Shown here: positions 1 through 64,000 of the stretch, in pieces | Position numbering within the stretch: the first letter of the stretch is position 1 | Layout: every line of letters begins with the position of its first letter | Source: Leptolyngbya iicbica LK | GTDB taxonomy: Bacteria; Cyanobacteriota; Cyanobacteriia; Phormidesmidales; Phormidesmidaceae | Assembly: GCF_004212215.1 (NCBI RefSeq) | Contig: NZ_QVFV01000002.1 | Span: 668,482-732,481 of the forward strand | Length of the DNA: 64,000 nucleotides | Direction: 5' to 3' | Notes under the pieces: generated by a model | What the model was told of the DNA's origin: nothing | Database searches by the model: none | Seen by the model: the letters and a program-made list of their open reading frames with translations, nothing else | Translations under genes and position numbers: made by a program

Positions 1-2298
1 GACTCCAGTTCGCCGCAGGTGATTGAGCAGGTGCGGGCCGAGTTAGAAAAGATTCAGGCCGAAAATCCCGGACTCAGCTTTGAGGAAGCCTACGACAACT
101 CCTATTTGGTCAACATCATTCTCGACAGCACCTTCCAGGAGTTGCTAATCAGCGTGCTCCTGGCAGGCATTGTAATTCTGATTTTCTTAGAAGATTTTCG
201 GGCGACGGCGATCATTATGATCTCCATTCCTACTTCCCTGGCCCTCTCCACCCTGCCCTTTATTCCCATCGAGATGTCGCTCAACTCCTCGACGCTGATT
301 GGGATGATGATGGCGATCGGGAAGCTAGTCGATGACTCGATTATTGTGATTGACTCCATAGACCAGAAGCTACGAGCAGGCTTCCGTCCGATGCAGGCCG
401 CCATCAAAGGCACCGGGGAAGTGTTTCTCGCTAGTGCAGCGGCCAGTTGCGTCATGATTGCGGCGCTATTGCCGACAATTCTCGCGGGAGGACTAACAGG
501 GCTGATGTTTGTGGGCATCGTCTGGCCCATGGTGTTCGCCTTCATCGCTTCGCTGATTGTGTCGGTGACGCTGATTCCGCTGATTGCCGCTTTCGTTCTG
601 AAGCCACCCCAAGAGCGACGACAGCAACAAACCTGGCTGCAATGGTTGACCACGCCGGTACGGGTGGGTTTTCAGAAGCTGGAGCAGGGGTATGGGTGGC
701 TGCTCGATCGCTGCATGAATAATCGCGAAATTACGCTGGCGATCGCCGGTTCTGCCATCGTCCTGGCGATTGCCATCTATCCCTTTGTGCCCCAGGAAAT
801 GATGCCCCTGGGCGACTCTGGTCAGTTCATGGCGTCTCTGGAGATGGAGGCCGGAACCTCCTTCGCGAAAACTGACGAGAGCGTTTACCAGCTAGAACAA
901 CTCCTCCTTGCCCAACCCGATATTGCCAAAGTGTCCGCCCAAACTGGCTTTGAGTTGACCCGCAACAGTACCTATTTCAGCGGCTACAGCATGGGTAGCG
1001 TCAACTCGGCGTCGCTGGTTGTCACCCTAGAAGATGAGCGCGATCGCGACATCTGGGAAATTATGGACAGCGTGGAAGCCGAGGCCCGTCGCACCATTCC
1101 TGGTTTGCGCCGCATTGCCCTGAAGGAAATGGGCGTGGATGTCATGGCCACCTCCGCTGCGCCGATTCAGCTCGCAGTTTACGGCGAAGACTTGGAGGTG
1201 TTGCACCGTCTGGCGGCAGGGGTGCTGCGCATTGCCGAAGACACCCCTGGTCTGGTGATGGCTCAAACCAGCTCGGCGCTGACTCAACCGGAATATCAGC
1301 TCACGGTCGATCGCCGTCGGGCTGAAGAACTGGGATTAAACGTGCGGATGGTGGCCCAGCAGGCCCGCTACGCCCTGAATGGGGGCTTCACTCAGCGCTA
1401 TTACAACCGGCCTAACCTGCGACAGAACTCGATTCTGGTGCGCTATGAAGAAGAACAGCGGGGCACCGTAGACAACTTAGCCGGAACTTATATCACCACA
1501 TCTGACGGGCAGCAGGTCCCGCTAAACACCGTTGCTACCTTAGAACGTCAAAGCGGCCCTACTCTAATTGAGCATGTGGGCGGTAAGCGGGTGGTGTACG
1601 TCAACGGCTACTACCGCAAGGGCGGACCCGCGTCGATGGACCTCTCGATGGCGATCGCCATGCGAGCAGGACAAGAACTCAATTTTCCTCCTGGCTATGG
1701 AGTGGACTCCATGGGCGACATGACCGACATGATGATCGAGTTCGATCGCCTGCTCAAAGGTCTGCTGGTGTCGCTGATTCTGATTTATCTGATTCTGGTG
1801 ATTCAGTTCGGCTCCTTTATTCAGCCGCTGGTGATGATGATCTCGGTGCCGCTGCAATTAGTCGGCGTCTTCGGCGGATTGATTTTGGCCCAACAGACCC
1901 TGTCGAGCGTATCGATTCTAGGCATTGTGATTCTGTCAGGTCTATCCCTCTCGGCAGCGATTCTGCTGCTGGAGCTGATCTTGGCGAAACGAGCTGAAGG
2001 GGTGCCCCGCGATGTGGCGATTCGCATGGCAGGCCCGGTCCGACTAAAGGCGATTACCATGACGACGCTAACCACCGTGATTGTGATTGTGCGTCTGGCC
2101 TTTTTCCCCGAGATTGGCATGGACGCCTACTCGCCCATTGCCACGGTGATTCTGGGCGGGCTGCTACTCTCCACGTTACTAACCCTGGTAGTGGTGCCGG
2201 TGGTCTATTCCTTCATTGACGATGCGACGGAATGGGTGAAGCGACGGAGACGGCGACGCAAAGTAGTTCAGCACTCAAAAGTAATTCTAGGCGAGTAG
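1..2298 (+). CDS. RND-family efflux transporter permease, 5' end outside window
   Basis: Inner-membrane, proton-driven pump subunit of a tripartite RND efflux system (CzcA/NrsA/AcrB superfamily). The frame is open from base 1, so the N-terminal quarter of the usual 1,030-1,060 residues is missing; about 765 residues remain. Visible parts are a helix bundle with paired acidic residues in the fourth-helix position (GKLVDDSIIVIDS), the large periplasmic loop (about 260-540) and a second helix bundle near the C-terminus, ending in a basic tail (VKRRRRRRK). The second-bundle motif reads GLSLSAAILLLE where many RND proteins have a G-x-V-x-N-N-A-I-L type sequence. The two-component pair just downstream recalls the Synechocystis nrs nickel locus, where RND genes adjoin nrsRS. 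Metal versus organic substrate cannot be settled from sequence: the DD pair is more HAE-like than the single acidic residue of heavy-metal pumps. Confidence 0.88.
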   Translation, partial: DSSSPQVIEQVRAELEKIQAENPGLSFEEAYDNSYLVNIILDSTFQELLISVLLAGIVILIFLEDFRATAIIMISIPTSLALSTLPFIPIEMSLNSSTLIGMMMAIGKLVDDSIIVIDSIDQKLRAGFRPMQAAIKGTGEVFLASAAASCVMIAALLPTILAGGLTGLMFVGIVWPMVFAFIASLIVSVTLIPLIAAFVLKPPQERRQQQTWLQWLTTPVRVGFQKLEQGYGWLLDRCMNNREITLAIAGSAIVLAIAIYPFVPQEMMPLGDSGQFMASLEMEAGTSFAKTDESVYQLEQLLLAQPDIAKVSAQTGFELTRNSTYFSGYSMGSVNSASLVVTLEDERDRDIWEIMDSVEAEARRTIPGLRRIALKEMGVDVMATSAAPIQLAVYGEDLEVLHRLAAGVLRIAEDTPGLVMAQTSSALTQPEYQLTVDRRRAEELGLNVRMVAQQARYALNGGFTQRYYNRPNLRQNSILVRYEEEQRGTVDNLAGTYITTSDGQQVPLNTVATLERQSGPTLIEHVGGKRVVYVNGYYRKGGPASMDLSMAIAMRAGQELNFPPGYGVDSMGDMTDMMIEFDRLLKGLLVSLILIYLILVIQFGSFIQPLVMMISVPLQLVGVFGGLILAQQTLSSVSILGIVILSGLSLSAAILLLELILAKRAEGVPRDVAIRMAGPVRLKAITMTTLTTVIVIVRLAFFPEIGMDAYSPIATVILGGLLLSTLLTLVVVPVVYSFIDDATEWVKRRRRRRKVVQHSKVILGE

Positions 2299-2488
2299 TC
2301 AGCAGATCTATTTGGAAATAAAAATTGGTTCTCACTCACTTGCTGACTAAAGCTAAAATCAGATGAGTGTATGTCGCCTCTCAAAGAAGCTGGCATGCAG
2401 TATGAGCAAGGTATATTACATATTAGGTAAAAACTATTCCGAAGTTTTAAACAGTGAGCATTGAAGCAAAATTTGTAGATAGAATTTT

Positions 2489-3718
2489 ATGAAAGAAAGA
2501 TACATTGATCCATTTACGCCAGACCTGCCGATAGACTCTTCGGACAGATTTTCAGGGAGAATAAAGGAAATTGATAGTGTTATTGACTCTCTGTTTCAAC
2601 TCGCTAACGATAAGCCTAAGCACACAATCATTACTGGTGATAGAGGAATTGGCAAAAGCTCAGTCTTAATTCAAGCGAGGAATCTCGCAGAAGGCAACTT
2701 AGATTTAGCAGAAAGACTTGGTATAAGTCCCGGATTGGATAATTACAATTTTGTTTGCGCTTGGCATGATTGTGCTACAGATCAAACTCCCTCAGCTCTT
2801 GCCTCTGGCATTTTGAGTCAGTTGCAAACCTCATTAGAGAATCTCTTCGGAAAGTTGAAGATAGAGCTAAACATTGGAGGAATTCTAACAGTAGGTCAAA
2901 AGGAGGATTCATCTGTTTCCTCATTGTCTGAGGTTGTTGAATTGTTTTGTGCTGGCTTGGCAAGAGCAGCTAACCAAGCAAAAGACAAAGGAAAATCAGG
3001 TATAGTGCTCTTTTTCGATGAGCTTGATCGAGTTGAGACAAGTTCAGGGGTTGCTACTTTCTTTAAATTATCTGCTGAGAAGCTTTCAAGAGATCAAGTA
3101 AAAAGCGTAGCTTTTTTTGCGGCTGGAATAACTGGGGCTATTCAAAACCTCGAAGAAGAACATGGCTCTATTTATCGAACCTTTAAGGATGTTCCTCTTC
3201 CTCGTTTGGAACTTTTAGAAGTCGAACAAATTTTAAAGGAAGGATTCAATTCAGTCGCATGCACTTACGAAAATGAAGTTATTCAGAAGATATTTGAGTT
3301 GTGCGCTGGATATCCAGAGCCTGTTCATCTTCTTGGAAGCCAAATTCTTAAATCTGATTCAGATGATCACTTGTCTGCCGATGACTTTGAAGTAGCAAAA
3401 GTAGATGTTGTTGAAACTCTTCGTAGAAATAAGCTGGCTTCCATGCTAAGAAAAGCAGGATCCGGGAAGTATCAAAAAATACTAGAGGCAATGGCATCGT
3501 ATGGGGGAGCAAACGTCCCTTTGACTCACATAACTCAAACAATAGGCTACGAACAAAATCAATACAGTGCAAATATGGGGAACTTGCTAAAGAGAGATAT
3601 CATTTCTTCGGTGGATCGAGGAGTTTACTGCTTTGTTGATCCACTTTTAAAGGAATACATAGCTCGTTTTGGTGTGATAAACACAGAAGATGAAAATAAT
3701 TCTGAAACTGAGTTGTAG
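2489..3718 (+). CDS. P-loop ATPase, ORC/AAA-like, unknown role
   Basis: A 409-residue predicted ATPase. Walker A is GDRGIGKSS (about residues 50-58) and Walker B is VLFFDELDR (about 173-181). The C-terminal third looks like a winged-helix region with no recognisable enzyme domain. It resembles stand-alone AAA_16/ORC-type ATPases found in accessory DNA, so a defence or regulatory role is possible but not shown. The gene is visibly richer in A and T than the RND gene before it and rppA after it, and it lies between genes that would otherwise form a metal-sensing cluster. It therefore looks like a later insertion. Gaps of about 190 nt upstream and 40 nt downstream show no other signal. Confidence 0.75.
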   Translation: MKERYIDPFTPDLPIDSSDRFSGRIKEIDSVIDSLFQLANDKPKHTIITGDRGIGKSSVLIQARNLAEGNLDLAERLGISPGLDNYNFVCAWHDCATDQTPSALASGILSQLQTSLENLFGKLKIELNIGGILTVGQKEDSSVSSLSEVVELFCAGLARAANQAKDKGKSGIVLFFDELDRVETSSGVATFFKLSAEKLSRDQVKSVAFFAAGITGAIQNLEEEHGSIYRTFKDVPLPRLELLEVEQILKEGFNSVACTYENEVIQKIFELCAGYPEPVHLLGSQILKSDSDDHLSADDFEVAKVDVVETLRRNKLASMLRKAGSGKYQKILEAMASYGGANVPLTHITQTIGYEQNQYSANMGNLLKRDIISSVDRGVYCFVDPLLKEYIARFGVINTEDENNSETEL

Positions 3719-3758
3719 TGCGGAGCTACTGATGTTGGCAGAGTAGTTTTCAAGTTCT

Positions 3759-4451
3759 ATGCGTATCTTATTGGTTGAAGATGAACCCGATCTGGGCAAA
3801 GCCATCAAGCGTACCCTCACCCAAGAAGCCTACGTGGTGGATTGGGTGCAGTCGGGCGATGAGGCATTGTCCTACCTGGAACACGATCTGTCCCTCTATA
3901 CTGTGGGGGTTTTTGACTGGATGTTGCCAGGAAGATCAGGGATTGAACTGTGCCAATGGCTCAGGTCGCACCACCACGCTCTCCCCGTCCTCATCCTCAC
4001 TGCTAAAGACCAGATTGACGATCGCATCACTGGCCTGGATGCGGGAGCCGATGATTATCTGGTTAAACCCTTCAATATGGCCGAACTGCTGGCACGACTG
4101 CGAGCCCTGCGACGGCGATCGCCCGACCTCAAACCAGCTCACATTCAAATCGGGCCACTGACGCTGGATTGCGATCGCCGAGTCGCCTTTTTACATCACA
4201 ATGAAGCCTCTGAGCAGCGCATTGAACTGACGCAAAAAGAGTTTCAACTGCTGCAATATATGATGGAGCACCCCAACCAGATTCTCACCCGCGATCAGGT
4301 GCTCAATCAGCTCTGGGAAATTGGAGCCGAACCCAACAGCAACGTAGTGGCCGCCCAGATGCGCTTGCTGCGTCGCAAGCTGGCTCAATATGACTGTGAT
4401 GACTTCATCGAAACCGTCTATGGCATGGGATATCGCTTCAAAACCGAATAG
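3759..4451 (+). CDS. rppA: OmpR-family response regulator, RppA/NrsR type
   Basis: Cytoplasmic transcription regulator phosphorylated by the downstream kinase. The receiver domain (about 1-120) has the acidic pair in LVEDEPD, the phospho-acceptor Asp53 in VFDWMLPG and the conserved Lys in DDYLVKPF. The C-terminal winged helix (about 130-230) has the typical LTQKEFQLL and YGMGYRF stretches. The 230-residue length is normal. In Synechocystis, RppA (NrsR) with RppB (NrsS) controls nickel or redox responses; here the pair follows an RND pump gene and probably controls metal efflux. The kinase gene overlaps its 3' end, indicating co-transcription. Confidence 0.9.
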   Translation: MRILLVEDEPDLGKAIKRTLTQEAYVVDWVQSGDEALSYLEHDLSLYTVGVFDWMLPGRSGIELCQWLRSHHHALPVLILTAKDQIDDRITGLDAGADDYLVKPFNMAELLARLRALRRRSPDLKPAHIQIGPLTLDCDRRVAFLHHNEASEQRIELTQKEFQLLQYMMEHPNQILTRDQVLNQLWEIGAEPNSNVVAAQMRLLRRKLAQYDCDDFIETVYGMGYRFKTE

Positions 4452-5793
4452 ACTATTTCGCCGCAGTCGTTGGCAGCTCACCGCCTGGTACACGGGCGTG
4501 ATGGCTGTAGTGCTGGGGCTGAGTGGACTGGGCGTGTACGAAGCGATCGCCCACGCTCATCGAGTGACGGCTGACCGCGAACTCAAGTCAGTCGCTGAAA
4601 CGGTTCACAATGCGGTGGAGGAAACCCTGACCACCAATGGCCAATTAGAGACCGTCTCGCAAACGCTACTGCCTAACCTGTGCGTTGCTGGCGAAGACTG
4701 TCTAGTTCCCTTTGAGGCGTCTCAGGGGCATCCCGGTCACCGAGAGGGAACACTCTATCGCGGCAGCTACTACATTCGGGTACTGGAGCCTGATGGGACG
4801 CTTATGGCGACAGCAGGTTTTTATCCTGAAGATTTGCCAGTTATCAATACCGAGTCATCCTGGCAAACCCTGAGGGATAGTGAAGGCATCCAATATCGCC
4901 AGATCACCTTGCCGCTGTATTCGCTAAAAGCAGATGACCAAATGCCGTTGGGCAGCCTGCTGGTGGGGCGTTCTTTCAGCGATTTTGCGGCCTACCTCTC
5001 CACTATTCGCTGGATTATTGCGCTAAGCTTGCCCATGACGATGGGACTCATTGCCGCCGCCAGTTGGTGGTTAGCAGGTTTAGCGATGAAGCCTGTGCAG
5101 GTGTCCTATCGCAAGATTCAACAGTTCACTGCTGATGCTGCCCACGAACTGCGAACCCCGCTGACCGCAGTGCAGGCCACGGCTGAATCCGTCATGCGGT
5201 TACCTCATATTTCTGACGCGGATGCCCGTGACATGCTGCAGGTCACTACTCGACAAAACCAGCGCCTCACTACTCTAGTGAGTGACTTGCTCTTACTGTC
5301 TCGTCTAGATACCCAAAGCCCTGCCCAAAAGTCCCCTTGCTGCTTGCAAGACATCCTGAGCGATATCGAAGAAGAACTTGCCGCCTTGGCGATCGCTAAC
5401 GACATTCACTTGATAATGAAGCAGCCGACTCAGCCGCCAATTACCGTCGTGGGTAACGAAGAAAACCTGTACCGTCTCCTGCTAAATGTCATTAACAATG
5501 GATTACAGCACACGCCAGCAGGTGGCAAGGTCTCTGTGCAACTGCAGCAAATCAATCGTCAGGCAATCATCACGGTAGTAGATACAGGTATTGGTATCGA
5601 GCCTGCCGACCAAAGTCATATTTTCGATCGCTTCTACCGCGTCAATAAAGACCGCTCTCGCCACAGCGGGGGAGCAGGGCTAGGGTTGGCCATTGCAAAG
5701 GCGATCGCCCAGACCCACGGTGGCGACATTCAGGTGCAGAGTCAGGCAGACAAGGGAAGCACGTTTACGATTAGCTTGCCTATTACTGCTTAA
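4420..5793 (+). CDS. rppB: Sensor histidine kinase, RppB/NrsS type
   Basis: Membrane sensor kinase partnering RppA. Order of parts: a first transmembrane helix (WYTGVMAVVLGLSGLGVY), a periplasmic sensing region of about 150 residues with two Cys (LCVAGEDC), a second helix (WIIALSLPMTMGLIAAASWW), then HisKA with the phospho-acceptor His in DAAHELRTPL and a HATPase domain with N (NVINNGLQH), G1 (DTGIGIE), F (FDRFYR) and G2 (GGAGLGLAIAK) boxes. The frame is open from ATG 4390, but every start in it overlaps rppA. ATG 4420 is chosen here (overlap 32 nt) and remains uncertain. A 30-codon remnant of a related kinase lies at 23660-23749. Confidence 0.88.
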   Translation: MAWDIASKPNRLFRRSRWQLTAWYTGVMAVVLGLSGLGVYEAIAHAHRVTADRELKSVAETVHNAVEETLTTNGQLETVSQTLLPNLCVAGEDCLVPFEASQGHPGHREGTLYRGSYYIRVLEPDGTLMATAGFYPEDLPVINTESSWQTLRDSEGIQYRQITLPLYSLKADDQMPLGSLLVGRSFSDFAAYLSTIRWIIALSLPMTMGLIAAASWWLAGLAMKPVQVSYRKIQQFTADAAHELRTPLTAVQATAESVMRLPHISDADARDMLQVTTRQNQRLTTLVSDLLLLSRLDTQSPAQKSPCCLQDILSDIEEELAALAIANDIHLIMKQPTQPPITVVGNEENLYRLLLNVINNGLQHTPAGGKVSVQLQQINRQAIITVVDTGIGIEPADQSHIFDRFYRVNKDRSRHSGGAGLGLAIAKAIAQTHGGDIQVQSQADKGSTFTISLPITA

Positions 5794-5841
5794 TCCATCA
5801 CGGCCTTGCTGGTGAAGTTTTAATTTTTCCAATGCGGGTAC

Positions 5842-5888
5842 TTGACCTTGAAGTCCAGTACAAGGTTTAGGCTGAACTCAGCGTTCAG
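5842..5888 (+). promoter_or_regulatory. MerR-type promoter/operator for the thioredoxin-merR-merF operon
   Basis: A -35 box TTGACC (5842-5847) and a -10-like TAGGCT (5868-5873) are separated by 20 nt, the overlong spacing MerR regulators correct. Between them lies the dyad ACCTTG (5845-5850), N10, CAAGGT (5861-5866), as in CueR/MerR operators. A second palindrome CTGAAC-N5-GTTCAG (5872-5888) follows and may be a hairpin or another operator. The merR gene is the second gene of the operon, so autoregulation is expected. Confidence 0.75.
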
Positions 5889-5900
5889 GAGACAAACAAA

Positions 5901-6176
5901 ATGTCGAAGCGAATCGTCGAAGTTTTCACTGCAGGGTGCCCATTATGTGATGAGACAGTCAAGCTTGTCCGAGAGCTAGCCTGCTCCAATTGCCAGGTGC
6001 AGGTTTGGGATTTGCGTACAGAGTCTGCAACGGATGAAGGACTTGAAAAAGCGGCTCAATACGAAATTCATCGCGTTCCGGCTGTGGTGGTCAACGGCCA
6101 ACTAGCAAAGTGTTGCCAGAACCAACAGCCCATTTCCCGAGAACAGTTACTTGCAGCTGGTATCGGTCAAGGATAA
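5901..6176 (+). CDS. Thioredoxin/glutaredoxin-like small protein
   Basis: A 91-residue thioredoxin-fold protein. A CPLC redox motif follows the first strand (FTAGCPLCDE), and the cis-Pro region reads RVPAVVVNG. A second CSNC pair and a CC pair near the C-terminus are unusual and suggest metal or thiol handling. It is the first gene behind the MerR-type promoter, 12 nt after a purine-rich stretch (AGGAGA) that serves as ribosome-binding site, and it is followed by merR and merF. A role in delivering or exchanging thiol-bound metal is inferred from context. Confidence 0.75.
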   Translation: MSKRIVEVFTAGCPLCDETVKLVRELACSNCQVQVWDLRTESATDEGLEKAAQYEIHRVPAVVVNGQLAKCCQNQQPISREQLLAAGIGQG

Positions 6177-6229
6177 AGCATTCAGGAGGAGAGAAATACT
6201 TTCCTGCCGATTCTAAAGTGAACAGAACC

Positions 6230-6673
6230 ATGAAAGAGGGTTTATTAATCGGTGAATTGAGTCGTCGTGTCAACTTGCCTGCCCAAACAATTCGATACTA
6301 CGAACGATTGGGATTACTTACACCACCGAAGCGCACAGCGTCTCGCTACCGTATCTATTCAGCAGATGAGGAAGAAAGGCTCGTCTTCATTCAAAAGGCC
6401 AAGCGGTTTGGACTATCTCTAGATGAAATCAAACGGCTAATCGATCTAAGGGCGGATGGCGTTCCTCCCTGTGCTGACCTTCAGGCAATGGTGAAACAAC
6501 ATCTAGCCGAACTCGATCAACATATCCAAGACATGCTGACCCTTCATCAGGAATTAGCACAGCGATATGAGTATATTGAAGCCGTCTTGTCTGATTCCAC
6601 TGAGGCCCCCAATGAAACCCTCTGTAACGGAAAAATCTGTGGCCTGATTGAGCAAGATATCGAACCAGAATGA
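6230..6673 (+). CDS. merR: MerR-family metal-responsive regulator
   Basis: A 147-residue MerR-type activator. The helix-turn-helix is at the N-terminus (IGELSRRVNLPAQTIRYYER), followed by the wing, a dimerisation coiled coil (about 80-120), and Cys residues in VPPCADL and the C-terminal LCNGKICGL loop, where MerR/ZntR-type proteins bind metal. Start: the open frame extends upstream to 6110, but that part overlaps the previous gene and lacks family similarity. ATG 6230 gives the standard N-terminus. The mercury-specific Cys triad is not clearly matched, so the inducing metal is uncertain. The merF ATG overlaps its stop. Confidence 0.85.
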   Translation: MKEGLLIGELSRRVNLPAQTIRYYERLGLLTPPKRTASRYRIYSADEEERLVFIQKAKRFGLSLDEIKRLIDLRADGVPPCADLQAMVKQHLAELDQHIQDMLTLHQELAQRYEYIEAVLSDSTEAPNETLCNGKICGLIEQDIEPE

Positions 6674-6888
6674 ATCCCAAAATTAGCTTGATCGCCAGTC
6701 TAATCGGCACAACCGTGGTAGCTCTGTGCTGCTTCACGCCCATCCTGGTTGTCATTTTAGGAATACTAGGGTTGGGAGCCTGGGTAGGCTATCTGGATAT
6801 CGTCTTACTACCCGCTTTAGGCGTAATGGTGGGGTTAACCCTCTACTCCTACTGGCGTTATCGGCGATCGCATCGATGCGAGAAGTGA
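6670..6888 (+). CDS. merF: MerF-like metal transport membrane protein
   Basis: A 72-residue inner-membrane protein with two transmembrane helices. The start IGTTVVALCCFTPILVVILG and the later GYLDIVLLPAL match the MerF family, which takes up Hg2+ through vicinal Cys pairs. The first pair (CC in helix 1) is present. The second vicinal pair near the C-terminus of MerF is reduced to a single Cys (HRCEK). The ATG overlaps the merR stop by 4 nt (ATGA). No mercuric reductase gene is in the window, so the transported metal may differ or the reductase may lie elsewhere. Confidence 0.8.
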   Translation: MNPKISLIASLIGTTVVALCCFTPILVVILGILGLGAWVGYLDIVLLPALGVMVGLTLYSYWRYRRSHRCEK

Positions 6889-6907
6889 CTTTTGCGAGGC
6901 CATCACC

Positions 6908-7384
6908 GTGAATTGTTGTTGTCCAGAACCCAACGAAGCTAACAACCCCACAATAACGACAGGCAGGTGTCCCCAGTGCCATAATTCAGGGAAATTAGTT
7001 GATCTCATTACTCTCAAGAGTTTGTTAACCCCGATCGCTCTAGCAGAACTGAACCCTGAGCAGATCTATCGCTTTTGTTCGGAGACTTGCTGCTCGGTGG
7101 TCTATTTTTCAATGAGGGGGCAAACCTTCACCACTACTGACTTAACGGTGCCGGTATTTCAGAAAGACTTGGACGAGAAGATTCCAGTCTGTTACTGCTT
7201 TGGCTGGACTCGCCAGCAGATAAAAACTACTGTTGAGCAGCAGGGGCCGCAATCTGTTATTGCTTCAATCACTCATCATATTCAAGCTGGCCGCTGCGGT
7301 TGCGAGGTGAATAATCCTCAGGGGAGTTGCTGTCTAGCAAATGTTAAATCTTGGGCACTGACAACACCTATTGTTAATCCCTAA
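6908..7384 (+). CDS. CopZ-like iron-sulfur metallochaperone
   Basis: A 158-residue Cys-rich protein starting at GTG 6908. Cys groups are CCCP (N-terminus), CPQC, FCSETCC, VCYCFGWT, and CGC / SCC near the C-terminus. The pattern, especially the VCYCFG motif before a helical BFD-like segment, matches the N-terminal domain of archaeal/bacterial CopZ, which binds [2Fe-2S] and zinc; the HMA copper domain of full CopZ is absent. It is the last gene of the MerR-controlled operon, 19 nt after merF, and its stop is only 2 nt from the 3' end of the convergent amidase gene. Metal delivery is inferred. Confidence 0.75.
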   Translation: MNCCCPEPNEANNPTITTGRCPQCHNSGKLVDLITLKSLLTPIALAELNPEQIYRFCSETCCSVVYFSMRGQTFTTTDLTVPVFQKDLDEKIPVCYCFGWTRQQIKTTVEQQGPQSVIASITHHIQAGRCGCEVNNPQGSCCLANVKSWALTTPIVNP

Positions 7385-7386
7385 AT

Positions 7387-8862
7387 CTACAGTTCCTGTT
7401 GCACGTACTGCATGATGCCTGCGGCGATCGCCTGCGACATTTGCTGCCGCCAAGCCGGGTTATTAAAGTTCTGCGCATCCTGTGCTCCAGTGACAAAGCC
7501 GGTTTCGACCAGCACGGCGGGCATCGAGGTATTGCGGATGACATAGAATCGAGCTTGCCGCACGCCGCGATCGGGCATATTCAGCGCTCGTAGGATCGAC
7601 TGATGAATCACCTGGGCTAAACGATTCCCGGTCTGATAATAATAAGTCTCCAAGCCGTTCACATCGGGGCGTTCCAAGCTGATGGCATTGGCATGGATAC
7701 TGACAAAAAGATTAGCCCCTGCCCGTTCGGCAATCTGCACCCGAGGGTCTAAATCAATCTCGCGGTCGTCGGCACGGGTGAGAATCACTCGCACCCCACT
7801 CTGCTCCAGAATTTCTGCAACTTCGTAAGCAATAGATGACACGACATCCTTTTCCCGCAGTCCACCGATGCCGATCGCCCCTGGATCGCGTCCCCCGTGA
7901 CCAGGGTCAATCGCGACGGTAACTAACTGCTGGGGAATGACCGGATTCGGCTCCGGCACCCGTGGAGTCGTGGGTAAAGTCGGTTGCGGCTGGGGAGGCT
8001 GCACAGCGATGGAGGGGGGATCGATTGGCGGAGGTTGAGCAGAGGGTGGAGGTTCTACATTACTAGAGGGTGTCGTGGCGATCACCAAGTCCCTGGGCGG
8101 CAAAATTACAATGCCGCTGCCATTGCTGACCGTCGCTCGCCAATCAGCAGCACTATTAGCCGGTACAGTCAGGGCGATCTGGAGGGCGGGTTTGCCGTCT
8201 AGGGTCAGCGGTTGAATCTCCCAGGCGCTGACCCCAAAGGCGTTGAGCGGGGGCGTCTGCGCGGCGAATGCGGCGGTGACTGCTGCATCGCTGAGCTGCA
8301 GCACCACCTGAGTCTCACTGGAGTGATCGACCCTCAAATCGGGACTGGCTCCAGTAGTGCGTATGAAAAAGCCATCGGGGGTGGTCCGAATCTCTTCTAC
8401 CTGAGTAGCGGCTCCGGCGACTGGCTCGGCTTCGACCCGGTTGGCAGTCTGGCTAGGGCCAGTCACTGCCTGAGGCGTTGGCAGTTGCACTACCCACTGT
8501 TGAGACGTTTGTCCTTGCACAACGACCTGGTCGGGGTCAACGGTATAGCCAGGGGCTAGCTCAATCACCAGTCGCGTCGTCTGAGCGTCAAACTGACCGA
8601 TGCGAATCGCTCTGACCGTACCTGTCACTGCCTGATTCACCATGGGCTGACCTAAGGTCGTGCCCGGCAGATCTACCACGATTCGAGTGGGATTCGACAA
8701 TAGCTGCGCTCTGGGCTGTACCCCAGCGTCAGTGGTAAACTCCAGCCGATTCTGCTGCGGGTCAAATCGCCAAAACTGTAGCTGAGCAGCCTCCACCGGA
8801 TTAGCTAATACCAAGCCGCTAACGATGCCTAACAAACTTAATAGAGGCTGCTGTTGTCTCAT
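7387..8862 (-). CDS. amiC: N-acetylmuramoyl-L-alanine amidase, AmiC type with AMIN domain
   Basis: Periplasmic peptidoglycan amidase of 491 residues. A signal peptide (first 25 residues, ending ANPVEA) is followed by one or two AMIN domains (about 28-260), which bind cell wall, a Pro-rich linker (about 265-312) and an Amidase_3 catalytic domain. Zinc ligands and catalytic residues are visible in VAIDPGHGG, GLREKDV, SIHANA and VETGFV. It cleaves between MurNAc and the stem peptide during cell separation and, in filamentous cyanobacteria, in septal nanopore formation. It stands alone on the minus strand. Confidence 0.92.
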   Translation of the reverse strand: MRQQQPLLSLLGIVSGLVLANPVEAAQLQFWRFDPQQNRLEFTTDAGVQPRAQLLSNPTRIVVDLPGTTLGQPMVNQAVTGTVRAIRIGQFDAQTTRLVIELAPGYTVDPDQVVVQGQTSQQWVVQLPTPQAVTGPSQTANRVEAEPVAGAATQVEEIRTTPDGFFIRTTGASPDLRVDHSSETQVVLQLSDAAVTAAFAAQTPPLNAFGVSAWEIQPLTLDGKPALQIALTVPANSAADWRATVSNGSGIVILPPRDLVIATTPSSNVEPPPSAQPPPIDPPSIAVQPPQPQPTLPTTPRVPEPNPVIPQQLVTVAIDPGHGGRDPGAIGIGGLREKDVVSSIAYEVAEILEQSGVRVILTRADDREIDLDPRVQIAERAGANLFVSIHANAISLERPDVNGLETYYYQTGNRLAQVIHQSILRALNMPDRGVRQARFYVIRNTSMPAVLVETGFVTGAQDAQNFNNPAWRQQMSQAIAAGIMQYVQQEL

Positions 8863-9105
8863 GCAGTGTCCCCGCAGTGTGGGTGATCAGTTTATGATTT
8901 TGCCTGATTTTGGGTTTTTGGGATCACACTCTTCTTTTCATCAAAGTGAAATCCGGGAGCAGAGAGCGCTCGTTACACTGAGTAGAGATCAAGTTTAGTA
9001 AGCGTCACAGCTTTGCCTTTAGCCACTGTTCCGGCGCTTTAATCTACCCTTGCATGGGCAACTGAGCCGTCGAAAAATCCAGGTTGTCATTATTGGGAGG
9101 TCAGA

Positions 9106-9906
9106 ATGGGACGTAATAAACGGTTGATGCTTGGCTTGACAGTCTTTGTCGTTACGGTGACGGTCGGACTGTCGGTTCCTGAATCTGGACGAACAGCGAC
9201 TATTGCTGCTGTCACCGATCCGTTAGTCGAGCAGGGCCTACAGCAGGCTGAACAGGGACAGCTAGAGGCGGCGATCGCCACCTATACTGAGGCGATCGCG
9301 GCTGATGCAGACAATGCTGACGCCTATCTCCATCGCGGCATTGCTTACCATGACCTGGGAGACTATGAGCAAGCTGTTGACGACTTTTCAATGGCCCTTC
9401 AGCTTCGCCCCGACCATGTGGAAACCCTCTATAACCGAGGAGAAGCTTACTCTCACTTAACGAATGCTGAGGCGGCGATCGCTGATTTGAGCCAGGCGAT
9501 CGAGCTTGATCCTGATTTTGTGCAGCCCTACCTGGATCGCAGCATCATTTTGGCGGCGACTGGGCGCTTGCCCCAGGCGTTGAGCGATCTGGATCAGGCG
9601 ATCGCTCTTGCCCCAGAAAATGCTGACGCCTATTACAACCGAGGCAAAGTTCACACCGAACTGGGCAATGCAGAAGCCGCCTTATCAGATTTTGATACTG
9701 CCATTCAGCTAAATCCTGAGCTGGCAGAGGCTTATGGCAATCGCGGGCTTTTGCGCTATCAGCTCGGCAACCCTGAATTGGCCCTGACGGATTTGCAGCA
9801 GGCGGCTGAGCTGTTTGAGGCCCGTGGCGACCAGCAGGGCTATCAGCAGACCCTGTACTTTATCCAGCAGGTGCAGCAGGCGATTGAGAGGGGCGATCGC
9901 TCATAA
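9106..9906 (+). CDS. TPR-repeat protein with signal peptide
   Basis: A 266-residue exported protein. The N-terminal hydrophobic helix (LMLGLTVFVVTVTVGLSV) is a signal peptide or anchor, followed by about five tetratricopeptide repeats with the pattern A-Y-x-x-R-G-x-x-Y-x-x-L-G-x-x-x-x-A. Such proteins act as protein-interaction scaffolds; no enzymatic domain is present. A good ribosome-binding site (GGGAGG) precedes the ATG. The repeats contain several HIP1 octamers (GCGATCGC). Confidence 0.85.
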   Translation: MGRNKRLMLGLTVFVVTVTVGLSVPESGRTATIAAVTDPLVEQGLQQAEQGQLEAAIATYTEAIAADADNADAYLHRGIAYHDLGDYEQAVDDFSMALQLRPDHVETLYNRGEAYSHLTNAEAAIADLSQAIELDPDFVQPYLDRSIILAATGRLPQALSDLDQAIALAPENADAYYNRGKVHTELGNAEAALSDFDTAIQLNPELAEAYGNRGLLRYQLGNPELALTDLQQAAELFEARGDQQGYQQTLYFIQQVQQAIERGDRS

Positions 9907-9918
9907 TCCGCCTTTGAT

Positions 9919-9959
9919 CTGAATAGATCTTCAGGTGGTAATGATTCTCAGTATCATAA
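9919..9959 (+). promoter_or_regulatory. SmtB/ZiaR-type operator upstream of the repressor gene
   Basis: The palindrome CTGAA-TAGATC-TTCAG (9919-9934) fits the TGAA-N6-TTCA core of SmtB-family operators. Twenty-two nt downstream of its centre is a second dyad, ATGAT-N7-ATCAT (9941-9957), which also resembles a degenerate Fur/Zur box. Both lie within 70 nt upstream of the ArsR/SmtB gene at 9986, so autorepression is expected. Confidence 0.65.
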
Positions 9960-9985
9960 GAAGAGATGCTGAGTAACTATCTTCT

Positions 9986-10378
9986 ATGGCCAAGTCTCGT
10001 CCTGCCAAAGCACAACCCACTCAAAACACTAATGCTCCAGCCTGCGAAGAGTCCTTAGTGCATTTGGATAATGTGCGCCAGGTACAGTCTGAGGTGCTGG
10101 CCACTGAGAAAGCTCAGCGCATGGCGGAGTTTTTTAGCGCCCTCTCAGACCCTCATCGGCTAAAGCTCTTGTCAGCGCTGGCTCAGCAAGAGTTGTGCGT
10201 CTGTGACCTAGCTGCTGCTGTAAAAATGGGTGAGTCGGCAGTATCCCATCAACTACGCGTACTTAAATCCCAACGCTTGGTCAAGTACCGCCGCCAGGGT
10301 CGCAATGTGTTCTATAGCTTGGCAGACGGCCATGTTACGGCGATTTATCGAGCAGTTGCTGAGCATCTAGACGAGTAA
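9986..10378 (+). CDS. ArsR/SmtB-family zinc-responsive repressor (ZiaR-like)
   Basis: A 130-residue winged-helix repressor. The recognition helix region is MGESAVSHQLRVLKSQRLV with the wing YRRQGRNVFYSL. Two metal-site signatures are visible: alpha-3 Cys (ELCVCDL) plus a Cys in the N-terminal extension (PACEE), and the alpha-5 site DGHVTAIYRAVAEHLDE, which keeps the Asp/His...His/Glu ligands of SmtB and ZiaR. Having both sites is typical of ZiaR, which releases DNA when zinc binds. A 40-bp piece of this gene (10066-10105) is duplicated at 11932-11971. Likely target: the P-type ATPase at 17175. Confidence 0.88.
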   Translation: MAKSRPAKAQPTQNTNAPACEESLVHLDNVRQVQSEVLATEKAQRMAEFFSALSDPHRLKLLSALAQQELCVCDLAAAVKMGESAVSHQLRVLKSQRLVKYRRQGRNVFYSLADGHVTAIYRAVAEHLDE

Positions 10379-10432
10379 TTGTTGCTTGTGACGAATCGAT
10401 TACTTTCTGAAGGGATACCCCAAACAGCGCAA

Positions 10433-10468
10433 ATTATGAAAGGATTATGAAAGACTTTTCATAATCCT
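10433..10468 (+). promoter_or_regulatory. Direct-repeat plus perfect-palindrome regulatory site
   Basis: Two ATGAAA hexamers (10436-10441 and 10447-10452) lie 11 bp apart, the spacing used by OmpR/PhoB-family regulators. On the other strand this reads TTTCAT-N5-TTTCAT. A third, inverted half (TTTCAT 10457-10462) makes a perfect 12-bp palindrome AGGATTATGAAA (10441-10452), loop GACT, and its complement (10457-10468). It ends 10 nt before the next gene at 10479, so it may act as operator or as a hairpin in the leader. The same TTTCAT-N5-TTTCAT pattern occurs at 23742, 28548 and 28618. Confidence 0.6.
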
Positions 10469-10478
10469 CTTTCCCTCT

Positions 10479-10868
10479 ATGATGCATTTGCGCGTATTCC
10501 TTCAGTCTCTCTGGGGCCGTTTCCCTGTTTTGCAAAAGCTCTTTGGGGTGGGGTGGAAGGTTGTGCTGACAGAAGCACTGATTGAAATCCCGTTTACGAT
10601 TTTAGAATCGTCGTTCCTGATGCGATTTCTATTCGGTGTGACCCTAGGATTGACCCTTTGGCAATACTTCGTTATTGCCGCCGCTTTATATCTGCTGATC
10701 GAGCTGGGGCGGTGGGTATTTTCGCGTTTTGTCAGCCGGTCTAACGACTATCGGTTCTGGAAGCATGAACTGGAAATGTTAGAAATTCTTTTTGATGGGT
10801 TCAAGCAGCTTAGAGGCAGGGCAAAAAATAGGTTCTCAAAGGATCATGGGGAGAATTGGCCAAGGTAA
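10479..10868 (+). CDS. Small membrane protein of unknown function
   Basis: A 129-residue protein I do not recognise. It has a hydrophobic stretch at about 30-55 (EIPFTILESSFLMRFLFGVTL) and a clear transmembrane helix at about 60-85 (YFVIAAALYLLIELGRWVF), followed by a basic, soluble C-terminus of about 40 residues. It lies directly behind the TTTCAT-type regulatory site and may respond to the same regulator as the copper-storage gene. The first two codons are both ATG; either may be the start. Confidence 0.55.
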   Translation: MMHLRVFLQSLWGRFPVLQKLFGVGWKVVLTEALIEIPFTILESSFLMRFLFGVTLGLTLWQYFVIAAALYLLIELGRWVFSRFVSRSNDYRFWKHELEMLEILFDGFKQLRGRAKNRFSKDHGENWPR

Positions 10869-10987
10869 AGTTCTCTGGACTGATGATGGGATACGCAGCT
10901 ATTGTGCGAGTTCGATTTCTTTCAGTGATGCTCCTGGTCTTTCCAGCCTGGAAATGATATTTTCATGCCAGCGAAGGGTAGTAGCTC

Positions 10988-11112
10988 TGGGTTAACCACG
11001 GTAGCCCGCCATCTGAGCCAACATACTGGTGATGAACCTGGTTCAGATCGCAAGCTTGCTAAGTGCCTGATTGGGGCAAAGTAGCCAAACGCTTGTCAGC
11101 GAGACCTTCACT
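10988..11112 (+). ncRNA. yybP-ykoY manganese riboswitch
   Basis: This 5' leader matches the yybP-ykoY consensus in order: GGTAGCCC near the start, GCCAACATACTGG in the middle (compare GUCAACAUACUCG), then GTAGCCAAACGC and GCGAGACCTT at the 3' side (compare GCC-AAA-CG and GCAAGACCUU). The family senses Mn2+ and typically precedes manganese exporters; the next gene, at 11196, is a GDT1-type Mn2+ transporter. A following stem AAGTCCAC / GTGGGCTT (within 11113-11145) may be part of the expression platform. The 327-nt stretch between 10868 and 11196 holds no gene. Confidence 0.82.
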
Positions 11113-11195
11113 AAGTCCACAGGCAAAGTGGGCTTGGTGGGGTCTGCTTAGGCTTCCATCATGTCTGCTCTACCACTACATAACTAGAGCAAGCA

Positions 11196-11820
11196 ATGGA
11201 TTTTTCACCAGGCTTTACGGCAGGGTTACTGCTGATTACTCTCTCAGAACTGGGAGATAAAACCTTCTTTAATTAGTGCCATTTTGGCAATGCGTCACCC
11301 TCGTCGTTGGGTCTTTGCAGGGGTCACGGCGGCGCTGGCGATGATGACGCTTATTTCAGTCTGGATTGGTCAGCTGGTCGCGTTTTTCCCTCAGCACTAC
11401 GTCGGCGCAATCGCGGCGGCTCTGTTTATCGGGTTGGGGCTCAAGCTGCTGTACGCCGCCGTCAAAATGTCTAGGAACGGAGGGCTTGCCCACGAACAGG
11501 CAGATGCCCTCAGCGACGTAGAAGCACGGGAACAAGGCATCAAAATTTGGTCTGTTCGAGCAGTTCTTGTAGAAGCCTTTACCCTTACCTTCTTAGGCGA
11601 ATGGGGCGATCGCACCCAGCTTGCTACCATCACACTGGCGTCTGCCAACCATCCCTATGGCGTGTTTCTAGGTGCTGTTTTAGGACATCTGATTTGCGCT
11701 ACGATCGCCGTTGTCTGCGGCAAGTTTATTGCCGGTCGCATCTCTGAACGACTACTGACGGGCATTAGTGGCGCTTTATTTGTCTGCTTTGGCCTACTTG
11801 AGGTCGTTAAACTCGCCTAG
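11196..11820 (+). pseudogene. TMEM165/GDT1 (UPF0016) Mn2+/Ca2+ transporter, frameshifted
   Basis: Members export Mn2+ (Mnx in Synechocystis) and carry two E-x-G-D-[KR]-[TS] motifs in membrane helices. Both are here: ELGDKT in the first frame (from ATG 11196) and EWGDRT in the second. After FF at about 11268-11270 one extra base shifts the frame into a TAG (11274-11276). Removing one A gives an uninterrupted F-F-I-S-A-I-L-A-M-R junction and a normal protein of about 207 residues with six helices. It is a recent pseudogene or a sequencing error. Translation from an internal start (about 11290) would lose the first motif. Confidence 0.85.
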
Positions 11821-11931
11821 TACAGCGTCAGGCTATGGTGCAATTGGCTACTACCACATCGCTGAATCCTGCTCTGAATAGAAGGCCTGAAATCTTGGTC
11901 ATTGAGACCGTTTAGTCGGTAAGAACGCCAA

Positions 11932-11971
11932 GGATAATGTGCGCCAGGTACAGTCTGAGGTGCTGGCCACT
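11932..11971 (+). repeat. 40-bp exact copy of an arsR internal segment
   Basis: The 40 bases here are identical to 10066-10105 inside the SmtB-type gene (coding for about DNVRQVQSEVLAT), and similarity stops abruptly on both sides. It sits between the GDT1 gene and the cobalamin riboswitch and encodes nothing itself. It marks an illegitimate recombination or the residue of a second repressor copy. Confidence 0.9.
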
Positions 11972-11988
11972 TGCTAATGTTCTATTAC

Positions 11989-12107
11989 CTCATCGGTTCT
12001 AGCGGGGAGCAGCCGCTAGAGGAAACGGGAAAAGTGTAGTGAAAATTTGCCGCTGTCCCGCAGCTGTGAAAGGGAAATTTCCCTCAGTCAGAATGCCCGC
12101 CGATGAG
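11989..12107 (+). ncRNA. Cobalamin (AdoCbl) riboswitch
   Basis: The B12 box CAGTCAGAATGCCCGCC is at 12085-12101. The core GCTGTCCCGCAGCTGTGA lies just upstream (about 12052-12069). Closing stem P1 is perfect over 8 bp: CTCATCGG (11989-11996) with CCGATGAG (12100-12107). It precedes hupE by 32 nt, so B12 sufficiency would shut down expression, most likely by masking translation initiation. B12 riboswitches before hupE are known in cyanobacteria. Confidence 0.92.
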
Positions 12108-12139
12108 CTGCGAGTTCTCTATTCACCTGCGAGGTACAG

Positions 12140-12829
12140 ATGAATTTACGTGTTTTGGCCTTGAGTTTTCTCAAGGCACCTGTGGTGTCTCAAAAACTAA
12201 TTGCTGTCCCTTTAGCAGCGCTGGTGGCAATTCTTTTCGTTGCAACACCTGCTTTGGCTCATCATCCTTTTGGTAGCGAAACTCCGGACAACATAGTGGA
12301 AGCGTTTCTGTCGGGCATGGGCCACCCGGTTATCGGAATTGACCATCTGGCATTTGTAGTAGCTGTTGGCTTGTTAGCCGCTGCAATGGGGGGTGGCCTG
12401 GGCATCCCGATTGCGTTTGTGGTGGCGTCAATCTTGGGAACAGGCATCCATCTGATGAGCATTGATTTGCCCTTGCCAGAGCTGGTGATTTCGGCATCGG
12501 TCCTCTTGTTTGGGGTGTTGCTAGCCATGAAAACACAGCCAGCCAACCCAGTGGTGATGGGGCTAGCAGCGATTGCAGGCATTTTTCACGGCTTTGCCTA
12601 TGGTGAAGCCATTTTTGGGGCCGAGATGGGGCCACTGGTCGCCTACTTGCTGGGCTTTGCAGCGATTCAGCTCGGGATTGCAACAGGCACGTATTGGGCT
12701 GCCAAAACGATACTCGTCAACCGGGTAGAGCCATCTGGCTTGGGACTGCGGTTTGCAGGCTTCGTTATCTGCGGTATGGGCACAACTTTCCTGACGACAA
12801 TGATTGTGGATTCTATTTTCCCTGCTTAG
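12140..12829 (+). CDS. hupE: HupE/UreJ-family cobalt (or nickel) transporter
   Basis: A 229-residue membrane protein. The signal-like N-terminus ends at ALA, followed by HHPFG and the family motif HPVIGIDHLAFVVAVGLLAA, then HGFAYGEA, about six helices in all. HupE/UreJ proteins transport Ni2+ or Co2+. Placement behind a cobalamin riboswitch points to cobalt uptake for B12 synthesis rather than nickel for hydrogenase or urease; no such enzyme genes are nearby. Confidence 0.9.
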   Translation: MNLRVLALSFLKAPVVSQKLIAVPLAALVAILFVATPALAHHPFGSETPDNIVEAFLSGMGHPVIGIDHLAFVVAVGLLAAAMGGGLGIPIAFVVASILGTGIHLMSIDLPLPELVISASVLLFGVLLAMKTQPANPVVMGLAAIAGIFHGFAYGEAIFGAEMGPLVAYLLGFAAIQLGIATGTYWAAKTILVNRVEPSGLGLRFAGFVICGMGTTFLTTMIVDSIFPA

Positions 12830-13132
12830 TCAAAAAATCGGCTCCTTTTTTCCTGCCCCCTTCTAGTTGACCAAACGTCAGGCTCTGAGTCGCGTAGTTG
12901 ATCTGGCTGGTTAATCAGACCATTAGTTTTTGTCTGCGTGGCTATTCCCTTCTGAAGCGGCATTTACACAGGGCGCGTTGATGGGGGTAGGGAAGCTAAT
13001 GACCGTAAGGGTCGCCAGCTGGTGGCCCGCTTTTGATTGGGCTACTTAAGGATAGGCAATTACAAGGGAAAGAGGAACACTAACTCTAGAACATTTCCCT
13101 GGCCTGAATTGCGTCTGTTGTCCGAAAACCCT
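12830..13132. other. Convergent intergenic region without a gene
   Basis: About 300 nt between the 3' ends of hupE and the ICMT-like gene. I see no coding sequence. The only structure noticed is the hairpin at 13009-13034. Confidence 0.6.
13009..13034 (+). terminator. Candidate Rho-independent terminator
   Basis: GGGTCGCCA pairs with TGGTGGCCC (9 bp with two G-U wobbles) around a GC centre, followed by GCTTTTG. It is about 180 nt after the hupE stop. The U-tract is short, so the call is tentative. Confidence 0.4.
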
Positions 13133-13585
13133 CTACAGCCATCGACGTACCGACGCCATGTAGTCAGAGAAGGGAATTCCGAATTTGGTTAGCATTGCTT
13201 GCTCCTCCGGCTTGATCTGAAACTGGGTCAGATACAGAACACAGCCCAGCACCAGCAAAGCAGCCCCTGCATTAGACAGGAAGACAGCCCAACCCATCAG
13301 TCCTAGAACAAACCCGAGATACATGGGATTGCGCGTAAAGCGGTAGGAACCAGTGGAAACGATGGTAGCCGCCGCCGTTGGAACCATCGGGTTGACTGTG
13401 GTTTGATGCTGACGAAAAGCAACTACTCCGGCCAGACTAATCGCGCCGCCCAATAGAGCCAGTGCAACGGCCATGACCAGCCGTCCCGAAACCAGCCAGG
13501 TGAGCCCCGGCAGCAAGCGGGTTACAACCACCATTAGTACAGCAAACACGGCAATTACAGCGACTGGTGGGATTTTAAGTTCCAT
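13133..13585 (-). CDS. Isoprenylcysteine carboxyl methyltransferase-like membrane protein
   Basis: An integral membrane methyltransferase-like protein of about 151 residues (ICMT/PEMT/NnrU superfamily). The C-terminal signature GSYRFTRNPMYLGFVLGL, followed by EEQAMLTKFGIPFSDYMASVRRW, is the SAM-binding region of the family; four helices are predicted. ATG 13585 (MELKIPP) is chosen over upstream codons because the N-terminal extension is not family-like. The natural substrate is unknown; similar proteins are often found near metal transport genes. A 25-bp segment of the gene (13201-13225) recurs at 13749-13773. Confidence 0.78.
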   Translation of the reverse strand: MELKIPPVAVIAVFAVLMVVVTRLLPGLTWLVSGRLVMAVALALLGGAISLAGVVAFRQHQTTVNPMVPTAAATIVSTGSYRFTRNPMYLGFVLGLMGWAVFLSNAGAALLVLGCVLYLTQFQIKPEEQAMLTKFGIPFSDYMASVRRWL

Positions 13586-13748
13586 AGATGACAGCATTCT
13601 AGAAAACTGGGGTCGGTATCTAGGGGCTAGTAAATTAACGAGTTTGCTGAGCCCCGTATATAGCTCCACCAAAAGCAATCACTCGATAACTTAGACGATA
13701 TCAACTCGCACACCGCTATGTGTAGGGCTCTTGCCGTATGCATTTTTC

Positions 13749-13780
13749 GCTCCTCCGGCTTGATCTGAAACTGAGTCAAA
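13749..13780 (+). repeat. Fragment copy of the ICMT-like gene
   Basis: The 25 bases 13749-13773 are identical to 13201-13225 inside the ICMT-like gene, and similarity continues to 13780 with two mismatches. The fragment covers the CPBP gene's stop codon. It looks like the residue of a second ICMT-like gene deleted downstream of the CPBP gene. Confidence 0.85.
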
Positions 13781-14627
13781 TTTCGCCATCTGGCTGTCGT
13801 AATAGTGCTGCTATGACAGACAAAAATACGAATCCCACAGCTCCAGCTAAGGGATTCTGGTTAATTCCGGTGACCCAGTCAGGCACTACCTGGGTGTAGC
13901 TGGCCAAATCACCCACATCCACCAGGTAATATCCCCACACCAGTCCTCCATGCAGACCCATTGCTAGCCCTAACCTGCCTTTAGTGCGCTGGCGAGCCCA
14001 TCCCAGCACCAGTCCTAGCAGCAATAATCCGGGGAAACTCGGCAGCTCCTCCAAAATATCCTGCCAGGGCTTGATGAAATGGAGCGCAGCGTAGACGAGA
14101 CTACTAGCCCACAGCGCCCTTGAAAAGCCCCAGTCGTAGCGCAGCTCATCCAATAACCAGCCTCGAAACACAAGTTCCTCGGCCAGACTGACGCCCAAAC
14201 CAACGAGAAAGCCTTCAAGCAGGATACGCCAGAAGACTAGTGGTACCGCCTGCCACTGCAGCCAGCCCAGCCAGCCTTCTATTCCAAAGAGCAGCCCTAA
14301 GCTCACTACCCCGAGAACAATGCCAGTCAATAGCTCCCGCCAGCTCTGAGTTGATTTAACCAAGCCATGCGCCTGCAAAGGTTTTGAATGGTGGTGTACT
14401 CGTTTCCCCCATATCTGAAGACCCACTACAAAAAGGCCGTACAGCAAAATCAGCGGCATCACACTCAAAGATGTCGTTGTGCCGAGCCATAGATAAAGCG
14501 GGAGCGCGATCGGCAGCCAGACCAGCGCTAAAACCACTAAAAACCCAATCACCCGAATAGGAGCAGAAGAGCTAGAAAGTTGGCTGACTAACCGACGAAA
14601 CTGGTCAACCTGCTTGCTGGGCTTCAT
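13776..14627 (-). CDS. CPBP-family intramembrane metalloprotease
   Basis: A 283-residue polytopic membrane protein (CAAX/Abi family, PF02517). Motif 1 is EELVFRGWLLDEL (about 150-162), motif 2 is the Phe/His stretch YAALHFIKPW (about 180-190) and a third His is in GLHGGLVWGY. Glu and His would bind zinc in the membrane. Functions range from prenyl-protein processing to self-immunity; none can be assigned here. The start overlaps the end of the upstream M23 gene by 23 nt, so the two are probably co-transcribed. The stop codon lies within the duplicated ICMT fragment, so its C-terminus may have been altered. Confidence 0.82.
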   Translation of the reverse strand: MKPSKQVDQFRRLVSQLSSSSAPIRVIGFLVVLALVWLPIALPLYLWLGTTTSLSVMPLILLYGLFVVGLQIWGKRVHHHSKPLQAHGLVKSTQSWRELLTGIVLGVVSLGLLFGIEGWLGWLQWQAVPLVFWRILLEGFLVGLGVSLAEELVFRGWLLDELRYDWGFSRALWASSLVYAALHFIKPWQDILEELPSFPGLLLLGLVLGWARQRTKGRLGLAMGLHGGLVWGYYLVDVGDLASYTQVVPDWVTGINQNPLAGAVGFVFLSVIAALLRQPDGEI

Positions 14628-15225
14628 ACATCGCCCTCAATACCAGACCAGGGTCAACCCATTCACCATTAAATTTCAGCATCCAATGCAGATGCGGCCC
14701 AGTAGTGCGTCCGGTCATGCCCACCCGGCCAAGTCGCTCTCCAGTGGGCAACTCTTGCCCCTGCTCGTAGCGGATGCTTCCATCTGGATCAACCAAATAC
14801 CGCCTGCCGTTGGAGACTTCGACCCAACCGCTCATATGACAGTAGCGATGTTCCCACTGTCCAGATTGAATTACGGCGGACGTGCCGCAGCTCGTATGAT
14901 CAGATACCTCAATCACTTTGCCGCTCCACCAGTTGCGCACATAGCTGCCCTGAGGCGCGGCCATGTCGAGACCGTAGTGAAACTGAGAGCCACCGCCGCC
15001 AGTTGGAGAGGTTCTGTAGCCAAAAGCAGACGTGTAAGCCTGAAAGTTTTCGACTGGAAAAGAAGCTTGTTGCCACAAAGCAATGCTTTCGACTTGAGCG
15101 AAAGCAGGTTTAGATAGTGCTGGCCATCTCAAACCCATTATCAAGGCAATGCCTAAGACTAAGAAAACGCCGCGCCTGATCCAGCACCGACACCAGCGCC
15201 AAGCCAGAAACATCTGCTGATTCAT
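14605..15225 (-). CDS. M23-family metallopeptidase, LytM/LasA type
   Basis: A secreted zinc endopeptidase of about 206 residues. A hydrophobic N-terminal helix (RRGVFLVLGIALIMGLRW) acts as signal or anchor. Catalytic motifs are FHYGLDMAAPQG (first His and Asp), HRYCHMSGW and TGPHLHWML (last H-x-H). Two Cys near the active site (TSCG, RYCH) may form a disulfide. Start ATG 15225 (MNQQMFLAW) is preferred over the upstream in-frame ATG at 15297. Target: peptidoglycan cross-bridges or stem peptides. It is divergent from another M23 gene, with a SmtB-like palindrome between them. Confidence 0.83.
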   Translation of the reverse strand: MNQQMFLAWRWCRCWIRRGVFLVLGIALIMGLRWPALSKPAFAQVESIALWQQASFPVENFQAYTSAFGYRTSPTGGGGSQFHYGLDMAAPQGSYVRNWWSGKVIEVSDHTSCGTSAVIQSGQWEHRYCHMSGWVEVSNGRRYLVDPDGSIRYEQGQELPTGERLGRVGMTGRTTGPHLHWMLKFNGEWVDPGLVLRAMYEAQQAG

Positions 15226-15306
15226 AAGGGTTTCGCTCCACACTCTTGAGGTCAGCAACCAAACTTCTGCCGAATTATGCCTCAAAATTGACGGCACGGT
15301 GTAACG

Positions 15307-15324
15307 CCTGAATAATATTTCAGG
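15307..15324 (+). promoter_or_regulatory. SmtB/ZiaR-type palindrome between divergent M23 genes
   Basis: CCTGAATAATATTTCAGG is a perfect inverted repeat with the TGAA-N6-TTCA core seen before the SmtB-type gene (9919) and the Zn-ATPase (17131). It lies 82 nt from one peptidase start and 107 nt from the other, so it may control both. It is followed by TTTT, but a terminator here would be upstream of both genes. Confidence 0.55.
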
Positions 15325-15430
15325 TTTTCAGTGATCTAACCAGTCTATGAGTTATGGTTCTTATGGACAGCATTGCCTGATCTAAAAAATTGCTAAAGCA
15401 ACCCTGAGATTCCGTATCTAAACATCCGGT

Positions 15431-16678
15431 ATGAAATCAAAGCCACTCTTCAACAAAGCCGACGCTTCTAATCATTTTTCTATGTTCAAACAAGCGTGTT
15501 CACTAGGAAGCCTTGGCCTCTTGAGTGGTGTCGTTCTGACTACTCTGCCTGCCTGGGCTGACGCCGAGATAGAAATCGAGCCTCCAGCTTCAATCGCAGC
15601 CCCAACTTCAACCATACCAGACCTCCCTAACGACCCAGTCGAAGAGATTGGCCCGGTGGAAACCTCTGCAGAAGCGCTCTTACACCCTCAAGTCACTACC
15701 CCCCCAACTGTAGAAGCAAATCTGTCTGAACCTGAGTTCGTAGATGAAGCCTCAACCCCTAGTGCGCCACGCCCGGAGGCTCAAGCACCTGTAGAGTTCA
15801 ATACCAACTTCATTGACCCAACTGACTATAGTCTTGGGGCAACGCCATCGCCTGACAGTCCCTCATTGGTGTTTCTTGAGCGCTCTACAAGCTGTCAATT
15901 TACTGCAGACGGTAGAGAAGTCCTGACGCGTAGCTGTGATGAAACTTTGCAGGCTAGCAATGGAGCATACCCAGCAGCAGATCAGCCATCAGGAGGTCAT
16001 CGGGAGGCTAGAGTTTCCTACGAGTTTGGGACTGATAGAGAAAACGGCACTGCGATCGGCAACTTGACTGTCATTAGCCGTGAGGCTCTGAATGATAAAC
16101 TCCTTCCTCTAAGAGTTTTGAGAAGAGGCGCAGAGGAATTTATATTTCCACTCTCGATCCCAGCCCCGATTACGTCTTTGTTTGGTTGGCGTAACCATCC
16201 TATTTTTCAGGAGCGTCGCTTTCATGCTGGGGTTGACTTAGCCGCTCCCGAAGGCACTCCAGTCCTCGCAGCCAAAGATGGCGAGGTGCTTACTGCTGAG
16301 TATCTGGGGGGATATGGCTTAACTGTGATGCTGCGCCATGAAAATGGCACTCAAGAAACTCGCTATCCTCACCTGTCTCAAATCCTGGTGCGTCCTGGGG
16401 AGCAAATTAAGCAGGGCGAAGTTGTGGGCTTGGTCGGCAGCACTGGCAACTCAACTGGGCCACACCTGCACTTTGAACTCCGTGAATTAACGGCTCAGGG
16501 ATGGGTGCTGATTGATCCAAATGACTTGATGGATTACGCCACGGCTAATTTAGCGGATATGCTGAATAACCCTTTGCAAGCCCTGGGGATTTCTCAAGAG
16601 CCTAATTCACCCGCCTCAGGCATTGGCAAAGGTGAACTAGAGCTACCGTATCGACCAGCTCAGCCAAATGCTAGTTGA
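15431..16678 (+). CDS. M23-family metallopeptidase, exported
   Basis: A 415-residue protein. An N-terminal signal region (about 20-45, ending PAWA) is followed by a Pro/Glu-rich low-complexity segment (about 45-150), a middle domain, and the peptidase domain (about 240-375). Zinc and catalytic residues are in RRFHAGVDLAAPEGTP, HLSQILVRPG and TGPHLHFEL. It is likely a periplasmic cell-wall endopeptidase or an enzymatically active LytM factor. The shared palindrome upstream suggests co-regulation with the divergent M23 gene. Confidence 0.85.
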   Translation: MKSKPLFNKADASNHFSMFKQACSLGSLGLLSGVVLTTLPAWADAEIEIEPPASIAAPTSTIPDLPNDPVEEIGPVETSAEALLHPQVTTPPTVEANLSEPEFVDEASTPSAPRPEAQAPVEFNTNFIDPTDYSLGATPSPDSPSLVFLERSTSCQFTADGREVLTRSCDETLQASNGAYPAADQPSGGHREARVSYEFGTDRENGTAIGNLTVISREALNDKLLPLRVLRRGAEEFIFPLSIPAPITSLFGWRNHPIFQERRFHAGVDLAAPEGTPVLAAKDGEVLTAEYLGGYGLTVMLRHENGTQETRYPHLSQILVRPGEQIKQGEVVGLVGSTGNSTGPHLHFELRELTAQGWVLIDPNDLMDYATANLADMLNNPLQALGISQEPNSPASGIGKGELELPYRPAQPNAS

Positions 16679-16710
16679 GCTTTCTTGATTACCAAAACCA
16701 ATAGCCCTTA

Positions 16711-17006
16711 ATGAATAGTCGCCCTCAAAAGTTAAAATTTTTCTCGGTTGGTATCGGTGCCCATGGCATCGTTGCGGTCGGTATTTCTGCTCACGGAGTC
16801 CTCGCTTTCGGGATTGTGAGCCACGGAATTGTTTCTATCGGCTTAATTTCAATGGGGGTGCTCTCGACTGGCCTCGTGTCCATGGTCTGCTAACTTCTGG
16901 CATGGTTTCAATGGGATTAAAGGCTTATGGCCCAAACCACATGGAAATGATGCCGCCTCATGACGACCCAACGGAGACGACTATGCCTAACCATGGCGAG
17001 ATGTAA
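16711..17006 (+). pseudogene. Gly/Ile-repeat small membrane-like protein, frameshifted
   Basis: The first frame encodes about 60 residues of a repeat with period near 10 (GIGAHGIVAVGISAHGVLAF), ending in VSMVC and a stop. Shifting by one base at about 16880 restores the pattern (LLTSGMVSMGLKAYG) and continues to PNHMEMMPPHDD and a stop at 17004-17006, giving about 98 residues. Loss of one G in an ATGGG run would explain the break. The His/Met-rich end suggests metal binding. I do not know a function for this family. It may be a true pseudogene or a sequencing error. Confidence 0.65.
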
Positions 17007-17125
17007 GCACCCCAAGAACTCGGCAACTTGAAGAGGTTATCGAGCGCGTAAGCCCTAGTGCCAGCACTGGTCATCGTGCCCCTCCCAAAGAGATATGAGC
17101 ATTTGCAAAGAACTTCATTTAGTGT

Positions 17126-17159
17126 ATCATCTGAACAATCCTTCATGTATTCAGTTGAT
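17126..17159 (+). promoter_or_regulatory. SmtB/ZiaR-type operator of the Zn/Cd ATPase gene
   Basis: CTGAA-CAATCC-TTCA (17131-17145) fits the TGAA-N6-TTCA core. A wider imperfect dyad, ATCAtCTGAA (17126-17135) with TTCAGtTGAT (17150-17159), surrounds it. The element ends 15 nt before the chosen ATG, where a bound repressor would block initiation. Confidence 0.62.
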
Positions 17160-17174
17160 TTTCCAGGTGATCTG

Positions 17175-19208
17175 ATGTCACATTCCCACCCTCATGATGC
17201 TCACCCCGACGATCACGCGGGATGCGGCGACGTAGACAGCTCTTCCGCTCACCCATCAGCCACGACTCAGTCAGTCGTAGCTCAGGGCGGCTGCTGTGGT
17301 GACGAACATGGCCATACCCACGATCGCGATGATTTCGTTCTGCGGCGAGAGCTAACGCCGATCGCCATTTCCGCTGTGCTCTTTCTGATTGGATTCATTT
17401 TCAACGAGCCGCTGCACAATACTCCGTTTGCTGTTGCTGAATATGCCGTCCTGATACCGGCCTATCTCATCAGCGGTTGGAGCGTGCTCACCACCGCTGG
17501 ACGCAACATCCTACGAGGGCGCATCTTTGATGAAAACTTTCTGATGAGTATCGCGACTCTGGGGGCGATCGCCATTCACGAAATTCCTGAAGGGGTTGCG
17601 GTGATGCTGTTTTTCCAGATTGGCGAACTGTTTCAGGGTTACGCCGTGGGGCGATCGCGCCGTTCCATCAAAGCCTTACTGGAAGTTCGACCTGACACCG
17701 CCAATCTGAAAGTGAACGGCGACGTTCAGGCAGTGTCTCCAGAATCCGTCAGCGTGGGAGATGTGATTCTGGTACGTCCTGGTGAAAAAGTGCCCCTGGA
17801 TGGCGACATTTTAGAAGGTAAATCCTTGGTGGATACCTCTGCCCTGACGGGAGAATCGGTACCACGTACTGTCACGACTGGGGAAACCGTGCTGGCAGGC
17901 ATGATTAACCAGTCAGGAGCGCTCACAGTAAAGGTCACCAAGCTGTTCGGCGAATCCTCCATTGCCCGAATTTTGGAACTGGTGGAAAACGCCAGCAGCA
18001 AAAAAGCCGACACCGAAAAATTCATCACCCGATTTGCCCGCTACTACACCCCAGTAGTCGTGGTTCTGTCTCTGGCCGTGGCCATTCTACCGCCGCTGTT
18101 GATTGCCGGGGCCACCCAGGCTCAATGGACCTATCGCGCCTTAGTACTGTTAGTGATTTCCTGCCCCTGTGGCTTGGTAATTAGTATCCCCCTGGGTTAT
18201 TTCGGGGGCGTTGGTGGGGCGGCCAAGCGCGGCATTTTGGTGAAAGGCTCAACGTTCCTGGACGCTCTCACTCAGGTAAAAACCGTCGTCTTTGATAAGA
18301 CCGGCACCCTGACCCAGGGCAATTTTCAGGTAACCGATGTCGTCACCCAGAATGGCTTGAACAAGCATCAACTGCTGGAGCTAGCGGCTCAGGTAGAATC
18401 GCAGTCTAACCATCCCGTCGCCCAGTCAATTCGCCAAGCCTATGGACAAACGGTGAATGAAGCCGGAGTGCAAAACTATGAAGAAATCGCCGGTCATGGC
18501 ATTCGGGCTCAAGTGAATGGCCGTACTGTGCTGGCAGGAAATGATCGCCTCTTGCACAAAGAAAACATTCCCCACGATGTCTGCACCGTAGATGGCACGG
18601 TGGCTCACGTTGCAATAGATGGCACCTACAGCGGACGCATTCTGATTGCGGATGAGCTGAAGAAGGATGCGGCTGAGGCGATTCGGGCTCTCCATGCCCA
18701 GGGGATTGAGACTGCCATGCTCACTGGGGATAGCCAATCTGTGGCTGACAGCATTGCTCGCAAACTGGGTCTGGATCAGTATCGGGCTGAACTCCTGCCA
18801 GAAGATAAGGTCGATGCGCTAGAAGAGTTCCTCAATCGCGCCGGGCAAGGCAAAGTCGCTTTTGTCGGGGACGGCATCAATGATGCGCCAGTGATAGCCA
18901 GAGCCGATGTCGGTATGGCCATGGGGGGCCTGGGTTCCGATGCCGCGATCGAAACCGCCGATGTGGTGATCATGACCGATGCGCCTTCTAAGGTGGCCGA
19001 AGCCATTCAGATTGCCCACAAAACGCTACGCATCGTCTGGCAAAACATTATCCTGGCCATGTCCATCAAAGCTTTATTCATAGCGCTCGGTGCCATTGGC
19101 CTAGCCACACTTTGGGAAGCCGTATTTGCCGATGTTGGAGTTGCCTTGCTAGCTATTTTTAACGCCAGTCGTATTTTGAGAGTTCAGTCAGTCCAACCAG
19201 CGAAGTGA
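17175..19208 (+). CDS. ziaA: Zn2+/Cd2+/Pb2+-translocating P1B-type ATPase
   Basis: Membrane efflux ATPase of 677 residues from ATG 17175. The His/Cys-rich N-terminus (HSHPHDAHPDDHAGCG, GGCCGDEHGHTHD) replaces a classic HMA domain. Other motifs: SCPCGLVISIPL (transmembrane metal site), TGES, the phosphorylated Asp in DKTGTLTQ, HP in SNHPVAQ, and [16 protein letters not shown]. The last helices carry the Lys...Asp pair of the P1B-2 (Zn/Cd/Pb) class (SIKALFIALGAIGLATLWEA, then FADVGVA). ATG 17175 follows the SmtB-type operator; the upstream ATG at 17058 would put the operator inside the gene. The symbol is by analogy with Synechocystis ziaA, and cadA is equally possible. Confidence 0.9.
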   Translation: MSHSHPHDAHPDDHAGCGDVDSSSAHPSATTQSVVAQGGCCGDEHGHTHDRDDFVLRRELTPIAISAVLFLIGFIFNEPLHNTPFAVAEYAVLIPAYLISGWSVLTTAGRNILRGRIFDENFLMSIATLGAIAIHEIPEGVAVMLFFQIGELFQGYAVGRSRRSIKALLEVRPDTANLKVNGDVQAVSPESVSVGDVILVRPGEKVPLDGDILEGKSLVDTSALTGESVPRTVTTGETVLAGMINQSGALTVKVTKLFGESSIARILELVENASSKKADTEKFITRFARYYTPVVVVLSLAVAILPPLLIAGATQAQWTYRALVLLVISCPCGLVISIPLGYFGGVGGAAKRGILVKGSTFLDALTQVKTVVFDKTGTLTQGNFQVTDVVTQNGLNKHQLLELAAQVESQSNHPVAQSIRQAYGQTVNEAGVQNYEEIAGHGIRAQVNGRTVLAGNDRLLHKENIPHDVCTVDGTVAHVAIDGTYSGRILIADELKKDAAEAIRALHAQGIETAMLTGDSQSVADSIARKLGLDQYRAELLPEDKVDALEEFLNRAGQGKVAFVGDGINDAPVIARADVGMAMGGLGSDAAIETADVVIMTDAPSKVAEAIQIAHKTLRIVWQNIILAMSIKALFIALGAIGLATLWEAVFADVGVALLAIFNASRILRVQSVQPAK

Positions 19209-19240
19209 GTGGCGCGAATACACGAATTAGGAGAGATTTT

Positions 19241-19903
19241 ATGAATCGAAAACTAGTTGTTTTATTGGCTTTGGGTTGTTTGGCCATCGCGATCGCAGTA
19301 ACGGCTCCGATAGTGTTGAGTCGCCAAGCAGATAATCAGTTTGTGCAGCGCACACAAGTTGCACAGCGTTCAGTAGACGGCAACGGCATGATGGGCGGCG
19401 ACCATATGATGTGCGGTGATGGCATGATGGGCGGCGACCACATGATGTGTGGTGATGGCATGATGGGACCCGGCATGATGGGCGACGATGGCCAGGATAT
19501 GCAAATTGTCCATCAACTTTTTGCCTATCACGATCAAATTCGTCGCTCTGTCGAAACGGTTCCTGGAGGGGTTAAAACCGTTACAGAATCAGACAATCCT
19601 GAGATTGCCGCCTTGATTCAGCAACATGTAGCCAGTATGCATCAACGGCTGGAAGCAGGGCGCTGGTTCGCCATGATGAGCCAGACATTGCCCACTATGT
19701 TCCAAAATGCCAACCGCTATCAGCGACAATCCCAACTCACTGATAACGGTGTTGAGGTGACTAAAACTTCCGATGACTCTACACTGGCAGAGGTTTTACA
19801 CGAACACGCTCAAGAAATCACCCAGTATGTGGAAAACGGAATGCCCGGTATGGGCGGTGGCATGATGTATCGGGATCGAACTCCGATGCCCCGTCCAGAT
19901 TAG
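19241..19903 (+). CDS. Exported Met-rich putative metal-binding protein
   Basis: A 220-residue protein with an N-terminal signal/anchor helix (LVVLLALGCLAIAIAVTAPIV), then a Met/Asp/Cys-rich segment with tandem copies of GDHMMCGDGMMG, a helical central domain (about 85-200), and a second Met cluster (GMPGMGGGMMYRD). Met and Cys clusters of this kind bind Cu+ or Ag+ in periplasmic proteins such as CopM or PcoE. The helical domain is not one I can name. A strong AGGAGAG ribosome-binding site precedes ATG 19241. It is 32 nt after the Zn-ATPase, probably in the same transcript. Confidence 0.7.
   Translation: MNRKLVVLLALGCLAIAIAVTAPIVLSRQADNQFVQRTQVAQRSVDGNGMMGGDHMMCGDGMMGGDHMMCGDGMMGPGMMGDDGQDMQIVHQLFAYHDQIRRSVETVPGGVKTVTESDNPEIAALIQQHVASMHQRLEAGRWFAMMSQTLPTMFQNANRYQRQSQLTDNGVEVTKTSDDSTLAEVLHEHAQEITQYVENGMPGMGGGMMYRDRTPMPRPD
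19385..19456 (+). repeat. Two 36-bp tandem repeats in the Met-rich gene
   Basis: Two near-identical 36-bp units (19385-19420, 19421-19456; two differences) each encode GMMGGDHMMCGD. The number of Met/Cys metal-binding motifs could change by slippage without breaking the frame. Confidence 0.9.
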
Positions 19904-19906
19904 ACG

Positions 19907-20092
19907 CTACCAACAGCATCCACCACGACCATGTGAGCCATGATGAGTGCCACCGTGATGATTCAGCATCACAGTATCGGCGAGGTCTTGGTTGTTAGAA
20001 ACATCAAGATTGACACGGCTCCAAGCGATCGTAGGAATGGAGAGAACGACTGCAGTAGCCAACGCGGTGCTAATCAAAGAAGCCCGTTTCAT
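19907..20092 (-). CDS. Small secreted His/Cys-rich peptide
   Basis: A 61-residue protein on the minus strand, 3 nt from the convergent Met-rich gene's end. A clear signal peptide (KRASLISTALATAVVLSIPTIAWS) leaves a mature peptide of about 36 residues ending HHGGTHHGSHGRGGCCW. ATG 20092 follows AGGAGACGTG. The His and vicinal Cys residues at the extreme C-terminus make a periplasmic Zn, Ni or Cu binder plausible. I know no family for it. Confidence 0.68.
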   Translation of the reverse strand: MKRASLISTALATAVVLSIPTIAWSRVNLDVSNNQDLADTVMLNHHGGTHHGSHGRGGCCW

Positions 20093-20209
20093 CACGTCTC
20101 CTTCTCTGTTGAGTATTTATACTCTGATCCTAGCTCTTCAATTCTCGATAAACACCACGTTTACAGGAATTCACACGCTTCGCTGCTCTGACGAAAACTA
20201 TCCTGAAGC

Positions 20210-20872
20210 ATGTCAGCTACTATCCAAATTTTGTTTGGCACCCTGGCGCTGAGTTTGATTCACGCCTTAATTCCCAGCCACTGGCTGCCATTAGTTACGG
20301 TGGGCAAAACCGAAGGCTGGTCTCGTCCAGAAACTCTTTGGATAACCGCTATTACTGGATTTGCACACACTGTCAGTACGCTCTTAATTGGGATAGCTGT
20401 CGGATTGCTGGGCTATCAACTGGACTATAAATACGAACTTGTGCCCCATTTAGTGGCTCCGATAATGCTGATTGGATTGGGCCTGGTTTACCTCAGCCAA
20501 CCCCTGCGACAACGCTTCTCATCAGAGTCTGCTCAGCATGACCATGCTCCTATGTCTCCGATCTCAGACGATTCTGGCCACAGTAAATGGGCGGTTGTAA
20601 TCACTCTAGCCACCGCTATGTTTTTCTCTCCTTTCGTTGGGATCGGCGCATTTTACTTATCAGCAGGCGCACTGGGGTGGTTTGGTATTGCTCTCGTTTC
20701 TGGGGTGTATCTGATAGTGACTGTGCTCGGCATGGTGCTGATAGTGAACTGGAGCTGGCACAGGACTCACCAGTTTACGGCTGCCATCCCCACCTGGAAC
20801 CTCAATGGCCATGCTCTAACGGGGGCAGTGCTAATAGCTTTAGGGGTTGTGACGTTTTTTATTGATATTTAG
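20210..20872 (+). CDS. Polytopic membrane protein with HAxxPxH motif (putative metal transporter)
   Basis: A 220-residue protein with six predicted helices. The first helix contains SLIHALIPSHWLPLV, similar to the HAxxPxH motif of NicO/RcnA and UreH-like transporters in the LysE/TauE superfamily. A cytoplasmic loop is His-rich (AQHDHAPM, DSGHS). Such features suggest nickel, cobalt or related cation export, but no exact family is recognised. It is followed after 4 nt by the VKOR gene. Confidence 0.65.
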   Translation: MSATIQILFGTLALSLIHALIPSHWLPLVTVGKTEGWSRPETLWITAITGFAHTVSTLLIGIAVGLLGYQLDYKYELVPHLVAPIMLIGLGLVYLSQPLRQRFSSESAQHDHAPMSPISDDSGHSKWAVVITLATAMFFSPFVGIGAFYLSAGALGWFGIALVSGVYLIVTVLGMVLIVNWSWHRTHQFTAAIPTWNLNGHALTGAVLIALGVVTFFIDI

Positions 20873-20876
20873 AACT

Positions 20877-21797
20877 ATGCCACGCAAAAAAGAAATTTCT
20901 TGGATTCATCGCTATGCCCGCCCCCTGATGGCTGGGTTAGCTGCTGTGGGTGCTGTTGTCACCGCTTACTTAACCATCAATAAGTTCATGGGCAGTTCCA
21001 CTGCCTGCCCCACCAAAGGCTGCGATATTGTACTGTCCAGTCCCTACGCCACCGTATTTGGACAGCCCCTAGCGCTCTTTGGTTTCCTGGCCTATGTGAG
21101 TATGATTGGGCTGGCGATCGCCCCGCTTCTCGTCCGAGGACCTGACCAGAAAGAGCTGCGGGCTAACCTCACCCGTTGGACCCAACCACTCCTTTTCCTT
21201 GGCGGCACTGCCATGATGGTCTTCAGCGGTTATTTGATGTATCTGCTCACCGCCGAAATCAAGGCCGTTTGCCTCTACTGCGTCGGGTCGGCGCTGCTCT
21301 CAACCGGACTCTTTCTGCTGGCGCTGATTGGACAAGACTGGTCAGATTTATCCCAGCCCTTTTTTACTGGCATCATTACAGCCATAGTCGTTTTGGTGGG
21401 GACCCTCGGCCTTTATGCCAATGTCAACAATCCAGCCACCGCAACGGATGCTAATGGACAACCCGGCATTGAAGTTACTACCGAGTCTGGACCGGCTGAA
21501 ATCGCCCTGGCTCAACACCTAGCTGACACGGGTGCCGTATTCTATGGGGCTTGGTGGTGCCCTCATTGCCACGACCAAAAGCAGCTTTTTGGTCAAGAAG
21601 CGGCTCAAACTATTCTCTATGTCGAATGTTCTACGCCAGACGGACAGGGACAAACCTCAGAATGCCAAGCAGCAGGTATTACTGGCTATCCTACCTGGGA
21701 AATCAATGGCGAACGCTTATCGGGGACTCAGACCCTAGAGGAATTAGCCCAACTCACGGGCTATAAAGGCCCAACGACTTTTCAAAATTCCATTTAG
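20877..21797 (+). CDS. Vitamin K epoxide reductase-thioredoxin fusion (disulfide-forming enzyme)
   Basis: A 306-residue cyanobacterial-type VKOR fused to a thioredoxin-like domain; it oxidises periplasmic or lumenal thiols and passes electrons to quinone. The VKOR part (about 10-185) has the loop Cys pair in TACPTKGCDI and the active-site CLYC. The C-terminal domain (about 215-306) has WWCPHCHD. ATG 20877 is preferred, 4 nt after the previous stop, although an upstream in-frame start overlaps it. In a metal-resistance cluster it may maintain disulfides in Cys-rich exported proteins. Confidence 0.9.
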   Translation: MPRKKEISWIHRYARPLMAGLAAVGAVVTAYLTINKFMGSSTACPTKGCDIVLSSPYATVFGQPLALFGFLAYVSMIGLAIAPLLVRGPDQKELRANLTRWTQPLLFLGGTAMMVFSGYLMYLLTAEIKAVCLYCVGSALLSTGLFLLALIGQDWSDLSQPFFTGIITAIVVLVGTLGLYANVNNPATATDANGQPGIEVTTESGPAEIALAQHLADTGAVFYGAWWCPHCHDQKQLFGQEAAQTILYVECSTPDGQGQTSECQAAGITGYPTWEINGERLSGTQTLEELAQLTGYKGPTTFQNSI

Positions 21798-21814
21798 TGC
21801 AGAGGAGAGATATC

Positions 21815-22909
21815 TTGAGACGCCCGAGCCATCTACTCAATCAATTGGCTGTAGCCATGGGGAGCCTTTTGATTTTCACATCTCCAGTTTTTGCCCATAC
21901 CCCTGGGCAATCGCTGAGTGATCAGGCGCGACTGAAGGAACTGGCTGATTTATTAGAGTCTGGAGAAGAGCTGGTTGAGTCAGGCAGCCTGGCAGAGGCG
22001 CTATCTCGCTACCAGCATGCCGTCAGTTTAGATAGTGAAAATCCGAAAATCTTTTCGGCCATTGGCTATGTGCAGGCGCGTCAGGGCAACTTTCAGGAGT
22101 CCATTGCTGCGTTTCAAACAGCCCTTGAATTAGATTCAGAAAATCTGCCTTTTCTCTTTGGCTTAGCCTATGCCCAAAGTCAGCTAGAAGCTTATGAAGC
22201 AACCGCTAACACCTACCGCCAGATCCTACGCTTACAACCCGATAATTTAGACGCTCAGATAGGATTAGGGGCTATGTTGTTTCAACTCAAAGCCTTTGAA
22301 GAGGCATCAGAGGTTTATGCCAACATCCTGAAAGACGATCCCGAAAATTGGCAAGCTGCCGAATCCTTAGGACTGATTCTGCTTCAACAGGGAGAAATTG
22401 AAGCCGCGATTACCGCTTTAGAACAGGCGGCAGAACTCGCTCCTCAGACTAGCCAAATTCAAATGAATCTAGGCTTTGCCTATCTCAGACAAGACGATAT
22501 CGAATCAGCGCTAGCAACTTTTGAAGCAGCGGCTGAAGGAGACCCTCTAAATGCTGATGTCCGTATGCAAATTGGCTATGTCCTCTGGCAGCAGGGCAAC
22601 TTAGAGGCTGCCATGGAACGCTATCAGCAGGCTACCCGCCTTCAGCCTGATTCAGTCATTGCCCATGATGCGATCGCCGATCTCTACTTTGAGCAGCAAG
22701 ATGTTTTGATGACAATTGTCGCCCATCGTGAACTGCTAGAACTCGCGCCTGATCATGCTTCTGGTTATTATCATCTAGCCATCGCTCTAGAGGCACACAG
22801 TCGTACTGCAGAGGCGATTGAAGCCCTTCAGAAAGCTAAGACTTTGCTTTTGGAGCAGGGAAATGAAGAAGATGTCCAGATTATTGATGAACTGCTTCAA
22901 GGACTTTAG
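21815..22909 (+). CDS. TPR-repeat exported protein
   Basis: About 364 residues. The signal segment (LNQLAVAMGSLLIFTSPVFA) is followed by nine or so tetratricopeptide repeats (for example AIAAFQTALELDSENLPFLF). TTG 21815 is the likely start because GAGGAG lies 8-13 nt upstream of it; the in-frame GTG at 21797 would contain that site. Likely a periplasmic scaffold; no enzyme domain. It follows the VKOR gene closely and precedes the CbiL/NikL-like gene. Confidence 0.78.
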   Translation: MRRPSHLLNQLAVAMGSLLIFTSPVFAHTPGQSLSDQARLKELADLLESGEELVESGSLAEALSRYQHAVSLDSENPKIFSAIGYVQARQGNFQESIAAFQTALELDSENLPFLFGLAYAQSQLEAYEATANTYRQILRLQPDNLDAQIGLGAMLFQLKAFEEASEVYANILKDDPENWQAAESLGLILLQQGEIEAAITALEQAAELAPQTSQIQMNLGFAYLRQDDIESALATFEAAAEGDPLNADVRMQIGYVLWQQGNLEAAMERYQQATRLQPDSVIAHDAIADLYFEQQDVLMTIVAHRELLELAPDHASGYYHLAIALEAHSRTAEAIEALQKAKTLLLEQGNEEDVQIIDELLQGL

Positions 22910-22960
22910 CGATCTCGACTCGCCTCAAATCCTCACAGTCTCCTCACCGGTTAACTGAGC

Positions 22961-23434
22961 ATGCCCCGACCACACGTCTACTTTCAACACCACCGTTGGC
23001 TACTGATTTTGCTCCTAGGCATAGGAGTCTGGGGACAGACCCAACTTCCAGCAAAAGCCCATGGAGCGAGTATTCAGGCTCGTAGTATCACTATGGTCGA
23101 GATTCAGGCCACCTACGACTCTGGAGAACCTCTGGCCGAAGCGCAGGTGCAGGTTTATGATCCTACCAACCCTCAGACTCCCCGCTTTACTGGAAAAACC
23201 GATAGGGGAGGGCAGTTTAGCTTTACACCGGATCAACCCGGTACTTGGGAAGTAACCGTACGTCAGGCTGGTCATGGGGCGAGCTCGGCAATCCCAGTTG
23301 ACAATACCGGTGCTGTAGCCGCAACCTTTTCAGGAAATTCTCAACTAACACTTCTTCAAAAAAGTTTGATTGCGGGAGCCATCATTTGGGGTTCTATAGG
23401 CACTGCCCTCTATTTTCGGCAGGGTAAGCGCTAG
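22961..23434 (+). CDS. Periplasmic beta-sandwich protein, CbiL/NikL-like (carboxypeptidase regulatory-like)
   Basis: A 157-residue protein with a signal peptide (LLILLLGIGVWG...AKAHG), a beta-sandwich domain (about 45-125; EIQATYDSGEPLAEAQVQVY, GKTDRGGQFSFTPDQPGTWEV) and a C-terminal transmembrane helix (LIAGAIIWGSIGTALYF). This architecture is seen in small accessory components of cobalt/nickel uptake systems. With the HAxxPxH protein in the same gene run, a metal transport role is likely but unproven. Confidence 0.65.
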   Translation: MPRPHVYFQHHRWLLILLLGIGVWGQTQLPAKAHGASIQARSITMVEIQATYDSGEPLAEAQVQVYDPTNPQTPRFTGKTDRGGQFSFTPDQPGTWEVTVRQAGHGASSAIPVDNTGAVAATFSGNSQLTLLQKSLIAGAIIWGSIGTALYFRQGKR

Positions 23435-23659
23435 CCGAAAATTTCGGTCAATTTCAGCTTAGATAAGGATTATTTCCCAAACATGACCGAAGAGATTAGT
23501 CTGGCTTGACCTCTGACTAGAGAACTAATGCAAGAAAAGGCGATTTCATCAGCTAGATAAGCTGATGGGTACAGCGTCGCGCAGTTCGGTCAGTCCCAAC
23601 TCCATCATCTCCTGATGCTCTCGTGTCGTCATGCGAAACGTGAATTGTCGCATTCTTTT
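23435..23659. other. Gene-free stretch before the kinase remnant
   Basis: It begins with a short palindrome, CCGAAA-A-TTTCGG (23435-23447). A 34-codon open frame on the minus strand (about 23540-23645; reads MRQFTFRMTTREHQEMMELG) is probably debris of a lost gene. Nothing else is recognised. Confidence 0.5.
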
Positions 23660-23749
23660 GCGATCGCTCAAGCCCATGGTGGCGATATTCAGGTACAAAG
23701 TCAGGTAAACAGAGGAAGTATCTTCACTATCACTCTGCCAATTTCATGA
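23660..23749 (+). pseudogene. Remnant of a histidine kinase C-terminus
   Basis: Thirty codons encode AIAQAHGGDIQVQSQVNRGS and FTITLPIS then a stop, matching the C-terminal end of rppB in this window (AIAQTHGGDIQVQSQADKGS, FTISLPITA). Similarity stops abruptly upstream, where the G2 box should be. The rest of the kinase has been deleted, leaving the downstream response regulator without its partner. Confidence 0.88.
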
Positions 23750-23758
23750 TGGTTTCAT
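23742..23758 (+). promoter_or_regulatory. TTTCAT-N5-TTTCAT direct repeat upstream of response regulator
   Basis: TTTCAT at 23742-23747 and 23753-23758, 11 bp apart, overlap the stop of the kinase remnant and lie 90 nt upstream of the response regulator gene. This suits autoregulation by an OmpR-family protein. I recall, unchecked, a similar motif for CopR of Synechocystis. Confidence 0.6.
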
Positions 23759-23847
23759 CACACCCTCCTAATCTTGAACAATATACCGGCGTGAAACTGT
23801 CTCCTCGAAAGATCGCACGCCAATTGAGAGTTTAGGAGCACCCCGAC

Positions 23848-24552
23848 ATGGCTGCTGATATTTTGATTGTTTCTAATGATGAAAAAATGAGTCAGCTATT
23901 GAAGATAGAACTCAGCATTGAAGATTATGACGTCTTAATCGAAGCTGACAGTACTCTGGGCTTTATAGCACTTCGAAAAATTCAACCTAGATTGCTCATC
24001 TTGGATGCTAATACTCCAGGTCTATCCTCGATTGAAATTCTTCGCCGGATTAGAGCTACAGATACACATATAAAAGTCATTCTCATGACTGAGGTTGATA
24101 AATTAGAAACCTCTGAACCATTTGCTGACGATTATATTTTTAAGCCTCTTAATCTAATTGAATTGCTCCTAAGGGTAAAACTAGTTTTACGTCAACGCCT
24201 ATCTCAAAAGAAAAATGTGTTGCGTTTTAGAGATTTATCTTTGGATCTTCAAAGTCGCGAAGTCTACAGAGGTGAACGCCTAGTCCAGCTGACATGTAAA
24301 GAATTCGATTTATTGACTTACCTACTACGCCATGCTAGTCAAGTTATTGAGCAAGATCGCTTGCTCGAAACAGTCTGGGACTATAGTTTTCTCGGTAACA
24401 GTAATGTACTACAGGTATGTATCAGAAGCCTTAGAAGTAAACTAGAGGCTGCTGGAGAACCTCGTTTAATTCAGACAGTTCGAGGGATAGGTTATGTCCT
24501 CCGACCGGCCATCTCGGACTGCTCCGTGCAAACTTTTCCTCTCGTTTGCTGA
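23848..24552 (+). CDS. Orphan OmpR-family response regulator
   Basis: A 234-residue regulator. The receiver domain (about 1-120) keeps Asp in LLILDANTPG and Lys in IFKPLNL, but the acidic pocket is altered (IVSNDEKM instead of the usual EDD type), and GADDY is shortened to ADDY. The winged helix (about 130-225) is normal (LTCKEFDLLTYLLRHASQV, TVRGIGYVLRP). It is AT-richer than rppA. No intact kinase is adjacent, only the 30-codon remnant upstream, so it may use RppB or act unphosphorylated. It is a candidate binder of the TTTCAT repeats near copper genes. Confidence 0.85.
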   Translation: MAADILIVSNDEKMSQLLKIELSIEDYDVLIEADSTLGFIALRKIQPRLLILDANTPGLSSIEILRRIRATDTHIKVILMTEVDKLETSEPFADDYIFKPLNLIELLLRVKLVLRQRLSQKKNVLRFRDLSLDLQSREVYRGERLVQLTCKEFDLLTYLLRHASQVIEQDRLLETVWDYSFLGNSNVLQVCIRSLRSKLEAAGEPRLIQTVRGIGYVLRPAISDCSVQTFPLVC

Positions 24553-24612
24553 TGATTCTTACTCAGACTGTTATCAACAGATTCTGAGGTGACATGAATA
24601 CGATTCACTCTA

Positions 24613-25125
24613 TTATTCTTGTTGAGCACGATGCCCCAGAATCTGATAACGGCTCAGAACAAGGATAAGCGGAGGAATTATTAGCCACTGAATTAGGGGC
24701 AACCAGCTAATACCAAGACCAGGAACACTTAGGCCCAAAGTTCCATAGAGATGAGCAATACGAGTTCGATAGATTTCAGAAAAGAAGGTGTATAGCCAAC
24801 CTAGAACAATAAACCAGGCAACGGCTTGCTTTGTCGGGTAAGTTATCCAACGACGCGATCGCATCATCAAGCTAACCACCAGACTAACCCCGACTGTGAT
24901 TACGCCGTCACCAAAGGTGCAGTGGGTAAGGGCCAAAATCTTATCCGCTAGCGTTGGAGCATCGTAGAAATCGTAGAAGGGCGCTTGCCAAACTTCATAA
25001 ACAAAATGCAGCAAAAATGCGAACAGAAATAAATTGAACTCGGGTAGAGATAAGGCGCGGTTAAGCAACTTTGAGACAGATGACCTTTGTGAAGCCGCTG
25101 CCTGATGCCCATGATTTTGAAACAT
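24613..25125 (-). CDS. Polytopic membrane protein of unknown function
   Basis: A 170-residue protein with four or five hydrophobic segments (FNLFLFAFLLHFVYEVWQAP, VITVGVSLVVSLMM, AVAWFIVLGWLYTFFSEIY, WLPLIQWLIIPPLILVL). I do not recognise the family. It lies 13 nt downstream of the CopB-type ATPase gene and is very likely in its operon, suggesting a copper-related role. Confidence 0.6.
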   Translation of the reverse strand: MFQNHGHQAAASQRSSVSKLLNRALSLPEFNLFLFAFLLHFVYEVWQAPFYDFYDAPTLADKILALTHCTFGDGVITVGVSLVVSLMMRSRRWITYPTKQAVAWFIVLGWLYTFFSEIYRTRIAHLYGTLGLSVPGLGISWLPLIQWLIIPPLILVLSRYQILGHRAQQE

Positions 25126-25138
25126 GTAGAATACCCTC

Positions 25139-27235
25139 CTAAGCTAATTTCGCCCGACGCAGCATCACCGCATTAATCGCCACAATGACAGTTGAAAGAC
25201 TCATCAACAGCGCCCCTACTGCAGGAGAAAGTACAACGCCCCAAGCCGACAGCACTCCCGCTGCCAGGGGAATCGCAACCACGTTGTAGCCGGTTGCCCA
25301 AAACAGGTTTTGGATCATCTTGCTATAAGTCTTTTTCGCCAGGTTCAGAGCTTTCACCGCATCCAGCGGATCGTCTTCAATGAGCACTAGGTCAGCCGAT
25401 TCGATCGCGACATTCGTCCCTGCGCCGATCGCCAGTCCCATGTTGGCTTCCAATAATGCCGCTGCATCGTTGACACCATCACCCGCAAAGGCGGTCGGGG
25501 CTTCCTGCTTCAGCGCTTTGATGCGGTTGACCTTATCTTCTGGCAAGACCCGAGCATAGTAGCGGTCAATGCCTAAATCCTGCGCCACCCCTCGCGCTAC
25601 GGCTTCCGCATCCCCCGTGATCATGACCGCCTGAATGTCCATTTCATGCAGACGATCAATCGTTTCACGTGCCCGTTCGCGCACCTGGTCAGCCATGGAA
25701 ATCACGGCCACGGGGTGATCAGAGGTCATCAGCACAACGGCACTTTCGCCGCGATCATCAGCTCGGTCTAAGGCACTGCGTAAACTGCTGGGCAGTTGCA
25801 GGCTCTGCTCCTTCACCCATTCTGGACGTCCCAAGCGATACGTCTGTCCCTGAACCTTACCTTCGACACCCCGTCCCGTAATGGTTTGAAATTCACGCAT
25901 CTGTGGAAATTCAAGCTGGCGTTGGTGAGCCGCTTCCACAATTGCCTTGGCTAAAGGATGCTCAGAAGCTGTTTCTAGGGCAGCAGCAATTGCTAGTGCC
26001 TGCTCAGACTCCATGCGATCTGTCGCAATATTCTGCACGCCAAATTTGCCTTGGGTCAGCGTCCCGGTTTTATCAAAGGCCATGATTCTGATATCTTTGG
26101 CCCGCTCTAGAGCGTCGCGGTCCCGCACAAGAATACCGTTACGAGCTGCCAGGCTCGTGGAGTTAGCAATGACCAACGGAATGGCTAATCCCAACGCATG
26201 GGGACAGGTAATGACTAGAACCGTCACAGCGCGATTGATGGCAAAGACTAAGTCTTCAAGGGTGAGCCAGACAATGAACGTGAGGGTGCCTGCCGCGATC
26301 GCAATAAGGGTCAGCCAGTAGGCCACCTTATCGGCCAGGGCTTGATACCGACTGCGAGAGGACTGCGCTTCTTCCACCAATCGCATGATTTGGCTGATGG
26401 CCGTGTCATCCCCTACCCGCGTCACTGTTACCTGTACCGAGCCTTCTGTGTTGACTGACCCTGCCACCACTTCATCGCCTACGGCCTTGGAAACTGGCTT
26501 GGATTCTCCAGTTAGGAACGACTCGTTAACGCTCGTATTCCCTTCGATGACCTCGCCATCATTCGGAATCTGCTCACCAGGTCGAATCAGAATCACGTCG
26601 CCAGCCTGAATTTCACTCACTGGCACATCTTCAACCCTGCCGTCTCGCATCCTGTGCGCTTCATTGGGCACCAGGCTCGAAAGCTCTTCCAAGGCTTTGC
26701 TGGCTCCCTGCACTGAAGCCATCTCGACCCAGTGCCCCAACAGCATGATGTCGATCAGCGTTGCCAGCTCCCAGTAAAAGGGCTTGCCTTCTAGCCCCAG
26801 AGATACGGCCAGACTGTAGATAAACGCTACAGTGATCGCCAGCGCAATCAGCGTCATCATGCCGATCTTGCTCTGAAATTCGTGCCAAGCTCCCTGCAAA
26901 AAGGGCCAGCCGCCATAGAAGTACAAGGCAATCCCCAGAATCGGACTAATCCAATTGGCACCAGGAAACAAAATCGCTTCGTAGTTCAGCCAACTCTGAA
27001 GCTGAAGCGAAAAGTAGAGAATCGGCAGCGTCAGAATTAGCGATACAAAAAACCGCTGCTTAAACATCTCTGGGCTATGGCCCGCATGTTTATCGTGTCC
27101 ACTATGGCTATCGTGATTACCTGGATCTCCCTCTTTGTGATCTTGGTGTCCATGATGACCAAGCTGAGAAGTACCCGTTTGGCCATCTTCACTCTGATTG
27201 GCCTGGGTCGAGTGGTGAGAATGGGAGTTATGCAT
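25139..27235 (-). CDS. copB: CopB-type copper-translocating P1B-3 ATPase
   Basis: Membrane ATPase of 698 residues. The N-terminus is His-rich (HSHHSTQ, HHGHQDHKEGDPGNHDSH, HDKHAGH). The transmembrane metal site is CPH (TCPHALGLAIPL), the hallmark of the P1B-3 class exporting Cu2+/Cu+ or Ag+. Also visible: TGES, DKTGTLTQ, SEHPLA, and GDGVNDAAALLEANMG. CopA-type ATPase and oxidases on the other strand complete a copper-export set. Confidence 0.9.
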   Translation of the reverse strand: MHNSHSHHSTQANQSEDGQTGTSQLGHHGHQDHKEGDPGNHDSHSGHDKHAGHSPEMFKQRFFVSLILTLPILYFSLQLQSWLNYEAILFPGANWISPILGIALYFYGGWPFLQGAWHEFQSKIGMMTLIALAITVAFIYSLAVSLGLEGKPFYWELATLIDIMLLGHWVEMASVQGASKALEELSSLVPNEAHRMRDGRVEDVPVSEIQAGDVILIRPGEQIPNDGEVIEGNTSVNESFLTGESKPVSKAVGDEVVAGSVNTEGSVQVTVTRVGDDTAISQIMRLVEEAQSSRSRYQALADKVAYWLTLIAIAAGTLTFIVWLTLEDLVFAINRAVTVLVITCPHALGLAIPLVIANSTSLAARNGILVRDRDALERAKDIRIMAFDKTGTLTQGKFGVQNIATDRMESEQALAIAAALETASEHPLAKAIVEAAHQRQLEFPQMREFQTITGRGVEGKVQGQTYRLGRPEWVKEQSLQLPSSLRSALDRADDRGESAVVLMTSDHPVAVISMADQVRERARETIDRLHEMDIQAVMITGDAEAVARGVAQDLGIDRYYARVLPEDKVNRIKALKQEAPTAFAGDGVNDAAALLEANMGLAIGAGTNVAIESADLVLIEDDPLDAVKALNLAKKTYSKMIQNLFWATGYNVVAIPLAAGVLSAWGVVLSPAVGALLMSLSTVIVAINAVMLRRAKLA

Positions 27236-27408
27236 CGAATTTCTCTCGGTAACATTGAAGCGGCATCAATAGCTTGGTCTTCACGCTAGACCCTCAAGCC
27301 AACTGCAAGCTCCAGTGGTGGTAACAATACTTGATGTGTTGAGTTCTCCTAGTCAGGCCCGAATCGGTTTTCTCGCGAGCTACAGTCTTCTGTGGTCACG
27401 CCTGATAT

Positions 27409-27987
27409 CTACTCTGGGCTTAAAGAAAAGTCTGGCAGCGGTCTTGCCTCTGCTTGAGCCGGTGTGTTTGCTACACCGTTTTCTCTGATGTCGGCAATTA
27501 GCCACTCCATTTCGCTAATCTCGCGACGCTGCGCTTCGATGATTTCATCGGCCAATTCACGAACGCGCATATCTTCAATCTGAGCGCGATCGCTGGTCAA
27601 AATGGCGATGGAATGGTGGGGAATCATGCCTTCCATGTAGTCCACATCGCTGACTGTTACTTGGCTACGGACTAGCCATAGCGAAGCTCCGAACAAAATG
27701 ATCGCCCCTACATAAATAACCGCGTTGATAGTGCGGCTTTTATACATGTGCAGCATGTACGACAGCATGATCACCATCATGGCGGCCCCCATAATCAGGG
27801 TCATAAAAAGCCGCGTTTCGCTAAACCAGGCATGATCCAAAATCTGGTAGGAATGTAGGTACATCAGGAAAAACATCACCACGATTGAGGTGCCAATCAT
27901 GGCAAAGTATCGGACGTAGCTGCCTTGCATCCCGCCATGATCCTGAGCATCTGAATGGGTTTTAATTGTGTTTTCTTGAGTGTTCAT
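27409..27987 (-). CDS. DUF305-domain membrane protein (CopM-like)
   Basis: About 192 residues from ATG 27987 (MNTQENT). Three or four N-terminal helices (YFAMIGTSIVVMFFLMYLHS to YVGAIILFGASLWLV) precede a DUF305 helix bundle with DYMEGMIPHHSIAILTS, whose Met/His motif binds copper in CopM-type proteins. An upstream in-frame start (28056) is less family-like. It lies between the CopB-type ATPase gene and the copper-storage gene on the same strand. Confidence 0.82.
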   Translation of the reverse strand: MNTQENTIKTHSDAQDHGGMQGSYVRYFAMIGTSIVVMFFLMYLHSYQILDHAWFSETRLFMTLIMGAAMMVIMLSYMLHMYKSRTINAVIYVGAIILFGASLWLVRSQVTVSDVDYMEGMIPHHSIAILTSDRAQIEDMRVRELADEIIEAQRREISEMEWLIADIRENGVANTPAQAEARPLPDFSLSPE

Positions 27988-28099
27988 CGTTATCACCGTT
28001 AAGAACATTACTTGCCTTACCCCACGACATCGCCCGTTGGGCCGACGCTTGCACAAGGCCGCGCTCAGACAACACTTCAGGGGGCATAAGAGCTAAAAG

Positions 28100-28444
28100 T
28101 TAAGAGGCTGCCATCGCTGTATCAACGATCTGGCGATACATCCCTGCCGCCTCACGACAGGAACGAGCACATTTCTGACAGTGCTCCATGTCATGCTTTT
28201 CACATTCCTGGGCACAGGTGTCGCAGATTTCTGCACAAGCCTTGGCTAGCGGAGCAATGAAGTAAGACCCACGTACCATAAAAGTGGCTAACGTACGGCA
28301 GCTTTCGGCTGTATCCAGACACATCCGGGCACACTTCACCATGTCCGGCTGGCCCGTACAGGCTTCGGCGCAGTGTTCACATTCCACTGCACAGGCCATC
28401 GCCTTATCGAAGCTAGATTGATACTGTTCGTGATTGAGAAGCAT
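28100..28444 (-). CDS. Four-helix-bundle copper storage protein (Csp/DUF326)
   Basis: A 114-residue protein with 14 Cys spaced along helices as C-x3-C and C-x2-C (MACAVECEHCAEAC, KCARMC, ACAEICDTCAQEC, HCQKCARSC). This is the Csp3-type pattern, in which Cys line the core of a four-helix bundle and hold many Cu+ ions. There is no signal peptide, so it is cytosolic. Upstream (28445-28806) are two TTTCAT-N5-TTTCAT sites, suggesting control by a copper-responsive two-component system. Confidence 0.88.
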   Translation of the reverse strand: MLLNHEQYQSSFDKAMACAVECEHCAEACTGQPDMVKCARMCLDTAESCRTLATFMVRGSYFIAPLAKACAEICDTCAQECEKHDMEHCQKCARSCREAAGMYRQIVDTAMAAS

Positions 28445-28547
28445 AAAGTTTTCTTGAATAACGATGGTATAGGAATAACGAAAAGTGGCTCCTGTTATTG
28501 CCTATCAAAGGGCAGAACCGCATATTCAGCCCAAAGAGCTAGGGCGA

Positions 28548-28634
28548 TTTCATCTTGATTTCATCGACAAATGTTATTGCGATGCCAAAGCGGTCAATGT
28601 AGTCTCCAAAGCTTTCATTTCATCGCGATTTCAT
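28548..28634. promoter_or_regulatory. Two TTTCAT-N5-TTTCAT direct repeats between divergent copper genes
   Basis: TTTCAT occurs at 28548-28553 and 28559-28564, and again at 28618-28623 and 28629-28634, each pair 11 bp apart. A further copy is at 28613-28618. The sites lie about 105-190 nt upstream of the minus-strand copper-storage gene and about 175-260 nt upstream of the plus-strand genes. They fill the 362-nt gap without a gene (28445-28806). Confidence 0.65.
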
Positions 28635-28806
28635 AGTTATTCCTTAGGCTAGCGATTGCAGTGTTGATTCTCGTGTAGTGGTTTTGACCCTTAGCCAGCT
28701 AGAAAATTGAGGCTGTGATTGCGCTCCAGGGATATTACATGAACGCATTTCCTAGAGAGCATTTTGGATAGTTGGTTCTCAAAGAAAGTCTGAAGGAGGT
28801 TCCATC

Positions 28807-29025
28807 GTGGATGCCAAAGTTTTAGCGGCTAGCTCAGCTGGATTTGCGATCGGTGTCGTTGCGACCTTGCTCGTCGGCACGTTGCGGATGGGCGGCATGA
28901 TGGGACGCGGCGGCATGATGCGCGGCTGGGGGTGCAGCAGCCTTAACCAATCGGTTGCCCCTGCCGGAACGACAGATAGCAATACCTGGCGTTTTCTTGG
29001 ATCAACGCGCATCGATAAAACTTAA
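28807..29025 (+). CDS. Small Met-rich membrane protein
   Basis: A 72-residue protein starting at GTG 28807 behind a perfect AGGAGG site (28794-28800). A transmembrane helix (AGFAIGVVATLLVGTL) is followed by a Met/Gly cluster (RMGGMMGRGGMMRGWGC) likely to bind copper on one membrane face. The C-terminal 30 residues are unremarkable. No known family. It is the first plus-strand gene of the copA cluster. Confidence 0.65.
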   Translation: MDAKVLAASSAGFAIGVVATLLVGTLRMGGMMGRGGMMRGWGCSSLNQSVAPAGTTDSNTWRFLGSTRIDKT

Positions 29026-29037
29026 CGATATCCCCCC

Positions 29038-29070
29038 TTGACCCTATAGCTGACTGCAGACTTCAAGATA
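29038..29070 (+). promoter_or_regulatory. Possible MerR-type promoter before copZ-copA
   Basis: TTGACC (29038-29043) is followed by an imperfect dyad ACCCTATAG...CTGCAGACT resembling CadR/CueR-type operators, with CAAGAT (29064-29069) as a weak -10 at a 20-nt spacing. A related start, TTGACCCTTAGCC, occurs about 355 nt upstream. No MerR gene is adjacent. Confidence 0.35.
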
Positions 29071-29102
29071 AAGACGTTGCGACTGATTTGGAGGGCTCTT
29101 GG

Positions 29103-29297
29103 ATGCAACTCGATTTGACGGTTCCTAACCTGGCGTGTTCTGCCTGTGTCGAGACAGTCACCAAAGCCGTTCATGGCGTAGACGCCGCAGCGCAAGTGAC
29201 GGCAGACCCCAAAACCAAGCAGGTCAGCATTCTCAGTGAGGCGTCTGAAACAGCCATTAAAGATGCGATTACGACTGCTGGCTACACCGTGGCCTAA
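29103..29297 (+). CDS. copZ: Copper chaperone, HMA domain (CopZ/Atx1 type)
   Basis: A 64-residue single HMA domain with the metal-binding motif ACSACVE (Cys pair at about 12 and 15) and a beta-alpha-beta-beta-alpha-beta pattern. It carries Cu+ in the cytosol to CopA, whose gene starts 11 nt downstream. ATG 29103 follows GGAGGG; an upstream in-frame ATG (29088) would include that site. Confidence 0.88.
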
Positions 29298-29308
29298 AGG
29301 AGGCAACC

Positions 29309-31567
29309 ATGGAAACTCAAACGTTTAAGCTGAAGGGCATGAGCTGTGCCGCCTGCGCCAGCAATATTGAAGCCGCCATTCAGACCGTGCCAGGAGTCGA
29401 AACCTGTAGCGTCAACTTTGGGGCTGAGCAGGCCGTTGTCACCTATAATCCTCGCCAAGTCAGTACCGCTGATATCCAATCGACAGTCGATAGTGCGGGC
29501 TATGCAGCTCAGCCGGTGAGCGACAATCCTCTGACTGCTGACGATGACGCTGAGCGCCTAGAACGAGCAGCGAGAGACCGGGAACTGACTCGCAAGGTCA
29601 TCTTCAGTCTGATTATTGGCAGCGTGCTGATGGTAGGGGCGTTGCCGATGATGACCGGGCTTGACATCCCGCTGATTCCCGCCTGGTCGCACAATCCCTG
29701 GCTGCAACTGGTGCTGACCCTCCCCGTAATGGTGTGGGCTGGGAGTGATTTCTTCATCAATGCCTGGAAGGCGCTCAAGCACCATTCCGCCACCATGGAT
29801 ACGTTGGTCGCGGTCGGCACGGGGACGGCCTACCTGTATTCCCTCTTCCCGACGCTCTATCCCCAATGGTTTTTAGACCAAGGGCTACGCCCGGATGTCT
29901 ATTTTGAGATTGCGGCGATCATCATTGCCCTGATTCTGCTCGGCAACCTGCTAGAAAACCGGGCCAAAGGTCAGACTTCTGAGGCCATCCGTAAACTGAT
30001 GGGATTGCAGGCCAAAACGGCACGGGTGATTCGTGACGGGCAGACTCTGGATATCCCCATTACCGACGTGGTGGTGGCAGATGTCATCCTGGTGCGCCCT
30101 GGCGAGAAAGTCCCAGTAGACGGCGAAATTATTGAGGGCTCCTCTACCCTCGATGAAGCCATGGTGACAGGCGAGAGCATTCCAGTGCAAAAGCAGGTCG
30201 GCGATGAGGTGATTGGCGCGACCTTGAATAAAACCGGCAGTTTTAAGTTTCGAGCGACTCGGGTCGGCAAAGACACCTTCCTAGCGCAGATTGTCCAGTT
30301 GGTACAGCAAGCGCAAGGCTCCAAAGCGCCGATTCAACGACTCGCCGATCGCGTCACTAGCTGGTTTGTTCCGGCGGTGATGGCGATCGCGATTCTCACC
30401 TTTGTGATCTGGTTCAACGTCATGGGCAACGTCAGCATGGCCTTGATTACCACTGTGGGTGTACTCATTCTCGCTTGTCCTTGTGCATTAGGACTGGCGA
30501 CTCCCACCTCCATCATGGTGGGCACGGGTAAAGGAGCTGAAAACGGCATCTTAATCAAAGGGGCTGACAGCCTGGAACTGGCCCACAAGATTCAAACCAT
30601 CGTGCTGGATAAAACCGGCACTGTGACCCAGGGCAAACCAACCGTCACCGACTACCTCACCGTCAGAGGTACCGCCAATGGCAATGAACTGGCGCTGTTA
30701 AAGTTAGCCGGTTCTCTGGAACAAAACTCCGAGCACCCGCTGGCCGAAGCGGTGGTGCAGTATGCCCAAGACCAGGAAGTGAGACTGGTCGAACCGGCAG
30801 ACTTTGAGGCGGTCGCCGGGAGCGGCGTGGCGGGCCAGGTTGAAGGGCACCAAGTCCAGATCGGCACCTATCGCTGGATGCATGAACTCGGGATTGATAC
30901 TCAGCCCTTAAAAGACAACTGGGATCGGCTGGAGCAGGGAGGCAAAACCGCCGTCTGGCTGGCGGTCGATGGTCAGGTAGAAGCCATTATGGGCATTGCC
31001 GATGCCGTCAAGCCCTCTTCCGTAAGTGCCATTCGTGCCCTGCAAAAAATGGGGTTAGAAGTGGTGATGCTGACGGGTGACAACCGCCGCACCGCCGAGG
31101 TGATTGCCCGCGAAGTCAACATTCAACGGGTCATGGCGGAAGTGCGGCCTGACCAAAAAGCGGATCAGATCGTCAAGCTACAGCAGGAGGGCAAGCTGGT
31201 CGCGATGGTGGGTGACGGCATCAATGACGCACCGGCGCTGGCCCAGGCTGATGTGGGCATGGCGATTGGTACGGGGACTGATGTGGCGATCGCCGCGAGC
31301 GATATTACGCTCATCTCTGGCGACCTGAGAGGCATTGTCACGGCCATCCAGCTTTCCCACGCCACCATTAGCAACATTCGCCAAAATCTATTCTTTGCCT
31401 TCGTCTACAACGTGGCCGGGATTCCCATTGCGGCAGGCATCCTCTACCCGTTCTTGGGCTGGCTACTGAATCCGATTATTGCGGGAGCCGCGATGGCCTT
31501 TAGCTCAGTGTCTGTTGTCACGAACGCCCTGAGACTCCGCAACTTCCATCCCAAAGTTCAAGCCTAA
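29309..31567 (+). CDS. copA: CopA-type Cu+-translocating P1B-1 ATPase
   Basis: Membrane ATPase of 752 residues. One N-terminal HMA domain (1-70; GMSCAACAS) is followed by eight helices. Signatures are [17 protein letters not shown] (CPC metal site), DKTGTVTQ with the phosphorylated Asp, SEHPLAEAV and [16 protein letters not shown]. The YN and MxxSS motifs of Cu+ ATPases appear near the end ([26 protein letters not shown]). It exports Cu+ from the cytosol, or into the thylakoid if thylakoid-located like PacS. The ribosome-binding site AGGAGG precedes the ATG. Confidence 0.93.
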
Positions 31568-31601
31568 GAAACTGACGACTCGTTCCGTTCACCCCTTCAC
31601 C

Positions 31602-31649
31602 CACCCATCCACTCATCTACCCATCGACCCATCCACCCATCCACCCATC
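31602..31649 (+). repeat. Six 8-bp tandem repeats (CACCCATC)
   Basis: Six consecutive octamers, three exactly CACCCATC and three with one or two changes, lie between copA and a 35-codon open frame that begins 4 nt after the array. Such octamer runs are prone to slippage; the location suggests a possible effect on the downstream leader. Confidence 0.9.
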
Positions 31650-31653
31650 CACC

Positions 31654-31761
31654 ATGACCTACCCCCTCCCCTTCCTCACCCTGCTCGTCGGATTTGGCTT
31701 TTTACTCGGAGCAATTTCCGGCATCGTGGGCAACTTACTCATCTTTGGTATGGCTGGCTAG
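31654..31761 (+). CDS. Possible 35-residue single-span membrane peptide
   Basis: An ATG-started open frame of 35 codons encodes a hydrophobic peptide (LTLLVGFGFLLGAISGIVGN) that would span the membrane once. It ends 15 nt before the cupredoxin gene. No ribosome-binding site is visible because the octamer repeats lie directly upstream. It may be a real small protein of the copper operon or the start of a lost gene. Confidence 0.45.
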   Translation: MTYPLPFLTLLVGFGFLLGAISGIVGNLLIFGMAG

Positions 31762-31776
31762 CAAGCAGGAGTTTTT

Positions 31777-32343
31777 ATGCGGCGTTATCGAAAATTTACT
31801 CTGAGCAGTTTGGCGGCTTTAGGGCTGCTGATCGCCATGGCCACAACTTCCCCGGCTCAAACGACCCATGAGGCGGCGGCAGAATCCGGCAGTGGATTTC
31901 GCCGCATTGAGCAGCCCCTATGGACTAAGGCCCTCGTAACGACAGCTGGTTTAGGGCTTATCGGACTAGAGCTTTGGTGGTTTCTCTTGAGCCAATCTAA
32001 AACCGGCAAAGCGAAAACTCAGAACGGGGTGCAAGAAGTCACCGTCACCGTGGATGGCGGCTATGAGCCCAGCCAAATTGTGGTTCAGGCTGGGCTCCCG
32101 GTGCGGCTTAACTTCCATCGGCTCGACCCCAGTAGTTGTTTAGAAGAAGTTCGCTTTCCTGACTTTCGCATCGCGAAAGCGCTCCCGGTCAATCAGACGA
32201 CCGCGATCGAGTTCACCCCGAGTGAGCCAGGACGCTATGAGTTTGCCTGTGGGATGAACATGTTCCGAGGCACTGTTGAGGCCGTGGAGGCTTCTCTCAT
32301 AGACCAATCTGCTGATTTGGCCACTGCTGCCAAATCGACTTGA
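31777..32343 (+). CDS. Membrane-anchored cupredoxin-domain protein
   Basis: A 188-residue protein with an N-terminal signal region (LAALGLLIAMATTSPAQ), a transmembrane helix (ALVTTAGLGLIGLELWWFLL) and a cupredoxin fold (about 85-170). Candidate copper ligands are His in NFHRLDPSSC, and Cys/Met in FACGMNMFRG. This resembles the single-domain cupredoxins found with copper ATPases. Probably periplasmic copper binding or transfer to the oxidase encoded next. Confidence 0.82.
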   Translation: MRRYRKFTLSSLAALGLLIAMATTSPAQTTHEAAAESGSGFRRIEQPLWTKALVTTAGLGLIGLELWWFLLSQSKTGKAKTQNGVQEVTVTVDGGYEPSQIVVQAGLPVRLNFHRLDPSSCLEEVRFPDFRIAKALPVNQTTAIEFTPSEPGRYEFACGMNMFRGTVEAVEASLIDQSADLATAAKST

Positions 32344-32400
32344 TTTCGGCATTAACCTGCCGACTTTGCCGTTTCCATCTCCAGTGTGACTGCAGCTCTT

Positions 32401-33891
32401 ATGACATTTATGACTACGATGAGGCGACGAGACTTTTTGGGGCTAAGCCTGGGAACCACCGGGGCACTGTTGCTTTCTCAATGCTCCCGTGGTTCGTCAC
32501 CATCTGCCGCGCCAGGTTCACCTTTGGCCCAGGCTAAGGTTCACAGCAGCGAAGGCGGATTGCTCAGCTTTGACCTAGTGGCTGAAGCGCAGCGGGTGAA
32601 GCTAGGTGATCGCGATGCTAACCTGCTGACCTATAACGGACAGGTTCCGGGGCCTCGGTTAGAGGCCAAACCTGGAGATACGGTCCAGATTCGCTTTACC
32701 AATCGGCTGAACCAGCCGACTAACCTGCACTATCACGGGCTCCACATTCCGCCGACGGGCACTGGCGATAATGTCTTCCTCGAAATTCCGCCCGGCGAAA
32801 GTCACACCTATGAATTCCAGATTCCGCCCAACCATCCAGCCGGAACATTTTGGTATCACCCTCACTATCACGGCCTAGTTGCCGAGCAGTTGTTTGGTGG
32901 GCTGGCTGGACTCTTCATTGTGCGGGGAGACCTGGATGAGGTTCCTGAAATCAAAACCGCCCAGGAAGAATTCTTGGTGCTCAAAGACTATGCCCTAGAC
33001 CGCAGCGGCAATATTCCTGACCCTGGCCACATGGCCCAGATGACGGGGCGCATTGGCGATCTGCTCACGGTCAATGGGCGGTTCAATCCGACTCTAGAGA
33101 TTCCGCAGGGGGGACTGCTGCGACTGCGGCTGCTGAATGCGTCAACGTCCCGATTTTTTGCCCTGTCGTTGGAAGATCATCCCTTTTATCTGATTGCCAC
33201 GGATGGCGGCGCGATCGCGGCTCCCGTTGAGATGAATGAGCTGGTGCTGGCTCCGGGGGAGCGGGTAGAGGTATTGGTGCAGGGAGATCGTGAACCCGGA
33301 CAGTATCGCCTCGTCAATCAGCCGTTCAATCCTGCGCAGGGCATGATGGGACGCGGCATGATGGGTGGCGGCAGCATGGGTGGTGGCATGATGGGCGGTT
33401 CGCAGCGTCAGAGCACGACTGAAACCATCGCCACTCTGACCTACAACGGCACCACCGAACCGCTGCCGCTACCGGATCAACTGATTGCGATTGAACCACT
33501 ACCTGAAACTCAGACGACTCGTCAATTTTCCCTTAATCACGGCATGGGCACGGGTATGGGCATGGTGTTTCTAATCAACGGCCAAGCCTTTGACCATAAC
33601 CGCATTGATACCCAAGTGCGTCTCAACACGGTAGAAGACTGGGAAATCGTCAACACTGGCACGATGGCCCATCCCTTCCATGTCCATACCAACAAGTTTC
33701 AGGTGATTAGCCACAACGGCCAGCCTGTTCCTTACGCCGCCTGGAAAGATGTGGTGTCAGTGAGCCCCGGCGAAAGCGTTCGTCTCCGGATGTCTTTTCG
33801 CGACTATGTGGGCAAAACCGTCTACCACTGCCATGTCTTGGATCACGAAGACCGAGGCATGATGGGGATTCTGGATATTCAGCCAGCCTAA
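32401..33891 (+). CDS. Multicopper oxidase, CueO/CopA type, Tat-exported
   Basis: Periplasmic oxidase of about 496 residues that probably oxidises Cu+ to Cu2+. The Tat signal contains RRRDFLGLSLG with a following Cys (SQCSRG). The four His motifs of the trinuclear and type 1 sites are complete: HYHGLHIPP, FWYHPHYHG, HPFHVHTNKF and VYHCHVLDHEDRGMMG. A Met-rich insert (MMGRGMMGGGSMGGGMMGG) in the middle domain resembles the copper-binding Met segment of CueO. Starts at 32386 (GTG), 32401, 32410 and 32419 are all in frame; 32401 is a compromise. Confidence 0.9.
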   Translation: MTFMTTMRRRDFLGLSLGTTGALLLSQCSRGSSPSAAPGSPLAQAKVHSSEGGLLSFDLVAEAQRVKLGDRDANLLTYNGQVPGPRLEAKPGDTVQIRFTNRLNQPTNLHYHGLHIPPTGTGDNVFLEIPPGESHTYEFQIPPNHPAGTFWYHPHYHGLVAEQLFGGLAGLFIVRGDLDEVPEIKTAQEEFLVLKDYALDRSGNIPDPGHMAQMTGRIGDLLTVNGRFNPTLEIPQGGLLRLRLLNASTSRFFALSLEDHPFYLIATDGGAIAAPVEMNELVLAPGERVEVLVQGDREPGQYRLVNQPFNPAQGMMGRGMMGGGSMGGGMMGGSQRQSTTETIATLTYNGTTEPLPLPDQLIAIEPLPETQTTRQFSLNHGMGTGMGMVFLINGQAFDHNRIDTQVRLNTVEDWEIVNTGTMAHPFHVHTNKFQVISHNGQPVPYAAWKDVVSVSPGESVRLRMSFRDYVGKTVYHCHVLDHEDRGMMGILDIQPA

Positions 33892-33914
33892 AATTTTTGA
33901 AGGAGGGAATCACT

Positions 33915-34151
33915 ATGCTGAAGCAATTTGTGAAGCGCCTACGGTTGCGATCTCCGATGGTACTGGGCCTGCTGTTTTGCCTTGGCATCTTAGTCGCGGT
34001 TGCGATCGCTCCGTTTTGGACAAACTTTCCCGCCTTTACACTCTACGCCTTACTGCTGCTCTGCCCTTTAATGCATCTTTTCTTGCATGGTCGAATGCAC
34101 TCTCACCATAACCACAGCTCATCAGACCCAAGCCCTGAGAAAGAGCAATGA
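33915..34151 (+). CDS. DUF2933-like small membrane protein
   Basis: A 78-residue protein with two hydrophobic helices (VLGLLFCLGILVAVAIAPF, FTLYALLLLCPLMHLFL) and a His-rich tail (HGRMHSHHNHSSS), as in DUF2933 proteins often linked to copper genes. ATG 33915 follows AAGGAGGGA. Its stop overlaps the next gene's start (ATGA). Confidence 0.75.
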   Translation: MLKQFVKRLRLRSPMVLGLLFCLGILVAVAIAPFWTNFPAFTLYALLLLCPLMHLFLHGRMHSHHNHSSSDPSPEKEQ

Positions 34152-34852
34152 CACGAAAATGGCGGAAGCGCTTCAAACGACTACTGCAGCGACATAACTT
34201 CACGGCGATCGGTGTCTTGTTACTGTCGCTCTTAGTCTACGCCGTCATTTCTACTCAGGGCAAGACTAACCTATTGACGCCTCAAGGCTTGCAGCAAGCG
34301 GTTTCTGATACGGGACTCTGGGGGATTCTCGTCTACATTGCTGTGATCACTTTAGCTGTCGTGATCAGCCCCATTCCTGGAGCACCTTTAACGGTTGCCG
34401 CTGGAGCCATTTGGGGAGCCATTCCAGCCGGTATCTACAGCGTCATTGGAGGCTTTTTAGGCGGTCTCATTGCCTACTTTATCGGTCTCACGTTAGGACG
34501 TTCTGCCGTTCAGGCGCTCACAGGAAAGGCCATTTATTTTTCTAAGGCGCGAGGAGAATGGCTAATCGGGGGCTTCATCTTTGTCACGCGACTGCTGCCG
34601 GTGCTGTCGTTCGATTTGATTAGTTATGGTGCAGGATTATCTGGATTATCCTTGCCCGTTTACGCTCCCACCACCCTGCTAGGCATGATCCCATCCACTT
34701 TGCTGCTGACATATATGGGGCAAGCATTCACTATCGGCTTGCCGTTGGGTATTGCGCTTTCAATGGTATTTCTCATGCTGCTGGTATTGCTGCCCTGGGG
34801 CATTCGTCGTTACAACTGGTTAGGTTTGCGCGATATGATTCGGGTCGAGTAA
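34148..34852 (+). CDS. TVP38/TMEM64-family membrane protein
   Basis: A 234-residue membrane protein (SNARE-associated/DedA-like superfamily) with six helices. The family signature PIPGAPLTVAAGAIWGAIPAG and the later RLLPVLSFDLISYGAGLSGL are present. The family is linked to lipid scrambling and envelope homeostasis; metal-linked neighbours are common. It overlaps the DUF2933 gene by 4 nt and is followed 8 nt later by a second oxidase gene. Confidence 0.85.
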   Translation: MTRKWRKRFKRLLQRHNFTAIGVLLLSLLVYAVISTQGKTNLLTPQGLQQAVSDTGLWGILVYIAVITLAVVISPIPGAPLTVAAGAIWGAIPAGIYSVIGGFLGGLIAYFIGLTLGRSAVQALTGKAIYFSKARGEWLIGGFIFVTRLLPVLSFDLISYGAGLSGLSLPVYAPTTLLGMIPSTLLLTYMGQAFTIGLPLGIALSMVFLMLLVLLPWGIRRYNWLGLRDMIRVE

Positions 34853-34860
34853 CTATCACA

Positions 34861-36288
34861 ATGAAGCGTCGTCAATTCTTAAGCCTCATGGCCGCTGTAT
34901 CGAGTGCACCGTTATTTTTCCGCTGTGCTCCCAACCAAAGTAATCCCCTCCGCCGCATTGTTAGCACCGACGGATTACTAGAACTCTCCCTCAAGGCTCA
35001 ATCAGGGAAACCCGCGATCGCTGGAAAAGCATTTCAGTTACTCACCTACAACGGTCAAGTTCCAGCCCCCATCCTTGAAGCGAATGCTGGTGATACCGTC
35101 CGTTTAGCCCTGACCAATCAACTGGATGCCCCCACTAATCTCCACTACCACGGCCTCCACATCTCACCTCAAATCGACGATGTCTTTCGCGAGGTTGCTC
35201 CTGGTGAAAGCTACACCTACGAATTCCAGATTCCCCAGAATCACCCGGCGATCACGGGTTGGTACCACCCCCACTATCACCTCAATGTTGCCTCACAAGT
35301 GTTTGGTGGACTGGCTGGGCCACTGATTATTCGCGGTGACCTAGATGACGTTCCTGAGTTACGTCAGGCGGCAGAGGCTCTATTGATGCTGCAAGACTTC
35401 GACCCTCAAAATACACTGCGTGAGCCCCATGCCCTCGGTAAAAGATGGGGCCGTGAGGGGTCCCTCCTGACAGCGAGTGGACAGCAAAATCCCGTCATTA
35501 AGCTGCCCCAGAATGGCTTGCTGCGATTGAGGCTTATCAATGCCTCCGCTTCACGGATTTACCAGCTCCAGTTACCAGAGCATCCCTGGTTTTTAATCGC
35601 GACCGACCGAGGCGCGATCGCTGAACCGACAGAACTCGATACGCTACAACTATCACCGGGCGAACGCGCCGATCTATTGATTCCCGGTCAACGGGACCCC
35701 AAAGACTATGAAATTTTGAGTCTCCCTTACGATCGCGGCATCGCCAACATCGTGGAGTCCTTAGGCGATGAGGTTGAACAGATATCAGGAGTCGTGCCGC
35801 CGACCCAAGCGGTCATGGCGACCCTGCGGTATCAACCGAGCGATCGCGTTTCGCCCTTACCCATGCCCCAAAAGCTAATTCCCGTTGCTCCCCTGCCTGC
35901 ACCGCAGACAACTCGCGAGTTCGTGCTCAATCACGGTATCGATTCGACAGCAGGGTCTACGGGCTTCATTATCAACGGTCAATCCTTCGTCATGGATCGG
36001 GTCAATACTCAGGTTCGCCTCAACCAAGTCGAGGACTGGCGCATTATCAACCAAGCCAGCATGGACCATCCCTTTCACCTACATACCAACCGTTTTCAAG
36101 TCATCGAACGGAACGGTCAGCCCGAGACGCTGCTGACTTGGAAAGACACAGTCGGACTCAAAGGCTATGAAACAGTCACCATTCGAGTCCGCTTTGAGGA
36201 TTTCATCGGGCGCACTGTGTATCACTGCCACATCCTCGATCATGAAGACCAAGGCATGATGGGAATTCTCGATATTCAGCCAGCGTAG
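34861..36288 (+). CDS. Second multicopper oxidase, Tat-exported
   Basis: A 475-residue oxidase related to the one at 32401. The Tat signal begins MKRRQFLSLMAA. His motifs: HYHGLHISP, GWYHPHYHL, HPFHLHTNRF and VYHCHILDHEDQGMMG. It lacks the Met-rich insert of its neighbour, so its substrate may differ (general copper/phenol oxidase rather than cuprous oxidase). The two may derive from an old duplication. Confidence 0.9.
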   Translation: MKRRQFLSLMAAVSSAPLFFRCAPNQSNPLRRIVSTDGLLELSLKAQSGKPAIAGKAFQLLTYNGQVPAPILEANAGDTVRLALTNQLDAPTNLHYHGLHISPQIDDVFREVAPGESYTYEFQIPQNHPAITGWYHPHYHLNVASQVFGGLAGPLIIRGDLDDVPELRQAAEALLMLQDFDPQNTLREPHALGKRWGREGSLLTASGQQNPVIKLPQNGLLRLRLINASASRIYQLQLPEHPWFLIATDRGAIAEPTELDTLQLSPGERADLLIPGQRDPKDYEILSLPYDRGIANIVESLGDEVEQISGVVPPTQAVMATLRYQPSDRVSPLPMPQKLIPVAPLPAPQTTREFVLNHGIDSTAGSTGFIINGQSFVMDRVNTQVRLNQVEDWRIINQASMDHPFHLHTNRFQVIERNGQPETLLTWKDTVGLKGYETVTIRVRFEDFIGRTVYHCHILDHEDQGMMGILDIQPA

Positions 36289-36462
36289 GGAGATTAGCCT
36301 AATAAGACCAACTACTCCAGGCATCGTCTCTATTCCTCAGAGATTGGCTGAGAGAATATGTCCAAACTATGGCAGCGATCGCCGTTCGCGTCATGTCTAA
36401 AGGCATAAAGAGCGAGTCTGACCACTGTTGAATCACCGGCTCCGGCAGGATTGGAATCGCGC

Positions 36463-37329
36463 CTATCCCTTTACGGTTTCTTCGATTAACCGTAACTGTG
36501 GTCTCCTAAACTTTAGATAGGCAGTATTTTGCAGCATTTTTCGCCCATCGCTCCGAGTGAAGGCATAGGTTTCGGGCAGATCACTATCATCTATCAGACT
36601 GAAATTCTTTAAAGCTTGAACCTCGACACCAAACACATCTATAGTACCGAGGATTTTCTCTCTCAGCTCCGCCGAGTGCCACAAATGGTCGTTGAGTTCA
36701 GGCACTGATATGAACTCAAATTGCCAGGCAAAAAAGCGATAGGTGGGGATACGGCAGGGGACATATTGGCTATCGTCTTTGCCACAGTCGTATTCTCTCA
36801 TCGTCCAAGCATTGCGGATTTTGGGGGCGTGGCGCTTTCGAGCAGATCGATCAACTAGGTAAAGGTCATTAACAGTCACGAGAATCATCAGGCAACGAGT
36901 CTCATCCTGTGCAGCGTACTCACCCAGCACAACGGCTCTCACGTCAGGAAAGAGTTGGGTAGGTTTGTTCAGAGCCTTTAGAAGCCGTTTAATTTCACGA
37001 AAGACTTGCGGCTCTTTAGGTAAATATTGCTTGACCTTTTGACCGTTCAACTCGGGTGCAAACTGTGAAATGTAGATCTGCTCTTGCTCGTCTAACCGGG
37101 CTAGGGGCACGGGTTGCCAATAGATGCGCTGGCCCAACTTCCGATGAGCGCGGCTGAGTTGAGGGTAACGGTGATGACCTTTGCCCATCCAGCGAGCTTT
37201 GAGGTCAATCGCTTGGCCCACATACCAAACAGTCTGCTCCCCATCCGCGATGACGTAGATACCCGACGCAGAGGGCAACTGCGATCGTTCCGACAATGGC
37301 ACACTTTCCCAATTCTGCCATTCAGCCAT
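36463..37329 (-). CDS. GIY-YIG-domain protein
   Basis: A 288-residue protein with an N-terminal GIY-YIG nuclease fold (SGIYVIADG ... VWYVGQAIDLKARW, about 23-60) followed by about 200 residues without a known domain. GIY-YIG proteins cut or nick DNA, but the usual catalytic Arg and Glu must be checked. It lies beside the relaxase on the same strand, consistent with plasmid or mobile-element context. Confidence 0.7.
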   Translation of the reverse strand: MAEWQNWESVPLSERSQLPSASGIYVIADGEQTVWYVGQAIDLKARWMGKGHHRYPQLSRAHRKLGQRIYWQPVPLARLDEQEQIYISQFAPELNGQKVKQYLPKEPQVFREIKRLLKALNKPTQLFPDVRAVVLGEYAAQDETRCLMILVTVNDLYLVDRSARKRHAPKIRNAWTMREYDCGKDDSQYVPCRIPTYRFFAWQFEFISVPELNDHLWHSAELREKILGTIDVFGVEVQALKNFSLIDDSDLPETYAFTRSDGRKMLQNTAYLKFRRPQLRLIEETVKG

Positions 37330-37358
37330 TTTTGTGACTTACGACTGTATCGATATTC

Positions 37359-37529
37359 TTATAAATGCCCACCTTCAGCTAAATGCCTACCTTCGGAGAT
37401 CGAGATTCCATTAACTACTGGACCGAGCATATAAACATTTCCCAGCATGATTTTGAGGTGAATATCGTGACTGTATTCATGCCGCAGTTTAGGCAGAGTA
37501 GCAGGCCGACTCCCGTGTTGATGAAACAT
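37359..37529 (-). CDS. Short hypothetical protein
   Basis: A 56-codon open frame (begins MFHQHGSRPATLPKL) in the gap between the relaxase and GIY-YIG genes on their strand. It contains GNVYMLGPVVNGISI but no recognisable motif and no clear ribosome-binding site. It may be a gene fragment. Confidence 0.25.
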   Translation of the reverse strand: MFHQHGSRPATLPKLRHEYSHDIHLKIMLGNVYMLGPVVNGISISEGRHLAEGGHL

Positions 37530-37553
37530 TAAGAGGTTCTTTTCCGAAATCTC

Positions 37554-40268
37554 CTAAAGCTCTTGCTGGGCAAGATTCACCCATCTATGTTCTTTTTTCC
37601 GAGGACGATCGAGAATTCCTGGGATTCTTGAGTTTTCTACACTGCTCGGATGGAGAAAGTCGCGTGGATTTTCGTTTGTTTGGGATCTTTCAGTTCGTAG
37701 AATTAACCGATCTAGATTTTCAGAAGCATACAGCCTCAAGTCATGCTTCACTCGACTCACCGTCACATAAAAACTCTCCCGCCCCACATGCTGATCTAAA
37801 GTTCCAATCACCCGCTCCGCTGACTTACCTTGGGCACCGTAGGTCGTGCTGACCAGCGCATAGTCGAGGTGTGCCAACTCCGAACCGCTCAGGCTTTCCG
37901 TTTTCCCACTGTCGTAGCGGATCAAAACCTGTCCATCCTCAACGCCGTAAACCTCAAACTCCTGCCCATTGCGGCGACCCTGTTTGCCTTGGTTCTTCGT
38001 CCACTTCAGACGAGTATCCTGCGGATAGGCTCCGCCAACGCCCACACCAGTTGGCGACCGATGATTCTTTGTCCATTTGAGACGATCGCCTACCGCCACC
38101 TCCATCTCCTCCATCCTATACACCGACTTCTTCCTAACCCTAGCCGGATCAACCTGCACCGCAGGCTCAGTCTCAGCCCGCAGAGTCAGCCCATTCTGCT
38201 GCACATCCACCGCAATCACCTCGTACCGCTGTCCCCGCTCCAACCCCCATCGCTTGTAACTGGCATGGGGAATCAGCACATCCCCGATCTGAAAGTGGTG
38301 GGCATACTCCATCTGCACCGTCGTCAAGTCCTTGGCCTTGAGCCGCTGCATGAGAGTGCCCTGGCCTAACTGCCCCTCTGACTTCAGGCTTTTCCGAATT
38401 GCTTGAGTGATGGCCAATCGCTCCCGGTTCGTCCCTGCCAGTAGTAACGTTTTCCGCCGTTCCTCTGGCGTCAGAGCCAGATAGTCACGGGCGATCGCCT
38501 GTGACCTCGCCTCCTCACTACTGACCTGATGAATGTATGGCTTCAGTTGATGAATCCCCTCCGTGATCTTGCCCGCTGCAATCAGGTCTACCCCAGCCTT
38601 AATCTGCTGATGCTTCTGCCGCAAAGACTGATTCAGGTGAGCCGTCGCCATCCCTGCCTGCTGCAAGCTCTTGAATGGATTCCCCGCTTCCACCGCCGAT
38701 AACTGCCGGGTGTCCCCCACCAGAATCACTCGGGCCTGCTGCTCCATGGCCTTCGTCAATAGTGCCAGGGCATCCTTAGCACTCAACAACCCCGCCTCAT
38801 CCACCACCCAGATCTCGGGAAACTGAGAGGGTGTCTCCGGGGGCTGGACACAGAGCAACGCCGCCACCGTCTCCGTCTGCTGAATCTGGGCGGAATTCCC
38901 CAACGACTTCGCCGCCTCCGCACTGGGGGCAAAGCCCCGGACGATGTACCCCTGAGCCTCCGCTATCCGGCGGATTTGATTCAGGGCATAGCTTTTCCCC
39001 GCGCCCGCCACCCCCTGCCAGGCGATGACGCGATCGCACGTTGTAGCCGCCAGCAAAATCCCCTCATACTGGCCCTGCGTTAACCCCTGATTCTCCAGTG
39101 CTTCTGCCACCCAATCTTCGCTGGCGATTTCCCCTACCTGTCCCCGGCCCTCCAGCACCGTCCGAATCGTCTCCAACTCCCGCAGTACCGCCGTCTGCGT
39201 GGTCAATCGCTGATCGTAGGTATGAATCACCTCCGGATCGGCATCGAGCGTCTGCTGCAACTCTTCAAAGAACTGCTGCCCCAAATGATTCTCCAGAGCA
39301 AAGCGCTCCACCTGCTCTCGCCGGAACACCGCTTCCCGCTCGGAGCAATGATTCAGCCCTGCCCGCACCGATCTTTTCGGATCACTTTGCCAGTCCAGAG
39401 CCTGAGGCTGCGGATGCTCCAGATGCAACACATCGGCTTGCGCCTGCCAGTAAGCCCGCAGTTCTTCTCGGGGAATTTCCTTGCCCTTGGGTGCCCGCGT
39501 CATCAGGGTAGCCAGCTCACGCTCCTGGGCCGTGGCCTGCTCTCCCACCGCCGCCAGAATTTGCTCCCGCCGTTTGGAAAAGGTTTCCAGGTCTTCCGGT
39601 CGATACCCCTGGAGTTCAAACTGACCGTTGGCCCTGGGTTCAACGGCATACCCCAACCGCTGCACTTCGACCGCCAATTCGTTCTGGTAAATCATCCCCA
39701 GTAGCTTCTGCTGTTTGAACAACACATCATTGTGCAGAGACTGCCAGCGCCCATCTGGTCGCTGAGTCGCATTGATCACAACACAATGGGTGTGCAACTG
39801 CGGGTCTTTTTCGCGTGAGGTGTCGTGGTGAAACTGAGCCACGATGAGATTGCCGGTAGCGATCGCCTTGCGCCCCTCCTCCGTTCGCACCCGCGTTTGG
39901 GCATACCGCTCCTCGATGACTGCCAGCGTTCGAGCCACTGCCGTGCGATGGGCCTGCTCCAATGCTTCGTTGCTCCCAACCAGCGCGGCCAGACTGAGAC
40001 TTTTCGGCGCACTGAAGGTCAGGTCAATGCCCGCCCGATGCTTTTCGGGATTGATCTTCCGCCCCGACAGGGTTTTGTCGCCCTGAGGACTTTTGCCGTG
40101 AAGCAGATTCTTAAAGGCCTCGCCTTGCACCTGACCGGATAACCCCAGCGATCTGGCCCCTTTACCCGACCAGGTCGAGTTGGCCTGGTTCTCCTCATTG
40201 GAGTAGTAGTTTTCAGCGGTGTAGTAGGTTTCCCCCTGTTTAGGGCTGATCACCGTCAGGCTGAGCAT
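37554..40268 (-). CDS. MobF-family conjugative relaxase/helicase (TrwC/TraI-like)
   Basis: A 904-residue protein that nicks oriT and unwinds the transferred strand. The N-terminal relaxase domain (about 1-300) has paired catalytic Tyr (TYYTAENYYSN) and the three-His metal motif QFHHDTSREKDPQLHTHCVV. The middle RecD-like helicase has Walker A GVAGAGKSYALNQI (about 418-431) and Walker B WVVDEAGLLS. Near the C-terminus is the SF1 motif STTYGAQGKSAERV. A small RHH-like protein lies just upstream in the same operon. No type IV secretion genes are in the window, so it could be mobilisable or conjugative. Confidence 0.9.
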   Translation of the reverse strand: MLSLTVISPKQGETYYTAENYYSNEENQANSTWSGKGARSLGLSGQVQGEAFKNLLHGKSPQGDKTLSGRKINPEKHRAGIDLTFSAPKSLSLAALVGSNEALEQAHRTAVARTLAVIEERYAQTRVRTEEGRKAIATGNLIVAQFHHDTSREKDPQLHTHCVVINATQRPDGRWQSLHNDVLFKQQKLLGMIYQNELAVEVQRLGYAVEPRANGQFELQGYRPEDLETFSKRREQILAAVGEQATAQERELATLMTRAPKGKEIPREELRAYWQAQADVLHLEHPQPQALDWQSDPKRSVRAGLNHCSEREAVFRREQVERFALENHLGQQFFEELQQTLDADPEVIHTYDQRLTTQTAVLRELETIRTVLEGRGQVGEIASEDWVAEALENQGLTQGQYEGILLAATTCDRVIAWQGVAGAGKSYALNQIRRIAEAQGYIVRGFAPSAEAAKSLGNSAQIQQTETVAALLCVQPPETPSQFPEIWVVDEAGLLSAKDALALLTKAMEQQARVILVGDTRQLSAVEAGNPFKSLQQAGMATAHLNQSLRQKHQQIKAGVDLIAAGKITEGIHQLKPYIHQVSSEEARSQAIARDYLALTPEERRKTLLLAGTNRERLAITQAIRKSLKSEGQLGQGTLMQRLKAKDLTTVQMEYAHHFQIGDVLIPHASYKRWGLERGQRYEVIAVDVQQNGLTLRAETEPAVQVDPARVRKKSVYRMEEMEVAVGDRLKWTKNHRSPTGVGVGGAYPQDTRLKWTKNQGKQGRRNGQEFEVYGVEDGQVLIRYDSGKTESLSGSELAHLDYALVSTTYGAQGKSAERVIGTLDQHVGRESFYVTVSRVKHDLRLYASENLDRLILRTERSQTNENPRDFLHPSSVENSRIPGILDRPRKKEHRWVNLAQQEL

Positions 40269-40278
40269 GACCCGCCTC

Positions 40279-40596
40279 CTAACCGCCGACTCGGTCTTGA
40301 CGTTTGCGAATCTCTTGAATCAGCGCCTTCCGATTCTCCAGCGCTTGTGGGCCTCGGGCATTAGCTTGCTCCATAGCGATCGTCTCCAGCAAAATCTGCA
40401 GTCCTTGGAACTGCAGCTGCAATCGCTCCATGCGAGCCTTCAGGTCATCTACTTGGCGTTCTAATTCGTGGCGCTGCTGGCCATCGCGCATCATTAATCG
40501 AATGATGCTGGCAGCCGGTAATCCCAGCCGATTGGCCTCTTTTTCCACCGCTGCCGCCTCTTCCAGGGGCAGCGATACGCTAAATCCTTTACCCAT
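40279..40596 (-). CDS. Relaxosome accessory protein (RHH/MobC-like)
   Basis: About 105 residues from ATG 40596. An N-terminal ribbon-helix-helix-like segment (KGFSVSLPLEEAAAVEKEAN, LGLPAASIIRLMM) is followed by a long coiled coil (about 40-80). It probably binds oriT and recruits the relaxase, as TrwA does for TrwC. It is 10 nt upstream of the relaxase gene. An in-frame start 45 nt upstream (40641) is less likely. Confidence 0.7.
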   Translation of the reverse strand: MGKGFSVSLPLEEAAAVEKEANRLGLPAASIIRLMMRDGQQRHELERQVDDLKARMERLQLQFQGLQILLETIAMEQANARGPQALENRKALIQEIRKRQDRVGG

Positions 40597-40641
40597 CAGT
40601 CTTTCCGTCAATTGTGAACATGAGCGGTGATTCCCAACCAC

Positions 40642-40800
40642 GACTGCATCCCTTACTGAGCGGGGTTTCCAGAATCCCCTGGCCCAGGGCTGGGCGTGGT
40701 GTGTGGAAGCGGAGCGACGAAACGCAGTGGAGTGGCGTAGCCCCCAATATTCAATAGCCTTCGACTCTCTTCCAGGAATTTCCTGTCAAGAACCGTAGGC
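40642..40800. other. Candidate origin of transfer (oriT)
   Basis: This region adjoins the relaxosome genes and has short inverted repeats: GGGG-N10-CCCC (40662-40679) and GCCCA-GGGC-TGGGC (40682-40695), followed by a purine-rich GTGTGTGGAAGCGGAGCG stretch. MobF oriTs usually lie here, but the nic sequence cannot be identified by eye. Confidence 0.35.
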
Positions 40801-40923
40801 TAATGTCTCCAGTTTTAGCTCAGGCAGAGAGCCGACTTTCAACCAGTAGAAAGACTGTGAAATTAGTTCTTGAAAATCACAATAGTGAGTCAATCTAGAA
40901 GGACTGAAGTAGAAATTTCTAGC

Positions 40924-41128
40924 AAGTCGTTATTAAGTCGTAAATGAATCGTGCTCAAGTCGTGAATGACCACCCAATTTATCTGGTATTAGCTTCCGGA
41001 ATTTTTCCAAGTCGTGATTAAGTTGTGATCAAGCCGTGCTTAAACACTGAAGCATCTCGGGACTCTGCATCATGTCATTGATTGAATTTACTAGAAATCA
41101 CAATTCAACCGTGATCAAGTCGTGAATT
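40924..41128 (+). repeat. parC: parC centromere: 11-bp direct repeats
   Basis: About nine units of consensus AAGTCGTGATT stand in three clusters: 40924-40968 (four units, periods 11, 12, 10), 41009-41041 (three units, period exactly 11) and 41107-41128 (two units). They are directly upstream of the parM-like gene, as in the R1 plasmid parC, where ParR binds 11-bp repeats in the parMR promoter. The array therefore likely serves as centromere and operator. Iterons of a replication origin are the alternative, but no Rep gene is adjacent. Confidence 0.8.
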
Positions 41129-41223
41129 AAAACGGCTCGCCAAAATGAGAGTGTCATTCAGCAATTACATAGCTTTCTAAATACCTTCATGTTGTTGATG
41201 ACAGTTGTTATTGGCCTCTATTG

Positions 41224-42357
41224 ATGACTGCAAAAATCCAGGCTTACATCGACATGGGCAGCTCCGCGACCAAGTGTTTTTATTGGCATCACAAACCTGA
41301 ATTACTGCACTTGGCTCCGCAAGTGGCTCGCCTCAATCCCACTCGACTTGATCGCCTCACGTTAGGAGGACTCACCAGTCAAGAGCCGGAAGATAGTGCC
41401 TACATCACGGTTGGTAACGGCACTTATGCTGTTGGGGCACTCGCGATTGCTCAAAAAGGTGACTCTGGATTAGCACTTCCCAAACGCGATCGCGCCGTCT
41501 ACAAAATCCTGGCAACCCTCGGCGTCATCGCCGACAAGACCTTCACTGGTTGGAATTCCGAAAATTCTGGTTATGAATTTTCTGTTCAACTCGGATTACT
41601 CTTGCCGCTGGAAGAATACTGGCAGGATCGGAAAGAACTCAAAGCCCAGCTTCAGGGAGCGATTTCAGACTTCAGCTTTCGCGGCAAAGTCCTCTCTGGT
41701 CAGCTAGAGCGAATTGAGATGCAGCCGGAGGGAGCTGGGCTTTATCTAGCAAAGGGATTGCAACTTGCTCGCTCTGGTATCAGTATTCGCGATCGCACCG
41801 TCGTCGTTCTGATGTTCGGTCACCGCAATCTCTCCATCCTCACCTTTGAGAAAGGCAGCCCCCCTCAAGAAACTAACAGCACTTCCCAGGGGCCAGGGTT
41901 TATAGAGTACCTGAAGCAATGTGCGACTGAACTGCCCGGTGTCGCTCCTGATGACCCAGCCTTGCTGGAAGCAATTCTTCAGGAGTATGAGACGTTTCAG
42001 ATTCCTGGTCGGCAGGAGGCTCTCGATCTGTCTAAAGCCTGCATCTATGCTCGCGAATTCTACCTGGAGCGAGTTAATCAGTTCTTGGTTGAGTGGATGC
42101 CATCTGCCGAAGTGGACGTGATTGTCGGTGGAGGAGCAGCCTATTTCATCCGTGCAGAGTTGGAGCAGTTTTTCGATCACCGGGGACTCACTCAGCAGAT
42201 CACCTTGGCTGAGACGTTAAGGCCAGAAATGACGGATGTGCTCCGAGTGCAGGAGGGAACAGCAGAGCCGGACTTGATCACCAGCGTTCGCTGGGCCGAC
42301 GTCTATGGATTATTCAAAACATTCATGTACAGTACGGCACCGGCTCAGTCCCGTTAG
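41224..42357 (+). CDS. parM: ParM-like actin-family plasmid segregation ATPase
   Basis: About 377 residues. The actin-fold phosphate-1 motif is AYIDMGSSATKCFYW at the N-terminus, and the adenosine motif is VIVGGGAAYFIRAELEQF near residue 300. In type II partition, ParM forms filaments that push ParR-parC complexes apart. TTG 41221 and ATG 41224 are adjacent; ATG is chosen. It follows the 11-bp repeat array and precedes a parR-like gene by 42 nt. Confidence 0.85.
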   Translation: MTAKIQAYIDMGSSATKCFYWHHKPELLHLAPQVARLNPTRLDRLTLGGLTSQEPEDSAYITVGNGTYAVGALAIAQKGDSGLALPKRDRAVYKILATLGVIADKTFTGWNSENSGYEFSVQLGLLLPLEEYWQDRKELKAQLQGAISDFSFRGKVLSGQLERIEMQPEGAGLYLAKGLQLARSGISIRDRTVVVLMFGHRNLSILTFEKGSPPQETNSTSQGPGFIEYLKQCATELPGVAPDDPALLEAILQEYETFQIPGRQEALDLSKACIYAREFYLERVNQFLVEWMPSAEVDVIVGGGAAYFIRAELEQFFDHRGLTQQITLAETLRPEMTDVLRVQEGTAEPDLITSVRWADVYGLFKTFMYSTAPAQSR

Positions 42358-42399
42358 CGATCCCCTCAACCCGCTCACCAAAAACAAGGACTTGGAAGC

Positions 42400-42930
42400 A
42401 TGACCCCAGCATTCAGAACCAAAGCCCGAATTCAGTACTCCAGCCAGGATGAGTTGGATGTGGCTGTTATCGACTATTGTCGGGGGCGATCGCGCCATGA
42501 CCTGCATGCTCGCACGCGATCAGCGTTAAACGGATTCTATAGCCCCTTTGCCATGGCAGCAATGGCAGCTTCAGAGGATAAGGTCCGGCAGCAAGCAATG
42601 CGATCGATTCGGCAGTTGACGTCTCAGATTCTGGAAATCAAAGAACAGTTCCTTCCTGAGTTGCTGTCCTTGGACGTCATATCCAATAGCCCAACTAGCC
42701 TTAGCTCTCTACCTTATCCAGGACAAGACATCCAAGTTGCTGCCCCAGCGTACGTCAATGGTTCTGCCTCACTCAGAAAACTAGAGTCTGATAAAGCGGA
42801 GATTGTCTCGAACATATCCACTCAGGTTTCTTCTGTTGCTGGTCCCGTGGATGAGCAGCTACGAGAGTTCTTGGGAGATGATGCCGCCATCATGGCGGGG
42901 CTGAATCCCTTCATCAATGACCTGACGTGA
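42400..42930 (+). CDS. ParR-like centromere-binding protein (inferred)
   Basis: A 176-residue protein. The N-terminal 60 residues could form a ribbon-helix-helix (ARIQYSSQDELDVAVIDYCRG), followed by a helix with many Ala/Met and an acidic C-terminal tail that could contact ParM. The assignment rests mainly on position between parM and a co-transcribed small gene and on the 11-bp array upstream. The next gene overlaps its stop (GTGA). Confidence 0.6.
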   Translation: MTPAFRTKARIQYSSQDELDVAVIDYCRGRSRHDLHARTRSALNGFYSPFAMAAMAASEDKVRQQAMRSIRQLTSQILEIKEQFLPELLSLDVISNSPTSLSSLPYPGQDIQVAAPAYVNGSASLRKLESDKAEIVSNISTQVSSVAGPVDEQLREFLGDDAAIMAGLNPFINDLT

Positions 42931-43301
42931 ATCTGCCGCTACCCAGGACTCCCATTCCAGTCAACCGCAAGACCCAGGAACAGATTGCGGGGACTGCTGT
43001 GCTGCTCTTGGAACGGTGTTGCCAGGAACAGCCTCGGGGACAGCGAGTATTTGAGGGTAAGCAGTTCTACACGATTGTGGAGCGGGGTCGGAATTTGAAC
43101 ATCGAATTCAAAGGCGATGCTCATCACCTGCCAGAGACGATTCTGATGCTGCGAACTCAGCATGAGAACGGACAAGCATTGTATGAAATTGATTCCTGGT
43201 TAACGCAACAAGATGTCCAGCGGTTTGCTCTAATTCGGCAGTTACTACAAAAAGACTTCAAGGCAAAGGGGATTCAACATGAGCCTTCGATTGAAGCATG
43301 A
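42927..43301 (+). CDS. Hypothetical protein of the par operon
   Basis: A 124-residue protein starting at GTG 42927, overlapping the parR-like gene by 4 nt. It begins with a possible helical DNA- or protein-binding segment (TQEQIAGTAVLLLERCCQE), then has beta-rich stretches. No family recognised. The overlap indicates translational coupling. Confidence 0.6.
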   Translation: MNLPLPRTPIPVNRKTQEQIAGTAVLLLERCCQEQPRGQRVFEGKQFYTIVERGRNLNIEFKGDAHHLPETILMLRTQHENGQALYEIDSWLTQQDVQRFALIRQLLQKDFKAKGIQHEPSIEA

Positions 43302-43417
43302 AGGTAGGTTAGAGTTCTGCGTAATTTCAAGGATTTCATTTGATGGCTGAGCAATAATAGTGGGCACCTTAAGTAAATGAAGGATCGCAACTTAAGGGCT
43401 TAGTGGTCTAATCCCCA

Positions 43418-46400
43418 ATGAATATCTTTGACTTCCGCGATGGTCTGATTGGCGACTACAGCAAGTACGTTACCAGCTTCATTCAGATTCGAGACGAGCA
43501 CATCAAGCAACACGTCGAAGAGAAGCTCAAGTCGGGGGTTCTTTGGCCACAACCATTGATTCAACTCAATCCTTCCTTTGAACCGGGTGAAAGAGTTGAT
43601 CAATTAGTTGCTCGCGGAATTCTTCACGAAGAATGTTCTTCTATCTTTAGGGTCAAAAAAGCTCAAACAGGCGGCGAGGGAAATCCTCTCACGCTGCATA
43701 AGCATCAGCTCGATGCCGTGCTGACAGCTTCAGAAGGCCACAACTATGTCTTAACCACCGGCACCGGCTCAGGGAAAAGCTTATCCTACATCATCCCCAT
43801 CGTAGACCATGTGCTGAAGCGGGGTTCTGAAAAAGGCATTCAAGCCATCGTGGTCTACCCCATGAATGCCCTGGCCAATAGCCAGGCCGGAGAACTCCGA
43901 AAATTCTTACAGGATGGCTATCCCGAAGGTTCAGCCCCAGTTACCTTCGAGCGTTACACCGGACAAGAAAAAGAAGACGAACGGCAACAGATTCTCAACA
44001 ATCCCCCGGATATTCTGCTGACTAACTACGTCATGCTGGAGCTGATTTTGACCCGTCCTAAGGAGCGCAAGCTAATTGAAGCGGCTCAGGGACTGCAGTT
44101 TCTGGTGCTAGACGAACTCCACACCTATCGGGGTCGCCAGGGGGCAGATGTTGCCCTGCTGGTCAGGCGGGTGCGAGAACGCATGGCCGCCGATAGCCTT
44201 CAGTGTGTCGGTACTTCTGCCACCCTCGCCAGCGGCGGCACCTATGCAGAACAGCAAGTCGAGGTAGCGAAGGTCGCTACTCAGCTCTTTGGCACTACCG
44301 TCAAACCAGAGCACATCATTGGTGAAACCCTAAAACGGGCTTCTCCCGACCGAGATTTTCAAGATCCTGCCTTTATCCAGGCTTTGAAAGCTCGGATTAT
44401 CTATTCACCCACTCCCCTCTCCAGCGAGTATGACGCCTTCATCCAAGACCCCCTCTCTATTTGGATTGAGGGCATCTTTGGGGTAGAACCTGAGCCAGAA
44501 ACCGGGCGTCTGGTTCGGGCAAAGCCCCAAAGCCTTTTGGGTGACCAAGGAGCCGCTGAGTCTTTACGAAAGTTAATTGGTCTGCCCAAGGAACAAGGGC
44601 ATACGTGTATTGAGGCCATTAAACAAGGCTTACTGGTGGGTCACCAGGTCAAAAAAACTGAGACGGGCATCGCCCCCTTTGCTTTCCGGCTGCACCAATT
44701 CATCAGCAAAGGCGATACGGTTTATGCATCCTTACGCACCGAAGATGAGCGCCATATTACCCTTCAGGCCCAGCAGTTTGTGCCGGGCGATCGCAGCCGC
44801 ATTTTGCTGCCGCTGGTATTTTGCCGCGAGTGTGGTCAAGAGTATTACGCCGTCAGGCGCACCCATGATTTTGCGGTCGATCAGGCCAAGCTAGAACCCC
44901 GTGAGCTATCTGATACCCAAAACGACAACGTCAGCGAGTCTGGCTTTCTCTATCTCAATACCAGAAGACCCTGGCCGATCGATCCAGAAGCCATGCTGGA
45001 TTTACTGCCAGAAGACTGGATTGAGGAACATCCTACCCGAGGGCCACGGGTGCGCCAGTCTCGCAAAAAGCATTTGCCTGAACCCATGCACTTCAAAGCC
45101 GATGGGTTTATTGGGGAACCCGACTTATTAGGCCACTTTCTGCCTACTCCTTTTCGGTTCTGCCTGAACTGCGGTGTCTCCTACGGCAGCCGCCAGCGCT
45201 CCGACTTTGCGAAATTAGCGTCTCTAGGATCAGAAGGGCGGAGTACCGCAACGACAATCCTCACTCTCTCTTCAGTTCTGAAACTCAAGGGCTCTACCCT
45301 GACGGAAACTGCGAAGAAACTCCTCAGCTTTACCGATAACCGCCAGGATGCCTCGCTGCAGGCCGGGCATTTCAACGACTTCATTGAAGTGGGGCTCCTA
45401 CGGGCAGCCCTCTACAAAGCCGTTGAGCGAGCCAGTACAGACGGGCTCCGCCACGACGAACTGCCCCAACGGGTGTTCGATGCCCTCAATCTGCCTTTAG
45501 ATCTGTATGCCAGTGACTCAGCTGTAAAATACCAGGCCCTAAAAGATACCCAGCAGGCCCTTCGGGATGTACTGGGCTACCGGCTTTACCTCGACCTGCG
45601 TCGGGGATGGCGCATCACCTCCCCCAACCTGGAGCAGTGCGGCCTGTTAGAGATTCAGTACCTTTCTCTGGAAGATGTTTGCCAGGACAAAGACATTTGG
45701 CAGGCCTGCCATCCGGCTTTAGTCACTGCCGCTCCGGAAACCCGCGTGCAGGTGGCTAAAGTACTGCTCGACTTTATGCGACGGGAGCTGGCCATCAAGG
45801 TTGATTATTTAGATACTCGCTACCAGGAGCGCATCCAACAGCGCAGCTCTCAACGGCTGAAAGACCCCTGGGCGCTGGACGAAAACGAGACCCTGAACTA
45901 CGCCACGGTCCTATTTCCCCGTTCCTTTAAGCAAGGAGAAGATTTTGGGGGCAACGTTTTCCTGTCATCGAGGAGTGGCTATGGTCAGTACTTGCGGCGC
46001 ACCAGCACGTTCGACAACTTTGGCGAGAGGCTCAAGCTAGAGGATACGGACCAGATTATTCGGGGACTGCTGCAAGGGCTGAAAATCGCGGGCATTGTTG
46101 AAGAGGTACTCGCCCCGAAAAAGGATGGGGAGGTGCCGGGCTATCAACTGGTGGCTTCCGCTCTGCAGTGGACGGTGGGTGATGGAACTACTCCCTTCCA
46201 TGACCCCACTCGTGTGCCCCAGCTGCCAGAGGGCGGCAGCCGCACCAATGAATTCTTTGTTGAGTTCTATCGCAAAATCGCGGCCACGACTCAAGGTCTG
46301 GAAGCCCGTGAGCATACCGCCCAGGTCCCCTCCGATGAACGGGAAAAGCGGGAACAAGCTTTCCGCACCGGGGATCTGCCTATCCTTTACTGTTCTCCCA

Positions 46401-48970
46401 CCATGGAGCTAGGGGTAGACATTGCCGACCTCAACGTGGTCAACCTGAGAAATGTTCCCCCTACCCCTGCCAACTATGCCCAGCGTAGTGGCCGAGCCGG
46501 GCGCAGTGGCCAACCGGCCCTGGTGTTTGCCTATTGTTCAACGGGTAGCTCCCACGACCAGTACTTCTTCAAACGTCCCGATCGCATGGTAACGGGAGCC
46601 GTCACCCCGCCCCGATTGGATCTGAGCAACGAAGACTTAATTCGAGCCCACCTGCACGCAGTTTGGTTGGCGGAGGCAGATCTCAATTTAGGGTCATCGT
46701 TAAAAGATATTCTCCAGTTGGATTTGGTAGATGACGCTCCAACGTTGGAGCTCCAAGAAGAAGTTCAGGCAAAGTTGAATAATGTGGGAGCAAAAAAACG
46801 TGCGAAAAAACGGGCTCAGCGCATTCTGGATACTTTGCAAGCGGAGATGGATGACTCCAGCCTGTTCAATGACACGTGGCTGGACAATGTCTTCACCCAA
46901 ATTGCTCAACGATTTGAGAATACCTGCCAGCGCTGGCGAGACCTCTATCGGGCAGCCCTGGCGCAGTTCAATGTTCAGAACCGAATCATTCAGGATGCCT
47001 CTCGTCCGGCCAGAGATAAGGACCAGGCCAAACGGCTACGGCGAGAAGCGGAAGCTCAGCTGGAGCTGCTGACGGTTTCTGACAACCTGGCCCAATCAGA
47101 CTTCTACAGCTACCGCTATTTCGCCAGCGAAGGATTCTTGCCAGGCTATAACTTCCCCCGGTTACCCCTGTCGGCCTACATTCCGGCACGGCGAATGCGT
47201 CAGGGTCGGGAGGAGTACCTATCTCGTCCCCGATTCCTGGCCATATCCGAATTTGGTCCTCGTTCAGTGGTGTACCACGAGGGATCGAAGTATCTGATTA
47301 ATCGGGTCATTTTACCGGTGGAAGGAGACGAGGGCACCCTGTCATTGGGCGAAGTGAAGCCCTGTCCCCGCTGTGGCTATCTACATCCGGTCAATGACGG
47401 GGTCGGGCTGGATAAATGTGAACGCTGTACGGCAGATTTGAGTACGTCGTTGCGATCACTCTTCCGGCTGCAGAACGTCACCACCAAACGCCGCGACAAA
47501 ATCAATTCTGACGAAGAAGAACGTCTGCGCCTGGGCTACGACCTCTGTACGGGAGTTCGCTTCCCAGAGCGAGATGGGCATCCCTCCTACCAGGTCGCCA
47601 CGGTGAAACGGAAAGGCAAAGATCTGGCCAAGCTGACCTATGCCCAAAATGCAGAGCTATGGCGCATTAACCTGGGATGGGCTCGCCGCAAGAACAAGGA
47701 GCAGTTTGGCTTTGTGCTCGATATTGAACGGGGCTACTGGGCTAAGAACGAACAGGCGACCGAAGACGAGGATGTCTCCGATCCCCTATCCCCGCGCACG
47801 TCCAGGGTGATTCCCTATGTGCAGGACAATCGCAACAGTCTGCTGTTTGAACCAAAGGGTTCCCTCAGACCAGAGCAAATGGCCTCATTACAGGCGGCCC
47901 TCAAACAGGCCATCCAGGTAACTTACCAGCTTGAAGATAATGAACTGGCTGCGGAACCCTTGCCAAACCGCGATGATCGACGGCTGATTCTGTTCTACGA
48001 ATCGGCTGAGGGTGGGGCCGGTGTTTTGAAGCGGCTGTTGAATGACCCAACGGCGCTGGCTTCTGTGGCTAAAGCGGCGTTGGAAGTTTGTCACTTTGAC
48101 CCTGAAACGGGTGAGGACCTGGGCCATGGACCGCAGTCGGAGGAAAACTGCGAAGCCGCCTGCTATGACTGCTTGATGAACTACAGCAACCAGCGAGACC
48201 ATGCCCTGCTGGATCGTCAGAGAATTCGCGATGTTCTGATGCAGCTAACGGAAGCTGAGGTGCTGGCTTCCCCATCGTCGAAGTCGCGGACTGAGCATTT
48301 GGATGGATTGCTGAATAAGGCTGACTCAGGCCTGGAGCGGGAGTGGTTGCAGTACCTCCAGGAGCGGGGATATCGCTTGCCTTCGGAGGCTCAGGTGTTG
48401 ATTCCAGACTGTGGAACTCGGCCTGATTTTCTATATCGAGATAACGCCACGGTGATTTATGTAGATGGTCCTCATCATGATTTTCCGGATCGACACCAGC
48501 GGGACCAGAAGCAGGCTGACTGTTTGGAGGATTTTGGTTACACCGTGCTTCGATTTGACTACCGAGAAGATTGGGTGGAAATCCTTAAGAGATATCCCGG
48601 TGTGTTTGGTGAAGGATCTGTCAGTTCTAATACTGCTAAGAACAATGGGAACAACAAACGTGACGGGCATGTTGACCTTGATCTCTTCGATGCCCGCTGG
48701 CGGCCCATCATGGAACAACTGGCTCAGGAACAGGATTGGCAGGTAGAAGCTGGTGGGGACGTAGCCGATGGTGGGCGTGTCCTTGGTGAGTACCTGGCTG
48801 AGGTTTCAGTCAACGGTTGTTCTGTACGTCTAGTGGACGCTGAGCAACCAGACCTTGAGACTGTCGCAGAACTCTTGAAGGCTCAGGGCTTTGCCGTTTT
48901 AGTCGCCCAATCTGAAGATCCCCAACTTATCCAAAACCTTAAAGCGAGCTTTCAGGGAGACCCGCCATGA
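43418..48970 (+). CDS. Giant SF2 helicase with DUF1998 and nuclease-like C-terminus
   Basis: A 1,850-residue first gene of the defence operon. SF2 helicase motifs: HKHQLDAV, Walker A TGTGSGKS (114-121), DELH (232-235), CVGTSATL (about 262) and [10 protein letters not shown] (about 1021-1030). Cys clusters (CRECG, CLNCG, CPRCG...CERC) and the DUF1998 region [11 protein letters not shown]...[12 protein letters not shown] (about 1535-1585) follow. A Vsr/DUF559-like nuclease segment is at about 1640-1735 ([20 protein letters not shown]). The last 100 residues (1751-1850) are a module also found in the next protein. The chain resembles DruE of Druantia and MrfA, or DrmA plus DrmB of DISARM joined together. 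The stop overlaps the next ATG (ATGA). Defence is inferred from the operon. Confidence 0.88.
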
Positions 48971-51531
48971 CGACGATGACGACCTTTGACAGCACCAAAG
49001 AAGGGCTTGCTGACCTGCTCAGAAGCATTCGCAAAGGCGACATTCAGCTCCCTGATTTTCAGCGTGGATGGGTTTGGGACGACGAACATGTTCGGAGCCT
49101 GTTGGCTAGCATCTCCCTGTCTTACCCGATTGGTGCGGTCATGATGCTTCAGACTGGCAATGAAGATGTGAAATTTAAGGCCAGACCCGTTGAAGGCGTG
49201 CAGCTCTCCTCACCGGTTGAGGCCGATCGCCTCATTCTTGATGGCCAGCAGCGTTTAACCTCCTTGTTTCAGGCACTTAACGCAGAACGCCCAGTGCTGA
49301 CCCGCGATTTACGCGGGCGACCGATTTACCGCTGGTATTACCTTGATATGGAAGCAGCATTGAATCCCAATGTGGAACGGGAAGATGCTGTTGTTAGCCT
49401 GCCCGACACTCGGCAAGTCAAGAATTTTCGGGGGGAAGTGATTGAAGATTACTCCAGTCCGGGGAAAGAACATGAACGGGGCTTATTCCCTATCAGCCAG
49501 GTCTTTGACTGTTCCAATTGGCAGGAGGGACACCAGGAATATTGGGACTACGACAAAGACAAAATCAAACTCTTCAGCCAGTTCAACAAGGAAATTATCA
49601 AACGCTTTGAGCAGTATCAGGTACCTGTGATTTCCCTCGGAAAGGAAACACCCAAGGAAGCAGTCTGCCAGGTCTTTGAGAAGGTAAACACAGGCGGGGT
49701 TTCCCTAACTGTCTTTGAACTATTGACGGCGACCTTTGCCGCTGAAGACTATTTGCTGCGCCAAGACTGGGCCGATCGCAAGGCTCGCTTAACAGAATTT
49801 CGGATTCTGGAATATATCGAGAGTACTGACTTCTTGCAGTCGGTGACGTTGGTCGCTTCGTTACAGCGGCAGAAAGCCGCGATCACATCCGGCACTCTCC
49901 CCGAAAAGGCCCCTGGCATCAGCTGTAAGCGACGGGATATCTTGCGGTTGACGCTAGAGGAATATCAAACCTGGGCAAATCCCGTTACCCGAGGATTTCA
50001 AGAGGCGGCCAAGCTACTCCACGGGCAAAGGATTTTTACTGCCCGAGACATTCCCTACAAAACCCAGCTTGTTCCCCTAGCAGCCATCTTCACGGTGTTG
50101 GGCGAAAAAGCCCTCAACCACGGAGTGAGGGAAAAATTGATCCGCTGGTACTGGTGTGGGGTTTTTGGAGAGCTTTACGGAAGTGCCATCGAAAGTCGTC
50201 TTGCTAAGGATTTGCCGGAGGTTTTGGCCTGGGTAGAAGGAGCCCCAGAGCCAGACACGGTGGCGGTCGCGAACTTTATTCCTAGCCGACTGCTCGGCTT
50301 ACGAACCCGAAACAGTGCAGCTTATAAAGGCATTTATGCGCTGTTAATGAAGTATGGTGCCCCCGATTTTCGTTCCGGCATTCCTATCAATGAGCAGGTT
50401 TACTTTGACGAGAAAATCGACATTCACCATATCTTTCCTCAGGACTGGTGCCGCAAAGCTGGTCTAGATGCCAAACGCTACGACAGCGTTATCAACAAAA
50501 CGCCCCTTTCTGCAGGGACTAACAAACGGATCAGCAACAAACCTCCCAGCAAATATCTTGCCACCTTACAAAAAAGTGCGGAAATTTCTGAGGAAAGGAT
50601 GGATGCCATCCTAACAGAGCATCTGATTGCTTCAGATGCCCTCAGGGCTAACGATTTTGAAAGTTTTTTCAGCGCTCGAAAAGCTGCATTGTTAGACCGC
50701 ATTGGTCAAGCCATAGGTAAAACTATTGTGCGAGACGAGAGTGGTTCTGTGGACTATGACCTCTTCTCTTCTCAGTGGCATGCTTTCCTGCAAGCGCTTT
50801 CCAGGCTTGAGGGTATCGCTATTGAAGCCGGTGGCGATGTGGAAGCCAGTGGGGTAGTCGTCGGCGCTTACCTGGCAGAAGTAAGGCAGAACGATAAAGT
50901 TCTACATCTGGTAGACAGCCAGGAACCATCGGCAGGGACCATTAAGGCAGCTTTAGAGCAAACGGGGACAAGGGTTGTGCTGATTGATAGCAATCAACCG
51001 GAGGGTGGATTGGCAAGCATCATGGTTGCTCTACAAGAGCAGACGCAGTTGGCCGACCCTATTGAAAAGCCTGAAGTTGGCGAACCTGACGATTCTGACA
51101 AAGAACCTCCCGTTGGGTTTCATCCAGATTGCATTGAGCGGGTTTCTCAAGTTTTGGGGCTATCTCTGCTTTCAAAATCACGAACCGCATATGTGACTGA
51201 AGATGGCTCAACGGCTGTTGTTTGCAGCATTTCTAAAACTCACGAAAACAACGGGACGCCCTCCTACTGGTTTGCGTTTCACCCCTCTCAAAAAGAATTT
51301 TTGGAGAACTTCGACCAGGGGTACGTGGCTCTAGGCTGTGGCTTACCTGAACAAACCATCCTGGTGCCCTTTCAAGATTTGTCTTCCTGGTTAGACGACT
51401 TTTGGACGACAGAAAAAGATGACCGCATGTACTGGCATATTCGCATTCATAAGGAAGGCGAGGCACTACGGCTAGATCGCAAACAAGGCATGGGCCGTCT
51501 CGACATTACCCACCATCTGCTAAATAGCTGA
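48967..51531 (+). CDS. DUF262/HNH (GmrSD-like) protein with shared C-terminal module
   Basis: An 854-residue protein. The N-terminal DUF262 domain (about 8-230) has IQLPDFQRGWVW and LILDGQQRLTS, the nucleotide-binding/NTPase-like motif of GmrS and related restriction proteins. An HNH/DUF1524 nuclease follows (about 480-540; DIHHIFPQDW...NKTPLS...NKRISNK). Residues about 594-695 (VDYDLF, IEAGGDVEASGVVVGAYLAE) repeat the last module of the upstream helicase. Residues about 710-854 form a further unrecognised domain (SYWFAFHPSQKEFLE...VALGCG). GmrSD enzymes cut modified phage DNA; a similar role is possible. It overlaps the helicase gene by 4 nt. Confidence 0.85.
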   Translation: MTTMTTFDSTKEGLADLLRSIRKGDIQLPDFQRGWVWDDEHVRSLLASISLSYPIGAVMMLQTGNEDVKFKARPVEGVQLSSPVEADRLILDGQQRLTSLFQALNAERPVLTRDLRGRPIYRWYYLDMEAALNPNVEREDAVVSLPDTRQVKNFRGEVIEDYSSPGKEHERGLFPISQVFDCSNWQEGHQEYWDYDKDKIKLFSQFNKEIIKRFEQYQVPVISLGKETPKEAVCQVFEKVNTGGVSLTVFELLTATFAAEDYLLRQDWADRKARLTEFRILEYIESTDFLQSVTLVASLQRQKAAITSGTLPEKAPGISCKRRDILRLTLEEYQTWANPVTRGFQEAAKLLHGQRIFTARDIPYKTQLVPLAAIFTVLGEKALNHGVREKLIRWYWCGVFGELYGSAIESRLAKDLPEVLAWVEGAPEPDTVAVANFIPSRLLGLRTRNSAAYKGIYALLMKYGAPDFRSGIPINEQVYFDEKIDIHHIFPQDWCRKAGLDAKRYDSVINKTPLSAGTNKRISNKPPSKYLATLQKSAEISEERMDAILTEHLIASDALRANDFESFFSARKAALLDRIGQAIGKTIVRDESGSVDYDLFSSQWHAFLQALSRLEGIAIEAGGDVEASGVVVGAYLAEVRQNDKVLHLVDSQEPSAGTIKAALEQTGTRVVLIDSNQPEGGLASIMVALQEQTQLADPIEKPEVGEPDDSDKEPPVGFHPDCIERVSQVLGLSLLSKSRTAYVTEDGSTAVVCSISKTHENNGTPSYWFAFHPSQKEFLENFDQGYVALGCGLPEQTILVPFQDLSSWLDDFWTTEKDDRMYWHIRIHKEGEALRLDRKQGMGRLDITHHLLNS

Positions 51532-51542
51532 GGAGGAACACT

Positions 51543-53600
51543 ATGCCTGTACTCATTGACCAATCCCTCCCAGCTGCGGTCGCCCGCCTTGATTCCAACG
51601 ATGCGAAGCGGGTGTGGAAGTTTTTGGCTAAGTTTATCGAAAACCCAGCTCATCCCAGTCTTAGTTTGGAGCGGGTCACCCAAACCAAGAACGAAAACCT
51701 CTGGTCAGGCCGCATCAGCCAGGAATTGAGAGCCATTGTCCACAAAGACAGTGACATCTGGACAGTGCTCCATGCAGACCACCATGACGATGCGTATAAG
51801 TGGGCTGAGACTCGTCAGATCGCCCGGCACCCCAAAACCGGAGCACTGCAAATTGTTGAGTCGCCCGATGTAGTGGAGCAGCAGGTTCAATATTTTGTTC
51901 CTGAAATCCCCCGCCTTTTTGATGACCATGACAATGATTACCTGGAGAGCCTGGGCGTTCCCACTGATTGGTTACCCACTATCCGCAAAGTTCAGCATAT
52001 GGACCACCTCTGGAAAGTCGTTGTTAAGCTGCCCGAGGATGTGGGGGAACGGTTGCTGAAACTGGCGGAGGGCGAATTTGTCACGCCTCCAGTTGCGATC
52101 GCCCAAAACCAGCCCATCACCGCCAGTCAAGATACCAGGCGTCGTTTCTTTGTGATGGAGAACAACGACGACTTGATGAAAATGCTGGAGGCTCCCCTGG
52201 CAACCTGGGTGGCGTTCCTACATCCTTCCCAACAAAAGCTGGCTACAGGCAGCTTCGCTGGCCCTGTCAAAGTTTCCGGTTCTGCCGGAACGGGCAAAAC
52301 CGTGGTGGCGATGCACCGAGCCCGACATCTAGCGCGGCAGGGTAAGCGGGTCTTTTTGACCAGCTATGTTTCGACCCTGTGTGAAAACATCGAGCACAAC
52401 CTGGATCTGCTGTGTACCTCAGAGGAGCGATCGCGCATTACGGTAACGACGGTTCACAGCCAGGGGCTAGCTTTAGCCAAAACAGCGAATTCGGATCTTT
52501 ATCCCATTAACAACGACGAGATTTGGAAGCTCGTTAATGAGTATTACCATCCTGGTATCTGTCCTCTAGAACCCGACTTGCTGAAAACTGAATGGGAAAC
52601 GGTGATTCAGAACCAGGGCGTTACCACCTGGGATGACTACCGTAGTGCTAACCGCACAGGTCGGGGCTTTCCGTTAACGGTTAAGGGACGAAAGCAGGTC
52701 TGGCAGATTTTTCAGCGGGTGTATGAAACCCTGAATGAGAAGGGTTGCATGGATTACCCCTCCATTTGCCGCTTAGCTAGGAAGTTAGTCACATCGGGGA
52801 AGGTTGAAAGCCCATTCGATGCCGTCATCGTAGATGAATTGCAAGACTTGCGCCCCCAGGAGATTATGCTGCTGGCAGCATTAGCAGGGGAAGAGGCTGA
52901 TTCTCTCACTTTGGTAGGCGATGGAGGACAGCGGATTTACAGCACCCCGTTTAGCCTCAAGGCGCTTGGGGTGGATGTGCGGGGACGGTCTCATATTCTC
53001 CGGATCAACTACCGCACTACGGAACAAATTCGACAGTTCGCCGATACCATGCTGGGTAACCAGAGCGATGACATGGATGGCGGACAGCAGAGCCGTAAGG
53101 GAACGGTCAGTCTTTTGAGTGGACCCGAGCCGGTCATGAAGGGATTTGATACCCAGGAGCAACAACAGGAGTTCTTGGTGAAGCAAATCCAAGCAATTAC
53201 TCAGGAGGGGTTAGCCCCGGAAGAGGTGGCTATTTTTGCTCGTACTAACAAGGCGATTACTCAGCTTGAGAGTGCATTGAAGGAAGCTGGGCTCAAGTGC
53301 CATAACCTGCGGAAGGGGGCAGCACGGGAGTCGGCAGTGAATTTGGGGACGATGCACCGGGCTAAGGGGTTGGAGTTTAAGGCGGTGTTTGTGGTGAATG
53401 TATCGGATGACCAGGTACCGCTGAGATATCTCGTCGATAGAACTGAAGATGCCCAACTACAGAAAGACGTTTTGATAAGAGAGAAGCAACTCCTGTACGT
53501 GAGCCTGACACGAGCTAGAGATGAGCTGTTTATCAATTGGGTTGGGTCTCCAAGCTGTTTTCTGGGGAGTTTAGAGGGCCTATCGGGAGTTTCATTATGA
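51543..53600 (+). CDS. UvrD/Rep-type helicase with RelE/ParE-like N-terminus
   Basis: A 685-residue protein. Residues about 1-100 resemble a RelE/ParE toxin fold (LWSGRISQELRAIVHKD, LHADHHDDAYKWAE). After a linker comes an SF1A helicase: Walker A VSGSAGTGKTVVA (about 241-253), Walker B FDAVIVDELQDLRPQE (about 423-438), motif RINYRTTEQIR (about 482) and SLTRARDELFINW at the end. The fused domain may be a substrate-binding or inhibitory module rather than an active RNase. It starts 12 nt after the previous stop (AGGAGG site), and its stop overlaps the next ATG. Confidence 0.85.
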   Translation: MPVLIDQSLPAAVARLDSNDAKRVWKFLAKFIENPAHPSLSLERVTQTKNENLWSGRISQELRAIVHKDSDIWTVLHADHHDDAYKWAETRQIARHPKTGALQIVESPDVVEQQVQYFVPEIPRLFDDHDNDYLESLGVPTDWLPTIRKVQHMDHLWKVVVKLPEDVGERLLKLAEGEFVTPPVAIAQNQPITASQDTRRRFFVMENNDDLMKMLEAPLATWVAFLHPSQQKLATGSFAGPVKVSGSAGTGKTVVAMHRARHLARQGKRVFLTSYVSTLCENIEHNLDLLCTSEERSRITVTTVHSQGLALAKTANSDLYPINNDEIWKLVNEYYHPGICPLEPDLLKTEWETVIQNQGVTTWDDYRSANRTGRGFPLTVKGRKQVWQIFQRVYETLNEKGCMDYPSICRLARKLVTSGKVESPFDAVIVDELQDLRPQEIMLLAALAGEEADSLTLVGDGGQRIYSTPFSLKALGVDVRGRSHILRINYRTTEQIRQFADTMLGNQSDDMDGGQQSRKGTVSLLSGPEPVMKGFDTQEQQQEFLVKQIQAITQEGLAPEEVAIFARTNKAITQLESALKEAGLKCHNLRKGAARESAVNLGTMHRAKGLEFKAVFVVNVSDDQVPLRYLVDRTEDAQLQKDVLIREKQLLYVSLTRARDELFINWVGSPSCFLGSLEGLSGVSL

Positions 53601-56428
53601 AGTTTGCTGTAGGTGCCCTAGTCAAAGCTCGCGATCGCGAGTGGGTCGTCCTCCCCGACTCCACCGACGATATGCTCATCCTTCGCCCCCTGGGTGGCAC
53701 CGAAGATGAAGTTACCGGCATCTTTCTCCCTCTGGAGCCCGTCGAACCTGCCCAGTTCGAGCTACCCGACCCCAAAAAACTCGGTGACTACCGCTCCTGC
53801 CGCATGTTGCGCGATGCCGTGCGCCTCGGTTTCCGTTCCAGTGCTGGCCCCTTCCGGTCCTTTGCCAAACTAGCCGTTGAGCCCCGTCCCTATCAGCTCG
53901 TACCGCTACTTATGGCCCTAAAGCTAGAGCCCGTGCGCCTGCTCATTGCCGACGACGTAGGTATCGGCAAAACCGTCGAAGCCGCCCTCGTCGCCAAAGA
54001 ACTGATCGATCGCGGCGAAGTCGATCGCCTCGCTATCCTCTGCCCGCCCCACCTGGCCGAACAGTGGCAGTTAGAGCTTCAGAGCAAATTCCATATCGAT
54101 GCCGAACTGGTGCTGCCCAGCACCGCCACCCGCCTAGAGCGCAACTGCCGCTTGGGGCAGTCACTCTTTGACCTTTATCCCTACGTCATTGTTTCGACCG
54201 ACTTCATTAAGTCAGAGCACCGGCGAGATGAATTTCTGCGCACCTGTCCCGAACTGGTGATTGTAGACGAAGCCCATACATGTGCCTTTGCCGGGGAAGG
54301 TCGAAGCGGTAAGCATCAGCGGCACCAACTCATCAAAGGTTTAGCCGATGCGCCTGATCGCCATCTCATTTTGGTGACAGCCACTCCCCATAGCGGTAAA
54401 GAAGCCGCCTTCCGGTCGCTGCTGGCTTTGCTTAATCCTGACTTTGCCGATTTGCCTGAAGAGCTGGGCGGCAAAGACAACGAAGCTATCCGCCGCCGGG
54501 TGGCGGCCCACTTTGTCCAGCGCCGCCGGGGCGACATTCGCACTTACCTGGATGCCGATACCCCCTTTCCCACTCGCTTAGAGGCCGAGGAGACCTATGC
54601 GCTATCCCCCGAGTACAAAAAGCTGTTTGACCGCATTCTGAACTACGCTCGCGAAACCGTTCAAGATCCCGATGGGGGCAACCGTCACCGACAGCGGGTG
54701 CGGTGGTGGTCGGCCTTGGGGCTGCTGCGATCTCTTGCCTCTAGCCCCGCTGCTGCTGCCACCACCCTGCGCAACCGAGCCGACACCCTCGACACCCAAA
54801 CCCCCGAAGAAGCCGATGAAATCGGTCGCCGGGCGGTAATGGATTTGATGGAGGATGACGCCAAAGAAGGGCTTGATGTGGTTCCTGGTAGCGATATCGG
54901 CGAACTCACCACCGATGTCCAACGCCACCGCGATCGCATACTGCGCATGGCCCGCGAAGCAGAGGGGTTGAAGGGCAAGAAAGACGCCAAACTCCAAAAA
55001 ATCATCGCCCTGGCCAAAGACTTCCTCAAAGATGGATTCCAAACCATTATCTTCTGCCGGTTTATCCCCACCGCTGAGTATGTGGCAGACGAGCTAAGAA
55101 ATACCTTGCGCGGGGTTGAGGTGGTCGCTGTTACCGGTACCCTGCCACCGGCTGAGCGGGAAGAACGGGTAGAGCAGTTATCCCAGTCGCCCCAGCGGGT
55201 GCTGGTCTGTACCGATTGCTTGAGTGAGGGCATCAACCTTCAAGCCCACTTCAACGCCGTTATTCACTACGACCTGTCGTGGAACCCCACTCGCCACGAG
55301 CAGCGTGAAGGCCGAGTAGACCGCTACGGCCAACCCCAAGATAAAGTGCGGGTGCTGACCTATTACGGCACTGACAACCAGATTGACGGCATTGTTCTGA
55401 ATGTTCTGATTCGCAAGCACCGCTCTATCCGCAGTTCTTTGGGCATTTCGGTGCCCGTGCCCGTCGATACTGACCAACTGGTTGAAGCCATCTTCGAAGG
55501 GCTACTGCTGCGAGAACAGTCTTCTAACGTCTCTGACCAGCTTTCTCTCTTTGACGAAGACTTCTTCAAACCACAAAAGGATCAATTTTTCGGCCAGTGG
55601 GAAGCTGCGTCGGAACGAGAGAAGCGATCGCGCACCATGTTTGCTCAAGAAACCATCAAGGTCGAAGACGTGGTTCGAGAGCTGCAAGCAATTCGTTCAG
55701 CCATTGGTTCTAGCGTCGATGTCGCCGCTTTTACCGAAGCCGCCTTCAAAGTTCATCAAGCGGTCGTCAGTGAAACACCGACCAAGGCATTAGCGTTCGA
55801 CCTGTCAGAAACGCCCCAGGCTTTGAAGGATGCTGTTGGCGGGCAGGAATCCTTCCAGGCTCGGTTCGAACTCCCTATTCAAGATGGTCAGCTTTACCTG
55901 AACCGGACCCATCCCATCGTGGAAGGTCTGGCAACCCACGTAATGGATACAGCTCTGGATCCCATGGTGGACAGTGTGGCCCGTCGCTGTGGGGTGATTC
56001 GGACTAATCAGGTAAGCCGCCGCACTACGCTACTCCTGACCCGTTTTCGTTTCCACATCATTGCCAAGCAGGGAGACGAGGAAAACCCGCTCCTGGCAGA
56101 AGACTGCCAAATACTAGCCTTTACGGGCTCTCCGGAAAAGGCTGAATGGCTTGAGCCTGGTCAGGCAGAGAAGCTCCTGACGGCCACTCCGGACGGCAAC
56201 ATTAGTGCCGACCAGGCCACAACGTTTCTACAGAAAGTGATCGATCAATTCGACCATCTCAGTCCCCACCTTGAATCTGTAGCCCAGCAGCGAGGGAATG
56301 ATTTACTTGAGGCTCATCGCCGAGTCCGCAGCGCAGCCAAACTCAAGGGTGTTCGCTACCGAGTGGAGCCACAACTCCCCCCTGATGTTTTAGGTATCTA
56401 TATGTTCATGCCAGTCCCGAAAACTTAG
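53597..56428 (+). CDS. SNF2-family helicase, DrmD-like
   Basis: About 943 residues from ATG 53597. An N-terminal barrel-like segment (FAVGALVKARDREWVV) precedes the SNF2/SF2 core: Walker A IADDVGIGKTVEA (about 116-128), DEAH (VIVDEAHTC, about 220), TATPHSG, and motif VI HEQREGRVDRYGQ (about 566). The C-terminal 300 residues contain a region seen in bacterial SNF2 proteins of defence loci. DISARM class 1 has a SNF2 protein, DrmD, next to a DrmMI methylase, the same neighbour as here. The start is fixed by the 4-nt overlap with the preceding stop (ATGA); an upstream in-frame start at 53537 is unlikely. Confidence 0.85.
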   Translation: MKFAVGALVKARDREWVVLPDSTDDMLILRPLGGTEDEVTGIFLPLEPVEPAQFELPDPKKLGDYRSCRMLRDAVRLGFRSSAGPFRSFAKLAVEPRPYQLVPLLMALKLEPVRLLIADDVGIGKTVEAALVAKELIDRGEVDRLAILCPPHLAEQWQLELQSKFHIDAELVLPSTATRLERNCRLGQSLFDLYPYVIVSTDFIKSEHRRDEFLRTCPELVIVDEAHTCAFAGEGRSGKHQRHQLIKGLADAPDRHLILVTATPHSGKEAAFRSLLALLNPDFADLPEELGGKDNEAIRRRVAAHFVQRRRGDIRTYLDADTPFPTRLEAEETYALSPEYKKLFDRILNYARETVQDPDGGNRHRQRVRWWSALGLLRSLASSPAAAATTLRNRADTLDTQTPEEADEIGRRAVMDLMEDDAKEGLDVVPGSDIGELTTDVQRHRDRILRMAREAEGLKGKKDAKLQKIIALAKDFLKDGFQTIIFCRFIPTAEYVADELRNTLRGVEVVAVTGTLPPAEREERVEQLSQSPQRVLVCTDCLSEGINLQAHFNAVIHYDLSWNPTRHEQREGRVDRYGQPQDKVRVLTYYGTDNQIDGIVLNVLIRKHRSIRSSLGISVPVPVDTDQLVEAIFEGLLLREQSSNVSDQLSLFDEDFFKPQKDQFFGQWEAASEREKRSRTMFAQETIKVEDVVRELQAIRSAIGSSVDVAAFTEAAFKVHQAVVSETPTKALAFDLSETPQALKDAVGGQESFQARFELPIQDGQLYLNRTHPIVEGLATHVMDTALDPMVDSVARRCGVIRTNQVSRRTTLLLTRFRFHIIAKQGDEENPLLAEDCQILAFTGSPEKAEWLEPGQAEKLLTATPDGNISADQATTFLQKVIDQFDHLSPHLESVAQQRGNDLLEAHRRVRSAAKLKGVRYRVEPQLPPDVLGIYMFMPVPKT

Positions 56429-56444
56429 CGTCTAAAGTTTGACA

Positions 56445-59400
56445 ATGCGCCATTCCAGGAACATCTTTACCACTGTCCGTTCAGAAGGAGCCATTCTCCC
56501 CAGTGACCTGCTCCAGCGGATTGTCAGTGGAGATAAAGGCCTGGATGGGTTGGATGCTAGGTCATTCCACCTGCTGGAAGGCGATCGCATCAACGAAGCC
56601 ATCAACCGCTCCTGGAGCAGGCTGCGCGGTGCCTGGGTCAACTTCCAACATGCCCTGACCCAACTCTCCTCAGACGATGCCGCTACCCGCCTGACCCGTG
56701 AAAAATTTCTACTCCCGCTATTTCAAGAGTTAGGCTATGGTCGCCTGCCCCCAGCCTCAGCGATCGAGATCAGTGGCAAACGCTATGCCATCTCCCACGG
56801 TTGGCACCACACGCCTATCCATCTCGTTGGCTACCGGGTAGACCTGGATAAACGCTCCGCCGGGATTGCTGGTGCGGCCAAAAGTAGCCCCCATAGCCTG
56901 GTGCAAGAGCTGCTCAATCGTTCCAACCAGCATCTCTGGGCTTTCCTTGCCAATGGCCGTAGACTTCGCATCCTGCGCGATAACGCTAGCTTGACCCGAC
57001 AAGCCTACGTCGAGTTTGACCTGGAAGCCATGATGGCTGGTGAAGTCTACGCTGATTTCGTACTGCTCTGGCTGCTGTGTCATCAATCGCGGGTAGAATC
57101 AGAGTCGCCTAGCAGGTGCTGGTTGGAACGATGGTCTCAGGTTGCGGACTCCCAAGGCACGCGGGCACTGGAGCAACTCCGCAAAGGCGTAGAAGTTGCC
57201 ATCTCGACTTTAGGGCAGAGATTCCTCTCCCACCCTGCGAATCAGGAGCTGCGTCGGCTATTGCAAACTGGAGCACTGTCAGCTCAGGAATATAACCACC
57301 AGCTCAGGCGACTGGTTTATCGTCTGCTGTTCCTATTTGTTGTTGAAGACCGGGACGTTTTACTAGACCCCGCCGCTGCACCAGAAGCTAAGGAATGCTA
57401 TCAGCGCTACTACTCCGTCAATCGTCTGCGCTCCCTGGCCGATCGCCATCGCGGAACCCGTCACCACGACCTTTATCTGGGGCTTCAGGTGGTCATGCAG
57501 CATCTAGGGGGCGAAGGCTGCCCTGCGCTGGGGCTGCCAGCTTTAGGCAGTTTCCTGTGGTCGAATGAGGCCACTCCTGCGCTTGATGGTTGTCAACTCG
57601 CCAATTCAGCCCTACTGGAAACCGTTCGGGCACTGGCGTTTATTTGCGATCGCAATGGCAGACGCCCCGTAGACTACAAAAATCTCCAATCCCGCGAGCT
57701 GGGCAGCATTTACGAATCCTTACTAGAGCTGCATCCCTACCTCAACATTGATGCCAAAACTTTCAAGCTTGAGACCGTCGAAGGCAATCGCCGCAAGACC
57801 ACCGGCTGCTACTATACCCCCGAAAGCCTGGTTCAAACCCTGCTCCGAACCACTCTGAATCCGGTTTTAGACAGTGCTACACGTCAGCCAGACCCAGAAG
57901 CCGCCATTCTCAACCTTAAAATTTGCGACACCGCCTGTGGTAGCGGCCACTTTTTAACCGCTGCGGCCCAACGGATGGCCAAGCAGTTAGCTACCCTTCG
58001 CACCGGGGACGAAGAGCCAGGACTCGATGCCGTCCGTACTGCTCTACGCCAGGTCATTAGCCGCTGCATCTATGGGGTAGACGTGAACCGCATGGCGGTA
58101 GAGCTGTGTAAGGTGGCCCTATGGATGGAGGCTATGGAACCGGGGAAACCGCTGCCCTTCCTGGAACACCATATTCAATGGGGGAATTCTCTGATTGGGG
58201 CCACTCCTGCTCTGATGGCCAGGGGCATTCCCGATGATGTCTTTAAGCCCATTCGAGGGGACGACAAAGCCCTCTGCCGTGACCTCAAACGCCAGAACAA
58301 GCGGGAACGCGAGCAGGCCCAGCTTACCCTGGTTGATCCTTCCACACGCCCCTGGGAATGGTTGGAGGATATGGCCGCCTATGCGCCAGAACACCAACCC
58401 TGGCAACAGCTGGAAGAACTGGCCGCCCAGATGGCCGAGCTAGACGGCATCCCCGATGAAACCATCGCCCAGGTCCAGCTCAAGCAGCGGAAATACCAAG
58501 AACTCCTTGCCTCCACCGAGTACCGCTTCAGTCGATTTCGAGCTGATAGCTGGTGTGCCGCTTTTGTTTGGCGCAAAACGCCAGGGTTCGACTACGCCTT
58601 GACGGAGGAGGTCTTCCGCAAGATTAAGCAGAATCCCTACAATGCGGCTGATTGGCTCTGGGGAGAGGTGGAAAACCTCCAGGCTCAGTACCATTTCTTC
58701 CATTGGCATGTTGCCTTTGCCCATATTTTCCGTGTCCCCAAGCAGGCCGAAGCGGTTGAACACGAGCAGGCCGGGTGGTCCGGCGGCTTTGATGTGGAGC
58801 TGGGTAATACTCCCTGGGAGCGCATCAAAGTCCAGGAGCGAGAGTGGTTTGCCGCCTATCGCCCCGATATTTCCAATTCTGTGAATGCGACGCAACGAAA
58901 GCGGAAAATCCAGGCCCTCAAGACGGAAGATCCCGAACTCTATGGTCAGTTCATGGAGCGCTGCCGTCAATCTGATGGAGAAAGCCACTTCATCCACCAT
59001 TCGGGCAAGTATCCCCTCTGCGGTCGGGGCGACATCAATACCTTTGCCGTCTTTGCCGAAATCAACCGCCTACTGCTGCAGCCCAACGGAAGGCTCGGCT
59101 GCATTGTGCCTTCCAGCATGGCCACTGCCGATACCACCAAATATTTCTTCCAGGATCTGATGGCGTCGAAGGCCTTAGTCAGCTACTACGACTTTGAGAA
59201 CCGGGCCAAAATCTTCTTCCCTGCCGTAGACTCCCGGATGCGGTTTGCCCTGATGACCCTCACCGGCAGCCAACAGCCCGTAGAGCAGGCCGACTTTGTG
59301 TTCTTTGCCCACCGCATCGAAGACCTGGCCCAGAGCGATCGCCACATCCATCTCACCCTCGACGACATCAACCTGCTCAACCCCGGCACCAAGACCTGTC

Positions 59401-60452
59401 CCACCTTTCGATCGCAACGGGAATTTGCTATTGCCAGGCAGGTTTACCAAACGATTCCCGTGCTGGGACAGTCAGATCACCAGGGCGATCGCTGGCAGCT
59501 TCGCATCACCCAGGGACTCTTCAGCCAGACAGCCGATATCGGTCTGCTCCAGCCTGCTACTGCCATTGACTCCGACCAGACAGATCTCATCCGCTGCTAC
59601 GAAGCCCGCATGATCAGCAGCTTTAACCATCGGGAAGGCTCAGCCGGTATTACCGACAAAAACACGTTCCGCACTGGCGTCAGCATTGCCATTTCCGATG
59701 AAGAGCGTACCGATCCCCACTTCCTAGCCCAGTCCCGCTACTGGGCATCTCCCCAAGACACGGCTCAGCGCCTTCCCAAGGACTATCCTTACCAGTGGCT
59801 GATGGGGTTTAAGGATGTCACCAGCGCCACCAACACCCGCACCATGATTGCCTGTGTTCTGCCGAAAACAGCGGTATTGTGCAGCATCCGAGTGGTGTTT
59901 TTAGAAGATTACCGAGACGCCACTCCCGGCGGCCTGCTCAGCCTGCTCGCTAACTGGAACAGCTTTTGCTTTGACTTTTTCTGTCGCCAAAGCACCCCTG
60001 GCAATCACCTGTCTGACTACATCGTTCGCCAACTGCCGACCCTGCCACCTTCCACCTATCAGCAGCCCTGTCCCTGGGATGCCGTCCTCACCCTGGAAGA
60101 CTGGATTCTACCTCGGGTTCTAGAGTTGACTTATACCGCTTGGGATTTGGAGGGATTTGCAAAAGACTGTGGCTACGAAGCCGCACCCTTCCCCTGGAAT
60201 CTCGATCGTCGCTCATGGCTCCAGGCTGAACTTGACGCAGCGTTCTTCCACCTCTACAGCATCCAGCGAGAGGATGTGGACTTCATGCTGGAGAGCTTTC
60301 CTATTGTGAAGCGTAAAGATCAACAAAAGCTGGGTTGCTTCCAAACTAAGTCCCGCATCCTGCACATCTATGATTGGCTAACAACAGCCATACAGTCCGG
60401 GAGTGCTTACCACAGGAATCTCGAGGCATCCATGAAAGACCACTTTCCCTGA
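56445..60452 (+). CDS. Adenine-specific DNA methylase, Eco57I/DrmMI-like (copy 1, altered motifs)
   Basis: A 1,335-residue class II N6-adenine methyltransferase-like protein. Motif I (about 493-503) reads CDTACGSGHF, where the family has DPACGSG; motif IV (about 787) reads GNTPWER, where NPPW is usual. Both changes are Pro to Thr. Later blocks (GRLGCIVPSSMATADTTKYF) are normal, and the C-terminal half should contain the target-recognition region. ATG 56445 is chosen by alignment with copy 2 (NIFTTVRSEGAILPSDLLQR in both). It lies 16 nt after the SNF2 gene. In DISARM or BREX it would mark host DNA; the altered motif IV raises the question whether it is active. Confidence 0.85.
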   Translation: MRHSRNIFTTVRSEGAILPSDLLQRIVSGDKGLDGLDARSFHLLEGDRINEAINRSWSRLRGAWVNFQHALTQLSSDDAATRLTREKFLLPLFQELGYGRLPPASAIEISGKRYAISHGWHHTPIHLVGYRVDLDKRSAGIAGAAKSSPHSLVQELLNRSNQHLWAFLANGRRLRILRDNASLTRQAYVEFDLEAMMAGEVYADFVLLWLLCHQSRVESESPSRCWLERWSQVADSQGTRALEQLRKGVEVAISTLGQRFLSHPANQELRRLLQTGALSAQEYNHQLRRLVYRLLFLFVVEDRDVLLDPAAAPEAKECYQRYYSVNRLRSLADRHRGTRHHDLYLGLQVVMQHLGGEGCPALGLPALGSFLWSNEATPALDGCQLANSALLETVRALAFICDRNGRRPVDYKNLQSRELGSIYESLLELHPYLNIDAKTFKLETVEGNRRKTTGCYYTPESLVQTLLRTTLNPVLDSATRQPDPEAAILNLKICDTACGSGHFLTAAAQRMAKQLATLRTGDEEPGLDAVRTALRQVISRCIYGVDVNRMAVELCKVALWMEAMEPGKPLPFLEHHIQWGNSLIGATPALMARGIPDDVFKPIRGDDKALCRDLKRQNKREREQAQLTLVDPSTRPWEWLEDMAAYAPEHQPWQQLEELAAQMAELDGIPDETIAQVQLKQRKYQELLASTEYRFSRFRADSWCAAFVWRKTPGFDYALTEEVFRKIKQNPYNAADWLWGEVENLQAQYHFFHWHVAFAHIFRVPKQAEAVEHEQAGWSGGFDVELGNTPWERIKVQEREWFAAYRPDISNSVNATQRKRKIQALKTEDPELYGQFMERCRQSDGESHFIHHSGKYPLCGRGDINTFAVFAEINRLLLQPNGRLGCIVPSSMATADTTKYFFQDLMASKALVSYYDFENRAKIFFPAVDSRMRFALMTLTGSQQPVEQADFVFFAHRIEDLAQSDRHIHLTLDDINLLNPGTKTCPTFRSQREFAIARQVYQTIPVLGQSDHQGDRWQLRITQGLFSQTADIGLLQPATAIDSDQTDLIRCYEARMISSFNHREGSAGITDKNTFRTGVSIAISDEERTDPHFLAQSRYWASPQDTAQRLPKDYPYQWLMGFKDVTSATNTRTMIACVLPKTAVLCSIRVVFLEDYRDATPGGLLSLLANWNSFCFDFFCRQSTPGNHLSDYIVRQLPTLPPSTYQQPCPWDAVLTLEDWILPRVLELTYTAWDLEGFAKDCGYEAAPFPWNLDRRSWLQAELDAAFFHLYSIQREDVDFMLESFPIVKRKDQQKLGCFQTKSRILHIYDWLTTAIQSGSAYHRNLEASMKDHFP

Positions 60453-60509
60453 GCCTCGCAATCGATCTACGGCCATTCTGATGATTTCGCATCCTATAAT
60501 AACTCTGCT

Positions 60510-63500
60510 ATGAAAGTTCGCGCCAAAAATATTTTTACGACGGTTCGTTCAGAGGGGGCTATCCTTCCCAGTGATCTGCTTCAGCGGGTTGTAGATAGTG
60601 AAAAAAGTCTCAAGGGCCTGACTCCGGCTGCCTATCACCTGCTAGAAGGGGAGAAGCTCAACGAAGCCATCAACCGTTCCTGGAGTCGTTTGCGTGGGGC
60701 CTGGGCTAGCTTTCAAGGGGCGTTGGAAAGGCTGCCTGAGTCAGACGCGGCGACCAAAGTGACCCGCGATCGCATCCTTTTGCCGCTTTTCCAGGAGCTG
60801 GGCTACGGACGGCTAACCACCACCCGCGCCATTGAGATTGAGGGCAAGGCTTACCCCATCTCCCACCTCTGGCAAAACACGCCAATTCATCTGGTGGGCT
60901 ACCGGGTAGATCTGGATAAGCGCACCGCTGGCGTTGCCGGAGCCGCCCGCAGCAGCCCCCACAGTCTGGTGCAGGAGTTTTTGAACCGCTCGGATGATCA
61001 CCTTTGGGCGTTTGTTTCCAATGGGCGACGGCTGCGAATTCTGCGGGACAATGCCAGCCTCACTCGCCAGGCTTATGTAGAGTTTGACCTGGAAGCCATG
61101 ATGGCCGGGGAAGTCTATGCCGATTTTGTGCTGCTGTGGCTGCTGTGTCACCAGTCGCGGGTAGAAGCGGAAAAGCCGGAACAGTGCTGGCTGGAGGTCT
61201 GGTCGAAAACGGCTGACGACCAAGGCAAGCGAGCTTTGGATGCTCTACGGGATGGGGTGGAAGCCGCGATCGCATCCCTGGGCCAGGGCTTTTTGACCCA
61301 CTCGGCTAACCGTACCCTGCGGCACAAGCTCCAGTCTGGCGAGCTGCCCACCCAGGACTACTACCGCCAACTACTGCGGCTGGTCTATCGCCTGCTGTTT
61401 CTGTTCGTTGCCGAGGACCGGGAACTACTGCTCGACCCCAACGCGGAACCTGCCGCGAAGGATCGCTACACCCTCTATTACTCCACTGCTCGCCTGCGCA
61501 CCCTGGCAGAAAAGCGTCGGGGCACCCGCCACAGCGACCTGTTCCATGGTCTGCGTCTGGTAATGGAGAAGCTTAGCAGCCGGTCTGGTTGCCCTGAGCT
61601 AGCTCTACCCGCTCTGAATGGATTTCTATGGTCAGAAGAAGCAACCAGTGATCTAGAAGTCTGTCAGATTGCCAATTTAGACTTACTCAAAGCGGTCAGG
61701 GCTTTAGCCTTCATCACCGATCAGCATGGGCGACGGGCGGTTGATTATAAGAACCTACAGTCTGAGGAATTAGGGAGTGTCTATGAGTCTCTGCTAGAAC
61801 TACAGCCCGAACTCAATATCAGTGCTGGAACGTTTGAGCTGAAAACGGTAGGTGGGAATGAGCGTAAAACAACCGGCAGCTATTACACCCCAGATAGCTT
61901 AGTTCAGTGCTTACTGGATTCAGCATTAGATCCTGTGTTAGATGAGGCCGTTCGACAGCCAGATCCCGAAGCCGCCATCCTGGCGTTAAGGGTTTGCGAC
62001 CCCGCATGTGGCAGTGGTCATTTTCTGATTGCGGCTGCCCACCGTATTGCTAAACGACTAGCCGCAGTGAGAACTGGGGATGAAGAACCTGCCCCCGAAG
62101 CTAGATATACAGCCATTCGCGATGTCATTGGTTACTGCATCTATGGCGTTGACATTAACCCCATGGCAGTCGAACTCTGCAAAGTGGCTCTCTGCATGGA
62201 AGCTGTTGAACCAGGAAGACCCCTGCCATTCATAGAACACCATATTCGCCAAGGAAACTCGCTCCTCAATGCGACACCAAGACTGATAGGTAGAGGAATC
62301 CCAGATGAGGCGTTTAAGCCGATTGAAGGGGATGACAAGTCTGTTTGCAGTCAATTTAGGAAACGGAATAAGAAGGAGCGTGAAAAGCAGCAGTTAACTC
62401 TAGTAGACCCTGCTCAGCGTCCATGGGAGTGGTTAGAGGACGTCACCGTCTATGCCCCAGAACTTCAGCCTTGGAAACAGCTGGAAGAGATGGCAGCCCG
62501 AATGGAGGAATTGGATGACTTACCAGGCGATACTCTCGCAGACATTTATCTGAAGCAGCAGAAACATAGAGAACTGCTTGAGTCAACTGAATATAAATTC
62601 ACCTCATTTAGAGCGGATGTCTGGTGCTCAGCGTTTGTAATGAGGAAAGTGAGTGACTTCGAGTATTTGATGACTGAAGAAGTTTTTCGCAAAATAAAAC
62701 AAAATCCTCTAAATGCACCGAAATGGTTGGCGAATGAAGTTGCGAAGCTGAAGGCTCAATATCATTTCTTTCATTGGCATGTTGCCTTTCCTCACATCTT
62801 TCAGGTACCGAAGCACGAAGAAGAGGCCCATCAACAGGAAATGGGCTGGAGTGGGGGATTTGATGTGGTGCTAGGAAATCCTCCTTGGGAAAAGCTCCAA
62901 ACCGAAGAGTTACAGTTTTTCGCAGCAAGGAATCCTGCAATTGCAAGCTTAAGAGGAGCAATAAGAAAATTAGCAATTAAGCGGTTGCAAGAAGTAGACC
63001 CTTCCTTAGCATCTGCTTGGGCTCAACAAAGAAGATTTGATGCGGCCATGATTGGATTCATCCGAAACTCTAAATCTTATCCTTTAACAGGAGTGGGGAA
63101 ATTTAATACCTTCGCGCTTTTTTCAGAACAAAACAGAAAAATCGCTTCTGAACAAGGCCGGATTGGCTGCATTGTACCTTCTGGAATTGCTACCGATGAT
63201 ACAACTAAACTGTTTTTTCAGGATCTTATTAAAAAATCAGCTTTGATTAGTCTATACGACTTTGAAAATAGAGAGGAGATATTTACTGGCGTACATAGAA
63301 GTTACAAATTTTGTCTGTTAACCCTTCATGGATCGGTGAGGAATCCTGAGGACGAAACTGAAATGGTATTTTTTGCCCTTCAAGTGGAAGACATACGTAA
63401 TCCAGAAAAGAATTTCACCCTTAGCACCAAGGATTTTTTAAACCTCAATCCGAACACTCTAACTTGCCCTACCTTTAGATTCCAAAAAGATGCTGAAATA

Positions 63501-64000
63501 AACAAATCAATTTATCGTAAGATCCCTGTATTGTTAAACGAATCCTCAGATGTCAAAAACTTTTACAAGCCGAAAGTTTGGAGGCTTCTGAACACAACAG
63601 ATGACAGCAGCAATTTCGTAAAACTAGAAGATGGCTATATCAAAGAAGGCATCATTCCTGTCATTGAAGCAAAAATGATCCACCAGTTCGATCACAGATT
63701 TTCAATTTATGAGAGCGATAAAAATTCGGAAGTCAAGACTAGAGAAACGTCTATCCTTGAAAAGGAGAACCCAGATTTTTTGTCGACAGCTAGACACTAC
63801 ATCAAAGACTTCTTTTTTAGGAAAAGAATCGCAGAAGAATATTGTGATAAAGGATGGTTTTTTACTGCGAGAAATATAGCTCGCTCCACTGACGAAAGAA
63901 CTGTTATATCTGCCATCCTTCCAAAGGTTGCTAGTTGTGAGATGACACCTTACATAGAAGTAGGAGCGGGGATAGAATCAGCAACCTTTTTGTGTGGTGT
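60510..64000 (+). CDS. Adenine-specific DNA methylase, copy 2, 3' end outside window
   Basis: An open frame from ATG 60510 to the window end (1,163 codons) encodes a tandem paralogue of the preceding methylase. The N-terminal 850 residues align closely (for example AINRSWSRLRGAW, SSPHSLVQEFLNRS). Motif I is canonical (CDPACGSGHF, about 496) and motif IV is canonical (GNPPWEK, about 788). After about 62,500 the gene becomes much AT-richer and diverges from copy 1, though blocks such as GRIGCIVPSGIATDDTTKLF remain. Likely recognises a different sequence. It is the only copy with intact catalytic motifs in view. Spacing to copy 1 is 57 nt. Confidence 0.88.
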   Translation, partial: MKVRAKNIFTTVRSEGAILPSDLLQRVVDSEKSLKGLTPAAYHLLEGEKLNEAINRSWSRLRGAWASFQGALERLPESDAATKVTRDRILLPLFQELGYGRLTTTRAIEIEGKAYPISHLWQNTPIHLVGYRVDLDKRTAGVAGAARSSPHSLVQEFLNRSDDHLWAFVSNGRRLRILRDNASLTRQAYVEFDLEAMMAGEVYADFVLLWLLCHQSRVEAEKPEQCWLEVWSKTADDQGKRALDALRDGVEAAIASLGQGFLTHSANRTLRHKLQSGELPTQDYYRQLLRLVYRLLFLFVAEDRELLLDPNAEPAAKDRYTLYYSTARLRTLAEKRRGTRHSDLFHGLRLVMEKLSSRSGCPELALPALNGFLWSEEATSDLEVCQIANLDLLKAVRALAFITDQHGRRAVDYKNLQSEELGSVYESLLELQPELNISAGTFELKTVGGNERKTTGSYYTPDSLVQCLLDSALDPVLDEAVRQPDPEAAILALRVCDPACGSGHFLIAAAHRIAKRLAAVRTGDEEPAPEARYTAIRDVIGYCIYGVDINPMAVELCKVALCMEAVEPGRPLPFIEHHIRQGNSLLNATPRLIGRGIPDEAFKPIEGDDKSVCSQFRKRNKKEREKQQLTLVDPAQRPWEWLEDVTVYAPELQPWKQLEEMAARMEELDDLPGDTLADIYLKQQKHRELLESTEYKFTSFRADVWCSAFVMRKVSDFEYLMTEEVFRKIKQNPLNAPKWLANEVAKLKAQYHFFHWHVAFPHIFQVPKHEEEAHQQEMGWSGGFDVVLGNPPWEKLQTEELQFFAARNPAIASLRGAIRKLAIKRLQEVDPSLASAWAQQRRFDAAMIGFIRNSKSYPLTGVGKFNTFALFSEQNRKIASEQGRIGCIVPSGIATDDTTKLFFQDLIKKSALISLYDFENREEIFTGVHRSYKFCLLTLHGSVRNPEDETEMVFFALQVEDIRNPEKNFTLSTKDFLNLNPNTLTCPTFRFQKDAEINKSIYRKIPVLLNESSDVKNFYKPKVWRLLNTTDDSSNFVKLEDGYIKEGIIPVIEAKMIHQFDHRFSIYESDKNSEVKTRETSILEKENPDFLSTARHYIKDFFFRKRIAEEYCDKGWFFTARNIARSTDERTVISAILPKVASCEMTPYIEVGAGIESATFLCG

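Follow-up and report, generated by a model that had tools for sequence, protein, structure and literature searches.

A domain of about 105 residues that matches no Pfam family was found on two neighbouring proteins encoded in one operon of Leptolyngbya iicbica LK, the YprA-family helicase ArmC and the DUF262-HNH protein G, and elsewhere it is paired with the lineage of a third product of this operon, the RelE-UvrD protein D. The operon lies at the end of the window (the whole stretch of 64,000 nucleotides that was analysed), where six tightly packed open frames, all on the forward strand, are spread over about 21 kb. With the ATG starts chosen here, the successive junctions are a 4-nt overlap, 11 nt, a 4-nt overlap, 16 nt and 57 nt, which bears out the original prediction of six co-directional genes with 4-nt overlaps or gaps below 60 nt. 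The gene order is C-G-D-A-B-B, with G and D standing between armC and armA and with two copies of armB. The predicted domain content was also recovered with Pfam (DEAD, Helicase_C and DUF1998 (MZB), GmrSD_N, UvrD, SNF2 and two Eco57I-type methylases), and three features had gone unnoticed: the C-terminal DUF559/Vsr-type domain of the first protein, the domain common to the first and second proteins, and the truncation of the sixth gene by the end of the window.

Judged by domain content and tree position, the core of the operon, composed of a YprA-type helicase with a Vsr-type nuclease, an SNF2 helicase and a PglX-like methylase, is ARMADA type I; ARMADA is a DISARM-related family named in a preprint (Bell et al., 2025, PMC12458937). 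ArmC (P0001; 43418..48970, +; 1850 aa) resembles DruE in PADLOC and carries DEAD (residues 95-271), Helicase_C (953-1031), MZB/DUF1998 (1491-1586) and DUF559/Vsr-type nuclease (1670-1715) domains, each exceeding its Pfam cut-off. ArmA (P0004; 53597..56428, +) is a BrxHII/SNF2-type helicase of 943 aa, counted from an ATG that overlaps the stop codon of D. The two following genes encode PglX/Eco57I-like methylase paralogues. ArmB2 (60510..64000, +) has the intact motifs DPACGSG and NPPW; its gene is truncated by the end of the window, and the full frame of 1334 aa would end at 64514 (G000:C2:732995). In ArmB1 (56445..60452, +) both catalytic motifs show a Pro-to-Thr change (DTACGSG, NTPW). The trees of the three core proteins, which were quick searches with SH-aLRT as their only support and with type I rows labelled by gene order, agree in assigning C, A and B to type I and in separating them from the type II systems of E. 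coli, Microvirga and Cylindrospermopsis. For ArmC, the sets enclosing the type I clade into which it falls have 99-100% SH-aLRT. The ArmC trees comprised 16 of the 27 genomes with ArmC, leaving out those with broken or partial copies (G056, G340, G380, G330, G016, G101, G153) and four that were not added (G048, G051, G054, G231); the second tree also omits L054, a very long branch. The type II anchor is sound, since in the E. coli plasmid copy the eight positions chosen for mutation in the preprint (PMC12458937) all coincide with the motifs expected there.

The locus had been predicted to be DISARM-like with an unusual gene set. Relatedness to DISARM and the unusual set both held, whereas DISARM membership already fails on score cut-offs and gene structure. 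DISARM class 1 shares an SNF2 helicase, a PglX-like methylase and a YprA-type helicase with the locus, and the DrmD, DrmMI and DrmA models all score on the locus proteins (DrmMI by PADLOC only, where its cut-off is not shown). However, the SNF2 protein, proposed earlier as DrmD, reaches 333.7 bits against a curated cut-off of 610, and the PADLOC DruE models fit ArmC far better than DrmA does (339 versus 54 bits). There is no split DrmA/DrmB pair, and the single chain formerly explained as merged DrmA and DrmB, holding helicase, DUF1998 and a C-terminal Vsr-type nuclease, is the normal ARMADA form according to the preprint (PMC12458937). The predicted absence of DrmC was upheld, as none of the six proteins has a phospholipase D domain by Pfam and the best 25 PADLOC matches listed for each protein include no DrmC; the matches of two PLD-named helicase models are confined to the helicase part of ArmA. 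That the locus is a genuine class 1 DISARM, having fused DrmA to DrmB and lost DrmC, is very improbable. A Dpd-type system is scarcely credible: the PADLOC model PDLC02853 calls the SNF2 protein DpdE with 898 bits over nearly its full length, but that protein scores 195 bits with the NCBIfam DpdE model, below the cut-off of 500, and a tree without a true DpdE places it among ARMADA ArmA proteins. The PDLC02853 cluster itself seems ArmA-like. Druantia membership was rejected on PADLOC and NCBIfam scores.

Compared with ARMADA type I, with which it shares the succession of a YprA helicase bearing DUF1998 and a Vsr-type nuclease, a BrxHII/SNF2 helicase and a PglX-like methylase, as well as the tree position, the locus has C separated from A by a DUF262-HNH gene and a RelE-UvrD gene, and it has a second methylase and the extra domain on ArmC. 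With type II it shares a RelE-UvrD partner gene (ArmD), but type II has the strict order A-B-C-D, the C, A and B proteins of the locus fall outside the type II clades, and its D is a separate lineage. The core is that of a named system, while the complete set turned up at no other locus that was read.

The second methylase gene may widen the specificity of the system. In two related systems (G219 and G289), identity between the ArmB proteins is 94-99% over the first 700 residues, 87% over 701-800 and 23-38% beyond 800, and the greatest divergence between B1 and B2 falls in the same C-terminal region, as expected if it were a target-recognition region swapped among relatives. Through B1 the system probably gains a second DNA specificity, and the altered catalytic motifs of B1 make a specificity or partner subunit more likely than an independent methylase.

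The second gene encodes G (48967..51531, +; 854 aa), which resembles the type IV restriction enzymes GmrSD and BrxU in having, on one chain, DUF262 with the motif DGQQR (at 92) and an HNH-type motif (HHIFP at 487). BrxU is located in a BREX island. The prediction of a DUF262/HNH protein was confirmed for the GmrSD_N part (120.5 bits), whereas the HNH half remained below its Pfam cut-off (GmrSD_C, 16.4 bits against 23). Unlike GmrSD and BrxU, G also contains the shared module and a tail domain (residues about 704-854; 51076..51528, +); relatives of 41-49% identity stop near residue 600. For the tail, one relative was found (L206 ORF 363-1178, 37% identity), the C-terminal part of G gave only a weak match in G278 (E 5e-4) in a frame with 5 stops, which was discarded, and the tail part of the first structure model was too poor for use. 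G is optional in such operons: of 27 ArmC-bearing genomes, 2 have it inside the operon, and of two near-identical systems one has G and the other (G289) has it deleted. The third gene encodes the ArmD-like protein D (P0003; 51543..53600, +), in which a UvrD/GajB-type helicase (residues 224-685) follows a RelE/YoeB-like N-terminus (about 1-107). Its UvrD part was confirmed, while the predicted RelE likeness is weak by sequence (YoeB profile, E=0.006); the list of similar folds is filled by UvrD-type structures and is uninformative as to RelE, which does not appear in it. An assignment of D as plain type II ArmD was ruled out, as D forms its own lineage in two trees (with 27 and 11, respectively, of 53 R-M-type rows).

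The module is located at the C-terminus of ArmC, behind a low-complexity linker (residues 1745-1850; 48650..48967, +), and inside G (residues 589-694; 50731..51048, +), the two copies being 33% identical. A moderate-confidence model that covers the copy in G suggests a PD-(D/E)XK-like fold, and this nuclease-like module is probably inactive. The model, built on a two-row alignment, has a mean pLDDT of 51.9 (58 over the first ten residues, 67-83 over the remaining module) and resembles NGO0050, VRR_NUC, Hjc, Bax1 and I-Bth0305I with Z of 5.7-7.4, within the range (Z < 8) that the tool calls common; Foldseek gave no significant match with it (best E 0.13). Type II ArmC often bears additional inactivated nuclease domains past the Vsr domain, according to the preprint (PMC12458937), and kinship of the module with that tail is only suggestive (hhalign probability 13.7%, E=0.002). 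Sequence searches of the PDB with the module and the tail of G returned only matches with E above 0.05, and nothing useful was found for either in plasmids or viral contigs, or for the tail in phages. Weak module matches in G129, G085 and G239 (E 0.0002-0.007) were set aside as chance; two of them lie in P-type-ATPase-like frames and the third in a 281-residue protein encoded next to a sigma-factor-like frame.

Outside the window, the module was found only at the end of YprA helicases that form a separate deep ARMADA-like clade in five cyanobacterial genomes (G183, G394, G409, G422, G423), in each of which the helicase adjoins a D relative of 50-53% identity. This clade shares the D lineage and the C-terminal module with the locus and differs in the position of its ArmC and in gene order, which is A-x-B-(x)-C-D in G394 and G423; no name for it was found in the available part of the ARMADA preprint (PMC12458937). 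D proteins of about 50% identity or more occur at eight loci, the window included, and six of these have an ArmC-type helicase. The module ends all six helicases paired with the D lineage and none of 34 other ArmC rows; the fetched loci of all 11 ArmC genomes outside the trees were scanned as well. A module search independent of D gave strong matches in no more than 5 of the 59 relatives and 2 of the 263 phylum genomes searched (the genome itself counted in both), and every genome with a strong match is also a D-lineage genome. Because these copies were used to build the profile, information comes only from the absence of the module elsewhere. That ArmC proteins of two distant clades, and also G, carry the module implies that it moved more than once, although the other five carriers are one clade and the independent events are therefore few. 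The two remaining D-lineage loci (G394a, G420) have neither the module nor ArmC in the fetched flanks, and thus D can do without the module.

Considering these results, it is about an even call that the locus is, as a whole, an ARMADA type I anti-phage operon that gained G and D as insertions after armC, with a tandem-duplicated armB and a module serving as dock or control element for D. Beyond what was observed here (core family, tree positions, gene order, shared module, C-terminal divergence of B1 and B2, altered B1 motifs), we infer a mechanism in which ArmB would read the DNA sequence and mark host DNA, and would also be required for defence, as ArmB was in the E. coli ARMADA II tested in the preprint (PMC12458937). 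ArmA and ArmC would translocate on and unwind unmarked incoming DNA, which the Vsr-type nuclease of ArmC would cut, while G is predicted to act as a type IV-like, NTP-driven nuclease on phage DNA carrying modified bases. The module on ArmC and on G would bring D to either protein by putative docking, coupling one RelE-UvrD effector to two sensors. It is also possible, though doubtful, that G and D are independent defence genes which merely landed in a type I operon, with the module a DNA-binding or folding domain without any link to D. Both G, which is gained and lost, and D are sporadic and so may be passengers, and relatives of D occur in R-M loci and from D-A-B loci without ArmC; PD-(D/E)XK folds often bind DNA, and the module could aid DNA binding or stability instead of docking. 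Against this stands the restriction of the module to helicases paired with the D lineage, in two distant clades, and its second copy on G. A decaying, non-functional cluster, to which the B1 motif changes and the split cas12k downstream might point, is improbable, as all six frames are open and the Walker A and B, DGQQR, HNH and NPPW (B2) motifs are all present.

Returning to the docking reading, a module common to two neighbours and apparently travelling with a toxin-helicase protein suggests a plug-in joining of defence parts. We tentatively extend this to a transferable docking tag by which YprA helicases from both clades, and type IV DUF262 nucleases too, would recruit the same RelE-UvrD effector, letting systems share or swap it, with the module-bearing cyanobacterial clade, together with its A, B and D, as a third ARMADA type. 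If the docking-tag reading is true, exchanging one small domain could be enough to move an effector between defence systems. The tie of a small domain on two adjoining proteins to one RelE-UvrD lineage bears on how ARMADA parts communicate and offers a concrete and cheap binding test. Moreover, methylation-type defence and a type IV-type nuclease are combined in this single operon, perhaps as a response to phages that evade defence through modified DNA.

As to recurrence of the gene order, no second C-G-D-A-B set was found among the loci read, C, G and D having been searched separately in 386 cyanobacterial genomes. The search also covered D in 59 relatives, D by patterns (61 loci in the genome collection, 14 in viral contigs), and C, G and D in plasmids, where 68 records had ArmC and the gene order was read in 10, one more being without annotation. 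The full six-gene order thus occurred only here, whereas the core C-A-B recurs across phyla, for example on plasmids of Deinococcus radiophilus, Nocardioides, Rhodococcus, Roseomonas and Sphingomonas, where its genes overlap or abut. As to the plasmid context supposed earlier, the contig carrying the operon is 1.57 Mb long, and the sole 16S gene found sits on a different contig. A TrwC relaxase gene and an actin-like gene lie upstream of the operon, and a split cas12k lies downstream.

The interval 43418-64000 is filled on the + strand by six genes, as read from the open reading frames of the window, in the order C (ArmC), G, D, A (ArmA), B1 and B2 (two ArmB paralogues). The co-directional, tightly joined set of the original prediction was borne out by the start and stop positions, according to which the junctions are, in order, a 4-nt overlap, 11 nt, a 4-nt overlap, 16 nt and 57 nt. 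The B2 gene runs past the window edge, and the genome sequence gives a full product of 1334 aa. Pfam assigns DEAD, Helicase_C, MZB (DUF1998) and a DUF559/Vsr-type nuclease to C, and GmrSD_N with a weak GmrSD_C to G, which bears the motifs DGQQR and HHIFP. Both Pfam and structure identify D as a UvrD helicase, its model (mean pLDDT 83.2) matching D. radiodurans UvrD with Z 37.7 and rmsd 3.3 over 434 residues. A 25-row profile of the D N-terminus, in which one row (L230) is out of register and not N-terminal, matches YoeB at E=0.006. A is of the SNF2/BrxHII type, and B1 and B2 are Eco57I/PglX-type methylases.

The core of this operon is ARMADA type I, because C, A and B all fall within type I in the trees, with C grouped with Deinococcus, Nocardioides and Rhodococcus. 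The DISARM reading that had been proposed fails, as a membership claim, on PADLOC, NCBIfam and Pfam scoring. ARMADA is described as comprising BrxHII-like ArmA, PglX-like ArmB, YprA-like ArmC with a fused Vsr nuclease, and RelE-GajB-like ArmD; the type I order is generally C-A-B, with A-B-C in many cyanobacteria and archaea, and the type II order is strictly A-B-C-D (available text of the preprint PMC12458937, in which the system is named). The type II anchor was the A-B-C-D set of an E. coli plasmid, in which the eight residues mutated in that study were found at the same numbers. The C-A-B order occurs in plasmid loci of five genera, and the majority of the remaining cyanobacterial type I systems fall in a separate subclade with the order A-B-C wherever it is readable. 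The PADLOC model PDLC02853, labelled DpdE, matches A (53597-56428) over nearly its full length with 898 bits, and this label is likely a source of wrong annotation.

B1 and B2 are sisters with 58% identity over the tree columns. Their N-terminal 430 residues are 70% identical, the core 65% and the C-terminal part 40%, with the lowest identity (24-27%) at residues 1000-1200. Between the ArmB proteins of genomes G219 and G289, identity is 94-99% as far as residue 700, 87% at 701-800 and 23-38% beyond 800, and between those of G374 and G125 it dips to 35-51% at 800-1200. Since the same C-terminal region differs in all three pairs, the target recognition part of ArmB appears to be exchanged between systems. 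The ArmB proteins of loci L107 and L109 (G374, G125), a second pair of this kind, are 91-99% identical up to residue 600 and 35-63% at 600-1200. Among 23 ArmB rows, B1 is the only one in which Thr replaces Pro in motif I (DTACGSG) and motif IV (NTPW); the N971A substitution within NPPW of E. coli ARMADA II removed its protective effect (PMC12458937, in part). We infer that B1 contributes a second specificity and that its activity is lost or changed.

Of 386 cyanobacterial genomes, 27 were found to have ArmC, the own genome among them (E up to 1e-60). Among the loci read, G lies inside the operon in two, the window and G219 (C-G-A-B), and near it in two more, divergent in G374 and as a fragment in G380. 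The G380 fragment (L133:2424-3248) covers the N-terminal ~109 residues of a G-like protein (61% identity) and continues in frame into a C-terminal end labelled Cas12k-like by eye; an ARMADA type I locus lies beside it. A further locus of G374 (L176), type II-like, has the order C-D-G. Between G219 and G289 (L098, L101), armC is 95% identical, and armA with the first part of armB 93%; the stretch separating the two blocks is 1974 bp long in G219 and includes G, whereas in G289 it is 51 bp long and retains the first five G codons. On this sequence comparison, G289 is read as a natural loss of G with its neighbours intact. The relatives of D split in trees into an R-M-associated lineage, type II ArmD, and a third lineage holding the window D. 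The first has the order Res-(G)-Mod-D, mostly in Pseudomonadota. Of 61 D loci from named genomes, several of them on short contigs, 8 have a G upstream (43-46% identity). RelE-UvrD proteins were seen downstream of type III-like Res-Mod genes among L037-L097 (e.g. L042, L050, L053, L057).

C and G have a module in common, with G residues 589-694 resembling C residues 1745-1850 at 33% identity over 100 columns (E 1.7e-12 in one comparison, 7e-14 to 3e-13 in another). Plasmid ArmC matches stop before it, by residue 1750, in all 50 listed of 68, the 17 plasmid G matches stop by residue 611, and nothing among 72,556 plasmids matched queries with the module and the end domain (tail) of G (E up to 0.01). 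When the C-terminal part of G was compared with the 386 genomes, the module was found only in the own genome and G183, and the tail in G133; a weak match in G278 was dropped. The tail relative, the only one found, is a 271-aa protein with 37% identity (L206:363-1178). A YprA helicase of G183 has the module at its end and is directly followed by D, 53% identical and the closest D of that sample, and other D relatives revealed four more such loci (G394b, G409, G422 and G423; D 50-52% identical). An hmmsearch without filters of 24,509 frames from 244 loci recovered these loci and the window copies, all with E < 1e-31, and no other frame scored below E 0.9; the same copies had gone into the profile, and the informative result is the absence elsewhere. 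Searched independently of D, 59 relatives yielded 5 genomes with strong matches and 263 genomes of the phylum yielded 2 (own genome in both), all of them genomes with the D lineage; three weak matches were read and dropped. D-lineage loci in G394a and G420 (D 63% identical), ordered D-A-B with no ArmC in the fetched flanks, lack the module, which tells against a strict need. D in these two genomes (L229-L230 of G394, L233-L234 of G420) is 61-63% identical to the window D.

The helicases of G183, G394b, G409, G422 and G423 group as a single deep clade, separate from types I and II (100% SH-aLRT), so the module is present on two distant ArmC clades as well as on G. The order in G394b and G423 is A-x-B-(x)-C-D. 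This cyanobacterial ArmC-like clade (L175, L231, L235, L237, L238), with the module and the D lineage, may represent a third ARMADA type. In G183, ArmC is immediately preceded by Mokosh-like MkoA and MkoB genes, and genes alike in size alone lie between B and C in G422.

An AlphaFold2 model built with the two window copies of the module had pLDDT 58 for its ten N-terminal residues and 67-83 for the remainder. Foldseek with the model gave no significant match (best E 0.13), and in a second fold comparison the best 22 rows, 3hrl among them, had Z 5.3-7.4, a range the tool calls common. These 22 are nucleases of the PD-(D/E)XK kind (NGO0050 3hrl, VRR_NUC, Hjc, Bax1, I-Bth0305I, RecU). In a seven-row alignment only W17, G35, D37, V44, G46 and L76 are invariant, and the would-be E of the ExK motif is E, Q or R with no lysine following. 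Because this position varies and the lysine is absent, the modelled domain is read by us as a dead nuclease fold. Many type II ArmC carry added inactivated nuclease domains, Vsr-type among them (PMC12458937, in part); a profile comparison of the module with type II ArmC tails was only suggestive.

Beyond the observed parts, order, families, trees and module-D association, a mechanism may be proposed in which ArmB would mark DNA sequence-specifically, ArmA-ArmC would act on unmarked DNA, G would deal with modified DNA, and D would be recruited to both C and G through the module. GmrSD/BrxU type IV enzymes cut modified DNA (PMC10952713, in part), and defence by E. coli ARMADA II is direct rather than abortive and depends on all four genes (PMC12458937, in part). 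No text linking ARMADA with DUF262/GmrSD was found in the literature searched, and the available text of PMC12458937 makes no mention of a module common to ArmC and another protein. ptuXYZ, with DUF262 and a YoeB-related RNase, is a different operon (Gerdes, 2025, PMC11980606, in part); the available text of PMC13192584 and PMC12904381 does no more than mention ARMADA.

The operon lies on a contig of 1.57 Mb, and the single 16S gene found sits on a different contig. The source was placed in Cyanobacteriota through another genome of its class, one of whose genes is 100% identical to a gene on a Cylindrospermopsis curvispora plasmid. Upstream, a TrwC-type relaxase and an actin-like (ALP_N/FcmB-like) gene (37554-40268 and 41221-42357) point to a putatively mobile or plasmid-derived region, and heavy-metal ATPases and multicopper oxidases lie farther upstream. 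Downstream, at ~735075-755159 of the operon contig (G000:C2; L005:7076-19965 and L006), there are three CRISPR repeats of 39 nt, beginning ~2 kb 3' of armB2, cas12k in two frames with a run of N between them, a TniB/TnsC-type ATPase, and dndE with PAPS-reductase and SMC-like neighbours. Judged by its gene content, this region is probably a type V-K CRISPR transposon carrying dnd cargo.
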